Shown in pieces: positions 1 to 64,000 of a stretch of DNA of 64,000 nucleotides. Each line of letters begins with the position of its first letter. Within the stretch, counting starts at the first letter, position 1. The DNA is taken from NCBI RefSeq assembly GCF_027942865.1, contig NC_134515.1:2010839-2074838 (forward strand). The letters run 5' to 3'. Both the position numbers and the translations under genes were made by a program. The notes below the pieces were generated by a model. That model was not told the origin of the DNA. It was given only the letters and a program-made list of their open reading frames with translations, and did no database searches. Source of the stretch: Odontesthes bonariensis. Taxonomy: Eukaryota > Chordata > Actinopteri > Atheriniformes > Atherinopsidae.

Positions 1-548
1 GGAAGAAATGGAAGCTCTGTGCTCCATGTCCTCAGAATGCAGACTGTCCTCAGCGACCAGTCCAACAGCCAATCTCTGTGATGGTATGGGGTTTCATCAG
101 TGCTCTTGGCAAAGTGATGGAAGCATTGTTTTCCTATAATTACTCTAGATGGCATATCTTTGGCTTCTAGTACTACAGTGAGGAAAGTTGGAGTTATTTT
201 TGAAGAGGATCTGTTCTTTGACTCACATATAAAACAGGTTTCTAGGACTGCCTTCTTTCACCTTCGTAATATTGCCAAAATTGGGAACATCCTGTCTCAG
301 ACTGATGCAGAAAAACTGCTCCATACATTTGTGACTTCAAGATTGGACTGGGCGGGGGATTGGATTGAGAAGTTTCAGTTCAATCTGTTGGTTTCCTGAG
401 CTAAGCTACTTATTTCTACGTTGCCTTTATATGAATTGGACGAATTTGCAATCAAACATTTTGTCTCATCAGCTTAATTTCGTTTGTTCTTACGGTTCAA
501 TTTTTGAATTTCAGGCTGCAACATTTTCTAGAAAACACTAGATTTCTG

Positions 549-620
549 TCCCATATGGTCTAGCGGCTAGGATTCCTGGTTTTCACCCAGGCGGCCCGGG
601 TTCAACTCCCGGTATGGGAA
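549..620 (+). tRNA. tRNA-Glu-TTC: tRNA-Glu (TTC), array copy 1, consensus
   Basis: Reference copy; bases are numbered 1-72 along the gene here and in the other copies. Acceptor stem 1-7/65-71 pairs fully (TCCCATA with TATGGGA) and base 72 is the discriminator A. The D arm holds box A (TGGTCTAGCGG). The anticodon stem CCTGG/CCAGG (27-31/39-43) closes a loop with anticodon TTC at 34-36. The T stem CCGGG/CCCGG (48-52/60-64) carries box B (GGTTCAACTCC). There is no intron and CCA is not encoded, as usual for eukaryotes. It differs from the human tRNA-Glu-TTC sequence I recall at only about three sites, including A instead of G in the T loop. The sequence after the gene has TTATTT but no T4 run until 774-777. 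Confidence 0.93.
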
Positions 621-1193
621 TAGTTATTTGACTAAATGGTTGGTTGGAAGAAATGGAAGCTGTGTGCTCCATGTCCTCAGAATTCAGACTGTCCTCAGCG
701 ACCAGTCCAACAGCCAATCTCTATGATGGTATGGGGTTTCATCAGTGCTCTTGGCAAAGTGACGGAAGCATTGTTTTCCTATAGTTACTCTCGATGGCAT
801 ATCTTTGGCTTTTAGTACTACATTGAGGAAAGTTGAAGTTATTTTTGACCAGGATCTGTCCTTTGACTCACATATAAAACAGGTTTCTAGGACTGCCTTC
901 TTTCACCTTCGTAATAATTCCAAAATTGGGAACATCCTGTCTCAGACTGATGCAGAAAAACTGCTCCATACTTTTGTGTCTTCAAGATTGGACTGGGCGG
1001 GGGATTGGATTGAGAAGTTTCAGTTCAATCTGTTGGTTTCCTGAGCTAAGCTACTTATTTCTACGTTGCCTTTATATGAATTGGACGAATTTGCAATCAA
1101 ACATTTTGTCTCATCAGCTTAATTTCGTTTGTTCTTACGGTTCAATTTTTGAATTTCAGGCTGCAACATTTTCTAGAAAACACTAGATTTCTG

Positions 1194-1265
1194 TCCCATA
1201 TGGTCTAGCGGCTAGGATTCCTGGTTTTCACCCAGGCGGCCCGGGTTCAACTCCCGGTATGGGAA
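1194..1265 (+). tRNA. tRNA-Glu-TTC: tRNA-Glu (TTC), array copy 2
   Basis: Identical to copy 1 over all 72 bases. Confidence 0.92.
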
Positions 1266-1839
1266 TAGTTATTTGACTAAATGGTTGGTTGGAAGAAATG
1301 GAAGCTGTGTGCTCCATGTCCTCAGAATGCAGACTGTCCTCAGTGACCAGTCCAACAGCCAATCTCTGTGATGGTATGGGGTTTCATCAGTGCTCTTTGC
1401 AAAGTGATGGAAGCATTGTTTTCCTATAGTTACTCTCGATGGCATATCTTTGGCTTCTAGTACTACAGTGAGGAAAGTTGGGAGTTTTTTTTGACCAGGA
1501 TCTGTCCTTTCACTCACATATAAAACAGGTTTCTGGGACTGCCTTCTTTCACCTTTGCAATAATTCCAAAATTGGGAACATCCTGTCTCAGACTGATGCA
1601 GAAAAACTGCTCCATACTTTTGTGTCTTCAAGATTGGACTGGGCGGGGGATTGGATTGAGAAGTTTCAGTTCAATCTGTTGGTTTCCTGAGCTAAGCTAC
1701 TTATTTCTACGTTGCCTTTATATGAATTGGACGAATTTGCAATCAAACATTTTGTCTCATCAGCTTAATTTCGTTTGTTCTTACGGTTCAATTTTTGAAT
1801 TTCAGGCTGCAACATTTTCTAGAAAACACTAGATTTCTG

Positions 1840-1911
1840 TCCCATATGGTCTAGCGGCTAGGATTCCTGGTTTTCACCCAGGCGGCCCGGGTTCAACTCC
1901 CGGTATGGGAA
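1840..1911 (+). tRNA. tRNA-Glu-TTC: tRNA-Glu (TTC), array copy 3
   Basis: Identical to copy 1; the trailer reads TTGTTT in place of TTATTT. Its unit is 646 bp because of one extra base in the L2 fragment. Confidence 0.92.
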
Positions 1912-2484
1912 TAGTTGTTTGACTAAATGGTTGTTTGGAAGAAATGGAAGCTGTGTGCTCCATGTCCTCAGAATGCAGACTGTCCTCAGCGACCAGTCCA
2001 ACAGCCAATCTCTGTGATGGTATGGGGTTTCATCAGTGCTCTTGGCAAAGTGATGGAAGCATTGTTTTCCTATAGTTACTCTAGATGGCATATCTTTGGC
2101 TTCTAGTACTACATTGAGGAAAGTTGGAGTTATTTTTGACCAGAATCTGTCCTTTGACTCACATATAAAACAGGTTTCTGGGACTGCCTTCTTTCACCTT
2201 CGTAATATTGCCAAAATTGGGAACATCCTGTCTCAGACTGATGCAGAAAAACTGCTCCATACATTTGTGACTTCAAGATTGGACTGGGCGGGGGATTGGA
2301 TTGAGAAGTTTCAGTTCAATCTGTTGGTTTCCTGAGCTAAGCTACTTATTTCTACGTTGCCTTTATATGAATTGGACTAATTTGGTCTCATACATTTAGT
2401 CTCATCAGCTTAATTTAGTTTGTTCTTACGGTTCAATTTTTGAATTTCAGGCTGCAACATATTCTAGAAAACAACAGATTTCTG

Positions 2485-2556
2485 TCCCATATGGTCTAGC
2501 GGCTAGGATTCCTGGTTTTCACCCAGGCGGCCCGGGTTCAACTCCCGGTATGGGAA
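2485..2556 (+). tRNA. tRNA-Glu-TTC: tRNA-Glu (TTC), array copy 4
   Basis: Identical to copy 1. Confidence 0.92.
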
Positions 2557-3129
2557 TAGTTATTTGACTAAATGGTTGGTTGGAAGAAATGGAAGCTGTG
2601 TGCTCCATGTCCTCAGAATGCAGACTGTCCTCAGTGACCAGTCCAACAGCCAATCTCTGTGATGGTATGGGGTTTCATCAGTGCTCTTGGCAAAGTGATG
2701 GAAGCGTTGTTTTCCTATAGTTACTCTAGATGGCATATCTTTGGCTTCTAGTACTACATTGAGGAAAGTTGGAGTTATTTTTGACCAGAATCTGTCCTTT
2801 GACTCACATATAAAACAGGTTTCTAGGACTGCCTTCTTTCACCTTCGTAATATTGCCAAAATTGGGAACATCCTGTCTCAGACTGATGCAGAAAAACTGC
2901 TCCATACATTTGTGACTTCAAGATTGGACTGGGCGGGGGATTGGATTGAGAAGTTTCAGTTAGATCTGTTGCTTTCCTGAGCTAAGCTACTTTTTTCTAC
3001 GTTGCCTTTATATGAATTGGACGAATTTGCAATCAAACATTTTGTCTCATCAGCTTAATTTAATTTGTTATTACGGTTCAATTTTTGAATTTCAGGCTGC
3101 AATATATTCTAGAAAACGCTAGATTGCTG

Positions 3130-3201
3130 TCCCATATGGTCTAGCGGCTAGGATTCCTGGTTTTCACCCAGGCGGCCTGGGTTCAACTCCCGGTATGGGA
3201 A
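3130..3201 (+). tRNA. tRNA-Glu-TTC: tRNA-Glu (TTC), array copy 5
   Basis: C49T in the T stem, which gives a tolerable G-U pair with G63. Confidence 0.88.
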
Positions 3202-3774
3202 TAGTTATTTGACTAAATGGTTGGTTGGAAGAAATGGAAGCTGTGTGCTCCATGTCCTCAGAATGCAGACTGTCCTCAGCGACCAGTCCAACAGCCAATC
3301 TTTGTGATGGTATGGGGTTTCATCAGTGCTCTTGGCAAAGTGATGGAAGCATTGTTTTCCTATAATTACTCTAGATGGCATATCTTTGGCTTCTAGTACT
3401 ACATTGAGGAAAATTGGAGTTATTTTTGACCAGAATCTGTCCTTTGACTCACATATAAAACAGGTTTCTGGGACTGCCTTCTTTCACCTTCGTAATATTG
3501 CCAAAATTGGGAACATCCTGTCTCAGACTGATGCAGAAAAACTGCTCCATACATTTGTGACTTTAAGATTGGACTGGGCGGGGGATTGGATTGAGAAGTT
3601 TCAGTTCAATCTGTTGGTTTCCTGAGCTAAGCTACTTATTTCTACGTTGCCTTTATATGAATTGGACTAATTTGCAATCAAACATTTAGTCTCATCAGCT
3701 TAATTTTGTTTGTTCTTACGGTTCAATTTTTGAATTTCAGGCTGCAACATATTCTAGAAAACACTAGATTTCTG

Positions 3775-3846
3775 TCCCATATGGTCTAGCGGCTAGGATT
3801 CCTGGTTTTCACCCAGGCGGCCCGGGTTCAACTCCCGGTATGGGAA
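3775..3846 (+). tRNA. tRNA-Glu-TTC: tRNA-Glu (TTC), array copy 6
   Basis: Identical to copy 1. Confidence 0.92.
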
Positions 3847-4419
3847 TAGTTATTTGACTAAATGGTTGGTTGGAAGAAATGGAAGCTGTGAGCTCCATGT
3901 CCTCAGAATGCAGACCGTCCTCAGTGACCAGTCCAACAGCCAATCTCTGTGATGGTATGGGGTTTCATCAGTGCTCTCGGCAAAGTGATGGAAGCATTGT
4001 TTTCCTATAGTTACTCTAGATGGCATATCTTTGGCTTCTAGTACTACATTGAGGAAAGTTGGAGTTATTTTTGACCAGAATCTGTCCTTTGACTCACATA
4101 TAAAACAGGTTTCTAGGACTGCCTTCTTTCACCTTTGTAATATTGCCAAAATTGGGAACATCCTGTCTCAGACTGATGCAGAAAAACTGCTCCATACATT
4201 TGTGACTTCAAGATTGGACTGGGCGGGGGATTGGATTGAGAAGTTTCAGTACAATCTGTTGGTTTCCTGAGCTAAGCTACTTATTTCTACGTTGCCTTTA
4301 TATGAATTGGACGAATTTGGTCTCATACATTTAGTCTCATCAGCTTAATTTTGTTTGTTCTTACGGTTCAATTTTTGAAATTCAGGCTGCAACATATTCT
4401 AGAAAACAACAGATTTCTG

Positions 4420-4491
4420 TCCCATATGGTCTAGCGTCTAGGATTCCTGGTTTTCACCCAGGCGGCCTGGGTTCAACTCCCGGTATGGGAA
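4420..4491 (+). tRNA. tRNA-Glu-TTC: tRNA-Glu (TTC), array copy 7, D-loop damaged
   Basis: G18T removes one of the two invariant D-loop guanines (and the last G of box A); C49T gives a G-U pair. Folding of the elbow is probably impaired. Confidence 0.65.
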
Positions 4492-5064
4492 TAGTTATTT
4501 GACTAAATGGTTGGTTGGAAGAAATGGAAGCTCTGTGCTCCATGTCCTCAGAATGCAGACTGTCCTCAGCGACCAGTCCAACAGCCAATCTCTGTGATGG
4601 TATGGGGTTTCATCAGTGCTCTTGGCAAAGTGATGGAAGCATTGTTTTCCTATAATTACTCTAGATGGCATATCTTTGGCTTCTAGTACTACAGTGAGGA
4701 AAGTTGGAGTTATTTTTGAAGAGGATCTGTTCTTTGACTCACATATAAAACAGGTTTCTAGGACTGCCTTCTTTCACCTTCGTAATATTGCCAAAATTGG
4801 GAACATCCTGTCTCAGACTGATGCAGAAAAACTGCTCCATACATTTGTGACTTCAAGATTGGACTGGGCGGGGGATTGGATTGAGAAGTTTCAGTTCAAT
4901 CTGTTGGTTTCCTGAGCTAAGCTACTTATTTCTACGTTGCCTTTATATGAATTGGACGAATTTGCAATCAAACATTTTGTCTCATCAGCTTAATTTTGTT
5001 TGTTCTTATGGTTAAATTCTTTAATTTAAGGCTGCAACATATTCTAGGAAACTCTAGATTGCTG

Positions 5065-5136
5065 TCCCATATGGTCTAGCGGCAACGATTCCTGGTTTTC
5101 ACCCAGGTGGCCCGGGTTCAACTCCCGGTATGGGAA
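5065..5136 (+). tRNA. tRNA-Glu-TTC: tRNA-Glu (TTC), array copy 8, D-stem variant
   Basis: T20A and G22C alter the D arm; C44T restores the base seen in human tRNA-Glu. Same variant as copy 32. Confidence 0.72.
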
Positions 5137-5709
5137 TCGTTATTTGACTAAATGGTTGGTTGGAAGAAATGGAAGCTGTGTGCTCCATGTCCTCAGAATG
5201 CAGACTGTCCTCAGTGACCAGTCCAACAGCCAATCTCTGTGATGGTATGGGGTTTCATCAGTGCTCTTGGCAAAGTGATGGAAACATTGTTTTCCTATAG
5301 TTACTCTAGATGGCATATCTTTGGCTTCTAGTACTACATTGAGGAAAGTTGGAGTTATTTTTGACCAGAATCTGTCCTTTGACTCACATATAAAACAGGT
5401 TTCTGGGACTGCCTTCTTTCACCTTCGTAATATTGCCAAAATTGGGAACATCCTGTCTCAGACTGATGCAGAAAAACTGCTCCATACATTTGTGACTTCA
5501 AGATTGGACTGGGCGGGGGATTGGATTGAGAAGTTTCGGTGCAATCTGTTGGTTTCCTGAGCTAAGCTACTTATTTCTACGTTGCCTTTATATGAATTGG
5601 ACGAATTTGCAATCATACATTTTGTCTCATCAGCTTAATTTCATTTGTTCTTACGGTTCAATTTTTGAATTTCAGGCTGCAATATATTCTAGAAAACAAC
5701 AGATTTCTG

Positions 5710-5781
5710 TCCCATATGGTCTAGCGGCTAGGATTCCTGGTTTTCACCCATGTGGCCCGGGTTCAACTCCCGGTATGGGAA
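5710..5781 (+). tRNA. tRNA-Glu-TTC: tRNA-Glu (TTC), array copy 9, anticodon-stem mismatch
   Basis: G42T breaks anticodon-stem pair 28/42; C44T in the variable loop. Same variant as copy 33. Confidence 0.68.
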
Positions 5782-6354
5782 TAGTTATTTGACTAAATGG
5801 TTGGTTGGAGGAAATGGAAGCTGTGTGCTCCATGTCCTCAGAATGCAGACTGTCCTCAGCGACCAGTCCAACAGCCAATCTCTGTGATGGTATGGGGTTT
5901 CATCAGTGCTGTTGGCAAAGTGATGGAAGCATTGTTTTCCTATAGTTACTCTATATGGCATATCTTTGGCTTCTAGTACTACAGTGAGGAAAGTTGGAGT
6001 TATTTTTTACCAGAATCTGTCCTTTGACTCACATATAAAAAAGGTTTCTAGGACTGCCTTCTTTCACCTTCGTAATATTGCCAAAATTGGGAACATCCTG
6101 TCTCAGACTGATGCAGAAAAACTGCTCCATACATTTGTGACTTCAAGATTGGACTGGGCGGGGGATTGGATTGAGAAGTTTCAGGTCAATCTGTTGGTTT
6201 CCTGAGCTAAGCTACTTATTTCTACGTTGCCTTTATATGAATTGGACGAATTTGCAATCAAACATTTTGTCTCATCAGCTTAATTTCATTTGTTCTTACG
6301 GTTCAATTTTTGAATTTCAGGCTGCAACATATTCTAGAAAACACTCGATTGCTG

Positions 6355-6426
6355 TCCCATATGGTCTAGCGGCTAGGATTCCTGGTTTTCACCCAGGTGG
6401 CCCGGGTTCAACTCCCGGTATGGGAA
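6355..6426 (+). tRNA. tRNA-Glu-TTC: tRNA-Glu (TTC), array copy 10
   Basis: Only C44T in the variable loop, outside the stems. Confidence 0.9.
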
Positions 6427-6999
6427 TAGTTATTTGACTAAATGGTTGGTTGGAAGAAATGGAAGCTGTGTGCTCCATCTCCTCAGAATGCAGACTGTCC
6501 TCAGCGACCAGTCCAACAGCCAATCTCTGTGATGGTATGGGGTTTCATCAGTGCTCTTGGCAAAGTGATGGAAGCATTGTTTTCCTTTAGTTACTCTAGA
6601 TGGCATATCTTTGGCTTCTAGTACTACATTGAGGAAAGTTGGAGTTATTTTTGACCAGAATCTGTCCTTTGACTCACATATAAAACAGGTTTCTAGGACT
6701 GCCTTCTTTCACCTTCGTAATATTGCCAAAATTGGGAACATCCTGTCTCAGACTGATGCAGAAAAACTGCTCCATACTTTTGTGACTTCAAGATTGGACT
6801 GGGCGGGGGATTGGATTGAGAAGTTTCAGTTCAATCTGTTGGTTTCCTGAGCTAAGCTACTTATTTCTACGTCGCCTTTATATGAATTGGACTAATTTGG
6901 TCTCATACATTTAGTCTCATCAGCTTAATTTCGTTTATTCTCACGGTTCAATTTTTGAATTTCAGGCTGCAACATATTCTAGAAAACACTAGATTTCTG

Positions 7000-7071
7000 T
7001 CCCATATGGTCTAGCGGCTAGGATTCCTGGTTTTCACCCAGGAGGCCTGGGTTCAACTCCCGGTATGGGAA
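7000..7071 (+). tRNA. tRNA-Glu-TTC: tRNA-Glu (TTC), array copy 11
   Basis: C44A in the variable loop and C49T (G-U pair). Trailer reads TTACTT. Confidence 0.85.
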
Positions 7072-7643
7072 TAGTTACTTGACTAAATGGTTGGTTGGAA
7101 GAAATGGAAGCTGTGTGCTCCATGTCCTCACAATGCAAACTGTCCTCAGCGACCAGTCCAACAGCCAATCTCTGTGATGGTATGGGGTTTCATCAGTGCT
7201 CTTGGCAAAGTGATGGAAGCATTGTTTTCCTATAGTTACTCTAGATGGCATATCTTTGGCTTCTAGTACTAGAGTGAGGAAAGTTGGAGTTATTTTTGAC
7301 CAGAATCTGTCCTTCTACTCACATATAAAACAGGTTTCTGGGACTGCCTTCTTTCACCTTTGTAATATTGCCAAAATTGGGAACATCCTGTCTCAGACTG
7401 ATGCAGAAAAACTGCTCCAACTTTCCTGACTTCAAGATTGGACTGGGCGGGGGATTGGATTGAGAAGTTTCAGTTCAATCTGTTGGTTTCCTGAGCTAAG
7501 CTACTTATTTCTACGTTGCCTTTATATGAATTGGACTAATTTGGTCTCATACATTTTGTCTCATCAGCTTAATTTCATTTGTTCTTACGGTTCAATTAAT
7601 GAATTTCAGGCTGCAACATATTCTAGAAAACACTAGATTTCTG

Positions 7644-7715
7644 TCCCATATGGTCGAGCAGCTAGGATTCCTGGTTTTCACCCAGGCGGCCTGGGTTCAA
7701 CTCCCGGTATGGGAA
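7644..7715 (+). tRNA. tRNA-Glu-TTC: tRNA-Glu (TTC), array copy 12, D-arm damaged
   Basis: T13G and G17A; the second removes an invariant D-loop guanine and weakens box A. Also C49T. Trailer TTATTC. Confidence 0.6.
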
Positions 7716-8288
7716 TAGTTATTCGACTAAATGGTTGGTTGGAAGAAATGGAAGCTGTGTGCTCCATGTCCTCAGAATGCAGACTGTCCTCAGTGAGCAG
7801 TCCAACAGCCAATCTCTGTGATGGTATGGGGTTTCATCAGTGCTCTTGGCAAAGTGATGGAAGCATTGTTTTCCTATAGTTACTCTAGATGGCATATCTT
7901 TGGCTTCTAGTACTACATTGAGGAAAGTTGGAGTTATTTTTGACCAGAATCTGTCCTTTGACTCACATATAAAACAGGTTTCTAGGACTGCCTTCTTTCA
8001 CCTTCGTAATATTGCCAAAATTGGGAACATCCTGTCTCAGACTGATGCAGAAAAACTGCTCCATACTTTTGTGACTTCAAGATTGGACTGGGCGGGGGAT
8101 TGGATTGAGAAGTTTCAGTTCAATCTGTTGGTTTCCTGAGCTAAGCTACTTATTTCTACGTTGCCTTTATATGAATTGGACGAATATGCAATCAAACATT
8201 TTGTCTCATCAGCTTAATTTCGTTTGTTCTTACGGTTCAATTTTTGAATTTCAGGCTGCAACATATTCTAGAAAACAACAGATTTCTG

Positions 8289-8360
8289 TCCCATATGGTC
8301 TAGCGGCTAGGATTCCTGGTTTTCACCCAGGCGGCCTGGGTTCAACTCCAGGTATGGGAA
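8289..8360 (+). tRNA. tRNA-Glu-TTC: tRNA-Glu (TTC), array copy 13, T-stem mismatch
   Basis: C49T plus C62A: a wobble and a G-A mismatch side by side in the T stem. Followed by the 9-bp loss. Confidence 0.68.
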
Positions 8361-8924
8361 TAGTTATTTGACTAAATGGTTGGTTGGAAGCTGTGTGCTC
8401 CATGTCCTCAGAATGCAGACTGTCCTCAGCGACCAGTCCAACAGCCAATCTCTGTGATGGTATGGGGTTTCATCAGTGCTCTTGGCAAAGTGATGGAAGC
8501 GTTGTTTTCCTATAGTTACTCTAGATGGCATATCTTTGGCTTTTAGTACTACATTGAGTAAAGTTGGAGTTATTTTTGACCAGGATCTGTCCTTTGACTC
8601 ACATATAAAACAGGTTTCTGGGACTGCCTTCTTTCACCTTCAGAATATTGCCAAAATTGGGAACATCCTGTCTCAGACTGATGCAGAAAAACTGCTCCAT
8701 ACATTTGTGACTTCAAGATTGGACTGGGCGGGGGATTGGATTGAGAAGTTTCAGTTCAATCTGTTGGTTTCCTGAGCTAAGCTACTTATTTCTACGTTGC
8801 CTTTATATGAATTGGACGAATTTGCAATCAAACATTTTGTCTCATCAGCTTAATTTCATTTGTTCTTACGGTTCAATTTTTGAATTTCAGGCTGCAACAT
8901 ATTCTAGAAAACACTAGATTGCTG

Positions 8925-8996
8925 TCCCATATGGTCTAGTGGCTAGGATTCCTGGTTTTCACCCAGGCGGCCCGGGTTCAACTCCCGGTATGGGAA
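8925..8996 (+). tRNA. tRNA-Glu-TTC: tRNA-Glu (TTC), array copy 14, strong terminator
   Basis: Only C16T, within box A tolerance. The trailer has a T6 run starting about 5 bp after the gene, one of four copies with a canonical Pol III stop. Confidence 0.92.
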
Positions 8997-9008
8997 TAGT
9001 TTTTTGAC
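8997..9008 (+). terminator. Canonical Pol III terminator (T6)
   Basis: ATAGTTTTTTGA directly after copy 14. The same T6 occurs only after copies 17 (10,922-10,933), 54 (34,727-34,738) and 77 (49,437-49,448). In the other copies the tract is TTATTT, TTGTTT or TTACTT, with no run of four Ts. Confidence 0.8.
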
Positions 9009-9569
9009 TAAATGGTTGGTTGGAAGAAATGGAAGCTGTGTGCTCCATGTCCTCAGAATGCAGACTGTCCTCAGTGACCAGTCCAACAACCAATCTCTGT
9101 GATGGTATGGGGTTTCATCAGTGCTCTTGGCAAAGTGATGGAAGCATTGTTTTCCTATAGTTACTCTAGATGGCATATCTTTGGCTTCTAGTACTACATT
9201 GAGGAAAGTTGGAGTTATTTTTGACCAGAATCTGTCCTTTGACTCACATATAAAACAGGTTTCTAGGACTGCCTTCTTTCACCTTCGTAATATTGCCAAA
9301 ATTGGGAACATCCTGTCTCAGACTGATGCAGAAAAACTGCTCCATACATTTGTGACTTCAAGATTGGACTGGGCGGGGGATTGGATTGAGAAGTTTCAGT
9401 TCAATCTGTTGGTTTCCTGAGCTAAGCTACTTATTTCTACGTCGCCTTTATATGAATTGGACTAATTTGGTCTCATACATTTAGTCTCATCAGCTTAATT
9501 TCGTTTATTCTCACGGTTCAATTTTTGAATTTCAGGCTGCAACATATTCTAGAAAACACTAGATTTCTG

Positions 9570-9641
9570 TCCCATATGGTCTAGCGGCTAGGATTCCTGG
9601 TTTTCACCCAGGAGGCCTGGGTTCAACTCCCGGTATGGGAA
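9570..9641 (+). tRNA. tRNA-Glu-TTC: tRNA-Glu (TTC), array copy 15
   Basis: C44A and C49T, trailer TTACTT; duplicate of copy 11, 2,570 bp away. Confidence 0.85.
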
Positions 9642-10213
9642 TAGTTACTTGACTAAATGGTTGGTTGGAAGAAATGGAAGCTGTGTGCTCCATGTCCTCA
9701 CAATGCAAACTGTCCTCAGCGACCAGTCCAACAGCCAATCTCTGTGATGGTATGGGGTTTCATCAGTGCTCTTGGCAAAGTGATGGAAGCATTGTTTTCC
9801 TATAGTTACTCTAGATGGCATATCTTTGGCTTCTAGTACTAGAGTGAGGAAAGTTGGAGTTATTTTTGACCAGAATCTGTCCTTCTACTCACATATAAAA
9901 CAGGTTTCTGGGACTGCCTTCTTTCACCTTTGTAATATTGCCAAAATTGGGAACATCCTGTCTCAGACTGATGCAGAAAAACTGCTCCAACTTTCCTGAC
10001 TTCAAGATTGGACTGGGCGGGGGATTGGATTGAGAAGTTTCAGTTCAATCTGTTGGTTTCCTGAGCTAAGCTACTTATTTCTACGTTGCCTTTATATGAA
10101 TTGGACTAATTTGGTCTCATACATTTTGTCTCATCAGCTTAATTTCATTTGTTCTTACGGTTCAATTAATGAATTTCAGGCTGCAACATATTCTAGAAAA
10201 CACTAGATTTCTG

Positions 10214-10285
10214 TCCCATATGGTCGAGCAGCTAGGATTCCTGGTTTTCACCCAGGCGGCCTGGGTTCAACTCCAGGTATGGGAA
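10214..10285 (+). tRNA. tRNA-Glu-TTC: tRNA-Glu (TTC), array copy 16, chimeric
   Basis: 5' half has T13G and G17A as copy 12; 3' end has C62A and the following 9-bp loss as copy 13; C49T is common to both. The exchange point lies between bases 17 and 62. D-arm and T-stem damage make function doubtful. Confidence 0.55.
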
Positions 10286-10849
10286 TAGTTATTTGACTAA
10301 ATGGTTGGTTGGAAGCTGTGTGCTCCATGTCCTCAGAATGCAGACTGTCCTCAGCGACCAGTCCAACAGCCAATCTCTGTGATGGTATGGGGTTTCATCA
10401 GTGCTCTTGGCAAAGTGATGGAAGCGTTGTTTTCCTATAGTTACTCTAGATGGCATATCTTTGGCTTTTAGTACTACATTGAGTAAAGTTGGAGTTATTT
10501 TTGACCAGGATCTGTCCTTTGACTCACATATAAAACAGGTTTCTGGGACTGCCTTCTTTCACCTTCAGAATATTGCCAAAATTGGGAACATCCTGTCTCA
10601 GACTGATGCAGAAAAACTGCTCCATACATTTGTGACTTCAAGATTGGACTGGGCGGGGGATTGGATTGAGAAGTTTCAGTTCAATCTGTTGGTTTCCTGA
10701 GCTAAGCTACTTATTTCTACGTTGCCTTTATATGAATTGGACGAATTTGCAATCAAACATTTTGTCTCATCAGCTTAATTTCATTTGTTCTTACGGTTCA
10801 ATTTTTGAATTTCAGGCTGCAACATATTCTAGAAAACACTAGATTGCTG

Positions 10850-10921
10850 TCCCATATGGTCTAGTGGCTAGGATTCCTGGTTTTCACCCAGGCGGCCCGG
10901 GTTCAACTCCCGGTATGGGAA
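10850..10921 (+). tRNA. tRNA-Glu-TTC: tRNA-Glu (TTC), array copy 17, strong terminator
   Basis: Only C16T, followed by a T6 run; duplicate of copy 14, 1,925 bp away. Confidence 0.92.
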
Positions 10922-11494
10922 TAGTTTTTTGACTAAATGGTTGGTTGGAAGAAATGGAAGCTGTGTGCTCCATGTCCTCAGAATGCAGACTGTCCTCAGT
11001 GACCAGTCCAACAACCAATCTCTGTGATGGTATGGGGTTTCATCAGTGCTCTTGGCAAAGTGATGGAAGCATTGTTTTCCTATAGTTACTCTAGATGGCA
11101 TATCTTTGGCTTCTAGTACAACAGTGAGGAAAGTTGGAGTTATTTTTGACCAGGATCTGTCCTTTGACTCACATATAAAACAGGTTTCTAGGACTGCCTT
11201 CTTTCACCTTCGTAATATTGCCAAAATTGGGAACATCCTGTCTCAGACTGATGCAGAAAAACTGCTTCATACATTTGTGACTTCAAGATTGGACTGGGCG
11301 GGGGATTGGATTGAGAAGTTTATGTTCAATCTGTTGGTTTCCTGAGCTAAGCCACTTATTTCTACGCTGCCTTTATGTGAATTGGACTAATTTGGACTCA
11401 TACATTTAGTCTCATCAGCTTAATTTCGTTTGTTGTTACGGTTCAAGTTTGGAATTTCAGGCTGCAACATATTCTAGAAAACACTTGATTGCTG

Positions 11495-11566
11495 TCCCAT
11501 ATGGTCTAGTGGCTAGGATTCCTGGTTTTCACCCAGGCGGCTGGGGTTCAACTCCCGGTATGGGAA
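11495..11566 (+). tRNA. tRNA-Glu-TTC: tRNA-Glu (TTC), array copy 18, T-stem damaged
   Basis: C16T, C48T and C49G; the last puts G opposite G63 in the T stem. Confidence 0.62.
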
Positions 11567-12139
11567 TAGTTATTTGACTAAATGGTTGGTTGGAAGAAAT
11601 GGAAGCTGTGTGCTCCATGTCCTCAGAATGCAGACTGTCCTCAGCGACCAGTCCAACAGCCAATCTCTGTGATGGTATGGGGTTTCATCAGTGCTCTTGG
11701 CAAAGTGATGGAAGCATTGTTTTCCTATAGTTACTCTAGATGGCATATCTTTGGCTTCTAGTACTACATTGAGGTAAGTTGGAGTTATTTTTGACCAGAA
11801 TCTGTCCTTTGACTCACATATAAAACAGGTTTCTGGGACTGCCTTCTTTCACCTTTGTAATATTGCCAAAATTGGGAACATCCTGTCTCAGACTGATGCA
11901 GAAAAACTGCTCCATACATTTGTGACTTCAAGATTGGACTGGGCGGGGGATTGGATTGAGAAGTTTCAGTACAATCTGTTGGTTTCCTGAGCTAAGCTAC
12001 TTATTTCTACGTTGCCTTTATATGAATTGGACTAATTTGGTCTCATACATTTTGTCTCATCAGCTTAATTTCATTTGTTCTTACGGTTCAATTTTTGAAT
12101 TTCAGGCTGCAACATATTCTAGAAAACACTAGATTGCTG

Positions 12140-12211
12140 TCCCATATGGTCTAGTGGCTAGGATTCCTGGTTTTCACCCAGGCGGCCCGGGTTCAACTCC
12201 CGGTATGGGAA
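12140..12211 (+). tRNA. tRNA-Glu-TTC: tRNA-Glu (TTC), array copy 19
   Basis: Only C16T. Confidence 0.91.
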
Positions 12212-12784
12212 TAGTTATTTGACTAAATGGTTGGTTGGAAGAAATGAAAGCTGTGTGCTCCATGTCCTCAGAATGCAGACTGTCCTCAGCGACCAGTCCA
12301 ACAGCCAATCTCTGTGATGGTATGGGGTTTCATCAGTGCTCTTGGCAAAGTGATGGAAGCATTGTTTTCCTATAGTTCCTCTAGATGGCATATCTTTGGC
12401 TTCTAGTACTACAGTGAGGAAAGTTGGAGTTATTTTTTAAGAGGATCTGTCCTTTGACTCACATATAAAACAGGTTTCTAGGACTGCCTTCTTTCACCTT
12501 CGTAATATTGCCAAAATTGGGAACATCCTGTCTCAGACTGATGCAGAAAAACTGCTCCATACATTTGTGACTTCAAGATTGGACTGGGCGGGGGATTGGA
12601 TTGAGAAGTTTCAGTACAATCTGTTGGTTTCCTGAGCTAAGCTACTTATTTCTACGTTGCCTTTATATGAATTGGACGAATTTGCAATCAAACATTTTGT
12701 CTCATCAGCTTAATTTCATTTGTTCTTACGGTTCAATTTTTGAATTTCAGGCTGCAACATATTCTAGAAAACAACAGATTTCTG

Positions 12785-12856
12785 TCCCATATGGTCTAGC
12801 AGCTAGGATTCCTGGTTTTCACCCAGGCGGCCTGGGTTCAACTCCCGGTATGGGAA
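12785..12856 (+). tRNA. tRNA-Glu-TTC: tRNA-Glu (TTC), array copy 20
   Basis: G17A removes an invariant D-loop guanine; C49T gives a G-U pair. Confidence 0.68.
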
Positions 12857-13420
12857 TAGTTATTTGACTAAATGGTTGGTTGGAAGCTGTGTGCTCCATG
12901 TCCTCAGAATGCAGACTGTCCTCAGCGACCAGTCCAACAGCCAATCTCTGTGATGGTATGGGGTTTCATCAGTGCTCTCGGCAAAGTGATGGAAGCATTG
13001 TTTTCCTATAGTTACTCTAGATGGCATATCTTTGGCTTCTAGTACTACATTGAGGAAAGTTGGAGTTATTTTTTACCAGAATCTGTCCTTTGACTCACAT
13101 ATAAAACAGGTTTCTGGGACTGCCTTCTTTCACCTTCGTAATATTGCCAAAATTGGGAACATCCTATCTCAGACTGATGCAGAAAAACTGCTCCACACGT
13201 TTGTGTCTTCAAGATTGGACTGGGCCGGGGATTGGATTGAGAAGTTTCAGTTCAATCTGTTGGTTTCCTGAGCTAAGCTACTTATTTCTACGTTGCCTTT
13301 ATATGAATTGGACGAATTTGCAATCAAACATTTTGTCTCATCAGCTTAATTTCATTTGTTCTTACGGTTCAATTTTTGAATTTCAGGCTGCAACATATTC
13401 TAGAAAACACTAGATTGCTG

Positions 13421-13492
13421 TCCCATATGGTCTAGCGGCTAGGATTCCTGGTTTAAACCCAGGTGGCCCGGGTTCAACTCCCGGTATGGGAA
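13421..13492 (+). tRNA. tRNA-Glu backbone with TAA anticodon, array copy 21
   Basis: The anticodon loop has A at 35 and 36 (TTTAAAC in place of TTTTCAC), so the anticodon reads TAA, which would pair with the leucine codon UUA. C44T is the only other difference. All stems, box A and box B are intact. The rest of the body is tRNA-Glu and lacks the long variable arm of tRNA-Leu, so leucyl charging is unlikely. Glutamyl charging is also doubtful, since glutamyl-tRNA synthetases usually read the anticodon. The only anticodon change among the 79 copies. Confidence 0.8.
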
Positions 13493-14065
13493 TAGTTGTT
13501 TGACTAAATGGTTGGTTGGAAGAAATGGAAGCTGTGTGCTCCATGTCCTCAGAATGCAGACTGTCCTCAGCGACCAGTCCAACAGCCAATCTCTGTGATG
13601 GTATGGGGTTTCATCAGTGCTCTCGGCAAAGTGATGGAAGCATTGTTTTCCTTAAGTTACTCTAGATGGCATATCTTTGGCTTTTAGTACTACATTGAGG
13701 AAAGTTGGAGTTATTTTTGACCAGAATCTGTCCTTTGACTCACATATAAAACAGGTTTCTAGGACTGCCTTCTTTCACCTTTGTAATATTGCCAAAATTG
13801 GGAACATCCTGTCTCAGACTGATGCAGAAAAACTGCTCCATACATTTGTGACTTCAAGATTGGACTGGGCGGGGGATTGGATTGAGAAGTTTCAGTACAA
13901 TCTGTTGGTTTCCTGAGCTAAGCTACTTATTTCTACGTTGCCTTTATATAAATTGGACGAATTTGGTCTCATACATTTAGTCTCATCAGCTGAATTTCAT
14001 TTGTTCTTACGGTTCAATTTTTGAATTTCAGGCTGCAACATATTCTAGAAAACACTAGATTGCTG

Positions 14066-14137
14066 TCCCATATGGTCTAGCGGCTAGGATTCCTGGTTTT
14101 CACCCAGGCGGCCCGGGTTCAACTCCCGGTATGGGAA
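14066..14137 (+). tRNA. tRNA-Glu-TTC: tRNA-Glu (TTC), array copy 22
   Basis: Identical to copy 1. Confidence 0.92.
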
Positions 14138-14710
14138 TAGTTATTTGACTAAATGGTTGGTTGGAAGAAATGGAAGCTGTGAGCTCCATGTCCTCAGAAT
14201 GCAGACTGTCCTCAGTGACCAGTCCAACAGCCAATATCTGTGATGGTATGGGGTTTCATCAGTGCTCTCGGCAAAGTGATGGAAGCATTGTTTACCTTAA
14301 GTTACTCTAGATGGCATATCTTTGGCTTTTAGTACTACATTGAGGAAAGTTGGAGTTATTTTTGACCAGAATCTGTCCTTTGACTCACATATAAAACAGG
14401 TTTCTAGGACTGCCTTCTTTCACCTTTGTAATATTGCCAAAATTGGGAACATCCTGTCTCAGACTGATGCAGAAAAACTGCTCGATACATTTGTGACTTC
14501 AAGATTGGACTGGGCGGGGGATTGGATTGAGAAGTTTCAGTACAATCTGTTGGTTTCCTGAGCTAAGCTACTTATTTCTACGTTGCCTTTATATAAATTG
14601 GACGAATTTGCAATCAAACATTTAGTCTCATCAGCTTAATTTCATTTGTTCTTACGGTTCAATTTTTGAATTTCAGGCTGCAACATATTCTGGAAAACAC
14701 TAGATTTCTG

Positions 14711-14782
14711 TCCCATATGGTCTAGCGGCTAGGATTCCTGGTTTTCACCCAGGTGGCCTGGGTTCAACTCCCGGTATGGGAA
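14711..14782 (+). tRNA. tRNA-Glu-TTC: tRNA-Glu (TTC), array copy 23
   Basis: C44T and C49T; no stem pair is lost. Confidence 0.87.
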
Positions 14783-15349
14783 TAGTTATTTGACTAAATG
14801 GTTGGTTGGAAGAAATGGAAGCTGTGTGCTCCATTTCCTCAGAATGCAGACTGTCCTCAGCGACCAGTCCAACAGCCAATCTCTGTGATGGTATGGGGTT
14901 TCATCAGTGCTCTTGGCAAAGTGATGGAAGCATTGTTTTCCTATAGTTACTCTAGATGGCATATCTTTGGCTTCTAGTACTACATTGAGGAAAGTTGGAG
15001 TTATTTTTGACCAGGATCTGTCCTTTGACTAACATATAAAACAGGTTTCTGGGACTGCCTTCTTTCACCTTCGTAATATTGCCAAAATTGGGATTATCCT
15101 GTCTCAGACTGATGCAGAAAAACTGCTCCATACATTTGTTACTTCAAGATTGGACTGGGATTGGATTGAGAAGTTTCAGTTCAATCTGTTGGTTTCCTGA
15201 GCTAAGCTACTTATTTCTACGTTGCCTTTATATGAATTGGACGAATTTGCAATCAAACATTTTGTCTCATCAGCTTAATTTCATTTGTTCTTACGGTTCA
15301 ATTTTTGAATTTCAGGCTGCAACATATTCTAGAAAACACTAGATTGCCG

Positions 15350-15421
15350 TCCCATATGGTCTAGCGGCTAGGATTCCTGGTTTTCACCCAGGCGGCCCGG
15401 GTTCAACTCCCGGTATGGGAA
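15350..15421 (+). tRNA. tRNA-Glu-TTC: tRNA-Glu (TTC), array copy 24
   Basis: Identical to copy 1; its unit is 639 bp because of a 6-bp loss in the GGGCGGGGGATT tract. Confidence 0.92.
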
Positions 15422-15993
15422 TAGTTATTTGACTAAATGGTTGGTTGGAAGAAATGGAAGCTGTGTGCTCCATGTCCTCAGAATACAAACTGTCCTCAGT
15501 GACCAGTCCAACAGCCAATCTCTGTGATGGTATGGGGTTTCATCAGTGCTCTTGGCAAAGTGACGGAAGCGTTGTTTTCCTATAGTTACTCTAGATGGCA
15601 TATCTTTGGCTTCTAGTACTACATTGAGGAAAGTTGGAGTTATTTTTGACCAGAATCTGTCCTTTGACTCACATATAAAACAGGTTTCTGGGACTGCCTT
15701 CTTTCACCTTTGTAATAATTCCAAAATTGGGAACATCCTGTCTCAGACTGATGCAGAAAAACTGCTCCAACTTTCCTGACTTCAAGATTGGACTGGGCGG
15801 GGGATTGGATTGAGAAGTGTCAGTTCAATCTGTTGGTTTCCTGAGCTAAGCTACTTATTTCTACGTTGCCTTTATATGAATTGGACTAATTTGGTCTCAT
15901 ACATTTAGTCTCATCAGCTTAATTTTGTTTGTTCTTATGGTTCAATTTTTGAATTTCAGGCTGCAACATATTCTAGAAAACGCTAGATTGCTG

Positions 15994-16065
15994 TCCCATA
16001 TGGTCTAGCGGCAATGATTCCTGGTTTTCACCCAGGCGGCCCGGGTTCAACTCCCGGTATGGGAA
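15994..16065 (+). tRNA. tRNA-Glu-TTC: tRNA-Glu (TTC), array copy 25, D-stem variant
   Basis: T20A and G22T in the D arm. Confidence 0.72.
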
Positions 16066-16638
16066 TAGTTATTTGACTAAATGGTTGGTTGGAAGAAATG
16101 GAAGCTGTGTGCTCCATGTCCTCAGAATGCAGACTGTCCTCAGCGACCAGTCCAACAGCCAATCTCTGTGATGGTATGGGGTTTCATCAGTGCTCTTGGC
16201 AAAGTGATGGAAGCATTATTTTCCTATAGTTACTCTAGATGGCATATCTTTGGCTTCTAGTACTACATTGAGGAAAGTTGGAGTTATTTTTGACCAGAAT
16301 CTGTCCTTTGACTCACATATAAAACAGGTTTCTGGGACTGCATTTTTTCACCTTCGCAATAATTCCAAAATTGGGAACATCCTGTCTCAGACTGATGCAG
16401 AAAAACTGCTCCATACATTTGTGACTTCAAGATTGGACTGGGCGGGGGATTGGATTGAGAAGTTTCAGTTCAATCTGTTGGTTTCCTGAGCTAAGCTACT
16501 TATTTCTACGTTGCCTTTATATGAATTGGACGAATTTGGTCTCATACATTTAGTCTCATCAGCTTAATTTTGTTTGTTCTTACGGTTCAATTTTTGAATT
16601 TCAGGTTGCAACAAATTCTAGAAAACAACAGATTTCTG

Positions 16639-16710
16639 TCCCATATGGTCTAGCGGCTAGGACTCCTGGTTTTCACCCAGAGGACCCGGGTTCAACTCCT
16701 GGTATGGGAA
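16639..16710 (+). tRNA. tRNA-Glu-TTC: tRNA-Glu (TTC), array copy 26, several changes
   Basis: T25C, G43A, C44G, G46A and C62T. G43A breaks the first anticodon-stem pair; C62T gives G-U. Same haplotype as copy 31. Confidence 0.6.
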
Positions 16711-17283
16711 TAGTTATTTGACTAAATGGTTGTTTGGATGAAATGGAAGTTGTGAGCTCCATGTCCTCAGAATGCAGACTGTCCTCAGTGACCAGTCCAA
16801 CAGCCAATATCTGTGATGGTATGGGGTTTCATCAGTGCTCTCGGCAAAGTGATGGAAGCATTGTTTACCTTAAGTTACTCTAGATGGCATATCTTTGGCT
16901 TTTAGTACTACATTGAGGAAAGTTGGAGTTATTTTTGACCAGAATCTGTCCTTTGACTCACATATAAAACAGGTTTCTAGGACTGCCTTCTTTCACCTTT
17001 GTAATATTGCCAAAATTGGGAACATCCTGTCTCAGACTGATGCAGAAAAACTGCTCGATACATTTGTGACTTCAAGATTGGACTGGGCGGGGGATTGGAT
17101 TGAGAAGTTTCAGTACAATCTGTTGGTTTCCTGAGCTAAGCTACTTATTTCTACGTTGCCTTTATATAAATTGGACGAATTTGCAATCAAACATTTAGTC
17201 TCATCAGCTTAATTTCATTTGTTCTTACGGTTCAATTTTTGAATTTCAGGCTGCAACATATTCTGGAAAACACTAGATTTCTG

Positions 17284-17355
17284 TCCCATATGGTCTAGCG
17301 GCTAGGATTCCTGGTTTTCACCCAGGTGGCCTGGGTTCAACTCCCGGTATGGGAA
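17284..17355 (+). tRNA. tRNA-Glu-TTC: tRNA-Glu (TTC), array copy 27
   Basis: C44T and C49T; duplicate of copy 23, 2,573 bp away. Confidence 0.87.
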
Positions 17356-17922
17356 TAGTTATTTGACTAAATGGTTGGTTGGAAGAAATGGAAGCTGTGT
17401 GCTCCATTTCCTCAGAATGCAGACTGTCCTCAGCGACCAGTCCAACAGCCAATCTCTGTGATGGTATGGGGTTTCATCAGTGCTCTTGGCAAAGTGATGG
17501 AAGCATTGTTTTCCTATAGTTACTCTAGATGGCATATCTTTGGCTTCTAGTACTACATTGAGGAAAGTTGGAGTTATTTTTGACCAGGATCTGTCCTTTG
17601 ACTAACATATAAAACAGGTTTCTGGGACTGCCTTCTTTCACCTTCGTAATATTGCCAAAATTGGGATTATCCTGTCTCAGACTGATGCAGAAAAACTGCT
17701 CCATACATTTGTTACTTCAAGATTGGACTGGGATTGGATTGAGAAGTTTCAGTTCAATCTGTTGGTTTCCTGAGCTAAGCTACTTATTTCTACGTTGCCT
17801 TTATATGAATTGGACGAATTTGCAATCAAACATTTTGTCTCATCAGCTTAATTTCATTTGTTCTTACGGTTCAATTTTTGAATTTCAGGCTGCAACATAT
17901 TCTAGAAAACACTAGATTGCCG

Positions 17923-17994
17923 TCCCATATGGTCTAGCGGCTAGGATTCCTGGTTTTCACCCAGGCGGCCCGGGTTCAACTCCCGGTATGGGAA
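17923..17994 (+). tRNA. tRNA-Glu-TTC: tRNA-Glu (TTC), array copy 28
   Basis: Identical to copy 1; shares the 639-bp unit form with copy 24. Confidence 0.92.
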
Positions 17995-18566
17995 TAGTTA
18001 TTTGACTAAATGGTTGGTTGGAAGAAATGGAAGCTGTGTGCTCCATGTCCTCAGAATACAAACTGTCCTCAGTGACCAGTCCAACAGCCAATCTCTGTGA
18101 TGGTATGGGGTTTCATCAGTGCTCTTGGCAAAGTGACGGAAGCGTTGTTTTCCTATAGTTACTCTAGATGGCATATCTTTGGCTTCTAGTACTACATTGA
18201 GGAAAGTTGGAGTTATTTTTGACCAGAATCTGTCCTTTGACTCACATATAAAACAGGTTTCTGGGACTGCCTTCTTTCACCTTTGTAATAATTCCAAAAT
18301 TGGGAACATCCTGTCTCAGACTGATGCAGAAAAACTGCTCCAACTTTCCTGACTTCAAGATTGGACTGGGCGGGGGATTGGATTGAGAAGTGTCAGTTCA
18401 ATCTGTTGGTTTCCTGAGCTAAGCTACTTATTTCTACGTTGCCTTTATATGAATTGGACTAATTTGGTCTCATACATTTAGTCTCATCAGCTTAATTTTG
18501 TTTGTTCTTATGGTTCAATTTTTGAATTTCAGGCTGCAACATATTCTAGAAAACGCTAGATTGCTG

Positions 18567-18638
18567 TCCCATATGGTCTAGCGGCAATGATTCCTGGTTT
18601 TCACCCAGGCGGCCCGGGTTCAACTCCAGGTATGGGAA
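18567..18638 (+). tRNA. tRNA-Glu-TTC: tRNA-Glu (TTC), array copy 29, D-stem variant
   Basis: T20A and G22T as copy 25, plus C62A (T-stem mismatch). Confidence 0.62.
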
Positions 18639-19211
18639 TTGTTATTTGACTAAATGGTTGGTTGGAAGAAATGGAAGCTGTGTGCTCCATGTCCTCAGAA
18701 TGCAGACTGTCCTCAGTGACCAGTCCAACAGCCAATCTCTGTGATGGTATGGGGTTTCATCAGTGCTCTTGGCAAAGTGATGGAGGCATTGTTTTCCTAT
18801 AGTTACTCTAGATGGCATATCTTTGGCTTCTAGTACTACATTGAGGAAAGTTGGAGTTATTTTTGACCAGAATCTGTCCTTTGACTCACATATAAAACAG
18901 GTTTCTGGGACTGCCTTTTTTCACCTTCGCAATAATTCCAAAATTGGGAACATCCTGTCTCAGACTGATGCAGAAAAACTGCTCCATACATTTGTGACTT
19001 CAAGATTGGACTGGGCGGGGGATTGGATTGAGAAGTTTCAGTTCAATCTGTTGGTTTCCTGAGCTAAGCTACTTATTTCTACGTTGCCTTTATATGAATT
19101 GGACGAATTTGGTCTCATACATTTAGTCTCATCAGCTTAATTTTGTTTGTTCTTACGGTTCAATTTTTGAATTTCAGGTTGCAACAAATTCTAGAAAACA
19201 ACAGATTTCTG

Positions 19212-19283
19212 TCCCATATGGTCTAGCGACTAGGATTCCTGGTTTTCACCCAGGCGGCCCGGGTTCAACTCCCGGTATGGGAA
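19212..19283 (+). tRNA. tRNA-Glu-TTC: tRNA-Glu (TTC), array copy 30
   Basis: G18A, loss of an invariant D-loop guanine. Confidence 0.7.
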
Positions 19284-19856
19284 TAGTTATTTGACTAAAT
19301 GGTTGGTTGGAAGAAATGGAAGCTGTGTGCTCCATGTCCTCAGAATGCAGACTGTCCTCAGCGACCAGTCCAACAGCCAATCTCTGTGATGGTATGGGGT
19401 TTCATCAGTGCTCTTGGCAAAGTGATGGAAGCATTATTTTCCTATAGTTACTCTAGATGGCATATCTTTGGCTTCTAGTACTACATTGAGGAAAGTTGGA
19501 GTTATTTTTGACCAGAATCTGTCCTTTGACTCACATATAAAACAGGTTTCTGGGACTGCATTTTTTCACCTTCGCAATAATTCCAAAATTGGGAACATCC
19601 TGTCTCAGACTGATGCAGAAAAACTGCTCCATACATTTGTGACTTCAAGATTGGACTGGGCGGGGGATTGGATTGAGAAGTTTCAGTTCAATCTGTTGGT
19701 TTCCTGAGCTAAGCTACTTATTTCTACGTTGCCTTTATATGAATTGGACGAATTTGGTCTCATACATTTAGTCTCATCAGCTTAATTTTGTTTGTTCTTA
19801 CGGTTCAATTTTTGAATTTCAGGTTGCAACAAATTCTAGAAAACAACAGATTTCTG

Positions 19857-19928
19857 TCCCATATGGTCTAGCGGCTAGGACTCCTGGTTTTCACCCAGAG
19901 GACCCGGGTTCAACTCCTGGTATGGGAA
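19857..19928 (+). tRNA. tRNA-Glu-TTC: tRNA-Glu (TTC), array copy 31, several changes
   Basis: T25C, G43A, C44G, G46A and C62T, exactly as copy 26. Confidence 0.6.
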
Positions 19929-20501
19929 TAGTTATTTGACTAAATGGTTGTTTGGATGAAATGGAAGTTGTGGGCTCCATGTCTTCAGAATGCAGACTGT
20001 CCTCAGTGACCAGTCCAACAGCCAATCTCTGTGATGGTATGGGGTTTCATCAGTTCTCTTGGCAAAGTGATGTAAGCGTTGTTTTCCTATAATTACTCTA
20101 GAAGGCATATCTTTGGCTTCTAGTACTACATTGAGGAAAGTTGGAGTTATTTTTGACCAGGATCTGTCCTTTGACTCACATATAAAACAGGTTTCTGGGA
20201 CTGCCTTCTTTCACCTTCGTAATATTGCCAAAATTGGGAACATCCTGTCTCAGAATGATGCAGAAAAACTGCTCCATACATTTGTGACTTCAAGATTGGA
20301 CTGGGCGGGGGATTGGATTGAGAAGTTTCAGTTCAATCTGTTGGTTTCCTGAGCTAAGCTACTTATTTCTACGTTGCCTTTATATGAATTGGACGAATTT
20401 GGTCTCATACATTTAGTCTCATCAGCTTAATTTTGTTTGTTCTTATGGTTAAATTCTTTAATTTAAGGCTGCAACATATTCTAGGAAACTCTAGATTGCT
20501 G

Positions 20502-20573
20502 TCCCATATGGTCTAGCGGCAACGATTCCTGGTTTTCACCCAGGTGGCCCGGGTTCAACTCCCGGTATGGGAA
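20502..20573 (+). tRNA. tRNA-Glu-TTC: tRNA-Glu (TTC), array copy 32, D-stem variant
   Basis: T20A, G22C and C44T, exactly as copy 8, 15,437 bp away. Confidence 0.72.
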
Positions 20574-21146
20574 TCGTTATTTGACTAAATGGTTGGTTGG
20601 AAGAAATGGAAGCTGTGTGCTCCATGTCCTCAGAATGCAGACTGTCCTCAGTGACCAGTCCAACAGCCAATCTCTGTGATGGTATGGGGTTTCATCAGTG
20701 CTCTTGGCAAAGTGATGGAAACATTGTTTTCCTATAGTTACTCTAGATGGCATATCTTTGGCTTCTAGTACTACATTGAGGAAAGTTGGAGTTATTTTTG
20801 ACCAGAATCTGTCCTTTGACTCACATATAAAACAGGTTTCTGGGACTGCCTTCTTTCACCTTCGTAATATTGCCAAAATTGGGAACATCCTGTCTCAGAC
20901 TGATGCAGAAAAACTGCTCCATACATTTGTGACTTCAAGATTGGACTGGGCGGGGGATTGGATTGAGAAGTTTCGGTGCAATCTGTTGGTTTCCTGAGCT
21001 AAGCTACTTATTTCTACGTTGCCTTTATATGAATTGGACGAATTTGCAATCATACATTTTGTCTCATCAGCTTAATTTCATTTGTTCTTACGGTTCAATT
21101 TTTGAATTTCAGGCTGCAATATATTCTAGAAAACAACAGATTTCTG

Positions 21147-21218
21147 TCCCATATGGTCTAGCGGCTAGGATTCCTGGTTTTCACCCATGTGGCCCGGGTT
21201 CAACTCCCGGTATGGGAA
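21147..21218 (+). tRNA. tRNA-Glu-TTC: tRNA-Glu (TTC), array copy 33, anticodon-stem mismatch
   Basis: G42T and C44T, exactly as copy 9. Confidence 0.68.
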
Positions 21219-21791
21219 TAGTTATTTGACTAAATGGTTGGTTGGAGGAAATGGAAGCTGTGTGCTCCATGTCCTCAGAATGCAGACTGTCCTCAGCGAC
21301 CAGTCCAACAGCCAATCTCTGTGATGGTATGGGGTTTCATCAGTGCTGTTGGCAAAGTGATGGAAGCATTGTTTTCCTATAGTTACTCTAGATGGCATAT
21401 CTTTGGCTTCTAGTACTACAGTGAGGAAAGTTGGAGTTATTTTTTACCAGAATCTGTCCTTTGACTCACATATAAAAAAGGTTTCTAGGACTGCCTTCTT
21501 TCACCTTCGTAATATTGCCAAAATTGGGAACATCCTGTCTCAGACTGATGCAGAAAAACTGCTCCATACATTTGTGACTTCAAGATTGGACTGGGCGGGG
21601 GATTGGATTGAGAAGTTTCAGGTCAATCTGTTGGTTTCCTGAGCTAAGCTACTTATTTCTACGTTGCCTTTATATGAATTGGACGAATTTGCAATCAAAC
21701 ATTTTGTCTCATCAGCTTAATTTCATTTGTTCTTACGGTTCAATTTTTGAATTTCAGGCTGCAACATATTCTAGAAAACACTCGATTGCTG

Positions 21792-21863
21792 TCCCATATG
21801 GTCTAGCGGCTAGGATTCCTGGTTTTCACCCAGGTGGCCCGGGTTCAACTCCCGGTATGGGAA
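21792..21863 (+). tRNA. tRNA-Glu-TTC: tRNA-Glu (TTC), array copy 34
   Basis: Only C44T, as copy 10. Confidence 0.9.
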
Positions 21864-22418
21864 TAGTTATTTGACTAAATGGTTGGTTGGAAGAAATGGA
21901 AGCTGTGTGCTCCATGTCCTCAGTGACCAGTCCAACAGCCAATCTCTGTGATGGTATGGGGTTTCATCAGTGCTCTTGGCAAAGTGATGGAAGCATTGTT
22001 TTCCTTTAGTTACTCTAGATGGCATATCTTTGGCTTCTAGTACTACAGTGAGGAAAGTTGGAGTTATTTTTGACCAGGATCTGTCCTTTGACTCACATAT
22101 AAAACAGGTTTCTAGGACTGCCTTCTTTCACCTTCGTAATATTGCCAAAATTGGGAACATCCTGTCTCAGACTGATGCAGAAAAACTGCTCCATACTTTT
22201 GTGACTTCAAGATTGGACTGGGCGGGGGATTGGATTGAGAAGTTTCAGTTCAATCTGTTGGTTTCCTGAGCTAAGCTACTTATTTCTACGTTGCCTTTAT
22301 ATGAATTGGACGAATATGCAATCAAACATTTTGTCTCATCAGCTTAATTTCGTTTGTTCTTACGGTTCAATTTTTGAATTTCAGGTTGCAACATATTCTA
22401 GAAAACAACGGATTTCTG

Positions 22419-22490
22419 TCCCATATGGTCTAGCGGCTAGGATTCCTGGTTTTCACCCAGGCGGCCTGGGTTCAACTCCCGGTATGGGAA
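22419..22490 (+). tRNA. tRNA-Glu-TTC: tRNA-Glu (TTC), array copy 35
   Basis: Only C49T. Confidence 0.88.
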
Positions 22491-23063
22491 TAGTTATTTG
22501 ACTAAATGGTTGGTTGGAAGAAATGGAAGCTGTGTGCTCCATGTCCTCAGAATGCAGACTGTCCTCAGCGACCAGCCCAACAGCCAATCTCTGTGATGGT
22601 ATGGGGTTTCATCAGTGCTCTTTGCAAAGTGATGGAAGCATTGTTTTCCTATAGTTACTCTAGATGGCATATCTTTGGCTTCTAGTACTACATTGAGGAA
22701 AGTTGGAGTTATTTTTGACCAGAATCTGTCCTTTGACTCACATATAAAACAGGTTTCTAGGACTGCCTTCTTTCACCTTCGTAATATTGCCAAAATTGGG
22801 AACATCCTGTCTCAGACTGATGCAGAAAAACTGCTCCATACATTTGTGACTTCAAGATTGGACTGGGCGGGGGATTGGATTGAGAAGTTTCAGTTCAATC
22901 TGTTGGTTTCCTGAGCTAAGCTACTTATTTCTACGTCGCCTTTATATGAATTGGACTAATTTGGTCTCATACATTTAGTCTCATCAGCTTAATTTCGTTT
23001 ATTCTCACGGTTCAATTTTTGAATTTCAGGCTGCAACATATTCTAGAAAACACTAGATTTCTG

Positions 23064-23134
23064 TCCCATATGGTCTAGCGGCTAGGATTCTGGTTTTCAC
23101 CCAGGAGACCTGGGTTCAACTCCCGGTATGGGAA
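23064..23134 (+). tRNA. tRNA-Glu-TTC: tRNA-Glu (TTC), array copy 36, 71-nt degenerate copy
   Basis: One of the two Cs at 27-28 is lost, which shifts the anticodon stem; C44A, G46A and C49T as well. Probably a pseudo-tRNA although both internal promoter boxes remain. Confidence 0.5.
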
Positions 23135-23707
23135 TAGTTACTTGACTAAATGGTTGGTTGGAAGAAATGGAAGCTGTGTGCTCCATGTCCTCACAATGCA
23201 AACTGTCCTCAGTGACCAGTCCAACAGCCAATCTCTGTGATGGTATGGGGTTTCATCAGTGCTCTTGGCAAAGTGATGGAAGCATTGTTTTCCTATAGTT
23301 ACTCTAGATGGCATATCTTTGGCTTCTAGTACTAGAGTGAGGAAAGTTGGAGTTATTTTTGACCAGAATCTGTCCTTCTACTCACATATAAAACAGGTTT
23401 CTGGGACTGCCTTCTTTCACCTTTGTAATATTGCCAAAATTGGGAACATCCTGTCTCAGACTGATGCAGAAAAACTGCTCCATACATTTGTGACTTCAAG
23501 ATTGGACTGGGCGGGGGATTGGATTGAGAAGTTTATGTTCAATCTGTTGGTTTCCTGAGCTAAGCTACTTATTTCTACGCTGCCTTTATGTGAATTGGAC
23601 TAATTTGGACTCATACATTTAGTCTCATCAGCTTAATTTCGTTTGTTGTTACGGTTCAAGTTTGGAATTTCAGGCTGCAACATATTCTAGAAAACACTAG
23701 ATTGCTG

Positions 23708-23779
23708 TCCCATATGGTCTAGTGGCTAGGATTCCTGGTTTTCACCCAGGCGGCCCGGGTTCAACTCCCGGTATGGGAA
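23708..23779 (+). tRNA. tRNA-Glu-TTC: tRNA-Glu (TTC), array copy 37
   Basis: Only C16T. Confidence 0.91.
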
Positions 23780-24352
23780 TAGTTATTTGACTAAATGGAT
23801 GGTTGGAAGAAATGGAAGCTGTATGCTCCATGTCCTCAGAATGCAGACTGTCCTCAGTGACCAGTCCAACAACCAATCTCTGTGATGGTATGGGGTTTCA
23901 TCAGTGCTCTTGGCAAAGTGATGGAAGCATTGTTTTCCTATAGTTACTCTAGATGGCATATCTTTGGCTTCTAGTACAACAGTGAGGAAAGTTGGAGTTA
24001 TTTTTGACCAGGATCTGTCCTTTGACTCACATATAAAACAGGTTTCTAGGACTGCCTTCTTTCACCTTCGTAATATTGCCAAAATTGGGAACATCCTGTC
24101 TCAGACTGATGCAGAAAAACTGCTCCATACATTTGTGACTTCAAGATTGGACTGGGCGGGGGATTGGATTGAGAAGTTTATGTTCAATCTGTTGGTTTCC
24201 TGAGCTAAGCTACTTATTTCTACGCTGCCTTTATGTGAATTGGACTAATTTGGACTCATACATTTAGTCTCATCAGCTTAATTTCGTTTGTTGTTACGGT
24301 TCAAGTTTGGAATTTCAGGCTGCAACATATTCTAGAAAACAACAGATTTCTG

Positions 24353-24424
24353 TCCCATATGGTCTAGCGGCTAGGATTCCTGGTTTTCACCCAGGCGGCC
24401 CGGGTTCAACTCCCGGTATGGGAA
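24353..24424 (+). tRNA. tRNA-Glu-TTC: tRNA-Glu (TTC), array copy 38
   Basis: Identical to copy 1; followed by the 9-bp loss. Confidence 0.92.
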
Positions 24425-24988
24425 TAGTTATTTGACTAAATGGTTGGTTGGAAGCTGTGTGCTCCATGTCCTCAGAATGCAGACTGTCCTCAGCGACCAG
24501 TTCTACAGCCAATCTCTGTGATGGTATGGGGTTTCATCAGTGCTCTCGGCAAAGTGATGTAAGCATTGTTTTCCTATAGTTACTCTAGAAGGCATATCTT
24601 TGGCTTCTAGTACTACATTGAGGAAAGTTGGAGTTATTTTTGACCAGAATCTGTCCTTTGACTCACATATAAAACAGGTTTCTGGGACTGCCTTCTTTCA
24701 CCTTCGTAATATTGCCAAAATTGGGAACATCCTGTCTCAGACTGATGCAGAAAAACTGCTCCATACATTTGTGACTTCAAGATTGGACTGGGCGGGGGAT
24801 TGGATTGAGAAGTTTCAGTACAATCTGTTGGTTTCCTGAGCTAAGCTACTTATTTCTACGTTGCCTTTATATGAATTGGACTAATTTGGTCTCATACATT
24901 TTGTCTCATCAGCTTAATTTCATTTGTTCTTACGGTTCAATTTTTGAATTTCAGGCTGCAACATATTCTAGAAAACACTAGATTGCTG

Positions 24989-25060
24989 TCCCATATGGTC
25001 TAGTGGCTAGGATTCCTGGTTTTCACCCAGGCGGCCCGGGTTCAACTCCTGGTATGGGAA
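24989..25060 (+). tRNA. tRNA-Glu-TTC: tRNA-Glu (TTC), array copy 39
   Basis: C16T and C62T (G-U pair in the T stem). Confidence 0.86.
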
Positions 25061-25633
25061 TAGTTATTTGACTAAATGGTTGGTTGGAAGAAATGAAAGC
25101 TGTGTGCTCCATGTCCTCAGTATGCAGACTGTCCTCAGTGACCAGTCCAACAGCCAATCTCTGTGATGGTATGGGGTTTCATCAGTGCTCTTGGCAAAGT
25201 GATGGAAGAATTGTTTTCCTATAGTTACTCTAGATGGCATATCTTTGGCTTCTAGTACTACAGTGAGGAAAGTTGGAGTTATTTTTTAAGAGGATCTGTC
25301 CTTTGACTCACATATAAAACAGGTTTCTAGGACTGCCTTCTTTCACCTTCGTAATATTGCCAAAATTGGGAACATCCTGTCTCAGACTGATGCAGAAAAA
25401 CTGCTCCATACATTTGTGACTTCAAGATTGGACTGGGCGGGGGATTGGATTGAGAAGTTTCAGTACAATCTGTTGGTTTCCTGAGCTAAGCTACTTATTT
25501 CTACGTTGCCTTTATATGAATTGGACTAATTTGGTCTCATACATTTTGTCTCATCAGCTTAATTTAATTTGTTCTTACGGTTCAATTTTTGAATTTCAGG
25601 CTGCAACATATTCTAGAAAACACTAGATTGCTG

Positions 25634-25705
25634 TCCCATATGGTCTAGTGGCTAGGATTCCTGGTTTTCACCCAGGCGGCCCGGGTTCAACTCCCGGTAT
25701 GGGAA
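25634..25705 (+). tRNA. tRNA-Glu-TTC: tRNA-Glu (TTC), array copy 40
   Basis: Only C16T. Confidence 0.91.
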
Positions 25706-26279
25706 TAGTTATTTGACTAAATGGTTGGTTGGAAGAAATGAAAGCTGTGTGCTCCATGTCCTCAGAATGCAGACTGTCCTCAGCGACCAGTTCTTCAGCC
25801 AATCTCTGTGATGGTATGGGGTTTCATCAGTGCTCTCGGCAAAGTGATGGAAGCATTGTTTTCCTATAGTTACTCTAGATGGCATATCTTTGGCTTCTAG
25901 TACTACATTGAGGAAAGTTGGAGTTATTTTTGACCAGGATCTGTCCTTTGACTCACATATAAAACAGGTTTCTAGGACTGTCTTCTTTCACCTTCGTAAT
26001 ATTGCCAAAATTGGGAACATCCTATCTCAGACTGATGCAGAAAAACTGCTCCATACGTTTGTGTCTTCAAGATTGGACTGGGCGGGGGATTGGATTGAGA
26101 AGTTTCAGTTCAATCTGTTGGTTTTCGTGAGCTAAGCTACTTATTTCTACGTTGCCTTTATATGAATTGGACTAATTTGGTCTCATACATTTTGTCTCAT
26201 CAGCTTAATTTAATTTGTTCTTACGGTTCAATTTTTGAATTTCAGGCTGCAACATATTCTAGAAAACACTAGATTGCTG

Positions 26280-26351
26280 TCCCATATGGTCTAGCGGCTA
26301 GGATTCCTGGTTTTCACCCAGGCGGCCAGGGTTCAACTCCCGGTATGGGAA
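26280..26351 (+). tRNA. tRNA-Glu-TTC: tRNA-Glu (TTC), array copy 41
   Basis: C49A, an A-G mismatch in the T stem. Confidence 0.75.
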
Positions 26352-26924
26352 TAGTTATTTGACTAAATGGTTGGTTGGAAGAAATGAAAGCTGTGTGCTC
26401 CATGTCCTCAGAATGCAGACTGTCCTCAGCGACCAGTCCAACAGCCAATCTCTGTGATGGTATGGGGTTTCATCAGTGCTCTTGGCAAAGTGATGGAAGC
26501 ATTGTTTTCCTATAGTTACTCTAGATGGCATATCTTTGGCTTCTAGTACTACAGTGAGGAAAGTTGGAGTTATTTTTTAAGAGGATCTGTCCTTTGACTC
26601 ACATATAAAACAGGTTTCTAGGACTGCCTTCTTTCACCTTCGTAATATTGCCAAAATTGGGAACATCCTGTCTCAGACTGATGCAGAAAAACTGCTCCAT
26701 ACATTTGTGACTTCAAGATTGGACTGGGCGGGGGATTGGATTGAGAAGTTTCAGTACAATCTGTTGGTTTCCTGAGCTAAGCTACTTATTTCTACGTTGC
26801 CTTTATATGAATTGGACGAATTTGCAATCAAACATTTTGTCTCATCAGCTTAATTTCATTTGTTCTTACGGTTAAATTTTTGAATTTCAGGCTGCAACAT
26901 ATTCTAGAAAACAACAGATATCTG

Positions 26925-26996
26925 TCCCATATGGTCTAGCGGCTAGGATTCCTGGTTTTCACCCAGGCGGCCCGGGTTCAACTCCCGGTATGGGAA
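26925..26996 (+). tRNA. tRNA-Glu-TTC: tRNA-Glu (TTC), array copy 42
   Basis: Identical to copy 1; followed by the 9-bp loss. Confidence 0.92.
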
Positions 26997-27560
26997 TAGT
27001 TATTTGACTAAATGGTTGGTTGGAAGCTGTGTGCTCCATGTCCTCAGAATGCAGACTGTCCTCAGCGACCAGTTCTTCAGCCAATCTCTGTGATGGTATG
27101 GGGTTTCATCAGTGCTCTTGGCAAAGTGATGGAAGCATTGTTTTCCTATAGTTACTCTAGAAGGCATATCTTTGGCTTCTAGTACTACATTGAGGAAAGT
27201 TGGAGTTATTTTTTACCAGAATCTGTCCTTTGACTCACATATAAAACAGGTTTCTGGGACTGCCTTCTTTCACCTTCGTAATATTGCCAAAATTGGGAAC
27301 ATCCTATCTCAGACTGATGCAGAAAAACTGCTCCATACGTTTGTGTCTTCAAGATTGGACTGGGCCGGGGATTGGATTGAGAAGTTTCAGTTCAATCTGT
27401 TGGTTTCCTGAGCTAAGCTACTTATTTCTACGTTGCCTTTATATGAATTGGACGAATTTGCAAACAAACATTTTGTCTCATCAGCTTAATTTCGTTTGTT
27501 CTTACGGTTAAATTTTTGAATTTCAGGCTGCAACATATTCTAGAAAACAACAGATTTCTG

Positions 27561-27632
27561 TCCCATATGGTCTAGCGGCTAGGATTCCTGGTTTTCACCC
27601 AGGCAGCCCGGGTTCAACTCCCGGTATGGGAA
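27561..27632 (+). tRNA. tRNA-Glu-TTC: tRNA-Glu (TTC), array copy 43
   Basis: G45A in the variable loop only. Confidence 0.87.
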
Positions 27633-28204
27633 TAGTTATTTGACTAAATGGTTGGTTGGAAGAAATGGAAGCTGTGTGCTCCATGTCCTCAGAATGCAGA
27701 CTGTCCTCAGCGACCAGTCCAACAGCCAATCTCTGTGATGGTATGGGGATTCATCAGATCTCTTTCAAAGTGATGGAAGCGTTGTTTTCCTATAGTTACT
27801 CTAGATGGCATATCTTTGGCTTCTAGTACTACATTGAGGAAAGTTGGAGTTATTTTTGACCAGAATCTGTCCTTTGACTCACATATAAAACAGGTTTCTG
27901 GGACTGCCTTCTTTCACCTTCGTAATATTGCCAAAATTGGGAACATCCTGTCTCAGACTGATGCAGAAAAACTGCTCCATACATTTGTGACTTCAAGATT
28001 GGACTGGGCGGGGGATTGGATTGAGAAGTTTCAGTACAATCTGTTGGTTTCCTGAGCTAAGCTACTTATTTCTACGTTGCCTTTATATGAATTGGACGAA
28101 TTTGCAATCAAACATTTTGTCTCATCAGCTTAATTTCATTTGTTCTTACGGTTCAATTTTTGAATTTCAGGCTGCAACATATTCTAGAAATCACTAGATT
28201 GCTG

Positions 28205-28276
28205 TCCCATATGGTCTAGCGGCTAGGATTCCTGGTTTTCACCCAGGCGGCCCGGGTTCAACTCCAGGTATGGGAA
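28205..28276 (+). tRNA. tRNA-Glu-TTC: tRNA-Glu (TTC), array copy 44
   Basis: C62A, one G-A mismatch in the T stem. Confidence 0.76.
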
Positions 28277-28849
28277 TAGTTATTTGACTAAATGGTTGGT
28301 TGGAAGAAATGGAAGCTGTGTGCTCCATGTCCTCAGAATGCAGACTGTCCTCAGCGACCAGTCCAACAGCCAATCTCTGTGATGGTATGGGGTTTCATCA
28401 GTGCTCTTGGCAAAGTGATGGAAGCATTGTTTTCCTATAGTTACTCTAGATGGCATATCTTTGGCTTCTAGTACTACATTGAGGAAAGTTGGAGTTATTT
28501 TTGACCAGAATCTGTCCTTTGACTCACATATAAAACAGGTTTCTAGGACTGCTTTCTTTCACCTTCGTAATATTGCCAAAATTGGGAACATCCTGTCTCA
28601 GACTGATGCAGAAAAACTGCTCCATACATTTGTGACTTCAAGATTGGACTGGGCGGGGGATTGGATTGAGAAGTTTCAGTTCAATCTGTTGGTTTCCTGA
28701 GCTAATCTACTTATTTCTATGTTGACTTTATATGAATTGGACTAATTTGGTCTCATACATTTAGTCTCATCAGCTTAATTTCGTTTGTTCTTACGGTTAA
28801 ATTTTTGAATTTCAGGCTGCAACATATTCTAGAAAACAACAGATTTCTG

Positions 28850-28921
28850 TCCCATATGGTCTAGCGGCTAGGATTCCTGGTTTTCACCCAGGCGGCCCGG
28901 GTTCAACTCCCGGTATGGGAA
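28850..28921 (+). tRNA. tRNA-Glu-TTC: tRNA-Glu (TTC), array copy 45
   Basis: Identical to copy 1. Confidence 0.92.
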
Positions 28922-29494
28922 TAGTTATTTGACTAAATGGTTGGTTGGAAGAAATGGAAGCTGTGTGCTCCATGTCCTCAGAATGCAGAATGTCCTCAGT
29001 GACCAGTCCAACAGCCAATCTCTGTGATGGTATGGGGTTTCATCAGTGCTCTTGGCAAAGTGATGGAAGCATTTTTTTCTTATAGTTACTCTAGATGGCA
29101 TATCTTTGGCTTCTAGTACTACAGTGAGGAAAGTTGGAGTTATTTTTGAAGAGGATCTGTTCTTTGACTCACATATAAAACAGGTTTCTAGGACTGCCTT
29201 CTTTCACCTTCGTAATATTGCCAAAATTGGGAACATCCTATCTCAGACTGATGCAGAAAAACTGCTCCATACGTTTGTGTCTTCAAGATTGGACTGGGCC
29301 GGGGATTGGATTGAGAAGTTTCAGTTCAATCTGTTGGTTTCCTGAGCTAAGCTACTTATTTCTACGTTGCCTTTATATGAATTGGACGAATTTGCAAACA
29401 AACATTTTGTCTCATCAGCTTAATTTCGTTTGTTCTTACGGTTAAATTTTTGAATTTCAGGCTGCAACATATTCTAGAAAACAACAGATTTCTG

Positions 29495-29566
29495 TCCCAT
29501 ATGGTCTAGCGGCTAGGATTCCTGGTTTTCACCCAGGCGGCCCGGGTTCAACTCCAGGTATGGGAA
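29495..29566 (+). tRNA. tRNA-Glu-TTC: tRNA-Glu (TTC), array copy 46
   Basis: C62A, as copy 44. Confidence 0.76.
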
Positions 29567-30139
29567 TAGTTATTTGACTAAATGGTTGGTTGGAAGAAAT
29601 GGAAGCTGTGTGCTCCATGTCCTCAGAATGCAGACTGTCCTCAGCGACCAGTCCAACAGCCAATCTCTGTGATGGTATGGGGTTTCATCAGTGCTCTTGG
29701 CAAAGTGATGGAAGCATTGTTTTCCTATAGTTACTCTAGATGGCATATCTTTGGCTTCTAGTACTACATTGAGGAAAGTTGGAGTTATTTTTGACCAGAA
29801 TCTGTCCTTTGACTCACATATAAAACAGGTTTCTGGGACTGCCTTCTTTCACCTTCGTAATATTGCCAAAATTGGGAACATCCTATCTCAGACTGATGCA
29901 GAAAAACTGCTCCATACGTTTGTGACTTCAAGATTGGACTGGGCGGGGGATTGGATTGAGAAGTTTCAGTTCAATCTGTTGGTTTCCTGAGCTAATCTAC
30001 TTATTTCTATGTTGACTTTATATGAATTGGACTAATTTGGTCTCATACATTTAGTCTCATCAGCTTAATTTCGTTTGTTCTTACGGTTAAATTTTTGAAT
30101 TTCAGGCTGCAACATATTCTAGAAAACAACAGATTTCTG

Positions 30140-30211
30140 TCCCATATGGTCTAGCGGCTAGGATTCCTGGTTTTCACCCAGGCGGCCCGGGTTCAACTCC
30201 CGGTATGGGAA
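30140..30211 (+). tRNA. tRNA-Glu-TTC: tRNA-Glu (TTC), array copy 47
   Basis: Identical to copy 1; its unit duplicates that of copy 45 at 1,290 bp. Confidence 0.92.
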
Positions 30212-30784
30212 TAGTTATTTGACTAAATGGTTGGTTGGAAGAAATGGAAGCTGTGTGCTCCATGTCCTCAGAATGCAGAATGTCCTCAGTGACCAGTCCA
30301 ACAGCCAATCTCTGTGATGGTATGGGGTTTCATCAGTGCTCTTGGCAAAGTGATGGAAGCATTTTTTTCTTATAGTTACTCTAGATGGCATATCTTTGGC
30401 TTCTAGTACTACAGTGAGGAAAGTTGGAGTTATTTTTGAAGAGGATCTGTCCTTTGACTCACATATAAAACAGGTTTCTAGGACTGCCTTCTTTCACCTT
30501 CATAATAATGCCAAAATTGGGAACATCCTGTCTCAGACTGATGCAGAAAAACTGCTCCATACATTTGTGACTTCAAGATGGGACTGGGCGAGGGATTGGA
30601 TTGAGAAGTTTCAGTTCAATCTGTTGGTTTCCTGAGCTAAGCTACTTATTTCTACGTTGCCTTTATATGAATTGGACGAATTTGCAATCAAACATTTTGT
30701 CTCATCAGCTTAATTTTATTTGTTCTTACGGTTCAATTTTTGAATTTCAGGCTGCAACATATTCTAGAAAACAACAGATTTCTT

Positions 30785-30856
30785 TCCCATGTGGTCTAGC
30801 GGCTAGGATTCCTGGTTTTCACCCAGGCGGCCCAGGTTCAACTCCCGGTATGGGAA
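30785..30856 (+). tRNA. tRNA-Glu-TTC: tRNA-Glu (TTC), array copy 48
   Basis: A7G (G-U at the acceptor base) and G50A (A-C mismatch in the T stem, also inside box B context). Confidence 0.68.
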
Positions 30857-31429
30857 TAGTTATTTGACTAAATGGTTGGTTGGAAGAAATGGAAGCTGTG
30901 TGCTCCATGTCCTCAGAATGCAGACTGTCCTCAGTGACCAGTCCAACAGCCAATCTCTGTGATGGTATGGGGTTTCATCAGTGCTCTTGGCAAAGTGATG
31001 GAAGCATTGTTTTCCTATAGTTACTCTAGATGGCATATCTTTGGCTTCTCGTACTACATTGAGGAAAGTTGGAGTTATTTTTGACCAGAATCTGTCCTTT
31101 GACTCACATATAAAACAGGTTTCTAGGACTGCCTTCTTTAATTTTCGTAATATTGCCAAAATTGGGAACATCCTGTCTCAGACTGATGCAGAAAAACTGC
31201 TCCATACATTTGTGACTTCAAGATTGGACTGGGCGGGGGATTGGATTGAGAAGTTTCAGTACAATCTGTTGGTTTCCTGAGCTAAGCTACTTATTTCTAC
31301 GTTGCCTTTATATGAATTGGACGAATTTGGTCTCATACATTTAGTCTCATCAGCTTAATTTCGTTTGTTCTTACGGTTCAATTTTTGAAATTCAGGCTGC
31401 AACATATTCTAGAAAACACAAGATTGCTC

Positions 31430-31501
31430 TCCCATATGGTCTAGCGGCTAGGATTCCTGGTTTTCACCCAGGCGGCCTGGGTTCAACTCCCGGTATGGGA
31501 A
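31430..31501 (+). tRNA. tRNA-Glu-TTC: tRNA-Glu (TTC), array copy 49
   Basis: Only C49T. Confidence 0.88.
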
Positions 31502-32074
31502 TAGTTATTTGACTAAATGGTTGGTTGGAAGAAATGGAAGCTGTGTGCTCCATGTCCTCAGAATGCAGACTGTCCTCAGCGACCAGCCCAACAGCCAATC
31601 TCTGTGATGGTATGGGGTTTCATCAGTGCTCTTGGCAAAGTGACGGAAGCATTGTTTTCCTATAGTTACTCTCGATGGCATATCTTTGGCTTTTAGTACT
31701 ACATTGAGGAAAGTTGAAGTTATTTTTGACCAGAATCTGTTCTTTGACTCACATATAAAACAGGTTTCTAGGACTGCCTTCTTTAATTTTCGTAATATTG
31801 CCAAAATTGGGAACATCCTGTCTCAGACTGATGCAGAAAAACTGCTCCATACATTTGTGACTTCAAGATTGGACTGGGCGGGGGATTGGATTGAGAAGTT
31901 TCAGTACAATCTGTTGGTTTCCTGAGCTAAGCTACTTATTTCTACGTTGCCTTTATATGAATTGGACGAATTTGCAATCAAACATTTTGTCTCATCAGCT
32001 TAATTTTATTTGTTCTTACGGTTCAATTTTTGAATTTCAGGCTGCAACATATTCTAGAAAACAACAGATTTCTT

Positions 32075-32146
32075 TCCCATATGGTCTAGCGACTAGGATT
32101 CCTGGTTTTCACCCAGGCGGCCCGGGTTCAACTCCCGGTATGGGAA
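32075..32146 (+). tRNA. tRNA-Glu-TTC: tRNA-Glu (TTC), array copy 50
   Basis: G18A, loss of an invariant D-loop guanine, as copy 30. Confidence 0.7.
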
Positions 32147-32173
32147 TAGTTATTTGACTAAATGGTTGGTTGG

Positions 32174-32308
32174 AAGAAATGGAAGCTGTGTGCTCCATGT
32201 CCTCAGAATGCAGACTGTCCTCAGCGACCAGTCCAACAGCCAATATCTGTGATGGTATGGGGTTTCATCAGTGCTCTTGGCAAAGTGATGGAAGCATTGT
32301 TTTCCTAT
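32174..32308 (+). pseudogene. Tc1-family transposase fragment (representative unit)
   Basis: One frame of this part of the unit reads like the middle of a fish Tc1-type transposase: a tract with NADCPQRPVQQP, then SVMVWGFISALGK. It resembles the SVMVWGCISA segment that lies between the first and second catalytic aspartates. Only about 45 residues are present, so there is no catalytic triad and no terminal inverted repeat. The same piece recurs in every unit of the array about 20 bp after each tRNA gene. It is a passenger relic; assignment to Tc1/mariner rests on recalled motif similarity, not an alignment. Confidence 0.55.
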
Positions 32309-32719
32309 AGTTACTCTAGATGGCATATCTTTGGCTTCTCGTACTACATTGAGGAAAGTTGGAGTTATTTTTTACCAGAATCTGTCCTTTGACTCACATA
32401 TAAAACAGGTTTCTAGGACTGCCTTCTTTAATTTTCGTAATATTGCCAAAATTGGGAACATCCTGTCTCAGACTGATGCAGAAAAACTGCTCCATACATT
32501 TGTGACTTCAAGATTGGACTTGGCGGGGGATTGGATTGAGAAGTTTCAGTACAATCTGTTGGTTTCCTGAGCTAAGCTACTTATTTCTACGTTGCCTTTA
32601 TATGAATTGGACGAATTTGCAATCAAACATTTTGTCTCATCAGCTTAATTTTATTTGTTCTTACGGTTCAATTTTTGAATTTCAGGCTGCAACATATTCT
32701 AGAAAACAACAGATTTCTG

Positions 32720-32791
32720 TCCCATATGGTCTAGCGGCTAGGATTCCTGGTTTTCACCCAGGCGGCCCGGGTTCAACTCCTGGTATGGGAA
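32720..32791 (+). tRNA. tRNA-Glu-TTC: tRNA-Glu (TTC), array copy 51
   Basis: Only C62T (G-U pair). Confidence 0.88.
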
Positions 32792-33364
32792 TCGTTATTT
32801 GACTAAATGGTTGGTTGGAAGAAATGGAAGCTGTGTGCTCCATGTCCTCAGAATGTAGAATGTCCTCAGTGACCAGTCCAACAGCCAATCTCTGTGATGG
32901 TATGGGGTTTCATCAGTGCTCTTGGAAAAGTGATGGGAGCATTGTTTTCCTATAGTTACTCTAGATGGCATATCTTTGGCTTCTAGTACTACAGTGAGGA
33001 AAGTTGGAGTTATTTTTGAAGAGGATCTGTTCTTTGACTCACATATAAAACAGGTTTCTAGGACTGCCTTCTTTCACCTTCGTAATATTGCCAAAATTGG
33101 GAACATCCTGTCTCAGACTGATGCAGAAAAACTGCTCCATACATTTGTGACTTTAAGATTGGACTGGGCGGGGGATTGGATTGAGAAGTTTCAGTTCAAT
33201 CTGTTGGTTTCCTGAGCTAAGCTACTTATTTCTACGCTGTCTTTATATGAATTGGACTAATTTGGTCTCATACATTTCGTCTCATCAGCTTAATTTCGTT
33301 TGTTCTTACGGTTCAATTTTTGAATTTCAGGCTGCAACATATTCTAGAAAACAACAGGTTTCTG

Positions 33365-33436
33365 TCCCATATGGTCTGGCGGCTAGGATTCCTGGTTTTC
33401 ACCCAGGCGGCCCGTGTTCAACTCCCGGTATGGGAA
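33365..33436 (+). tRNA. tRNA-Glu-TTC: tRNA-Glu (TTC), array copy 52, damaged
   Basis: A14G changes an invariant base that pairs with T8; G51T breaks a T-stem pair next to box B. Confidence 0.58.
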
Positions 33437-33641
33437 TAGTTATTTGACTAAATGGTTGGTTGGAAGAAATGGAAGCTGTGTGCTCCATGTCCTCAGAATG
33501 CAGAATGTCCTCAGCGACCAGTCCAACAGCCAATCTCTGTGATGGTATGGGGTTTCATCAGTGCTCTCGGCAAAGTGACGGAAGCATTGTTTTCCTATAG
33601 TTACTCTAGATGGCATATCTTTGGCTTCTAGTACTACATTG

Positions 33642-33815
33642 AGGAAAGTTGGAGTTATTTTTGACCAGAATCTGTCCTTTGACTCACATATAAAACAGGT
33701 TTCTAGGACTGCCTTCTTTCACCTTCGTAATATTGCCAAAATTGGGAACATCCTGTCTCAGACTGATGCAGAAAAACTGCTCCAAACATTTGTTTCTTCA
33801 AGATTGGACTGGGCG
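33642..33815 (+). pseudogene. L2-type LINE reverse transcriptase fragment (representative unit)
   Basis: The frame reads VGVIFDQNLSFDSHIKQVS, then TAFFHLRNIAKI, LSQTDAEKLLHTFV and SRLDW. This aligns by eye with the RT C-terminal region of the L2 LINE in this same window (GVLIDSDLTFSSHIKAVTKA, FYHLRNISRI, FLSQTDQEKLIHAFISSRL). After SRLDW the homology stops, where a full element continues with CNALLTGLP and about 130 more residues. The catalytic RT core is absent. The frame opens at TTG, not ATG, and is repeated in all units, so it is a relic carried by the array and not a protein gene. Confidence 0.8.
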
Positions 33816-34009
33816 GGGGATTGGATTGAGAAGTTTCAGTTCAATCTGTTGGTTTCCTGAGCTAAGCTACTTATTTCTACGTTGCTTTTATATGAATTGG
33901 ACGAATTTGCAATCAAACATTTAGTCTCATCAGCTTAATTTAATTTGTTCTTACGGTTCAATTTTTGAATTTCAGGCTGCAACATATTCTAGAAAACACT
34001 AGATTTCTG

Positions 34010-34081
34010 TCCCATATGGTCTAGCGGCTAGGATTCCTGGTTTTCACCCAGGCGGCCCGGGTTCAACTCCTGGTATGGGAA
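34010..34081 (+). tRNA. tRNA-Glu-TTC: tRNA-Glu (TTC), array copy 53
   Basis: Only C62T (G-U pair). Confidence 0.88.
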
Positions 34082-34654
34082 TAGTTATTTGACTAAATGG
34101 TTTTGTTGGAAGAATTGGAAGCTGTGAGCTCCATGTCTTCAGAATGCAGACTGTCCTCAGTGACCAGTCCAACAGCCAATCTCTGTGATGGTATGGGGAT
34201 TCATCAGTTCTCTTTCAAAGTGATGGAAGCATTGTTTTCCTATAGTTACTCTAGATGGCATATCTTTGGCTTCTAGTCCTACATTGATGAAAGTTGGAGT
34301 TATTTTTGACCAGGATCTGTCCTTTGACTCACATATAAAACAGGTTTCTAGGACTGCCTTCTTTCACCTTCGTAATATTGCCAAAATTGGGAACATCCTG
34401 TCTCAGACTGATGCAGAAAAACTGCTCCATACATTTGTGACTTCAAGATTGGACTGGGCGGGGGATTGGATTGAGAAGTTTCAGTTCAATCTGTTGGTTT
34501 CCTGAGCTAAGCTACTTATTTATACGTTGCCTTTATATGAATTGTACGAATTTGCAATCAAACATTTTGTCTCATCAGCTTAATTTTGTTTGTTCTTACG
34601 GTTCAATTTTTGAATTTCAGGCTGCAACATATTCTAGGAAACACTAGATTTCTG

Positions 34655-34726
34655 TCCCATATGGTCTAGCGGCTAGGATTCCTGGTTTTCACCCAGGCGG
34701 CCCGGGTTCAACTCCCGGTATGGGAA
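34655..34726 (+). tRNA. tRNA-Glu-TTC: tRNA-Glu (TTC), array copy 54, strong terminator
   Basis: Identical to copy 1 and followed by a T6 run; on paper the best-formed Pol III gene of the array. Confidence 0.94.
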
Positions 34727-35299
34727 TAGTTTTTTGACTAAATGGTTGGTTGGAAGAAATGGAAGCTGTGTGCTCCATGTCCTCAGAATGCAGACTGTCC
34801 TCAGCGACCTGCCCAACAGCCATTCTCTGTGGTGGTATGGGGTTTCATCAGTGCTCTTGGCAAAGTGATGGAAGCATTGTTTTCCTATAGTTACTCTAGA
34901 TGGCATATCTTTGGCTTCTAGTACTACATTGAGGAAAGTTGGAGTTATTTTTGACCAGAATCTGTCCTTTGACTCACATATAAAACAGGTTTCTAGGACT
35001 GCCTTCTTTCACCTTCGTAATATTGCCAAAATTGGGAACATCCTGTCTCAGACTGATGCAGAAAAACTGCTCCATACATTTGTGACTTCAAGATTGGACT
35101 GGGCGGGGGATTGGATTGAGAAGTTTCAGTACAATCTGTTGGTTTCCTGAGCTAAGCTACTTATTTCTACGTTGCCTTTATATGAATTGGACTAATTTGG
35201 TCTCATACATTTTGTCTCATCAGCTTAATTTAATTTGTTCTTACGGTTCAATTTTTGAATTTCAGGCTGCAACATATTCTAGAAAACACTAGATTGCTG

Positions 35300-35371
35300 T
35301 CCCATATGGTCTAGCGGCTAGGATTCCTGGTTTTCACCCAGGCGGCCCGGGTTCAACTCCCGGTAAGGGAA
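35300..35371 (+). tRNA. tRNA-Glu-TTC: tRNA-Glu (TTC), array copy 55
   Basis: T67A breaks acceptor-stem pair 5/67. Confidence 0.74.
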
Positions 35372-35944
35372 TAGTTATTTGACTAAATGGTTGGTTGGAA
35401 GAAATGGAAGCTGTGTGCTCCATGTCCTCAGAATGCAGACTGTCCTCAGCGACCAGTCCAACAGCTAATCTCTGTGATGGTATGGGGTTTCATCAGTGCT
35501 CTCGGCAAAGTGATGGAAGCATTGTTTTCCTATAGTTACTCTAGATGGCATATCTTTGGCTTCTAGTACTACAGTGAGGAAAGTTGGAGTTATTTTTTAA
35601 GAGGATCTGTCCTTTGACTCACATATAAAACAGGTTTCTAGGACTGCCTTCTTTCACCTTCGTAATATTGCCAAAATTGGGAACATCCTGTCTCAGACTG
35701 ATGCAGAAAAACTGCTCCATACATTTGTGACTTCAAAATTGGACTGGGCGGGGGATTGGATTGAGAAGTTTCAGTACAATCTGTTGGTTTCCTGAGCTAA
35801 GCTACTTATTTCTACGTTGCCTTTATATGAATTGGACGAATTTGCAATCAAACATTTTGTCTCATCAGCTTAATTTCATTTGTTCTTACGGTTAAATTTT
35901 TGAATTTCAGGCTGCAACATATTCTAGAAAACAACAGATATCTG

Positions 35945-36016
35945 TCCCATATGGTCTAGCGGCTAGGATTCCTGGTTTTCACCCAGGCGGCCCGGGTTCA
36001 ACTCCCGGTATGGGAA
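35945..36016 (+). tRNA. tRNA-Glu-TTC: tRNA-Glu (TTC), array copy 56
   Basis: Identical to copy 1; followed by the 9-bp loss. Confidence 0.92.
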
Positions 36017-36580
36017 TAGTTATTTGACTAAATGGTTGGTTGGAAGCTGTGTGCTCCATGTCCTCAGAATGCAGACTGTCCTCAGCGACCAGTTCTTCAG
36101 CCAATCTCTGTGATGGTATGGGGTTTCATCAGTGCTCTCGGCAAAGTGATGGAAGCATTGTTTTCCTATAGTTACTCTAGAAGGCATATCTTTGACTTCT
36201 AGTACTACATTGAGGAAAGTTGGAGTTATTTTTTACCAGAATCTGTCCTTTGACTCACATATAAAACAGGTTTCTGGGACTGTCTTCTTTCACCTTCGTA
36301 ATATTGCCAAAATTGGGAACATCCTATCTCAGACTGATGCAGAAAAACTGCTCCATACGTTTGTGTCTTCAAGATTGGACTGGGCGGGGGATTGGATTGA
36401 GAAGTTTCAGTTCAATCTGTTGGTTTCCTGAGCTAAGCTACTTATTTCTACGTTGCCTTTATATGAATTGGACTAATTTGGTCTCATACATTTTGTCTCA
36501 TCAGCTTAATTTAATTTGTTCTTACGGTTCAATTTTTGAATTTCAGGCTGCAACATATTCTAGAAAACACTAGATTGCTG

Positions 36581-36652
36581 TCCCATATGGTCTAGCGGCT
36601 AGGATTCCTGGTTTTCACCCAGGCGGCCCGGGTTCAACTCCCGGTATGGGAA
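36581..36652 (+). tRNA. tRNA-Glu-TTC: tRNA-Glu (TTC), array copy 57
   Basis: Identical to copy 1. Confidence 0.92.
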
Positions 36653-37225
36653 TAGTTATTTGACTAAATGGTTGGTTGGAAGAAATGAAAGCTGTGTGCT
36701 CCATGTCCTCAGAATGCAGACTGTCCTCAGCGACCAGTCCAACAGCCAATCTCTGTGATGGTATGGGGTTTCATCAGTGCTCTTGGCAAAGTGATGGAAG
36801 CATTGTTTTCCTATAGTTACTCTAGATGGCATATCTTTGGCTTCTAGTACTACATTGAGGAAAGTTGGAGTTATTTTTGACCAGAATCTGTCCTTTGACT
36901 CACATATAAAACAGGTTTCTGGGACTGCCTTCTTTCACCTTCGTAATATTGCCAAAATTGGGAACATCCTGTCTCAGAATGATGCAGAAAAACTGCTCCA
37001 TACATTTGTGACTTCAAGATTGGACTGGGCGGGGGATTGGATTGAGAAGTTTCAGTACAATCTATTGGTTTCCTGAGCTAAGCTACTTATTTCTACGTTG
37101 CCTTTATATGAATTGGACGAATTTGCAAACAAACATTTTGTCTCATCAGCTTAATTTCATTTGTTCTTACGGTTAAATTTTTGAATTTCAGGCTGCAACA
37201 TATTCTAGAAAACAACAGATTTCTG

Positions 37226-37297
37226 TCCCATATGGTCTAGCGGCTAGGATTCCTGGTTTTCACCCAGGCAGCCCGGGTTCAACTCCCGGTATGGGAA
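37226..37297 (+). tRNA. tRNA-Glu-TTC: tRNA-Glu (TTC), array copy 58
   Basis: G45A only, as copy 43. Confidence 0.87.
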
Positions 37298-37870
37298 TAG
37301 TTATTTGACTAAATGGTTGGTTGGAAGAAATGGAAGCTGTGTGCTCCATGTCCTCAGAATGCAGACTGTCCTCAGCGACCAGTCCAACAACCAATCTCTG
37401 TGATGGTATGGGGTTTCATCAGTGCTCTCGGCAAAGTGATGGAAGCATTGTTTTCCTATAGTTACTCTAGAAGGCATATCTTTGGCTTCTAGTACTACAT
37501 TGAGGAAAGTTGGAGTTGTTTTTTACCAGAATCTGTCCTTTGACTCACATATAAAACAGGTTTCTGGGACTGCCTTCTTTCACCTTCGTAATAATGCCAA
37601 AATTGGGAACATCCTATCTCAGACTGATGCAGAAAAACTGCTCCATACGTTTGTGTCTTTAAGATTGGACTGGGCGGGGGATTGGATTGAGAAGTTTCAG
37701 TTCAATCTGTTGGTTTCCTGAGCTAAGCTACTTATTTCTATGTTGCCTTTATATGAATTGGACTAATTTGGTCTCATACATTTTGTCTCATCAGCTTAAT
37801 TTAATTTGTTCTTACGGTTCAATTTTTGAATTTCAGGCTGCAACATATTCTAGAAAACACTAGATTGCTG

Positions 37871-37942
37871 TCCCATATGGTCTAGCGGCTAGGATTCCTG
37901 GTTTTCACCCAGGCATCCCGGGTTCAACTCCAGGTATGGGAA
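37871..37942 (+). tRNA. tRNA-Glu-TTC: tRNA-Glu (TTC), array copy 59
   Basis: G45A and G46T in the variable loop and C62A in the T stem. Confidence 0.66.
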
Positions 37943-38504
37943 TAGTTATTTGACTAAATGGTTGGTTGGAAGAAATGGAAGCTGTGTGCTCCATGTCCTC
38001 AGAATGCAGACTGTCCTCAGTGACCAGTCCAACAGCCAATCTCTGTGATGGTATGGGGTTTCATCAGTGCTCTTGGCAAAGTGATGGAAGCATTGTTTTC
38101 CTATAGTTACTCTAGATGGCATATCTTTGGCTTCTAGTACTACATTGAGGAAAGTTGGAGTTATTTTTGACCAGAATCTGTCCTTTGACTCACATATAAA
38201 ACAGGTTTCTAGGACTGTCTTCTTTCACCTTCGTAATATTGCCAAAAATGGGAACATCCTGTCTCAGACTGATGCAGAAAAACTGCTCCATACATTTGTG
38301 ACTTCAAGATTGGACTGGGCGGGGGATTGGATTGAGGAGAAGTTTCAGTTCAATCTGTTGGTTTCCTGAGCTAAGCTACTTATTTCTACGTTGCCTTTAT
38401 ATGAATTGGACTAATTTGGTCTCATCAGCTTAATTTTGTTTGTTCTTACGGTTCAATTTTTGAATTTCAGGCTGCAACATATGCTAGAAAACACTAGATT
38501 TCTG

Positions 38505-38576
38505 TGCCATATGGTCTAGCGGCTAGGATTCCTGGTTTTCACCCAGGTGGCCTGGGTTCGACTCCCGGTATGGGAA
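38505..38576 (+). tRNA. tRNA-Glu-TTC: tRNA-Glu (TTC), array copy 60, G57-type T loop
   Basis: C2G breaks acceptor pair 2/70; C44T and C49T. A56G gives the standard TTCGA T loop, seen otherwise only in copy 70. Confidence 0.7.
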
Positions 38577-39149
38577 TAGTTATTTGACTGAATGGTTGGT
38601 TGGAAGAAATGGAAGCTGTGTGCTCCATGTCCTCAGAATTTAGACTGTCCTCAGCGACCAGTCCAACAGCCAATCTCTGTGATGGTATGGGGTTTCATCA
38701 GTGCTCTTGGCAAAGTGATGGAAGCATTGTTTTCCTATAGTTACTCTAGATGGCATATCTTTGGCTTCTAGTACTACATTGAGGAAAGTTGGAGTTATTT
38801 TTGACCAGAATCTGTCCTTTGACTCACATATAAAACAGGTTTCTAGGACTGCTTTCTTTCACCTTCGTAATATTGCCAAAATTGGGAACATCCTATCTCA
38901 GACTGATGCAGAAAAACTGCTCCATACGTTTGTGACTTCAAGATTGGACTGGGCCGGGGATTGGATTGAGAAGTTTCAGTTCAATCTGTTGGTTTCCTGA
39001 GCTAAGCTACTTATTTCTACGTTGCCTTTATATGAATTGGACTAATTTGGTCTCATACATTTTGTCTCATCAGCTTAATTTAATTTGTTCTTACGGTTCA
39101 ATTTTTGAATTTCAGGCTGCAACATATTCTAGAAAACACTAGATTGCTG

Positions 39150-39221
39150 TCCCATATGGTCTAGCGGCTAGGATTCCTGGTTTTCACCCAGGCGGCCAGG
39201 GTTCAACTCCCGGTATGGGAA
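39150..39221 (+). tRNA. tRNA-Glu-TTC: tRNA-Glu (TTC), array copy 61
   Basis: C49A, T-stem mismatch, as copy 41. Confidence 0.75.
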
Positions 39222-39794
39222 TAGTTATTTGACTAAATGGTTGGTTGGAAGAAATGGAAGCTGTGTGCTCCATGTCCTCAGAATGCAGACTGTCCTCAGT
39301 GACCAGTCCAACAGCCAATCTCTGTGATGGTATGGGGTTTCATCAGTGCTCTTGGCAAAGTGATGGAAGCATTGTTTTCCTATAGTTACTCTAGATGGCA
39401 TATCTTTGGCTTCTAGTACTACATTGAGGAAAGTTGGAGTTATTTTTGACCAGAATCTGTCCTTTGACTCACATATAAAACAGGTTTCTGGGACTGCCTT
39501 CTTTCACCTTCGTAATATTGCCAAAATTGGGAACATCCTGTCTCAGAATGATGCAGAAAAACTGCTCCATACATTTGTGACTTCAAGATTGGACTGGGCG
39601 GGGGATTGGATTGAGAAGTTTCAGTACAATCTGTTGGTTTCCTGAGCTAAGCTACTTATTTCTACGTTGCCTTTATATGAATTGGACGAATTTGCAAACA
39701 AACATTTTGTCTCATCAGCTTAATTTCATTTGTTCTTACGGTTAAATTTTTGAATTTCAGGCTGCAACATATTCTAGAAAACAACAGATTTCTG

Positions 39795-39866
39795 TCCCAT
39801 ATGGTCTAGCGGCTAGGATTCCTGGTTTTCACCCAGGCAGCCGGGGTTCAACTCCCGGTATGGGAA
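39795..39866 (+). tRNA. tRNA-Glu-TTC: tRNA-Glu (TTC), array copy 62
   Basis: G45A, and C49G (G-G mismatch in the T stem). Confidence 0.68.
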
Positions 39867-40439
39867 TAGTTATTTGACTAAATGGTTGGTTGGAAGAAAT
39901 GGAAGCTGTGTGCTCCATGTCCTCAGAATGCAGACTGTCCTCAGCGACCAGTCCAACAACCAATCTCTGTGATGGTATGGGGTTTCATCAGTGCTCTCGG
40001 CAAAGTGATGGAAGCATTGTTTTCCTATAGTTACTCTAGAAGGCATATCTTTGGCTTCTAGTACTACATTGAGGAAAGTTGGAGTTATTTTTGACCAGAA
40101 TCTGTCCTTTGACTCACATATAAAACAGGTTTCTGGGACTGCCTTCTTTCACCTTCGTAATATTGCCAAAATTGGGAACATCCTGTCTCAGACTGATGCA
40201 GAAAAACTGCTCCATACATTTGTGACTTCAAGATTGGACTGGGCGGGGGATTGGATTGAGAAGTTTCAGTACAATCTGTTGGTTTCCTGAGCTAAGCTAC
40301 TTATTTCTACGTTGCCTTTATATGAATTGGACGAATTTGCAATCAAACATTTTGTCTCATCAGCTTAATTTCATTTGTTCTTACGGTTCAATTTTTGAAT
40401 TTCAGGCTGCAACATATTCTAGAAAACACTAGATTGCTG

Positions 40440-40511
40440 TCCCATAATGTCTGGCGGCTAGGATTCCTGGTTTTCACCCAGGCGGCCCGGGTTCAACTCC
40501 AGGTATGGGAA
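40440..40511 (+). tRNA. tRNA-Glu-TTC: tRNA-Glu (TTC), array copy 63, degenerate
   Basis: T8A, G9T and A14G destroy the invariant T8-A14 contact and part of box A; C62A in the T stem. Probably a pseudo-tRNA. Confidence 0.5.
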
Positions 40512-41073
40512 TAGTTATTTGACTAAATGGTTGGTTGGAAGAAATGGAAGCTGTGTGCTCCATGTCCTCAGAATGCAGACTGTCCTCAGTGACCAGTCCA
40601 ACAGCCAATCTCTGTGATGGTATGGGGTTTCATCAGTGCTCTTGGCAAAGTGATGGAAGCATTGTTTTCCTATAGTTACTCTAGATGGCATATCTTTGGC
40701 TTCTAGTACTACATTGAGGAAAGTTGGAGTTATTTTTGACCAGAATCTGTCCTTTGACTCACATATAAAACAGGTTTCTAGGACTGCCTTCTTTCACCTT
40801 CGTAATATTGCCAAAAATGGGAACATCCTGTCTCAGACTGATGCAGAAAAACTGCTCCATACATTTGTGACTTCAAGATTGGACTGGGCGGGGGATTGGA
40901 TTGAGGAGAAGTTTCAGTTCAATCTGTTGGTTTCCTGAGCTAAGCTACTTATTTCTACGTTGCCTTTATATGAATTGGACTAATTTGGTCTCATCAGCTT
41001 AATTTTGTTTGTTCTTACGGTTCAATTTTTGAATTTCAGGCTGCAACATATTCTAGAAAACACTAGATTTCTG

Positions 41074-41145
41074 TCCCATATGGTCTAGCGGCTAGGATTC
41101 CTGGTTTTCACCCAGGCGGCCCAGGTTCAACTCCCGGTATGGGAA
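41074..41145 (+). tRNA. tRNA-Glu-TTC: tRNA-Glu (TTC), array copy 64
   Basis: G50A (A-C mismatch in the T stem). Its unit lacks 14 bp and gains 3 bp upstream. Confidence 0.74.
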
Positions 41146-41718
41146 TAGTTATTTGACTAAATGGTTGGTTGGAAGAAATGGAAGCTGTGTGCTCCATGTC
41201 CTCAGAATGCAGACTGTCCTCAGCGACCAGACCAACAGCCAATCTCTGTGATGGTACGGGGTTTCATCAGTGCTCTTGGCAAAGTGATGGAAGCGTTGTT
41301 TTCCTATAGTTACTCAAGATGGCATATCTTTGGCTTCTAGTACTACAGTGAGGAAAGTTGGAGTTATTTTTGACCAGAATCTGTCCTTTGACTCACATAT
41401 AAAACAGGTTTCTGGGACTGCCTTCTTTCACCTTCGTAATATTGCCAAAATTGGGAACATCCTATCTCAGACTGATGCAGAAAAACTGCTCCATACGTTT
41501 GTGACTTCAAGATTGGACTGGGCGGGGGATTGGATTGAGAAGTTTCAGTTCAATCTGTTGGTTTCCTGAGCTAATCTACTTATTTCTATGTTGACTTTAT
41601 ATGAATTGGACGAATTTGCAATCAAACATTTTGTCTCATCAGCTTAATTTCGTTTGTTCTTACGGTTAAATTTTTGAATTTCAGGCTGCAACATATTCTA
41701 GAAAACAACAGATTTCTG

Positions 41719-41790
41719 TCCCATATGGTCTAGCGGCTAGGATTCCTGGTTTTCACCCAGGCGGCCCGGGTTCAACTCCCGGTATGGGAA
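41719..41790 (+). tRNA. tRNA-Glu-TTC: tRNA-Glu (TTC), array copy 65
   Basis: Identical to copy 1; followed by the 18-bp loss. Confidence 0.92.
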
Positions 41791-42345
41791 TAGTTATTTG
41801 ACTAAATGGTTGGTTGGAAGAAATGGAAGCTGTGTGCTCCATGTCCTCAGTGACCAGTCCAACAGCCAATCTCTGTGATGGTATGGGGTTTCATCAGTGC
41901 TCTTGGCAAAGTGATGGAAGCATTGTTTTCCTATAGTTACTCTAGATGGCATATCTTTGGCTTCTAGTACTACATTGAGGAAAGTTGGAGTTATTTTTGA
42001 CCAGAATCTGTCCTTTGACTCACATATAAAACAGGTTTCTGGGACTGCCTTCTTTCACCTTCGTAATATTGCCAAAATTGGGAACATCCTATCTCAGACT
42101 GATGCAGAAAAACTGCTCCATACGTTTGTGACTTCAAGATTGGACTGGGCGGGGGATTGGATTGAGAAGTTTCAGTTCAATCTGTTGGTTTCCTGAGCTA
42201 ATCTACTTATTTCTATGTTGACTTTATATGAATTGGACGAATTTGCAATCAAACATTTTGTCTCATCAGCTTAATTTCGTTTGTTCTTACGGTTAAATTT
42301 TTGAATTTCAGGCTGCAACATATTCTAGAAAACAACAGATTTCTG

Positions 42346-42417
42346 TCCCATATGGTCTAGCGGCTAGGATTCCTGGTTTTCACCCAGGCGGCCCGGGTTC
42401 AACTCCCGGTATGGGAA
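42346..42417 (+). tRNA. tRNA-Glu-TTC: tRNA-Glu (TTC), array copy 66
   Basis: Identical to copy 1. Confidence 0.92.
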
Positions 42418-42990
42418 TAGTTATTTGACTAAATGGTTGGTTGGAAGAAATGGAAGCTGTGTGCTCCATGTCCTCAGAATGCAGAATGTCCTCAGTGACC
42501 AGTCCAACAGCCAATCTCTGTGATGGTATGGGGTTTCATCAGTGCTCTTGGCAAAGTGATGGAAGCATTTTTTTCTTATAGTTACTCTAGATGGCATATC
42601 TTTGGCTTCTAGTACTACAGTGAGGAAAGTTGGAGTTATTTTTGAAGAGGATCTGTTCTTTGACTCACATATAAAACAGGTTTCTAGGACTGCCTTCTTT
42701 CACCTTCATAATAATGCCAAAATTGGGAACATCCTGTCTCAGACTGATGCAGAAATACTGCTCCATACATTTGTGACTTCAAGATGGGACTGGGCGAGGG
42801 ATTGGATTGAGAAGTTTCAGTTCAATCTGTTGGTTTCCTGAGCTAAGCTACTTATTTCTACGTTGCCTTTATATGAATTGGACGAATTTGCAATCAAACA
42901 TTTTGTCTCATCAGCTTAATTTTATTTGTTCTTACGGTTCAATTTTTGAATTTCAGGCTGCAACATATTCTAGAAAACAACAGATTTCTT

Positions 42991-43062
42991 TCCCATATGG
43001 TCTAGCGGCTAGGATTCCTGGTTTTCACCCAGGCGGCCCAGGTTCAACTCCCGGTATGGGAA
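42991..43062 (+). tRNA. tRNA-Glu-TTC: tRNA-Glu (TTC), array copy 67
   Basis: G50A, T-stem mismatch. Confidence 0.74.
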
Positions 43063-43613
43063 TAGTTATTTGACTAAATGGTTGGTTGGAAGAAATGGAA
43101 GCTGTGTGCTCCATGTCCTCAGAATGCAGACTGTCCTCAGCGACCAGTCCAACAGCCAATCTCTGTGATGGTATGGGGTTTCATCAGTGCTCTTGGCAAA
43201 GTGATGGAAGCATTGTTTTCCTATAGTTACTCTAGATGGCATATCTTTGGCTTCTAGTACTACATTGAGGAAAGTTGGAGTTATTTTTGACCAGGATCTG
43301 TCCTTTGACTCACATATAAAACAGGTTTCTGGGACTGCCTTCTTTCACCTTCGTAATATTGCCAAAATTGGGAACATCCTGTCTCAGACTGATGCAGAAA
43401 AACTGCTTCATACATTTGTGACTTCAAGATTGGACTGGGCGGGGGATTGGATTGAGAAGTTTCAGTTCAATCTGTTGGTTTCCTGAGCTAAGCTACTTAT
43501 TTCTATGTTGCCTTCATATGAATTGGACTAATTTGGTCTCATACATTTAGTCTCATCAGCTTCAATTTTTGAATTTCAGGCTGCAACATATTCTAGAAAA
43601 CATGAGATTTCTG

Positions 43614-43685
43614 TCCCATATGGTCTAGCGGCTAGGATTCCTGGTTTTCACCCAGGCGGCCTGGGTTCAACTCCTGGTATGAGAA
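43614..43685 (+). tRNA. tRNA-Glu-TTC: tRNA-Glu (TTC), array copy 68
   Basis: C49T, C62T and G69A; the last breaks acceptor pair 3/69. Lies in the shortest unit (605 bp; 22-bp and 18-bp losses). Confidence 0.66.
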
Positions 43686-44240
43686 TAGTTATTTGACTAA
43701 ATGGTTGGTTGGAAGAAATGGAAGCTGTGTGCTCCATGTCCTCAGTGACCAGTCCAACAGCCAATCTCTGTGATGGTATGGGGTTTCATCAGTGCTCTTG
43801 GCAAAGTGATGGAAGCATTGTTTTCCTATAGTTACTCTAGATGGCATATCTTTGGCTTCTCGTACTACATTGAGGAAAGTTGGAGTTATTTTTGACCAGA
43901 ATCTGTCCTTTGACTCACATATAAAACAGGTTTCTAGGACTGCCTTCTTTAATTTTCGTAATATTGCCAAAATTGGGAACATCCTGTCTCAGACTGATGC
44001 AGAAAAACTGCTCCATACATTTGTGACTTCAAGATTGGACTGGGCGGGGGATTGGATTGAGAAGTTTCAGTACAATCTGTTGGTTTCCTGAGCTAAGCTA
44101 CTTATTTCTACGTTGCCTTTATATGAATTGGACGAATTTGGTCTCATACATTTAGTCTCATCAGCTTAATTTCGTTTGTTCTTACGGTTCAATTTTTGAA
44201 ATTCAGGCTGCAACATATTCTAGAAAACACAAGATTGCTG

Positions 44241-44312
44241 TCCCATATGGTCTAGCGGCTAGGATTCCTGGTTTTCACCCAGGCGGCCCGGGTTCAACTC
44301 CCGGTATGGGAA
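44241..44312 (+). tRNA. tRNA-Glu-TTC: tRNA-Glu (TTC), array copy 69
   Basis: Identical to copy 1. Confidence 0.92.
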
Positions 44313-44885
44313 TAGTTATTTGACTAAATGGTTGGTTGGAAGAAATGGAAGCTGTGTGCTCCATGTCCTCAGAATGCAGACTGTCCTCAGCGACCAGTCC
44401 AACAGCCAATCTCTGTGATGGTATGGGGTTTCATCAGTGCTCTTGGCAAAGTGATGGAAGCATTGTTTTCCTATAGTTACTCTAGATGGCATATCTTTGG
44501 CTTCTCGTACTACATTGAGGAAAGTTGGAGTTATTTTTTACCAGAATCTGTCCTTTGACTCACATATAAAACAGGTTTCTAGGACTGCCTTCTTTAATTT
44601 TCGTAATATTGCCAAAATTGGGAACATCCTGTCTCAGACTGATGCAGAAAAACTGCTCCATACATTTGTGACTTCAAGATTGGACTGGGCGGGGGATTGG
44701 ATTGAGAAGTTTCAGTTCAATCTGTTGGTTTCCTGAGCTAAGCTACTTATTTCTACGTTGTCTTTATATGAATTGGACGAATTTGCAATCAAACATTTTG
44801 TCTCATCAGCTTAATTTCGTTTGTTCTTACGGTTCAATTTTTGAATTTCAGGCTGCAACATATGCTAGAAAACACTAGATTTCTG

Positions 44886-44957
44886 TGCCATATGGTCTAG
44901 CGGCTAGGATTCCTGGTTTTCACCCAGGTGGCCTGGGTTCGACTCCCGGTATGGGAA
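44886..44957 (+). tRNA. tRNA-Glu-TTC: tRNA-Glu (TTC), array copy 70, G57-type T loop
   Basis: C2G, C44T, C49T and A56G, exactly as copy 60 although the unit upstream is different; a sign of conversion or crossover. Confidence 0.7.
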
Positions 44958-45512
44958 TAGTTATTTGACTGAATGGTTGGTTGGAAGAAATGGAAGCTGT
45001 GTGCTCCATGTCCTCAGTGACCAGTCCAACAGCCAATCTCTGTGATGGTATGGGGTTTCATCAGTGCTCTTGGCAAAGTGATGGAAGCATTGTTTTCCTA
45101 TAGTTACTCTAGATGGCATATCTTTGGCTTCTAGTACTACATTGAGGAAAGTTGGAGTTATTTTTGACCAGAATCTGTCCTTTGACTCACATATAAAACA
45201 GGTTTCTGGGACTGCCTTCTTTCACCTTCGTAATATTGCCAAAATTGGGAACATCCTATCTCAGACTGATGCAGAAAAACTGCTCCATACGTTTGTGACT
45301 TCAAGATTGGACTGGGCGGGGGATTGGATTGAGAAGTTTCAGTTCAATCTGTTGGTTTCCTGAGCTAATCTACTTATTTCTATGTTGACTTTATATGAAT
45401 TGGACTAATTTGGTCTCATACATTTAGTCTCATCAGCTTAATTTCGTTTGTTCTTACGGTTAAATTTTTGAATTTCAGGCTGCAACATATTCTAGAAAAC
45501 AACAGATTTCTT

Positions 45513-45584
45513 TCCCATATGGTCTAGCGGCTAGGATTCCTGGTTTTCACCCAGGCGGCCCAGGTTCAACTCCCGGTATGGGAA
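45513..45584 (+). tRNA. tRNA-Glu-TTC: tRNA-Glu (TTC), array copy 71
   Basis: G50A, T-stem mismatch. Confidence 0.74.
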
Positions 45585-46157
45585 TAGTTATTTGACTAAA
45601 TGGTTGGTTGGAAGAAATGGAAGCTGTGTGCTCCATGTCCTCAGAATGCAGACTGTCCTCAGCGACCAGTCCAACAGCCAATCTCTGTGATGGTATGGGG
45701 TTTCATCAGTGCTCTTGGCAAAGTGATGGAAGCATTGTTTTCCTATAGTTACTCTAGATGGCATATCTTTGGCTTCTAGTACTACATTGAGGAAAGTTGG
45801 AGTTATTTTTGACCAGGATCTGTCCTTTGACTCACATATAAAACAGGTTTCTGGGACTGCCTTCTTTCACCTTCGTAATATTGCCAAAATTGGGAACATC
45901 CTGTCTCAGACTGATGCAGAAAAACTGCTTCATACATTTGTGACTTCAAGATTGGACTGGGCGGGGGATTGGATTGAGAAGTTTCAGTTCAATCTGTTGG
46001 TTTCCTGAGCTAATCTACTTATTTCTATGTTGCCTTCATATGAATTGGACTAATTTGGTCTCATACATTTAGTCTCATCAGCTTAATTTCGTTTGTTGTT
46101 ACGGTTCAATTTTTGAATTTCAGGCTGCAACATATTCTAGAAAACATGAGATTTCTG

Positions 46158-46229
46158 TCCCATATGGTCTAGCGGCTAGGATTCCTGGTTTTCACCCAGG
46201 CGGCCTGGGTTCAACTCCTGGTATGAGAA
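46158..46229 (+). tRNA. tRNA-Glu-TTC: tRNA-Glu (TTC), array copy 72
   Basis: C49T, C62T and G69A, exactly as copy 68; followed by the 18-bp loss. Confidence 0.66.
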
Positions 46230-46784
46230 TAGTTATTTGACTAAATGGTTGGTTGGAAGAAATGGAAGCTGTGTGCTCCATGTCCTCAGTGACCAGTCCA
46301 ACAGCCAATCTCTGTGATGGTATGGGGTTTCATCAGTGCTCTTGGCAAAGTGATGGAAGCATTGTTTTCCTATAGTTACTCTAGATGGCATATCTTTGGC
46401 TTCTCGTACTACATTGAGGAAAGTTGGAGTTATTTTTGACCAGAATCTGTCCTTTGACTCACATATAAAACAGGTTTCTAGGACTGCCTTCTTTAATTTT
46501 CGTAATATTGCCAAAATTGGGAACATCCTGTCTCAGACTGATGCAGAAAAACTGCTCCATACATTTGTGACTTCAAGATTGGACTGGGCGGGGGATTGGA
46601 TTGAGAAGTTTCAGTACAATCTGTTGGTTTCCTGAGCTAAGCTACTTATTTCTACGTTGCCTTTATATGAATTGGACGAATTTGGTCTCATACATTTAGT
46701 CTCATCAGCTTAATTTCGTTTGTTCTTACGGTTCAATTTTTGAAATTCAGGCTGCAACATATTCTAGAAAACACAAGATTGCTG

Positions 46785-46856
46785 TCCCATATGGTCTAGC
46801 GGCTAGGATTCCTGGTTTTCACCCAGGCGGCCCGGGTTCAACTCCCGGTATGGGAA
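46785..46856 (+). tRNA. tRNA-Glu-TTC: tRNA-Glu (TTC), array copy 73
   Basis: Identical to copy 1. Confidence 0.92.
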
Positions 46857-47429
46857 TAGTTATTTGACTAAATGGTTGGTTGGAAGAAATGGAAGCTGTG
46901 TGCTCCATGTCCTCAGAATGCAGACTGTCCTCAGCGACCAGCCCAACAGCCAATCTCTGTGATGGTATGGGGTTTCATCAGTGCTCTTGGCAAAGTGACG
47001 GAAGCATTGTTTTCCTATAGTTACTCTCGATGGCATATCTTTGGCTTTTAGTACTACATTGAGGAAAGTTGAAGTTATTTTTGACCAGAATCTGTCCTTT
47101 GACTCACATATAAAACAGGTTTCTGGGACTGCCTTCTTTAATTTTCGTAATATTGCCAAAATTGGGAACATCCTGTCTCAGACTGATGCAGAAAAACTGC
47201 TCCATACATTTGTGACTTCAAGATTGGACTGGGCGGGGGATTGGATTGAGAAGTTTCAGTACAATCTGTTGGTTTCCTGAGCTAAGCTACTTATTTCTAC
47301 GTTGCCTTTATATGAATTGGACGAATTTGCAATCAAACATTTTGTCTCATCAGCTTAATTTTATTTGTTCTTACGGTTCAATTTTTGAATTTCAGGCTGC
47401 AACATATTCTAGAAAACAACAGATTTCTG

Positions 47430-47501
47430 TCCCATATGGTCTAGCAGCTAGGATTCCTGGTTTTCACCCAGGCGGCCCGGGTTCAACTCCTGGTATGGGA
47501 A
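47430..47501 (+). tRNA. tRNA-Glu-TTC: tRNA-Glu (TTC), array copy 74
   Basis: G17A (invariant D-loop guanine lost) and C62T. Confidence 0.68.
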
Positions 47502-48074
47502 TCGTTATTTGACTAAATGGTTGGTTGGAAGAAATGGAAGCTGTGTGCTCCATGTCCTCAGAATGCAGACTGTCCTCAGCGACCAGTCCAACAGCCAATC
47601 TCTGTGATGGTATGGGGTTTCATCAGTGCTCTTGGAAAAGTGATGGGAGCATTGTTTTCCTATAGTTACTCTAGATGGCATATCTTTGGCTTCTAGTACT
47701 ACAGTGAGGAAAGTTGGAGTTATTTTTGAAGAGGATCTGTTCTTTGACTCACATATAAAACAGGTTTCTAGGACTGCCTTCTTTCACCTTCGTAATATTG
47801 CCAAAATTGGGAACATCCTGTCTCAGACTGATGCAGAAAAACTGCTCCATACATTTGTGACTTTAAGATTGGACTGGGCGGGGGATTGGATTGAGAAGTT
47901 TCAGTTCAATCTGTTGGTTTCCTGAGCTAAGCTACTTATTTCTACGCTGTCTTTATATGAATTGGACTAATTTGGTCTCATACATTTCGTCTCATCAGCT
48001 TAATTTCGTTTGTTCTTACGGTTCAATTTTTGAATTTCAGGCTGCAACATATTCTAGAAAACAACAGATATCTG

Positions 48075-48146
48075 TCCCATATGGTCTAGCGGCTAGGATT
48101 CCTGGTTTTCACCCAGCCGGCCCGGGTTCAACTCCTGGTATGGGAA
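48075..48146 (+). tRNA. tRNA-Glu-TTC: tRNA-Glu (TTC), array copy 75
   Basis: G43C breaks the first anticodon-stem pair; C62T gives G-U. Confidence 0.68.
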
Positions 48147-48719
48147 TAGTTATTTGACTAAATGGTTTTGTTGGAAGAATTGGAAGCTGTGAGCTCCATG
48201 TCTTCAGAATGCAGACTGTCCTCAGTGACCAGTCCAACAGCCAATCTCTGTGATGGTATGGGGATTCATCAGTTCTCTTTCAAAGTGATGGAAGCATTGT
48301 TTTCCTATAGTTACTCTAGATGGCATATCTTTGGCTTCTAGTCCTACATTGATGAAAGTTGGAGTTATTTTTGACCAGGATCTGTCCTTTGACTCACATA
48401 TAAAACAGGTTTCTAGGACTGCCTTCTTTCACCTTCGTAATATTGCCAAAATTGGGAACATCCTGTCTCAGACTGATGCAGAAAAACTGCTCCATACATT
48501 TGTGACTTCAAGATTGGACTGGGCGGGGGATTGGATTGAGAAGTTTCAGTTCAATCTGTTGATTTCCTGAGCTAAGCTACTTATTTATACGTTGCCTTTA
48601 TATGAATTGTACGAATTTGCAATCAAACATTTTGTCTCATCAGCTTAATTTCGTTTGTTCTTACGGTTCAATTTTTGAATTTCAGGCTGCAACATATTCT
48701 AGGAAACACTAGATTTCTG

Positions 48720-48791
48720 TCCCATATGGTCTAGCGGCTAGGATTCCTGGTTTTCACCCAGGCGGCCCGTATTCAACTCCCGGTATGGGAA
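48720..48791 (+). tRNA. tRNA-Glu-TTC: tRNA-Glu (TTC), array copy 76, box B damaged
   Basis: G51T and G52A break two T-stem pairs and alter the start of box B. Transcription is probably reduced. Confidence 0.52.
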
Positions 48792-49364
48792 TAGTTATTT
48801 GTCTAAATGGTTGGTTGGAAGAAATGGAAGCTGTGTGCTCCATGTCCTCAGAATGCAGACTGTCCTCAGCGACCAGTCCAACAGCCAATCTCTGTGATGG
48901 TATGGGGTTTCATCAGTGCTCTTGGCAAAGTGACGGAAGCATTGTTTTCCTATAGTTACTCTAGATGGCATCTCTTTGGCTTCTAGTACTACATTGAGGA
49001 AAGTTGGAGTTATTTTTGACCAGAATCTGTCCTTTGACTCACATATAAAACAGGTTTCTAGGACTGCCTTCTTTCACCTTTGTAATATTGCCAAAATTGG
49101 GAACATCCTGTCTCAGACTGATGCAGAAAAACTGCTCCAAACATTTGTTTCTTCAAGATTGGACTGGGCGGGGGATTGGATTGAGAAGTTTCAGTTCAAT
49201 CTGTTGGTTTCCTGAGCTAAGCTACTTATTTCTACGTTGCTTTTATATGAATTGGACGAATTTGCAATCAAACATTTAGTCTCATCAGCTTAATTTAATT
49301 TGTTCTTACGGTTCAATTTTTGAATTTCAGGCTGCAACATATTCTAGGAAACACTAGATTTCTG

Positions 49365-49436
49365 TCCCATATGGTCTAGCGGCTAGGATTCCTGGTTTTC
49401 ACCCCGGCGGCCCGGGTTCAACTCCCGGTATGGGAA
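49365..49436 (+). tRNA. tRNA-Glu-TTC: tRNA-Glu (TTC), array copy 77, strong terminator
   Basis: A41C breaks the middle anticodon-stem pair. Followed by a T6 run. Confidence 0.75.
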
Positions 49437-50009
49437 TAGTTTTTTGACTAAATGGTTGGTTGGAAGAAATGGAAGCTGTGTGCTCCATGTCCTCAGAATG
49501 CAGACTGTCCTCAGCGACCTGCCCAACAGCCATTCTCTGTGGTGTTATGGGGTTTCATCAGTGCTCTTGGCAAAGTGATGGAAGCATTGTTTTCCTATAG
49601 TTACTCTAGATGGCATATCTTTGGCTTCTAGTACTACATTGAGGAAAGTTGGAGTTATTTTTGACCAGGATCTGTTCTTTGACTCACATATAAAACATGT
49701 TTCTAGGACTGCCTTCTTTCACCTTCGTAATAATGCCAAAATTGGGAACATCCTGTCTCAGACTGATGCAGAAAAACTGCTCCATACATTTGTGACTTCA
49801 AGATTGGACTGGGCGGGGGATTGGATTGAGAAGTTTCAGTTCAATCTGTTGGTTTCCTGAGCTAAGCTACTTATTTCTACGTTGCCTTTATATGAATTGG
49901 ACTAATTTGGTCTCATACATTTAGTCTCATCAGCTTAATTTCGTTTGTTCTTACGGTTCAATTTTTGAATTTCAGCTTGCAACATATTCTAGAAAACACT
50001 AGATTGCTG

Positions 50010-50081
50010 TCCCATATGGTCTAGCGGCTAGGATTCCTGGTTTTCACCCAGGTGGCCCGGGTTCAACTCCCGGTATGGGAA
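50010..50081 (+). tRNA. tRNA-Glu-TTC: tRNA-Glu (TTC), array copy 78
   Basis: Only C44T. Confidence 0.9.
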
Positions 50082-50654
50082 TAGTTATTTGTCTAAATGG
50101 TTGGTTGGAAGATATGGAAGCTGTGTGCTCCATGTCCTCAGAATGCAGACTGTCCTCAGCGACCAGTTCTACAGCCAATCTCTGTGATGGTATGGGGTTT
50201 CATCAGTGCTCTTGGCAAAGTGACGGAAGCATTGTTTTCCTATAGTTACTCTAGATGGCATCTCTTTGGCTTCTAGTACTACAGTGAGGAAAGTTGGAGT
50301 TATTTTTGACCAGGATCTGTTCTTTGACTCACATATAAAACAGGTTTCTAGGACTGCCTTCTTTCACCTTTGTAATATTGCCAAAATTGGGAACATCCTG
50401 TCTCAGACTGATGCAGAAAAACTGCTCCATACTTTTGTGTCTTCAAGATTGGACTGGGCGGGGGATTGGATTGAGAAGTTTCAGTTCAATCTGTTGGTTT
50501 CCTGAGCTAAGCTACTTATTTCTACGTTGCCTTTATATGAATTGGACGAATTTGCAATCAAACATTTTGTCTCATCAGCTTAATTTCATTTGTTCTTACG
50601 GTTCAATTTTTGAATTTCAGGCTGCAACATATTCTAGAAAACAACAGATTTCTG

Positions 50655-50726
50655 TCCCATATGGTCTAGCGGCTAGGATTCCTGGTTTTCACCCAGGCGG
50701 CCCAGGTTCAACTCCCGGTATGGGAA
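50655..50726 (+). tRNA. tRNA-Glu-TTC: tRNA-Glu (TTC), array copy 79 (last)
   Basis: G50A, T-stem mismatch. The following unit has no tRNA: it is interrupted by an L2 LINE and then leaves the array sequence. Confidence 0.74.
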
Positions 50727-50983
50727 TAGTTATTTGACTAAATGGTTGGTTGGAAGAAATGGAAGCTGTGTGCTCCATGTCCTCAGAATGCAGACTGTCC
50801 TCAGCGACCAGTCCAACAGCCAATCTCTGTGATGGTATGGGGTTTCATCAGTGCTCTTGGCAAAGTGATGGAAGCATTGTTTTCCTATAGTTACTCTAGA
50901 TGGCATATCTTTGGCTTTTAGTACTACATTGAGGAAAGTTGGAGTTATTTTTGACCAGAATCTGTCCTTTGACTCACATATAA

Positions 50984-53538
50984 TAATCATTCTTAATCAT
51001 TTACAGATCCCCAGGATACTGTGCAAGTTTTATTGATGATTTTTCTGAATTATTGTCTGTTATTTCGACTGATTTTAACCATTTTATCTTGACCAGGGAT
51101 TTTAACATTCACATGGATAATATGACGGATGGTACTGCCAAAGAATTTTCTTCTGTGCTGGACATGTTTGGTTTGTGGCAACATGTAACAGAACCAACTC
51201 ACCTTCGAGGTCACATTCTGGATCTGGTCATTTCTAAAGGTGTTGATATTTCTTCTGTTGTTGTTACTGATTTGGCCTTGTCTGACCATTTTTGTATTTT
51301 ATTTGATTTACATATTACTCAAAATGTTCAAACAACCAGCTTCTCAGTTAAGAAGAGGTACATCAATGAGAAAACAAGTGCTCAGTTTAGGGAGGCCATA
51401 GTTATGTTACCAACAATGAGCGCAGAGTCGGTTGAAGGAATGCTGGATCATTTTAACTTGAAAATTTTTAATGTAATGGAAGCTGTTGCACCGATAAGAA
51501 TCAAGAGCACCTTGATCAAACAGAAAACCCCATGGAGAAACACCACTACGGTCAAAAATCTGAAAAGAGAATGCAGGAAAGCTGAACGTAAATGGAGGAA
51601 AACAAAGCTTCAGATTCACTATGAGCTATACAAAGAAAGCCTGCCAAGTTATAACAATGAGCTGTGCAAGGCCAGACAGCTGCATTTATCTGAAATGATT
51701 AATAAGAATGTCAACAAGTCTCGAACTCTGTTTGCTATGGTTGAAAAACTCACAAATCCTCCTAAACAGTCAAACCCAGACCTCCTCTCCACTGAGAAAT
51801 GCAATGAATTTGCCAACTTTTTTAGCCAAAAAATCAAAACAATTAGACAAAACATTAACGCAACACAGACAAACAAGAAAACTAATCTGTGTCTAAAACC
51901 TAGAAATAACTCTGACGTTATGTCACAATTTAATATTGTTAATTTAAAAATCCTAGAGAAACAGTTCGGCAGCTGAAATCAACAACCTGTTCTCTGGACA
52001 TAATACCATCTGACTTTTTAAAAACCGTTTTTACCTCAGTAGAAAGTGATCTCCTACGAATAATTAACAGCTCACTGGCATCAGGCATTTTTCCCAAGTC
52101 ACTAAAGACAGCTGCCATTAAGCCACTCCTAAAGAAGAGAACTCTAGATGCCTCTATGATGAACAACTACAGACCTGTCTCTAATCTCTCTTTTATATCT
52201 AAGATTATTGAGAAAGTTGTATTTAACCAGCTCAACGACTTTCTGAATGAAAGTGGAAGTCTTGATAAGTTTCAATCAGGCTTCAGACGTCATCACAGCA
52301 CTGAAACAGCTCTGGTCAAAGTGTTAAACGACATTAGGTTGAATAACAGAATCCTGTTGCACAGGCTGGAAAACTGGGTTGGACTTTCTGGAGCGGTCCT
52401 TAACTGGTTCAGGTCCTACTTAGAAGGCCGGAGTTATTTTGTTACTATTGGCAGCTATGAATCTGAGCGAGTGGCCATGACTTGTGGAGTCCCCCAGGGG
52501 TCAATTCTTGGACCTCTTCTGTTTAACTTGTATATGCTCCCTTTGGGTCAGATATTGCAGAATTTTAACATCAATTATCACAGTTATGCAGACGATACAC
52601 AACTTTATGTGTCTCTGTCACCATGGCGACTGCAGCCCAGCAGACGTACTGTGTCAGTGTCTGGAGGAAGTAAACACCTGGATGAGAGAGAATTTTCTAC
52701 AATTAAATGAAGACAAAACTGAGATCATTCTGTTTGGGAGCAAAGAGAAGAGGGTCAGCGTTGGTAAATATCTTGAGACTCGGGACCTTACAATCACTGA
52801 CCGAGTTGGTAACCTCGGAGTGTTGATAGACTCAGATCTGACTTTCAGCAGCCACATCAAAGCTGTCACCAAGGCAGCTTTTTACCATCTCAGAAACATC
52901 AGCAGAATTAAAGGTTTCCTCTCCCAAACAGACCAGGAGAAACTCATCCATGCATTCATCTCCAGTAGACTCCATCACTGTAACGCTCTTTTAACTGGAC
53001 TTCCCACAAAGAGCATTAAACATCTGCAGCTCATCCAGAACGCTGCTGCTGGAGTTTTAACCCGGACTAAGAGATCTGAACACATCACACCAGTTTTAAA
53101 ATCTTTACACTGGCTTCCAGTCAGTCACAGAATAGATTTAAAAGGCCTGCTGATGGTTTACAATCTGTGATCTGTTCAGAGAATATAAAGCCAGCAGAGC
53201 TCTTAGATCCAAGGACTCAGGTCAGCTGGTCCAGTCCAGAGTCCAGACTAAACATGGAGAAGCAGCATTTAGCTGTTATGCTGCAAACAAGTGGAACAAA
53301 CTGCCAGTGGAGATTAAACTTTCACCAAATGTAGACATTTTTAAATCCAGGTTAAAAACATTTCTTTTCTCATGTGTCTATGCATGAAATATCTTTTAAC
53401 TTATCTCTTTATATTATTTTATGTATTTTTAATGCTTCTTGCACTCCCTGCTGCAATGCTTTTATTTTATGTAAAGCACTTTGAACTGTTTGTACATGAA
53501 ATGTGCTATACAAATAAATTTGATTTGATTTTGATTTG
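50984..53538 (+). mobile_element. L2-type LINE, 5'-truncated, inserted in the last array unit
   Basis: Array sequence stops at 50,983 and resumes at 53,539; ATATAA is present at both edges (50,978-50,983 and 53,539-53,544), consistent with a 6-bp target duplication. The body begins inside the endonuclease domain, so more than half of a full element's 5' part is missing. It ends in a short TTTGAT-rich tail (from about 53,518), as in L2 elements. Its own RT C-terminal region is homologous to, but clearly diverged from, the L2 piece in the array unit, so this is a later insertion of a different L2 lineage. Confidence 0.93.
51002..53387 (+). pseudogene. L2 LINE ORF2 remnant (endonuclease C-terminus, reverse transcriptase)
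   Basis: Order of domains: end of the APE-type endonuclease (DFNIHMD near 51,100; HILDLVIS and SDHF at 51,200-51,290), a linker, RT ([18 protein letters not shown] near 52,160; [15 protein letters not shown] near 52,270; [18 protein letters not shown] near 52,485; YADDTQLY near 52,585), and the L2-typical C-terminus (HITPVLKSLHWLPVSHRID near 53,080; ANKWNKLPVEIKLSPNVDIFKSRLKTF near 53,290). The frame shifts near 51,960, near 52,620 and again past 53,165. After [10 protein letters not shown] the sequence jumps to [10 protein letters not shown], so the first catalytic RT motif (the DLSAAFDTVDH segment of active elements) has been deleted. A stretch between MVYNL and DLFREYK is also missing. It cannot encode an active enzyme. 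Confidence 0.92.
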
Positions 53539-53714
53539 ATATAAAACAGGTTTCTAGGACTGCCTTCTTTCACCTTCGTAATATTGCCAAAATTGGGAAC
53601 ATCCTGTCTCAGACTGATGCAGAAAAACTGCTCCATACATTTGTGACTTCAAGATTGGACTGGGCGGGGGATTGGATTGAGAAGTTTCAGTTCAATCTGT
53701 TGGTTTCCTGAGCT
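53539..53714 (+). repeat. Remainder of the interrupted last array unit
   Basis: From ATATAAAACAGG to TTTCCTGAGCT the sequence again matches the L2-derived part of the array unit, without the tRNA, spacer or Tc1 piece. With 50,911-50,983 it makes one partial unit split by the L2 insertion. Confidence 0.93.
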
Positions 53715-53886
53715 TGGAAATAGTTTTTGAATTGGCTCTATATGAATGGATTGGATTATTTTATAAATAATTATGATTACAATGAATTGAATTCCAATTG
53801 GCTTGAATTGGACTTTATTATTTACGTGCCTTGAGATGACATTTGTTGTATTTGGTTCTACAAAAATAAAAATGAATTGAATTGAA
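53715..53886 (+). repeat. LINE-type 3' tail beyond the last array unit
   Basis: Right after CCTGAGCT, where array units continue with AAGCTACTT, this copy continues with TGGAAATAG and then a region rich in GAATTGAATT. It includes GTGCCTTGAGATGACATTTG and ends in AAAATGAATTGAATTGA. That is the usual 3' end of abundant fish L2-like retrotransposons. It suggests that the L2 piece inside the array unit came from this element and that the outermost copy still keeps its original tail. Confidence 0.7.
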
Positions 53887-54714
53887 GAGACTGATGTGAT
53901 ATTTCTGACCACAGATTAACAGACATGTGATCTACAGAGTGATCACCAGAGGGCGCCGCTGCCCCAGTTTAACTTTAACTTCCTGTTTATTTTCCTGCAG
54001 ATTTCATGAGCTCATGGAGGGATCTTTTTGTCTTCAGGATGTGAGATCTGAGCGTTAACTCAACCGAACACACGGAATCCTTTATCATTCTGGAGTTCAG
54101 GATTTAACATGCATTTCGCCTTTTTCTGACACTTTCTGTTCCCGTTACAGAACCAGAACTACAGAACCTGTAGGATAGATCAATTTGATTTAGACGTAAA
54201 GGGGTTTTCTGAGGTGTTAAATTGGACTTTTAAATCTGTGGTTTGACTCCTGGTCCAGTTTCAAACGATCATCAGTTCAGTCAGAATAAATGACGTATAA
54301 GTTCATTTGTCTCGACTATCCGATCTAATTAACAGTTATTTGTCTTATTGGGATTCCTGGTGAATTCTGGGTAAATATAATAAATCTGAACTGTTTCAAA
54401 CTGCTCAGCTTCCTTTGGTCTGCAGTGAAATGATGTTTTTATTTAATTCAGTCAACTTTAAAAACTGTAACCAGGGAGTTTTTCTAATGATGGCACTCTT
54501 TTAACCTTTTTTCCCTTCATTTCTGCTCAGTCAGTTCACTGGTAACCACTGCAGCTCCGGTTGTTCCTACATGTTGAACCCACAGTCTGTCACGTGACTT
54601 TAAAGCTAAAAAACAAACCTTTCTTCATTCTTGCAGTCAGATATTTTTGTATTTTGTACCTCTGAAAATGATTTAAACTTTTTAAACTCCCTTTCTCCTG
54701 GCAGGTCTCTTTGT
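53887..54714. other. Unassigned intergenic sequence
   Basis: No gene that I can name. At about 53,980-54,000 a pyrimidine-rich tract ends in TTTTCCTGCAG, which would serve as a splice acceptor. The frame after it stays open for only about 18 codons (to about 54,057), and I do not recognise the peptide. Apart from the CTCF-like motif I see no repeat or RNA gene. Confidence 0.5.
53943..53957 (+). promoter_or_regulatory. CTCF-like motif at the array edge
   Basis: TCACCAGAGGGCGCC fits the CTCF core (CCASYAGRKGGCRS). It lies about 57 bp beyond the LINE tail that closes the array. Motif match only; some fish SINEs also carry similar strings. Confidence 0.4.
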
Positions 54715-55140
54715 TTCGAGAGTAAATAAGCAACACGTCTCATAAGAGATGGGACAGGAGCAACGAAACCTGGAAAAACCGGCGGTGCTGAAAGGAAACA
54801 GCTAGAAGAACATAATGCAACTAATCATGTTAATTAGCAACAGGTCAGCAACATTACTGGGTATAAAAAGAGCACCTCAGAGAACCTGGAGACATCTCTG
54901 TGACCTTCAGGCTGAGAACATCTGGACCGACCTGCCTGCAGTCCAGATGTTTCACCACCTGAAAACATCTAAACACAGCAGAGAGGAGCCAGGGATCCTC
55001 CATCAGACAGGAATGGGACAACATTCGCTCCCAGAGGTCCAGCAGCTGGGCTCCTCAGCTCCAGATGTTTACAGATGTTGTATTAGATGTGGTTCCATTG
55101 AAAGTCTTTGTGTAGGATATCTAACTGCCTCCTGAGGTTC
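54715..55140 (+). other. TATA-containing segment with a 106-codon ORF, unidentified (dispersed repeat?)
   Basis: A GGTATAAAAAGAGCA box is at about 54,859-54,873, inside an ATG-initiated... frame of 106 codons (54,815-55,135). The peptide (ENIWTDLPAVQMFHHLKTSK, later QTGMGQHSLPEVQQLGS) has no domain I can name. The surrounding phrasing, with AATTAGCAACAGGTCAGCAA before the TATA, resembles sequence I associate with dispersed fish repeats, but I cannot assign a family. The TATA box lies within the ORF, so the two do not form one sensible gene. Confidence 0.3.
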
Positions 55141-55252
55141 TATCTGTGTTTACGCCTTTATTTCTCTCCCTTTCCTGGCCTTTGTATCCCTCCTTCTTCA
55201 ACACTGGTTTTCTCATCTTCATCATCTTAACTTCCCGTCTGTTCTCAGCTGC

Positions 55253-55294
55253 TCTTCTTCTTCTTCTTCTTCTTCTTCTTCTTCTTCTTCTTCT
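55253..55294. repeat. (CTT)n microsatellite
   Basis: About 14 uninterrupted CTT repeats. Confidence 0.97.
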
Positions 55295-55639
55295 GGGCCT
55301 TTCTTCGCAGTCTCGTCCCGTTAGGACTCAGATGACTCAGATGTCTAAACGCTCGCTGTGTCGTTAGTGGCTGAATTAAAGGATTTCATTAGCGAGTCTG
55401 CAGTCAATTGTCTTCCAGCGGGAAGCTGCGTCGCCATGGAAACGAATGAAACGGCTTCAGAGGGAAGCTCACCAACGCTCCGCAGCCTGATTCAGTCGCT
55501 CGTTCTGCCCTTATTGCTCAGGAGGGAAATGTGCTCTGCAGACTCTGGAGCCGGGCCAGAACACGGCAGCGAACAGACGCCTCGGGTTCATCAGTGTTTC
55601 CAGCCGTCTTCAAGCCTTTGAGGTAAAACTTTGAGGGTA
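55295..55639. other. Unassigned GC-richer segment
   Basis: Contains an open frame of 87 codons (55,358-55,621) of unknown product, with no recognisable domain. The X-box-like palindrome lies within it. It could be a promoter-proximal or exon-like stretch, but nothing in the sequence decides this. Confidence 0.35.
55430..55443 (+). promoter_or_regulatory. RFX X-box-like palindrome
   Basis: GTCGCCATGGAAAC matches the X-box consensus GTHNYYATRRNAAC at every position. X-boxes bind RFX factors, commonly upstream of ciliary genes. No neighbouring gene was identified to support function. Confidence 0.45.
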
Positions 55640-55660
55640 TGACCTCTGACCTCTGACCTC
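55640..55660 (+). promoter_or_regulatory. Three TGACCT half-sites with 1-bp spacing (DR1-like)
   Basis: TGACCTC repeated three times. On the minus strand this is AGGTCA in DR1 spacing, the form bound by RXR partners and HNF4. It may equally be a small simple repeat. Confidence 0.3.
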
Positions 55661-55764
55661 AGCTGAAGGCAGAACATTATAAACCCAGCTCCTCCACAGA
55701 GCTCCCAGCAGGATGATGGTTACACATCCATATAATTCTGTTCTGAGAGGAACGATGCAGCAGA

Positions 55765-55797
<33 letters not shown>
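55765..55797. repeat. (AAT)n microsatellite
   Basis: About 11 AAT repeats, some 55 bp before the copia element. Confidence 0.97.
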
Positions 55798-55852
55798 CAC
55801 AGCTTCACCTCAGAGAAAGTTTACCTGCAACATTTCAACAGACATCGACACC

Positions 55853-56218
55853 TGTAGGATTTTCTTGAATTGATTCGTCTCTTTCCATCTCGATCAGGAG
55901 TATATTTTCTTCATTCATGAGTCAATAAAGATGGTGGTAAACATTACTCAGGTTTCCTTCGAGTTGAAGCGTATTTATTTTCTTTCATTTTTATAACATG
56001 ACAGCGGCAGGTCAAGTGCACAGTGCCGTGCACACTTAACAACTGAACTGAAGGCTCACAAACTGTCTGCATTTCCTCTAGTGTCCATACATGTCAAAAT
56101 AAAAGTGCTCAATATGAGAAACATATTACATACAAATGAAGACATTACATGCTCACATATGGGCTGAAAAGAACAACAATAAAATAACCAAAAAAATAAC
56201 ATTTCATGAGAACACAAC
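55853..56218 (-). repeat. Copia 3' LTR
   Basis: 366 bp, plus-strand TGTAGG at its left edge, about 99% identical to the other LTR. On the minus strand a purine-rich tract (GAACAAGGGGGCG, 56,221-56,233) sits directly before it, as expected of the polypurine tract. Confidence 0.92.
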
Positions 56219-56248
56219 ACGCCCCCTTGTTCTCATCTTCACAAACCC

Positions 56249-56327
56249 ATACATACATACATACATACATACATACATACATACATACATACATACATAC
56301 ATACATACATACATACATACATACATG
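56249..56327. repeat. (CATA)n microsatellite inside the copia element
   Basis: About 19 CATA repeats between the end of pol and the polypurine tract of the 3' LTR. Confidence 0.97.
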
Positions 56328-56346
56328 TATGATAATCTTCTTGCAA

Positions 56347-56896
56347 CTAATTTCCAAACAGGACATTCTTAAACTGAAGGATCCTAACTCTTGTTACAGA
56401 TTTTGTCAGTATGTCTGCGACCATGTTTTCTGTAGGACAGTACTTAATATATATTCTTCCTGCCCTCAGTACATCACGGATAAAGTGGTATTTCACATCA
56501 GTGTGTTTACACCTTGACCTATGCACTGGATTTTTACTCAGAGCCATTGCTCCTTGATTGTCACCATAAATTCGTGTGCAATTGTAAACATTTGAATCCA
56601 AGTCATTCATTAGCTGCATTAGGTATAAGCTTTCCTGAGTTGTGTTTGCTAAACCAATATATTCAGCTTCAGGTCGACAGAGCCACTGTCGGTTGTTTCT
56701 TGGACTTCCAAGAAACAGCAGGACCTTGCTTTGTCAGACTAAAACAGTAACCTGTGGTACTACGTCTGTCCTCTGCTGAGGACGCCCAATCAGAATCACT
56801 GAATGCTGACAGACTTAAGGTTTCATCAGATTTCTTGAAACACAGCTTGTAGTGGGAAGTACCTTTCAAGTATCTTAGAACGTGTTTGGCTGCTAC
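56347..56896 (-). pseudogene. Copia RNase H region
   Basis: Minus-strand peptide has VLRYLKGTSHYKL, FSDSDWASSAEDRRSTTGY and, further on, GDNQGAMALSKNP and HTDVKYHFIRD, the usual end of copia pol. It is separated from the RT by the nested MITE and L1-Tx1 insertion at 56,900-59,619. Confidence 0.88.
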
Positions 56897-57194
56897 TAAG
56901 GCTGCGGCTACACGAAAACGTTTTTCACTGTAAACGATACTTTTTCTTATCGTTTCGCTGTCGCGGCCACACGGAGCCGGCGTTCCCACTACCCCAAAAC
57001 GATAGTTTTTGAGAACGGGTTCCAGAGTGGGAAGATTTTGAAACGGTGTCGTTTCGTTTCCATTGTTACAGCGAAAACGTTTCTGCGTCAGTCACATGGC
57101 TAACGCAGTGACGTATACACATACGTCAGTGACCAGAAAAAAAAGCGGCTTCCATTCAAAATCCGGAAGAAGACAACACAACAAGGACAGACAG

Positions 57195-59137
57195 GGCTTC
57201 ATTCTTTTCCTTGACTTTTATAAAGCCTTTGACTCGGTGGAACACCAATTTTTATTCTCAGTCCTTGAAAGTTTAGATTTTGGAGCGAACTTCATTAACT
57301 TAATTAAAGGTCTATATCAAAACATTAATAGTTGTGTAATTTTACCTAAGGGAACCACAACTAGATTTAACATTAATGTTGGAATTCCTCAAGGATGTCC
57401 CATTTCCCCTTATCTATTTAATTTAGTTGTAGAGATGTTAGCAATTTATCTTAAGAACTGTGTAGACGTTGAGAAATTAGATGTTTTCGGTACAGATTTA
57501 ATCATTAGCCAGTTAGCAGATGACACTACTGTCTTCTTAAAAAATGATAAGCAGATTCCAATTGTAATTGATAGAATTAAATCCTTTTCAGAGGCTTCAG
57601 GACTACTGCTTAATTTAAAAAAATGTGAACTTATAGCCATTCATGACACTTCCCTAAAAGAAATATCTAGCATTCCAATTAAATCTGAAGTTAAATACTT
57701 GGGAACTATTATAACCAAAAACCAAGAATCAACCTTAACTATTGAAAACAAGATTAAAGAAGGTAAATCCAAGCTTAACTCATGGCTCCAGCGAGACCTA
57801 TCTATTTTAGGACGAATCTATTTATCAAAAATGGAAAGTTTGTCAAGATTAATCTATTCAACCTGCAACACTGCTGTCCCAAATAGCTTAATTAAAACTA
57901 TTAACCAAATGAACTTGAACTTTATCTGGAAGAACAGGCCACACTACCTACGGAAAAGTTATATGGTCAAAGAAATCAAAGATGGTGGTCTGAAAGTAAT
58001 TGATTTTGAATGTCTTAACGGAACCCTTAAAATTAATTGGTTAAAATCCTGGATTAAAAATTCTCAATTATTCTGGTATTGTGTCCCAAATTATATATTT
58101 AACAAAATAGGTGGTCTAAAACTTGTACTTCTAGCTGATTTCAATATACATAAACTGCCCATCAAACTATCAGAGTTCCATAAACAAGTGTTACTATACT
58201 GGAAGATGCTCTACGTACATAACTACTCGCCGCACTCATCTATCATATGGAATAACAGATTCATACTACATCGCAATAAATCCTTATTTTACAAAGATTG
58301 GATGGAGAAGAATATTTGGTCTATTATACACTTAATGGATGCTAATGGTTGCATGTTAAACTACGAACAATTTTCTGCAAAATATCAATTCTTTCCCCCA
58401 AAAGCTGAATTTACGAGATTATATAATGCCTTACCAAAACAATTTACTAATCAGTTTAAAAATATAATAACATATCATCCCATATCCCCACAATTACCCC
58501 ATCTGTCTATTAATGGAGTATCATTCACTGACCCAAAATTCAATAATCACACAATTAGAAGCTGTCTAAACGAAACTTTATTCCCTGGGAAAATAAATAA
58601 AAATAACATTCTTTGCAAATTTGGGAAAAAATCAATTGAAAGGTTAAGAACTCTTTATTTAAAACTCCCCATACAACCCAAAGCTAAAGAAACACACTTT
58701 AAAATTTTAAATGCAATTTATCCCTCAAAAGAATTACTAAGAAATCGCTTTAATATTGATGACAATAAATGCTCATTCTGTGAAAGTGATGTAGAAACCA
58801 TAGACCATATCTTTTATGAATGCAACCAAACCAAAACATTTTGGAATTGCATAGAAAAATGGATCAAATCAAAAATTACACTTCCTGAATCTATTTCTAG
58901 AGATATGGTAACTTTTGGAGTGTTATTGGAAAACAAAACTATAGAACTTTCTTGTAACCTTATTTTTTGTTTGGCAAATTTTTTATCCATAAACAAAGAG
59001 TGCTAAGATCATCCCCAGTCTTTAACATATTTTTATCTGAATTTCAATTATATTTAAAATCTCTGAAATATATTGAATCATACGAAGTCTTGATGGAATT
59101 TTTGATTGAATTGCCCACCAATGTATGTCAATCCTAA
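57195..59137 (+). pseudogene. L1-Tx1 ORF2 remnant (reverse transcriptase and C-terminus)
   Basis: Begins at GFILFLDFYKAFDSVEH (RT motif with the first catalytic Asp) and continues to VGIPQGCPISPYLFNLV and SQLADDTTVFL, the catalytic ADD. After the RT come the long Tx1-type C-terminal region (KSKLNSWLQRDLSILGRIYL; MNLNFIWKNRPHYL) and a CCHC-like knuckle (CSFCESDVETIDHIFYEC near 58,770-58,825). The frame stays open to 59,006. Then a frameshift near 58,960-58,990 moves the natural end (LGKFFIHKQRVLRSS and onward to ELPTNVCQS) into another frame, stopping at 59,135-59,137. The endonuclease and first part of RT are absent. The ATG at 57,063 is MITE sequence, not the LINE start. Decay is light, so the insertion is recent. 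Confidence 0.93.
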
Positions 59138-59319
59138 TATATGAATCCCCTTGCTGTAAATTTTATTTCTTTATTTATTTTTTTTCTTATCAACAATACC
59201 TTAATCCCTCTTTGAAATACTATGCCTTTACTATGTTATATTGTTGTAATTGCCTTACTTGTTTGTATTTTCTTGTTTGTGTTTACCTTGTTTAAATAAA
59301 AAATAAATTAAAAAAAAAA
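57195..59319 (+). mobile_element. L1-Tx1 LINE, 5'-truncated, inside the MITE
   Basis: Starts abruptly within RT and ends in a 3' UTR with an A-rich tail (59,297-59,320). The direct repeat ACAAGGACAGACAG stands on both sides (57,181-57,194 and 59,320-59,333), a 14-15 bp target duplication. The MITE reads on without a gap when the insert is disregarded. Confidence 0.93.
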
Positions 59320-59759
59320 ACAAGGACAGACAGCGATCATCATGGACTCCACAACATTGATAGTAGCACTGCTGCAGACACTGCTAACTACAGCGGCGTT
59401 GTTGAAGGAACATTTACAGGTGATGCGCTGGTAGAAGTAGGGGCGTACACGCATGCGCATTGCTTCTTCTATTGTTCTGGTGTAACCGGTGGGGGTGGCT
59501 TAAAGCGCACATAGAGGTGTTTCGTGTGTACTGCATCGTTTTCAGCAAGCGTGTGGTCGAAATCGTTTTCGTACCCGTTTTAAAAAAAAAACTTGTTTCG
59601 TTTTCGTGTAGCCGTAGCCTAAGTCTTGTTCTCTAGGTCTCGCTAAAGATTGTGACAGTTTGCTGACAATCCAGCTGATGTCAGGCCTGGTGCAAGTCAT
59701 TGCATAGATCAAGCTTCCAACGATTTCTCTGTAATCTTTGGGATTTTCTAGCTCAGTGT

Positions 59760-60760
59760 TTTCTTACACGTTTTTGTAACATTCCATTTTCAACTCATTT
59801 GGTGTAGCTCTAGGCTTACAGTCAGACATCCCAAATCTTTCCAGCATTTTTACGATGTACTTTTCCTGGCTCATTTTGATTTCTCCTTCTTTCTGTTCAA
59901 ACTGTATACCCAGAAAGTTTGATATTTGTCCAAGATCTTTCATACTAAATTGGGACTTCATTGTTTCCTTAAACATGTTCAGCTGTTCCTCACTGCTTGC
60001 TGCAATGATCAAATCATCTACCCAGATGATTACGATGATTGTGTCACTTCCAATCTGCTTCCTATACACACAGTGATCGACCTGATTTCTCTCAAAATTA
60101 TTCTGTTCCAAATGATCGTTTAAGAGCTTGTACCAATTTCTCCCAGATTGTTTGAGGCCATATAGGGACTTTTTCAACTTGCACACTAATTTCCCGCCTG
60201 TTTTTGACAGCTCTTCGAAACCCTCTGGTTGATCTAAGTATATCTCTTCTTCAATGGGAGCATGTAAATATGCTGTTTTCACATCCATCTGATGTACAGA
60301 AAAGTCATTCTGTACAGCTACCTGCATCAGTGCACGTATTGAAGTGAGATTTGCTGTAGGAGCAAATGTTTCGTGGTAGTCTATTCCTTCTGTTTGTTTG
60401 TACCCTTTTGCAACATACCTTGCTTTGAACATTTTTCCTGTATCTGCATTTTCTTTTAAAGCGTAGACCCATCTTCCCCCCACTGTGTTTTTATTCTTTG
60501 GCAAAGTCACCAGTTCAAAAGTGTCGTTTTCTTTCAGTGAGGACATCTCTTCCTTCATAGCCTGTTCCCACCTAGATGCTTCAGGTGACATGATGGCTTC
60601 CCTATATGTTTGGGGAGGTCCAAACACTGCCCTGTAACAAGAATCAACATTTGCATTGGTCATTTTATCTTTGGAGCATGTCACGTAATCTTCCAAGTAT
60701 TTTGGGGCTCTCCTTTCCCTTTCTGAATGGAGTTGTTTTTGTATTTCTGTTGATGTCCCT
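59760..60760 (-). pseudogene. Copia reverse transcriptase region
   Basis: Copia RT (RVT_2) signature in order: WEQAMKEEMSSLKENDTFEL, GGRWVYALKENADTGKMFKARYVAKGY as two parts of one segment, QMDVKTAYLHAPIEEEIYLD, LKKSLYGLKQSGRNWY, and IIWVDDLIIA, the metal-binding core. Residue order and spacing are those of copia polymerases. Confidence 0.9.
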
Positions 60761-61249
60761 GCTGTATTTTCATCATTGTCATCCATTTCTGTCTCTGTGT
60801 GGTCATCCTCTTTTGATTCGTCTCTGTCACCTGTGTTTGTGACCTCACTATTTGCATCTATGACCTGGCTCTAACTTTGTGATGTGTCATCTTTGTTTTC
60901 ACTATCACATATTGTCTTTTTGTATTGTGGGAGCTCGTAGTCACCATCATCAGTTTGGGTTTGTTGTTCCACACTGCTCTTTGTGATGAATTTCACCAAT
61001 CTGTGTTTTGAAACCTTTCTGGTTTGTGGGTAGTAAACCAAATACGCAGGACTGTTCCTGCTGTAGCCTACAAATATTCCCTTGTTGCCTCTCGAATCCA
61101 ATTTGCTATGGTAATGTCTGTATGCATAGCAGTCAGACCCAAAAATCCACATTTTTGAGAGGTCTGGCTTCTTTCCCGTTAACATGAAGTATGGGGTATT
61201 TGTGTCCTGTCACTAAAGCACCGGTTTCGAATGTGTGATGCAGTTTGGA

Positions 61250-61900
61250 CGGCGTAAAGCCAGAGAGTTTTCGGTAACCCCTTCTCTAGTAGAAGGCATC
61301 TTCCCATTTAAAAAATGGTTCGCCATTGTCTCTCGGCTGTACCGTTGTGATGCGGGGAGTGAGGCGATGACGTCTCGTGCCTTATTCCTCTCTCTCGCAG
61401 TAGTGACTGGAATTCGTTGCCTGTGTACTCTGTACCGTTATCTGACCTGATGCATTTAACTGTACCATAGGGTGCTGTGTCTGCAAGGAATTTTTCTGTG
61501 GCTACAGTAGTGTCGCTTTTATTCTTAAGGAAGTAAACAGACACGGCGCCAGAAAAATCATCTGTGAACGACACTGCATATTTGTACCCCTCATGAGATG
61601 TTGGTTCGATGGGGCCGGCTAAATCTGTGTGTACAAGCTCTAGAATTTTAGTAGCTTTTGAATCAGGCTTCCTGTTTCTGGTGTTGGTGAATTTTCCCTC
61701 AGTGCATACATTGCAGTGTAGCTTTGCATTACCAGTGATTTTCATACCTTCTACCACTTCAGGTAATTTTAACACATCATCAACATTACAGTGCCCCATT
61801 ATCTCATGCCATGTTTTAACATCACAAGCTAGATTGACCTTGTCTGGGGACATCATATCATTAACAGAGGCACTGACATTGTGTTTGAGGTGGTTTACCG
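61250..61900 (-). pseudogene. Copia integrase region
   Basis: Shows the copia HHCC-type zinc-binding segment (WHEIMGHC ... LHCNVC, near 61,700-61,820). The integrase core follows (HTDLAGPIEP near 61,620; FTDDFSGAVSVYFLK near 61,545; CIRSDNGTEYTGNEF near 61,440). Confidence 0.88.
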
Positions 61901-62149
61901 TTTTTAGGTAGTACAGCCGCTCATGCACTTCAATGTTGAACACTCTTCCATCTCTGTTTATCAGTTCATTCTGTCCCTCTTTGAAGATCACCTTGGCCCC
62001 GTCATTGGTAGCTGCTTGCACAGAGATGATGCTCTGGGGGTGTGTCGGGATGAAAAGGGCCTTCTTCAGTGTGACTGTGACGCCTCTCCCTTGCACGTCC
62101 TGCAGCCAGTTCCATGTAGTGGGAGCTCGGGTTGAAGTCGTTCTCAAAT

Positions 62150-63243
62150 CGAGTGAAACAGTTTATGTCTGTTAGGATGTGGGAGGTTGCTCCCCAGTCC
62201 ACCATCGGTCCATGTGTCTTGATGTTTTCGGGGAAGGTTGTGTGACTGACAGTAAACACAAAAGTTTGTTCTTCTTTGTCAGGTTTTTGTCTTTCAGCTG
62301 TTTGTTTTGCGTCATCTTTGTGTTGGTCTCTGCACGTCTCGTCAGTGTGTGTAGAACTTTTATGGTTTGTGCACCAGTTGCCACGGTCCCGTCTTTCTGC
62401 AGTTTGTTTCGCCTCATCTTTGAACTTCTCCCTCCTTCTGCATGTCTCCTCACTGTGTGTTGAACTCTTGTGGTAGCTGCACCACTTCGACGCCCCCTTC
62501 TGTCGGCAGTCGCGAATTACGTGGCCTCGGCTTCCACATCCGTAGCAAGTCTCCGATGAGATGTCCACTTTCATCACGTTGTCAGCTTTGGTTCCACAGT
62601 CAAACTTCTCTGTTTTTTCGTAGCTTCGTAGTTTACTCTTGAACTGTGTGAACGTGATTTGTTCACTGCTCTGTGCTGTATGGATAGCGAAGGGTTTGTA
62701 GGATTCTGGCAAGCCCTTTAGAATCATTGCTACGATTAGTCCATCGCTGATAACTTCTTTCGCATTTCTCAGGGAAGTCACAGCTTTCTCAGCTCTGATA
62801 ATGTAGTCTGTCACCGTCTCGTTGTCAGCTTTCTTTAACGAGGTTAATTCCGTGTACAGTGCTATGATTCTGGGCTTAGCCTGGCTGGCGTAATGACCCT
62901 GTAGTATCTGTAGAGCCTTTCTGCCGTCATCTGTGGCATCGTGCATGACGAGAGATAAACTCTTATCGTCAAGAAACTGAATCAATTCCGCGTAGCAGTC
63001 TTCATTCTTTTCTTTATCAACGTCTTCTTCTTCGGAAAGCATGGTGTCTTTCAAACCTAGCATTCTTAAATGTCCGAGGAATTTTACTTCCCACAGTTCG
63101 TATTTGTTTTCGTCTCCGTTGAAAGCTAACCTTTCCCATTTTCCTCCTGTCGATTTGGCGCGCCTGGGCCCATAACCTGTAGGATTTTCTTGAATTGATT
63201 CGTCTCTTTCCATCTCGATCAGGAGTATATTTTCTTCATTCAT
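62150..63243 (-). pseudogene. Copia gag and protease region
   Basis: A long frame begins inside the 5' LTR, runs through the primer-binding site and gives a UBN2-type gag (GGKWERLAFNGDENKYELWE near the start; LTSLKKADNETVTDYIIRAEK in the middle). A CCHC knuckle (CYGCGSRGHVIRDC) follows near 62,530. Two similar KSSTHxxETC segments, a small internal duplication, come next. A protease-like GATSHILTD tract lies near 62,180. Gag would pack the RNA into virus-like particles; the element is a broken fossil. Confidence 0.88.
63159..63177 (-). promoter_or_regulatory. Copia primer-binding site, half-tRNA-iMet type
   Basis: Directly inside the 5' LTR the minus strand reads GGTTATGGGCCCAG. This is complementary to the anticodon arm of initiator tRNA-Met (around CTGGGCCCATAACC), not to its 3' end. 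Drosophila copia uses the same internal site, primed by a 5' half of the tRNA. Confidence 0.85.
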
Positions 63244-63542
63244 GAGTCAATAAAGATGGTGGTAAACATTACTCAGGTTTCCTTTGAGTTGAAGCGTATT
63301 TATTTTCTTTCATTTTTATAACATGACAGCGGCAGGTCAAGTGCACAGTACCGCGCACACTTAACAACTGAACTGAAGGCTCACAAACTGTCTGCATTTC
63401 CTCTAGTGTCCATACATGTCAAAATAAAAGTGCTCAATATGAGAAATATATTACATACAAATGAAGACATTACATGCTCACATATGGGCTGAAAAGAACA
63501 ACAATAAAATAACCAAAAAATAACATTTCATGAGAACACAAC
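63178..63542 (-). repeat. Copia 5' LTR
   Basis: 365 bp. The initiation codon of the gag frame (63,241-63,243) lies inside this LTR, about 65 bp before its inner edge. Confidence 0.92.
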
Positions 63543-63719
63543 TTAACAACACGTTTTACTCTTTATTATCCCAGAAGAAGACGGTTTCCTAAGAGCGACT
63601 GAAGGTTTTTCCTTTTGCATCATTTTGTCTCTTTGGGTGGGTGACTCCAGAAATAATGATGCGTCGGCACTTTACAGACGAAGCAGAACTCAACAGCCCA
63701 GATCTGTCTGACAGACTCT
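63543..63719. other. Right flank of the copia element, unassigned
   Basis: No ORF, repeat or RNA gene that I can recognise. Confidence 0.5.
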
Positions 63720-64000
63720 GTGTGAACACACTGTAACGCACTGCTGTGCATTTACGGTGGATTTACAACAGTATCCGGCTGTATCTTACAATAATCGTAA
63801 AATACTGTTGAATATTCATCCCTCACATGTAAATGAACAGTTAAATCATTTAACAACACCAGTAGATAACTGTAATTTAACAGCATAAAACAGTATTTGT
63901 AATGAATTGATGTCCAAATCCAAAATACGTTATTATACTGTTAAATAAATGACAGTAGATTCGCTGTAAGACACAGTTATCCTACCGTTAGTACTGTAAT
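63720..64000. repeat. AT-rich dispersed-repeat-like segment (ACTGTTAAAT motifs)
   Basis: Many variants of ACAGTA/TACTGT and TTTAACAG in both orientations (for example AATACTGTTGAATATT, GAACAGTTAAATCATTTAAC, TATACTGTTAAATAAATGACA). This texture is common in short non-autonomous DNA transposons of fish. It continues past the window edge and the ends are not visible, so the family is not assigned. Confidence 0.45.

Follow-up and report, generated by a model that had tools for sequence, protein, structure and literature searches.

A tRNA-Glu macrosatellite of Odontesthes bonariensis with apparent variant exchange between its units and possible conditional use

We have found in the fish Odontesthes bonariensis a 71-kb head-to-tail array of tRNA-Glu(TTC) genes whose units carry a pattern of variants that points to exchange among them, i.e., concerted evolution. 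The explanation that we prefer, at close to an even chance, is that this array is used conditionally, perhaps as an oocyte-type set of genes.

The array and its repeat unit

In the window (the whole stretch of 64,000 nucleotides that was analyzed) the array covers positions 1–50983 of the + strand, starting with a partial unit (1–548), continuing through 78 complete tRNA-to-tRNA units and closing with a broken one (50655–50983). The first-pass annotation had counted 79 tRNA genes on one strand, spaced about 645 bp apart. ARAGORN and Rfam/cmscan each recovered the 79 copies, located between 549 and 50726 and all on the + strand, with Rfam scores of 41.3–62.4 bits (gathering score 29) and a spacing that has its mode at 645 bp (range 623–648 over 78 spacings). 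The gene at 549–620 (+) is representative, with A box TGGTCTAGCGGC, B box GGTTCAACTCC and anticodon TTC. The claim of a single isoacceptor holds for 78 of the copies, assigned to Glu(TTC) by ARAGORN, and fails for the Glu-bodied copy at 13421–13492 (+), which reads TAA. Compared pairwise, the 78 units share on average 96.1% identity, far above chance.

The array had been seen to run out of the window, and indeed its left end was located at C15:1990891, ~20 kb to the left. On the right, its end had been placed at 50983, but this is actually the point where an L2-type LINE entered the last unit, after the final tRNA copy before it (50655–50726, +, ARAGORN and Rfam/cmscan), and the array finishes at 53714. 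The inserted element (50984–53538, +), which we take to be an L2, has an Exo_endo_phos_2 domain above the cut-off and RVT_1 only below it, in a search of its frames other than 51943–52710. It is bounded by a 6-bp duplication, ATATAA, detected by eye at 50978–50983 and 53539–53544. The remainder of the broken unit follows at 53539–53714 (+), 53541–53714 being identical at 174/174 positions to 326–499 of the consensus unit, and then an L2-like 3' end (53715–53890, +) recognized by eye against the L2 scrap to the left of the array. When unit positions 500–600 were compared with the right flank, the score was reached by 1 of 200 shuffles, and we place no weight on homology there.

Along its whole length the array gave 107 ARAGORN calls (104 Glu, one Leu(taa) and two undetermined). 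Neighbors in the homogeneous tDNA clusters of PMC2888827 are less than 1000 nt apart and of the same isoacceptor. Here 103 of 106 start-to-start spacings are below that distance (102 at 623–646 and one of 834), and 104 of the 107 genes, nearly all and not strictly all, are Glu(TTC). The other three spacings are of 1278 nt, each of them probably a whole unit in which ARAGORN missed the tRNA. For the comparisons among units across the array we used 102 of the 106 intervals, dropping the four of odd length (834 and 3 × 1278).

The AT-rich 645-bp unit appears to be composed of one tRNA and transposon scraps. In the representative unit, positions 621–770 (+) translate, by eye, into a scrap of Tc1-like transposase, presumably of the Tc1 family; the translation had no Pfam or PDB match. 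The second part of the spacer (774–1088, +, approximate limits) resembles an L2-type LINE, with 31 of 53 amino acids identical to the downstream insert, and a sister scrap is found left of the array. One scan for the spacer DNA in viral contigs gave no match.

Judged from their sequence, the units have the A box and B box of type 2 Pol III genes. The B box is intact in 100 of 102 units, and U8, A14, G18 and G19 in 91. A predicted minimal, non-canonical Pol III terminator, TATTT, is located 4 nt past the tRNA of the first window unit (625–629, +), and is the proximal one in 88 of the 102 units, with T6 in 4, TGTTT in 2 and none in 8, so that 94/102 units have a predicted terminator vs. 69/561 spacer 12-mers. 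A T4 tract within 30 nt of the tRNA was found in 6/79 copies of the window and 6/107 of the whole array. The idea of array tRNAs lacking any terminator, which came from counting TTTT only, was dropped because TATTT works at moderate efficiency, 42% in a B2 SINE construct (PMC8466645; Pol III termination is also treated in PMC4982682 and PMC4937561). The conservation of TATTT is not above that of ordinary spacer (492/640 5-mers are equally or more conserved). In sequence, most units carry the elements of a Pol III gene, and they may be active. Copies that satisfy every integrity check are 50 of 102, and most of these have the weak, predicted TATTT terminator. Seven copies carry C62A, which disrupts a T-stem pair.

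Variant mixing and constraint

With 27 common non-CpG variants in the 102 units, the mean r2 falls from 0.378 at 0–19 bp to 0.15 at 20–39, 0.058 at 40–59 and 0.022 at 60–79 bp, and beyond that distance stays at 0.007–0.046. The four-gamete state was found in 295 of 350 variant pairs. A star burst without exchange is ruled out by these counts together with the decay of linkage within ~80 bp. Differences between units are almost flat with lag, with a minimum at lag 4, and pairs of nearly identical units occur at distances of 4 and 24 units. We read this pattern as exchange of variants, most simply by gene conversion. The autocorrelation of common variants is small and positive (0.058, 0.057 and 0.114 at lags 1, 2 and 4, values reached by 0, 1 and 0 of 300 permutations), so that complete mixing is not observed. 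Rare alleles are clustered: for 122 alleles present in 2–4 copies, among 77 non-redundant units out of the 102, carriers were 15.5 units apart vs. 26.1 when permuted, and 0/500 permutations were as low.

The first-pass annotation had deduced from 19 exact consensus copies that either homogenization was recent or selection still acted. The count is right for the complete units, 78 in number, and does not include the 79th tRNA copy, which belongs to the broken unit. The deduction does not follow, because when the circularized unit is scanned in 645 windows of 72 bp, that of the tRNA among them, 400 have at least 19 exact copies. Neither does it over 102 units, where the 31 of the tRNA are equalled or exceeded by 273/645 windows. 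Homogenization is not merely recent, the common variants being scattered across the array and nearly unlinked beyond ~80 bp. As for selection, a modest sign of constraint comes from allele frequencies instead.

Over the 102 units, non-CpG variant alleles are as dense in the tRNA (27 on 64 sites) as elsewhere (235 on 559), 0.42 per site in each. None of the 27 reaches 5 copies or more, vs. 60 of 235 in the spacer (Fisher p 0.0011), and merging linked variants (78 units) leaves 0/24 vs. 35/158 at the threshold (p 0.005). At higher thresholds the difference is not significant, 0/26 vs. 26/207 at ≥8 copies (78 units) and 0/27 vs. 27/235 at ≥10 (102 units), both with p 0.09. When 645 overlapping windows are ranked by variant spread, the tRNA is among the lowest 2, a rank that is weak evidence since the windows amount to only ~9 independent ones. 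Pair-breaking variants in the tRNA (12 vs. 11.6 expected from spacer rates; other variants 14 vs. 13.5; non-CpG, 78 units) match the expectation, so there is no sign of selection on folding. Altogether the frequency test suggests a modest constraint on the array tRNA. In a tRNA-Phe array of the same genome, sampled as 42 units from 16 kb, the same test gave 14/23 vs. 38/79 (p 0.35), and this part shows no such limit on variant spread. Its anticodon is changed in 7 of the 42 units. The genome has a tRNA-Thr array as well.

CpG sites have decayed at 0.107 per site and copy in the tRNA and 0.150 in the spacer, and other sites have changed at 0.0075 and 0.021, respectively (102 units). The CpG decay in both suggests that the array is methylated in the germline and would usually be closed.

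A second array and a diagnostic base

A second array, of ~50 units, lies 213 kb away (C15:2.277–2.311 Mb) in inverted orientation, between exons of an itpr3-like gene (2229669–2235451, about 2276949 and 2326738), an identification that rests on a PDB match, the Pfam match being below the cut-off (E 0.031). That one array was split in two by a simple inversion is disfavored, because the flanking exons are all on the + strand.

Position 19 of the tRNA, which by the Rfam alignment would be canonical position 20, is C in 102/102 units of the first array. Isolated canonical genes on C2 and C18 have T there, and T4 and T7 tracts downstream, although the word pattern that yielded them itself required this T. 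A word search independent of the T found outside the C15 arrays, among the matches listed (100 of 148), two C2 sites with T, one of them a damaged match, and one C13 site with C, a damaged array relic. All these searches for other Glu genes used exact words, and among the exact-word matches listed the array isodecoder is distinct from the isolated genes, as expected of a maternal array. A 46-nt array-type word had 102 exact matches, and the 100 listed fell in the first array (63), the second (36) and C13 (1). A tRNA-derived SINE was rejected, since all but one of the matches listed are in the two C15 arrays. The C13 copy of the spacer (unit positions 73–511) was considered as a retroposed tRNA trailer, and no target duplication was seen by eye.

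Conditional use or silent satellite

We envisage that a glutamate tRNA gene was trapped between Tc1-like and L2 LINE scraps, and that the composite unit was multiplied head-to-tail. Units would be duplicated by unequal exchange, and variants would spread array-wide by exchange in short tracts, for which gene conversion is the simplest process. The array, probably CpG-methylated in the germline and normally closed, would most likely be a conditional reserve of this Glu isodecoder for use in a limited context, for instance the growing oocyte, and the soma would be supplied by the isolated canonical genes. About half of the copies may be kept intact by a weak selection that hinders damaging variants from spreading.

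Genes for 5S rRNA use a different type of Pol III promoter from tRNA genes. Those of pike are also amplified and vary less in the gene region than in the spacer, but at more than 20,000 copies they form a far larger, methylated set (PMC5437419). Tandem tRNA clusters are, as the first-pass annotation stated, known in teleosts (PMC2888827), including zebrafish chromosome 4 and stickleback, and some have at least 50 members. In the zebrafish clusters the genes run parallel, as here, but adjacent pairs usually belong to different isoacceptors, unlike here (PMC2888827, PMC11417395, PMC11574265). In our search of titles and abstracts of the open-licence literature, with most subscription papers outside its scope, no Glu-only array was described in fish. 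Arrays of this kind are already known in fish, and this one differs by a fixed base from the ordinary copies found.

The oocyte step is drawn by analogy with zebrafish and Xenopus. According to PMC11417395, bona fide maternal tRNAs of zebrafish derive from highly repetitive regions and later-only isodecoders from single or few isolated copies. Cluster and isolated isodecoders differ in zebrafish, as they do here among the matches listed. In Xenopus, 5fC mediates the activation of tandem tRNA genes specific to the oocyte (Parasyraki et al., 2024, as summarized in the news article PMC11500080). The Ser/Tyr cluster SYY of Arabidopsis is likewise tandem, has two isoacceptors, and is silent in most tissues with measured methylation, a state that CpG decay suggests here; its reactivation in root tips was shown experimentally (PMC12308677).

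Conditional use is argued from the two opposite arrays, the mixing of variants, the constraint on the tRNA, promoter and terminator, the diagnostic base, and the zebrafish and Xenopus cases. We have counted against it the 50/102 intact copies, C62A, the absence of any sign of selection on folding, the non-significant higher thresholds and the unremarkable TATTT. Besides, the large zebrafish clusters are almost completely CpG-methylated in early embryos, when most tRNA genes show no accessibility (PMC11574265). A more specific form, which we regard as doubtful, is that both arrays, the inverted one antisense within the itpr3-like gene, are a methylated germline Pol III reserve made accessible in oocytes or early embryos for a Glu isodecoder with C for U in the D-loop, selection acting on variant spread rather than on single copies. 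A simple bulk supply of tRNA is opposed by the CpG decay and the damaged copies, and in zebrafish, besides the early methylation of large clusters, the level of a tRNA cannot be predicted from its number of gene copies (PMC11574265).

A close rival, to which we give somewhat less than an even chance, is a selfish or neutral macrosatellite amplified by recombination alone, with the tRNA as a silenced passenger of no benefit. CpG decay in the tRNA close to the spacer level, damage in about half of the copies, the unconstrained decay of the Phe array part (anticodon included) and the methylated zebrafish clusters would all fit it, and what it leaves unexplained is that non-CpG tRNA variants never reach 5 copies, unlike in the Phe array. 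It is unlikely that the array is a Pol III/TFIIIC-rich chromatin element, a boundary or clustering site where the tRNA genes would be putative protein-binding sites and not sources of RNA. The intact B boxes would agree with this, as would the human 1q23.3 macrosatellite, a tRNA variable-number tandem repeat that binds CTCF and has been proposed as a boundary (GC-rich 7.3-kb unit with tRNA genes, 9–43 units per allele; PMC4041453). Against this reading, the B box is ordinarily conserved, 100 of 634 11-mers being equal or better. Copy number inflated by the assembly is hardly credible: the window has a few pairs of units with the same sequence (73 distinct among 78), which tandem duplication explains too, but units differ on average at ~29 of 645 positions (102 units), and a second, inverted array exists. 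Collapse or chimerism of the assembly is also unlikely, because at each end the array passes into other sequence within one 39.97-Mb contig, and the 200 kb retrieved upstream contain no N.

These results bear on how far the tRNA clusters of fish are used, as against being silenced satellite DNA. The one base fixed in the examined units would tag an array transcript and make use directly testable, and the tRNA-Phe array of the same genome, in which constraint does not show, provides an internal control. Whatever its use, the array offers what appears to be a clear view of concerted evolution, with linkage lost by ~80 bp and variants spread over some 70 kb.

Extent and make-up of the array

The window spans C15:2010839–2074838. 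We have confirmed the 79 tRNA genes on a single strand that the first-pass annotation counted in it as tRNA-Glu(TTC), and also their spacing of about 645 bp, since the units measure 645 bp with a mean pairwise identity of 96.1% (78 units). The array (array A) extends beyond the window, as had been proposed, and starts at C15:1990891 (200 kb were read further left). The end placed at 50983 of the window turned out to be the insertion point of an L2-type LINE; past it the interrupted unit continues from 53539, and the true end is at 53714. Altogether 107 tRNA calls were obtained, the first starting at C15:1991255 and the last one at 2061493, namely 104 Glu(TTC), one with anticodon TAA and two without assigned identity. 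Counting from the first tRNA base, the tRNA takes positions 1–72 of the unit and is followed, from 73 to about 225, by what reads by eye as a Tc1-like scrap, an identity for which no Pfam or PDB support was found. Positions 226–540, approximately, are an L2 LINE scrap, recognized by its similarity to the L2 insert (31 of 53 residues match) and to another such scrap located to the left of array A (two stretches, 83% and 78%). One stretch of this part was found in at least 34 other genomic places at 90%.

Also located in the window are two perfect repeats, (TCT)14 at 55253–55294 and (CATA)20 at 56248–56326, and a copia LTR retrotransposon (55850–63474), whose minus strand gave matches to gag, integrase and RVT_2 and whose LTRs are 99% identical over 300 nt. 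Inside the latter lies an inverted-repeat element (56895–59624) with an RVT_1/zf-RVT frame (57042–59006) that we take to be L1/Tx1-like, flanked by copies of one 20-nt repeat (57175 and 59314).

Copies elsewhere and a second array

The whole assembly (945 Mb, 187 contigs) was searched with exact words. A 23-nt word from the anticodon arm gave 148 matches (97 forward, 51 reverse) and, among the 100 listed, 94 were in array A, three where a second one (array B) begins, two in C2 and one in C13. A 46-nt array-type word gave 102 (65 reverse, 37 forward), array A accounting for 63 of the 100 listed, array B for 36 and C13 for one. The C13 relic is one damaged array-type tRNA with unit positions 1–164; 23 kb from it there is a tRNA-less piece (unit 73–511, C13:17651435–17651869). 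This piece starts exactly at the tRNA 3' boundary, abutting a presumably hAT-like terminus, and no second terminus was found in the 6.5 kb beyond it. Other tRNA genes were also seen: a macrosatellite of tRNA-Phe(GAA) whose unit measures 324 bp (C6:22010001–22020000 and 22060001–22066000), where 7 of the 42 units examined carry the anticodon change G34T (a Phe body reading TAA), and many tRNA-Thr genes in C16 (about 24–33 Mb) and C2 (about 34–39 Mb), with several anticodons, on both strands and some closely grouped, most of the sampled copies being without a nearby T4.

Array B (C15:2277484–2311472) runs opposite to array A and would contain about 50 units judging from the 645-bp spacing, both ends alone having been read. 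It sits between exons of an itpr3-like gene, with its tRNAs antisense to them. On the plus strand we located N-terminal domain exons (C15:2229669–2235451), an exon at about 2276949 matching residues 1215–1254 of the IP3 receptor type 3 (E 1.3e-14) and a RIH_assoc exon at 2326738; from their order and strand, the exons at either side probably belong to one gene. The two IP3-receptor domains used as queries both matched strongly at four loci (two in C3, one in C12 and one in C15); together with the 945-Mb genome size and the L2, Tc1-like and copia elements, this would point to a fish as the probable host. Six complete or partial units of array B have 88 non-consensus letters, of which 69 were also present in array A, compared to 1489 of 1552 when array A units were set against the remaining ones; the two arrays thus have common ancestry or exchange, plus some divergence.

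Exchange and probable constraint within array A

Differences between units were almost constant with distance along the array; the exception are the recent duplicates, which in most cases lie 4 or 24 units from each other. The linkage of common non-CpG variants fell in successive 20-bp bins (mean r2 0.378, 0.15, 0.058 and 0.022), reaching background by 60–80 bp, and 295 of 350 variant pairs were in the four-combination state. Such short tracts point to gene conversion, and the duplicates to unequal exchange. Mixing is incomplete. A slight autocorrelation of common variants persisted at lags 1, 2 and 4 (78 units) and rare ones were clustered along the array (77 non-redundant units), so that exchange looks local at first and wider later. 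Array A shows a clear population structure of units.

The number of exact copies, previously read as a sign of recent homogenization or selection, was uninformative. Ignoring CpG sites, 70 of 102 tRNAs have the exact consensus, a level reached by 2 of 645 windows, the tRNA's own included, although windows along one unit are few. The density of non-CpG changes was alike in tRNA (27 on 64 sites) and spacer (235 on 559 sites), but those present in at least five copies were 0/27 and 60/235, respectively (p 0.0011), and 0/24 vs. 35/158 with events merged (78 units, p 0.005), a merging of linked variants that is partial. At higher copy thresholds the test was not significant. Applied to the tRNA-Phe array of C6 (42 units from 16 kb, after dropping those covering less than about 90% of the reference), the five-copy test showed no tRNA/spacer difference. 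The share of pair-breaking tRNA variants was that expected from spacer rates, and C62A, which breaks the T-stem, appears in seven copies. Constraint on the tRNA is likely but modest.

The B box is intact in 100 of 102 units. The terminator is TATTT, four bases past the tRNA, in 88, T6 in four and TGTTT in two, with none in eight; for a B2 SINE construct, TATTT is reported to terminate transcription with an efficiency of 42% (PMC8466645). Half of the copies (50/102) were intact in every respect considered. Departure from consensus per site and copy was 0.107 (tRNA) and 0.150 (spacer) at CpG sites, and 0.0075 and 0.021 at the others, the pattern expected under germline methylation. From these rates array A would be germline-methylated, and we infer that it may usually be closed.

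Isolated genes and the possible role of the array

Outside the arrays the canonical word had two exact matches, in C2 and C18, and T4 and T7 runs lie downstream of these isolated genes. At tRNA position 19 all 102 array units have C, while both isolated genes have T, a base that the search pattern itself required. The 23-nt word is free of this requirement, and three of its listed matches (100 of 148) belong to neither array: the isolated C2 gene again, another place in C2 that is damaged and has T, and the C13 relic, which has C. Diverged genes are missed by exact words. Position 19 is a ready-made diagnostic base for the array.

Tandem tRNA clusters are known in fish, as the first-pass annotation stated, teleost clusters of fifty and more genes having been described in 2010 (PMC2888827). 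Array A belongs to this known kind of system, with its nearest counterparts in the human 1q23.3 repeat (PMC4041453), the Arabidopsis SYY cluster (PMC12308677), the oocyte arrays of Xenopus (via a news article, PMC11500080) and the 5S arrays of pike (PMC5437419). In zebrafish, bona fide maternal tRNAs are reported to come from repetitive regions and isodecoders with later-only expression from single or few isolated genes (PMC11417395), and large tRNA clusters are described as near-completely methylated in embryos (PMC11574265). That the tRNA is a pure passenger is a serious, if less probable, alternative. The zebrafish parallel and the constraint test lead us to favour, tentatively and at just short of an even chance, a conditional reserve of the oocyte type, which array A may provide in this fish.
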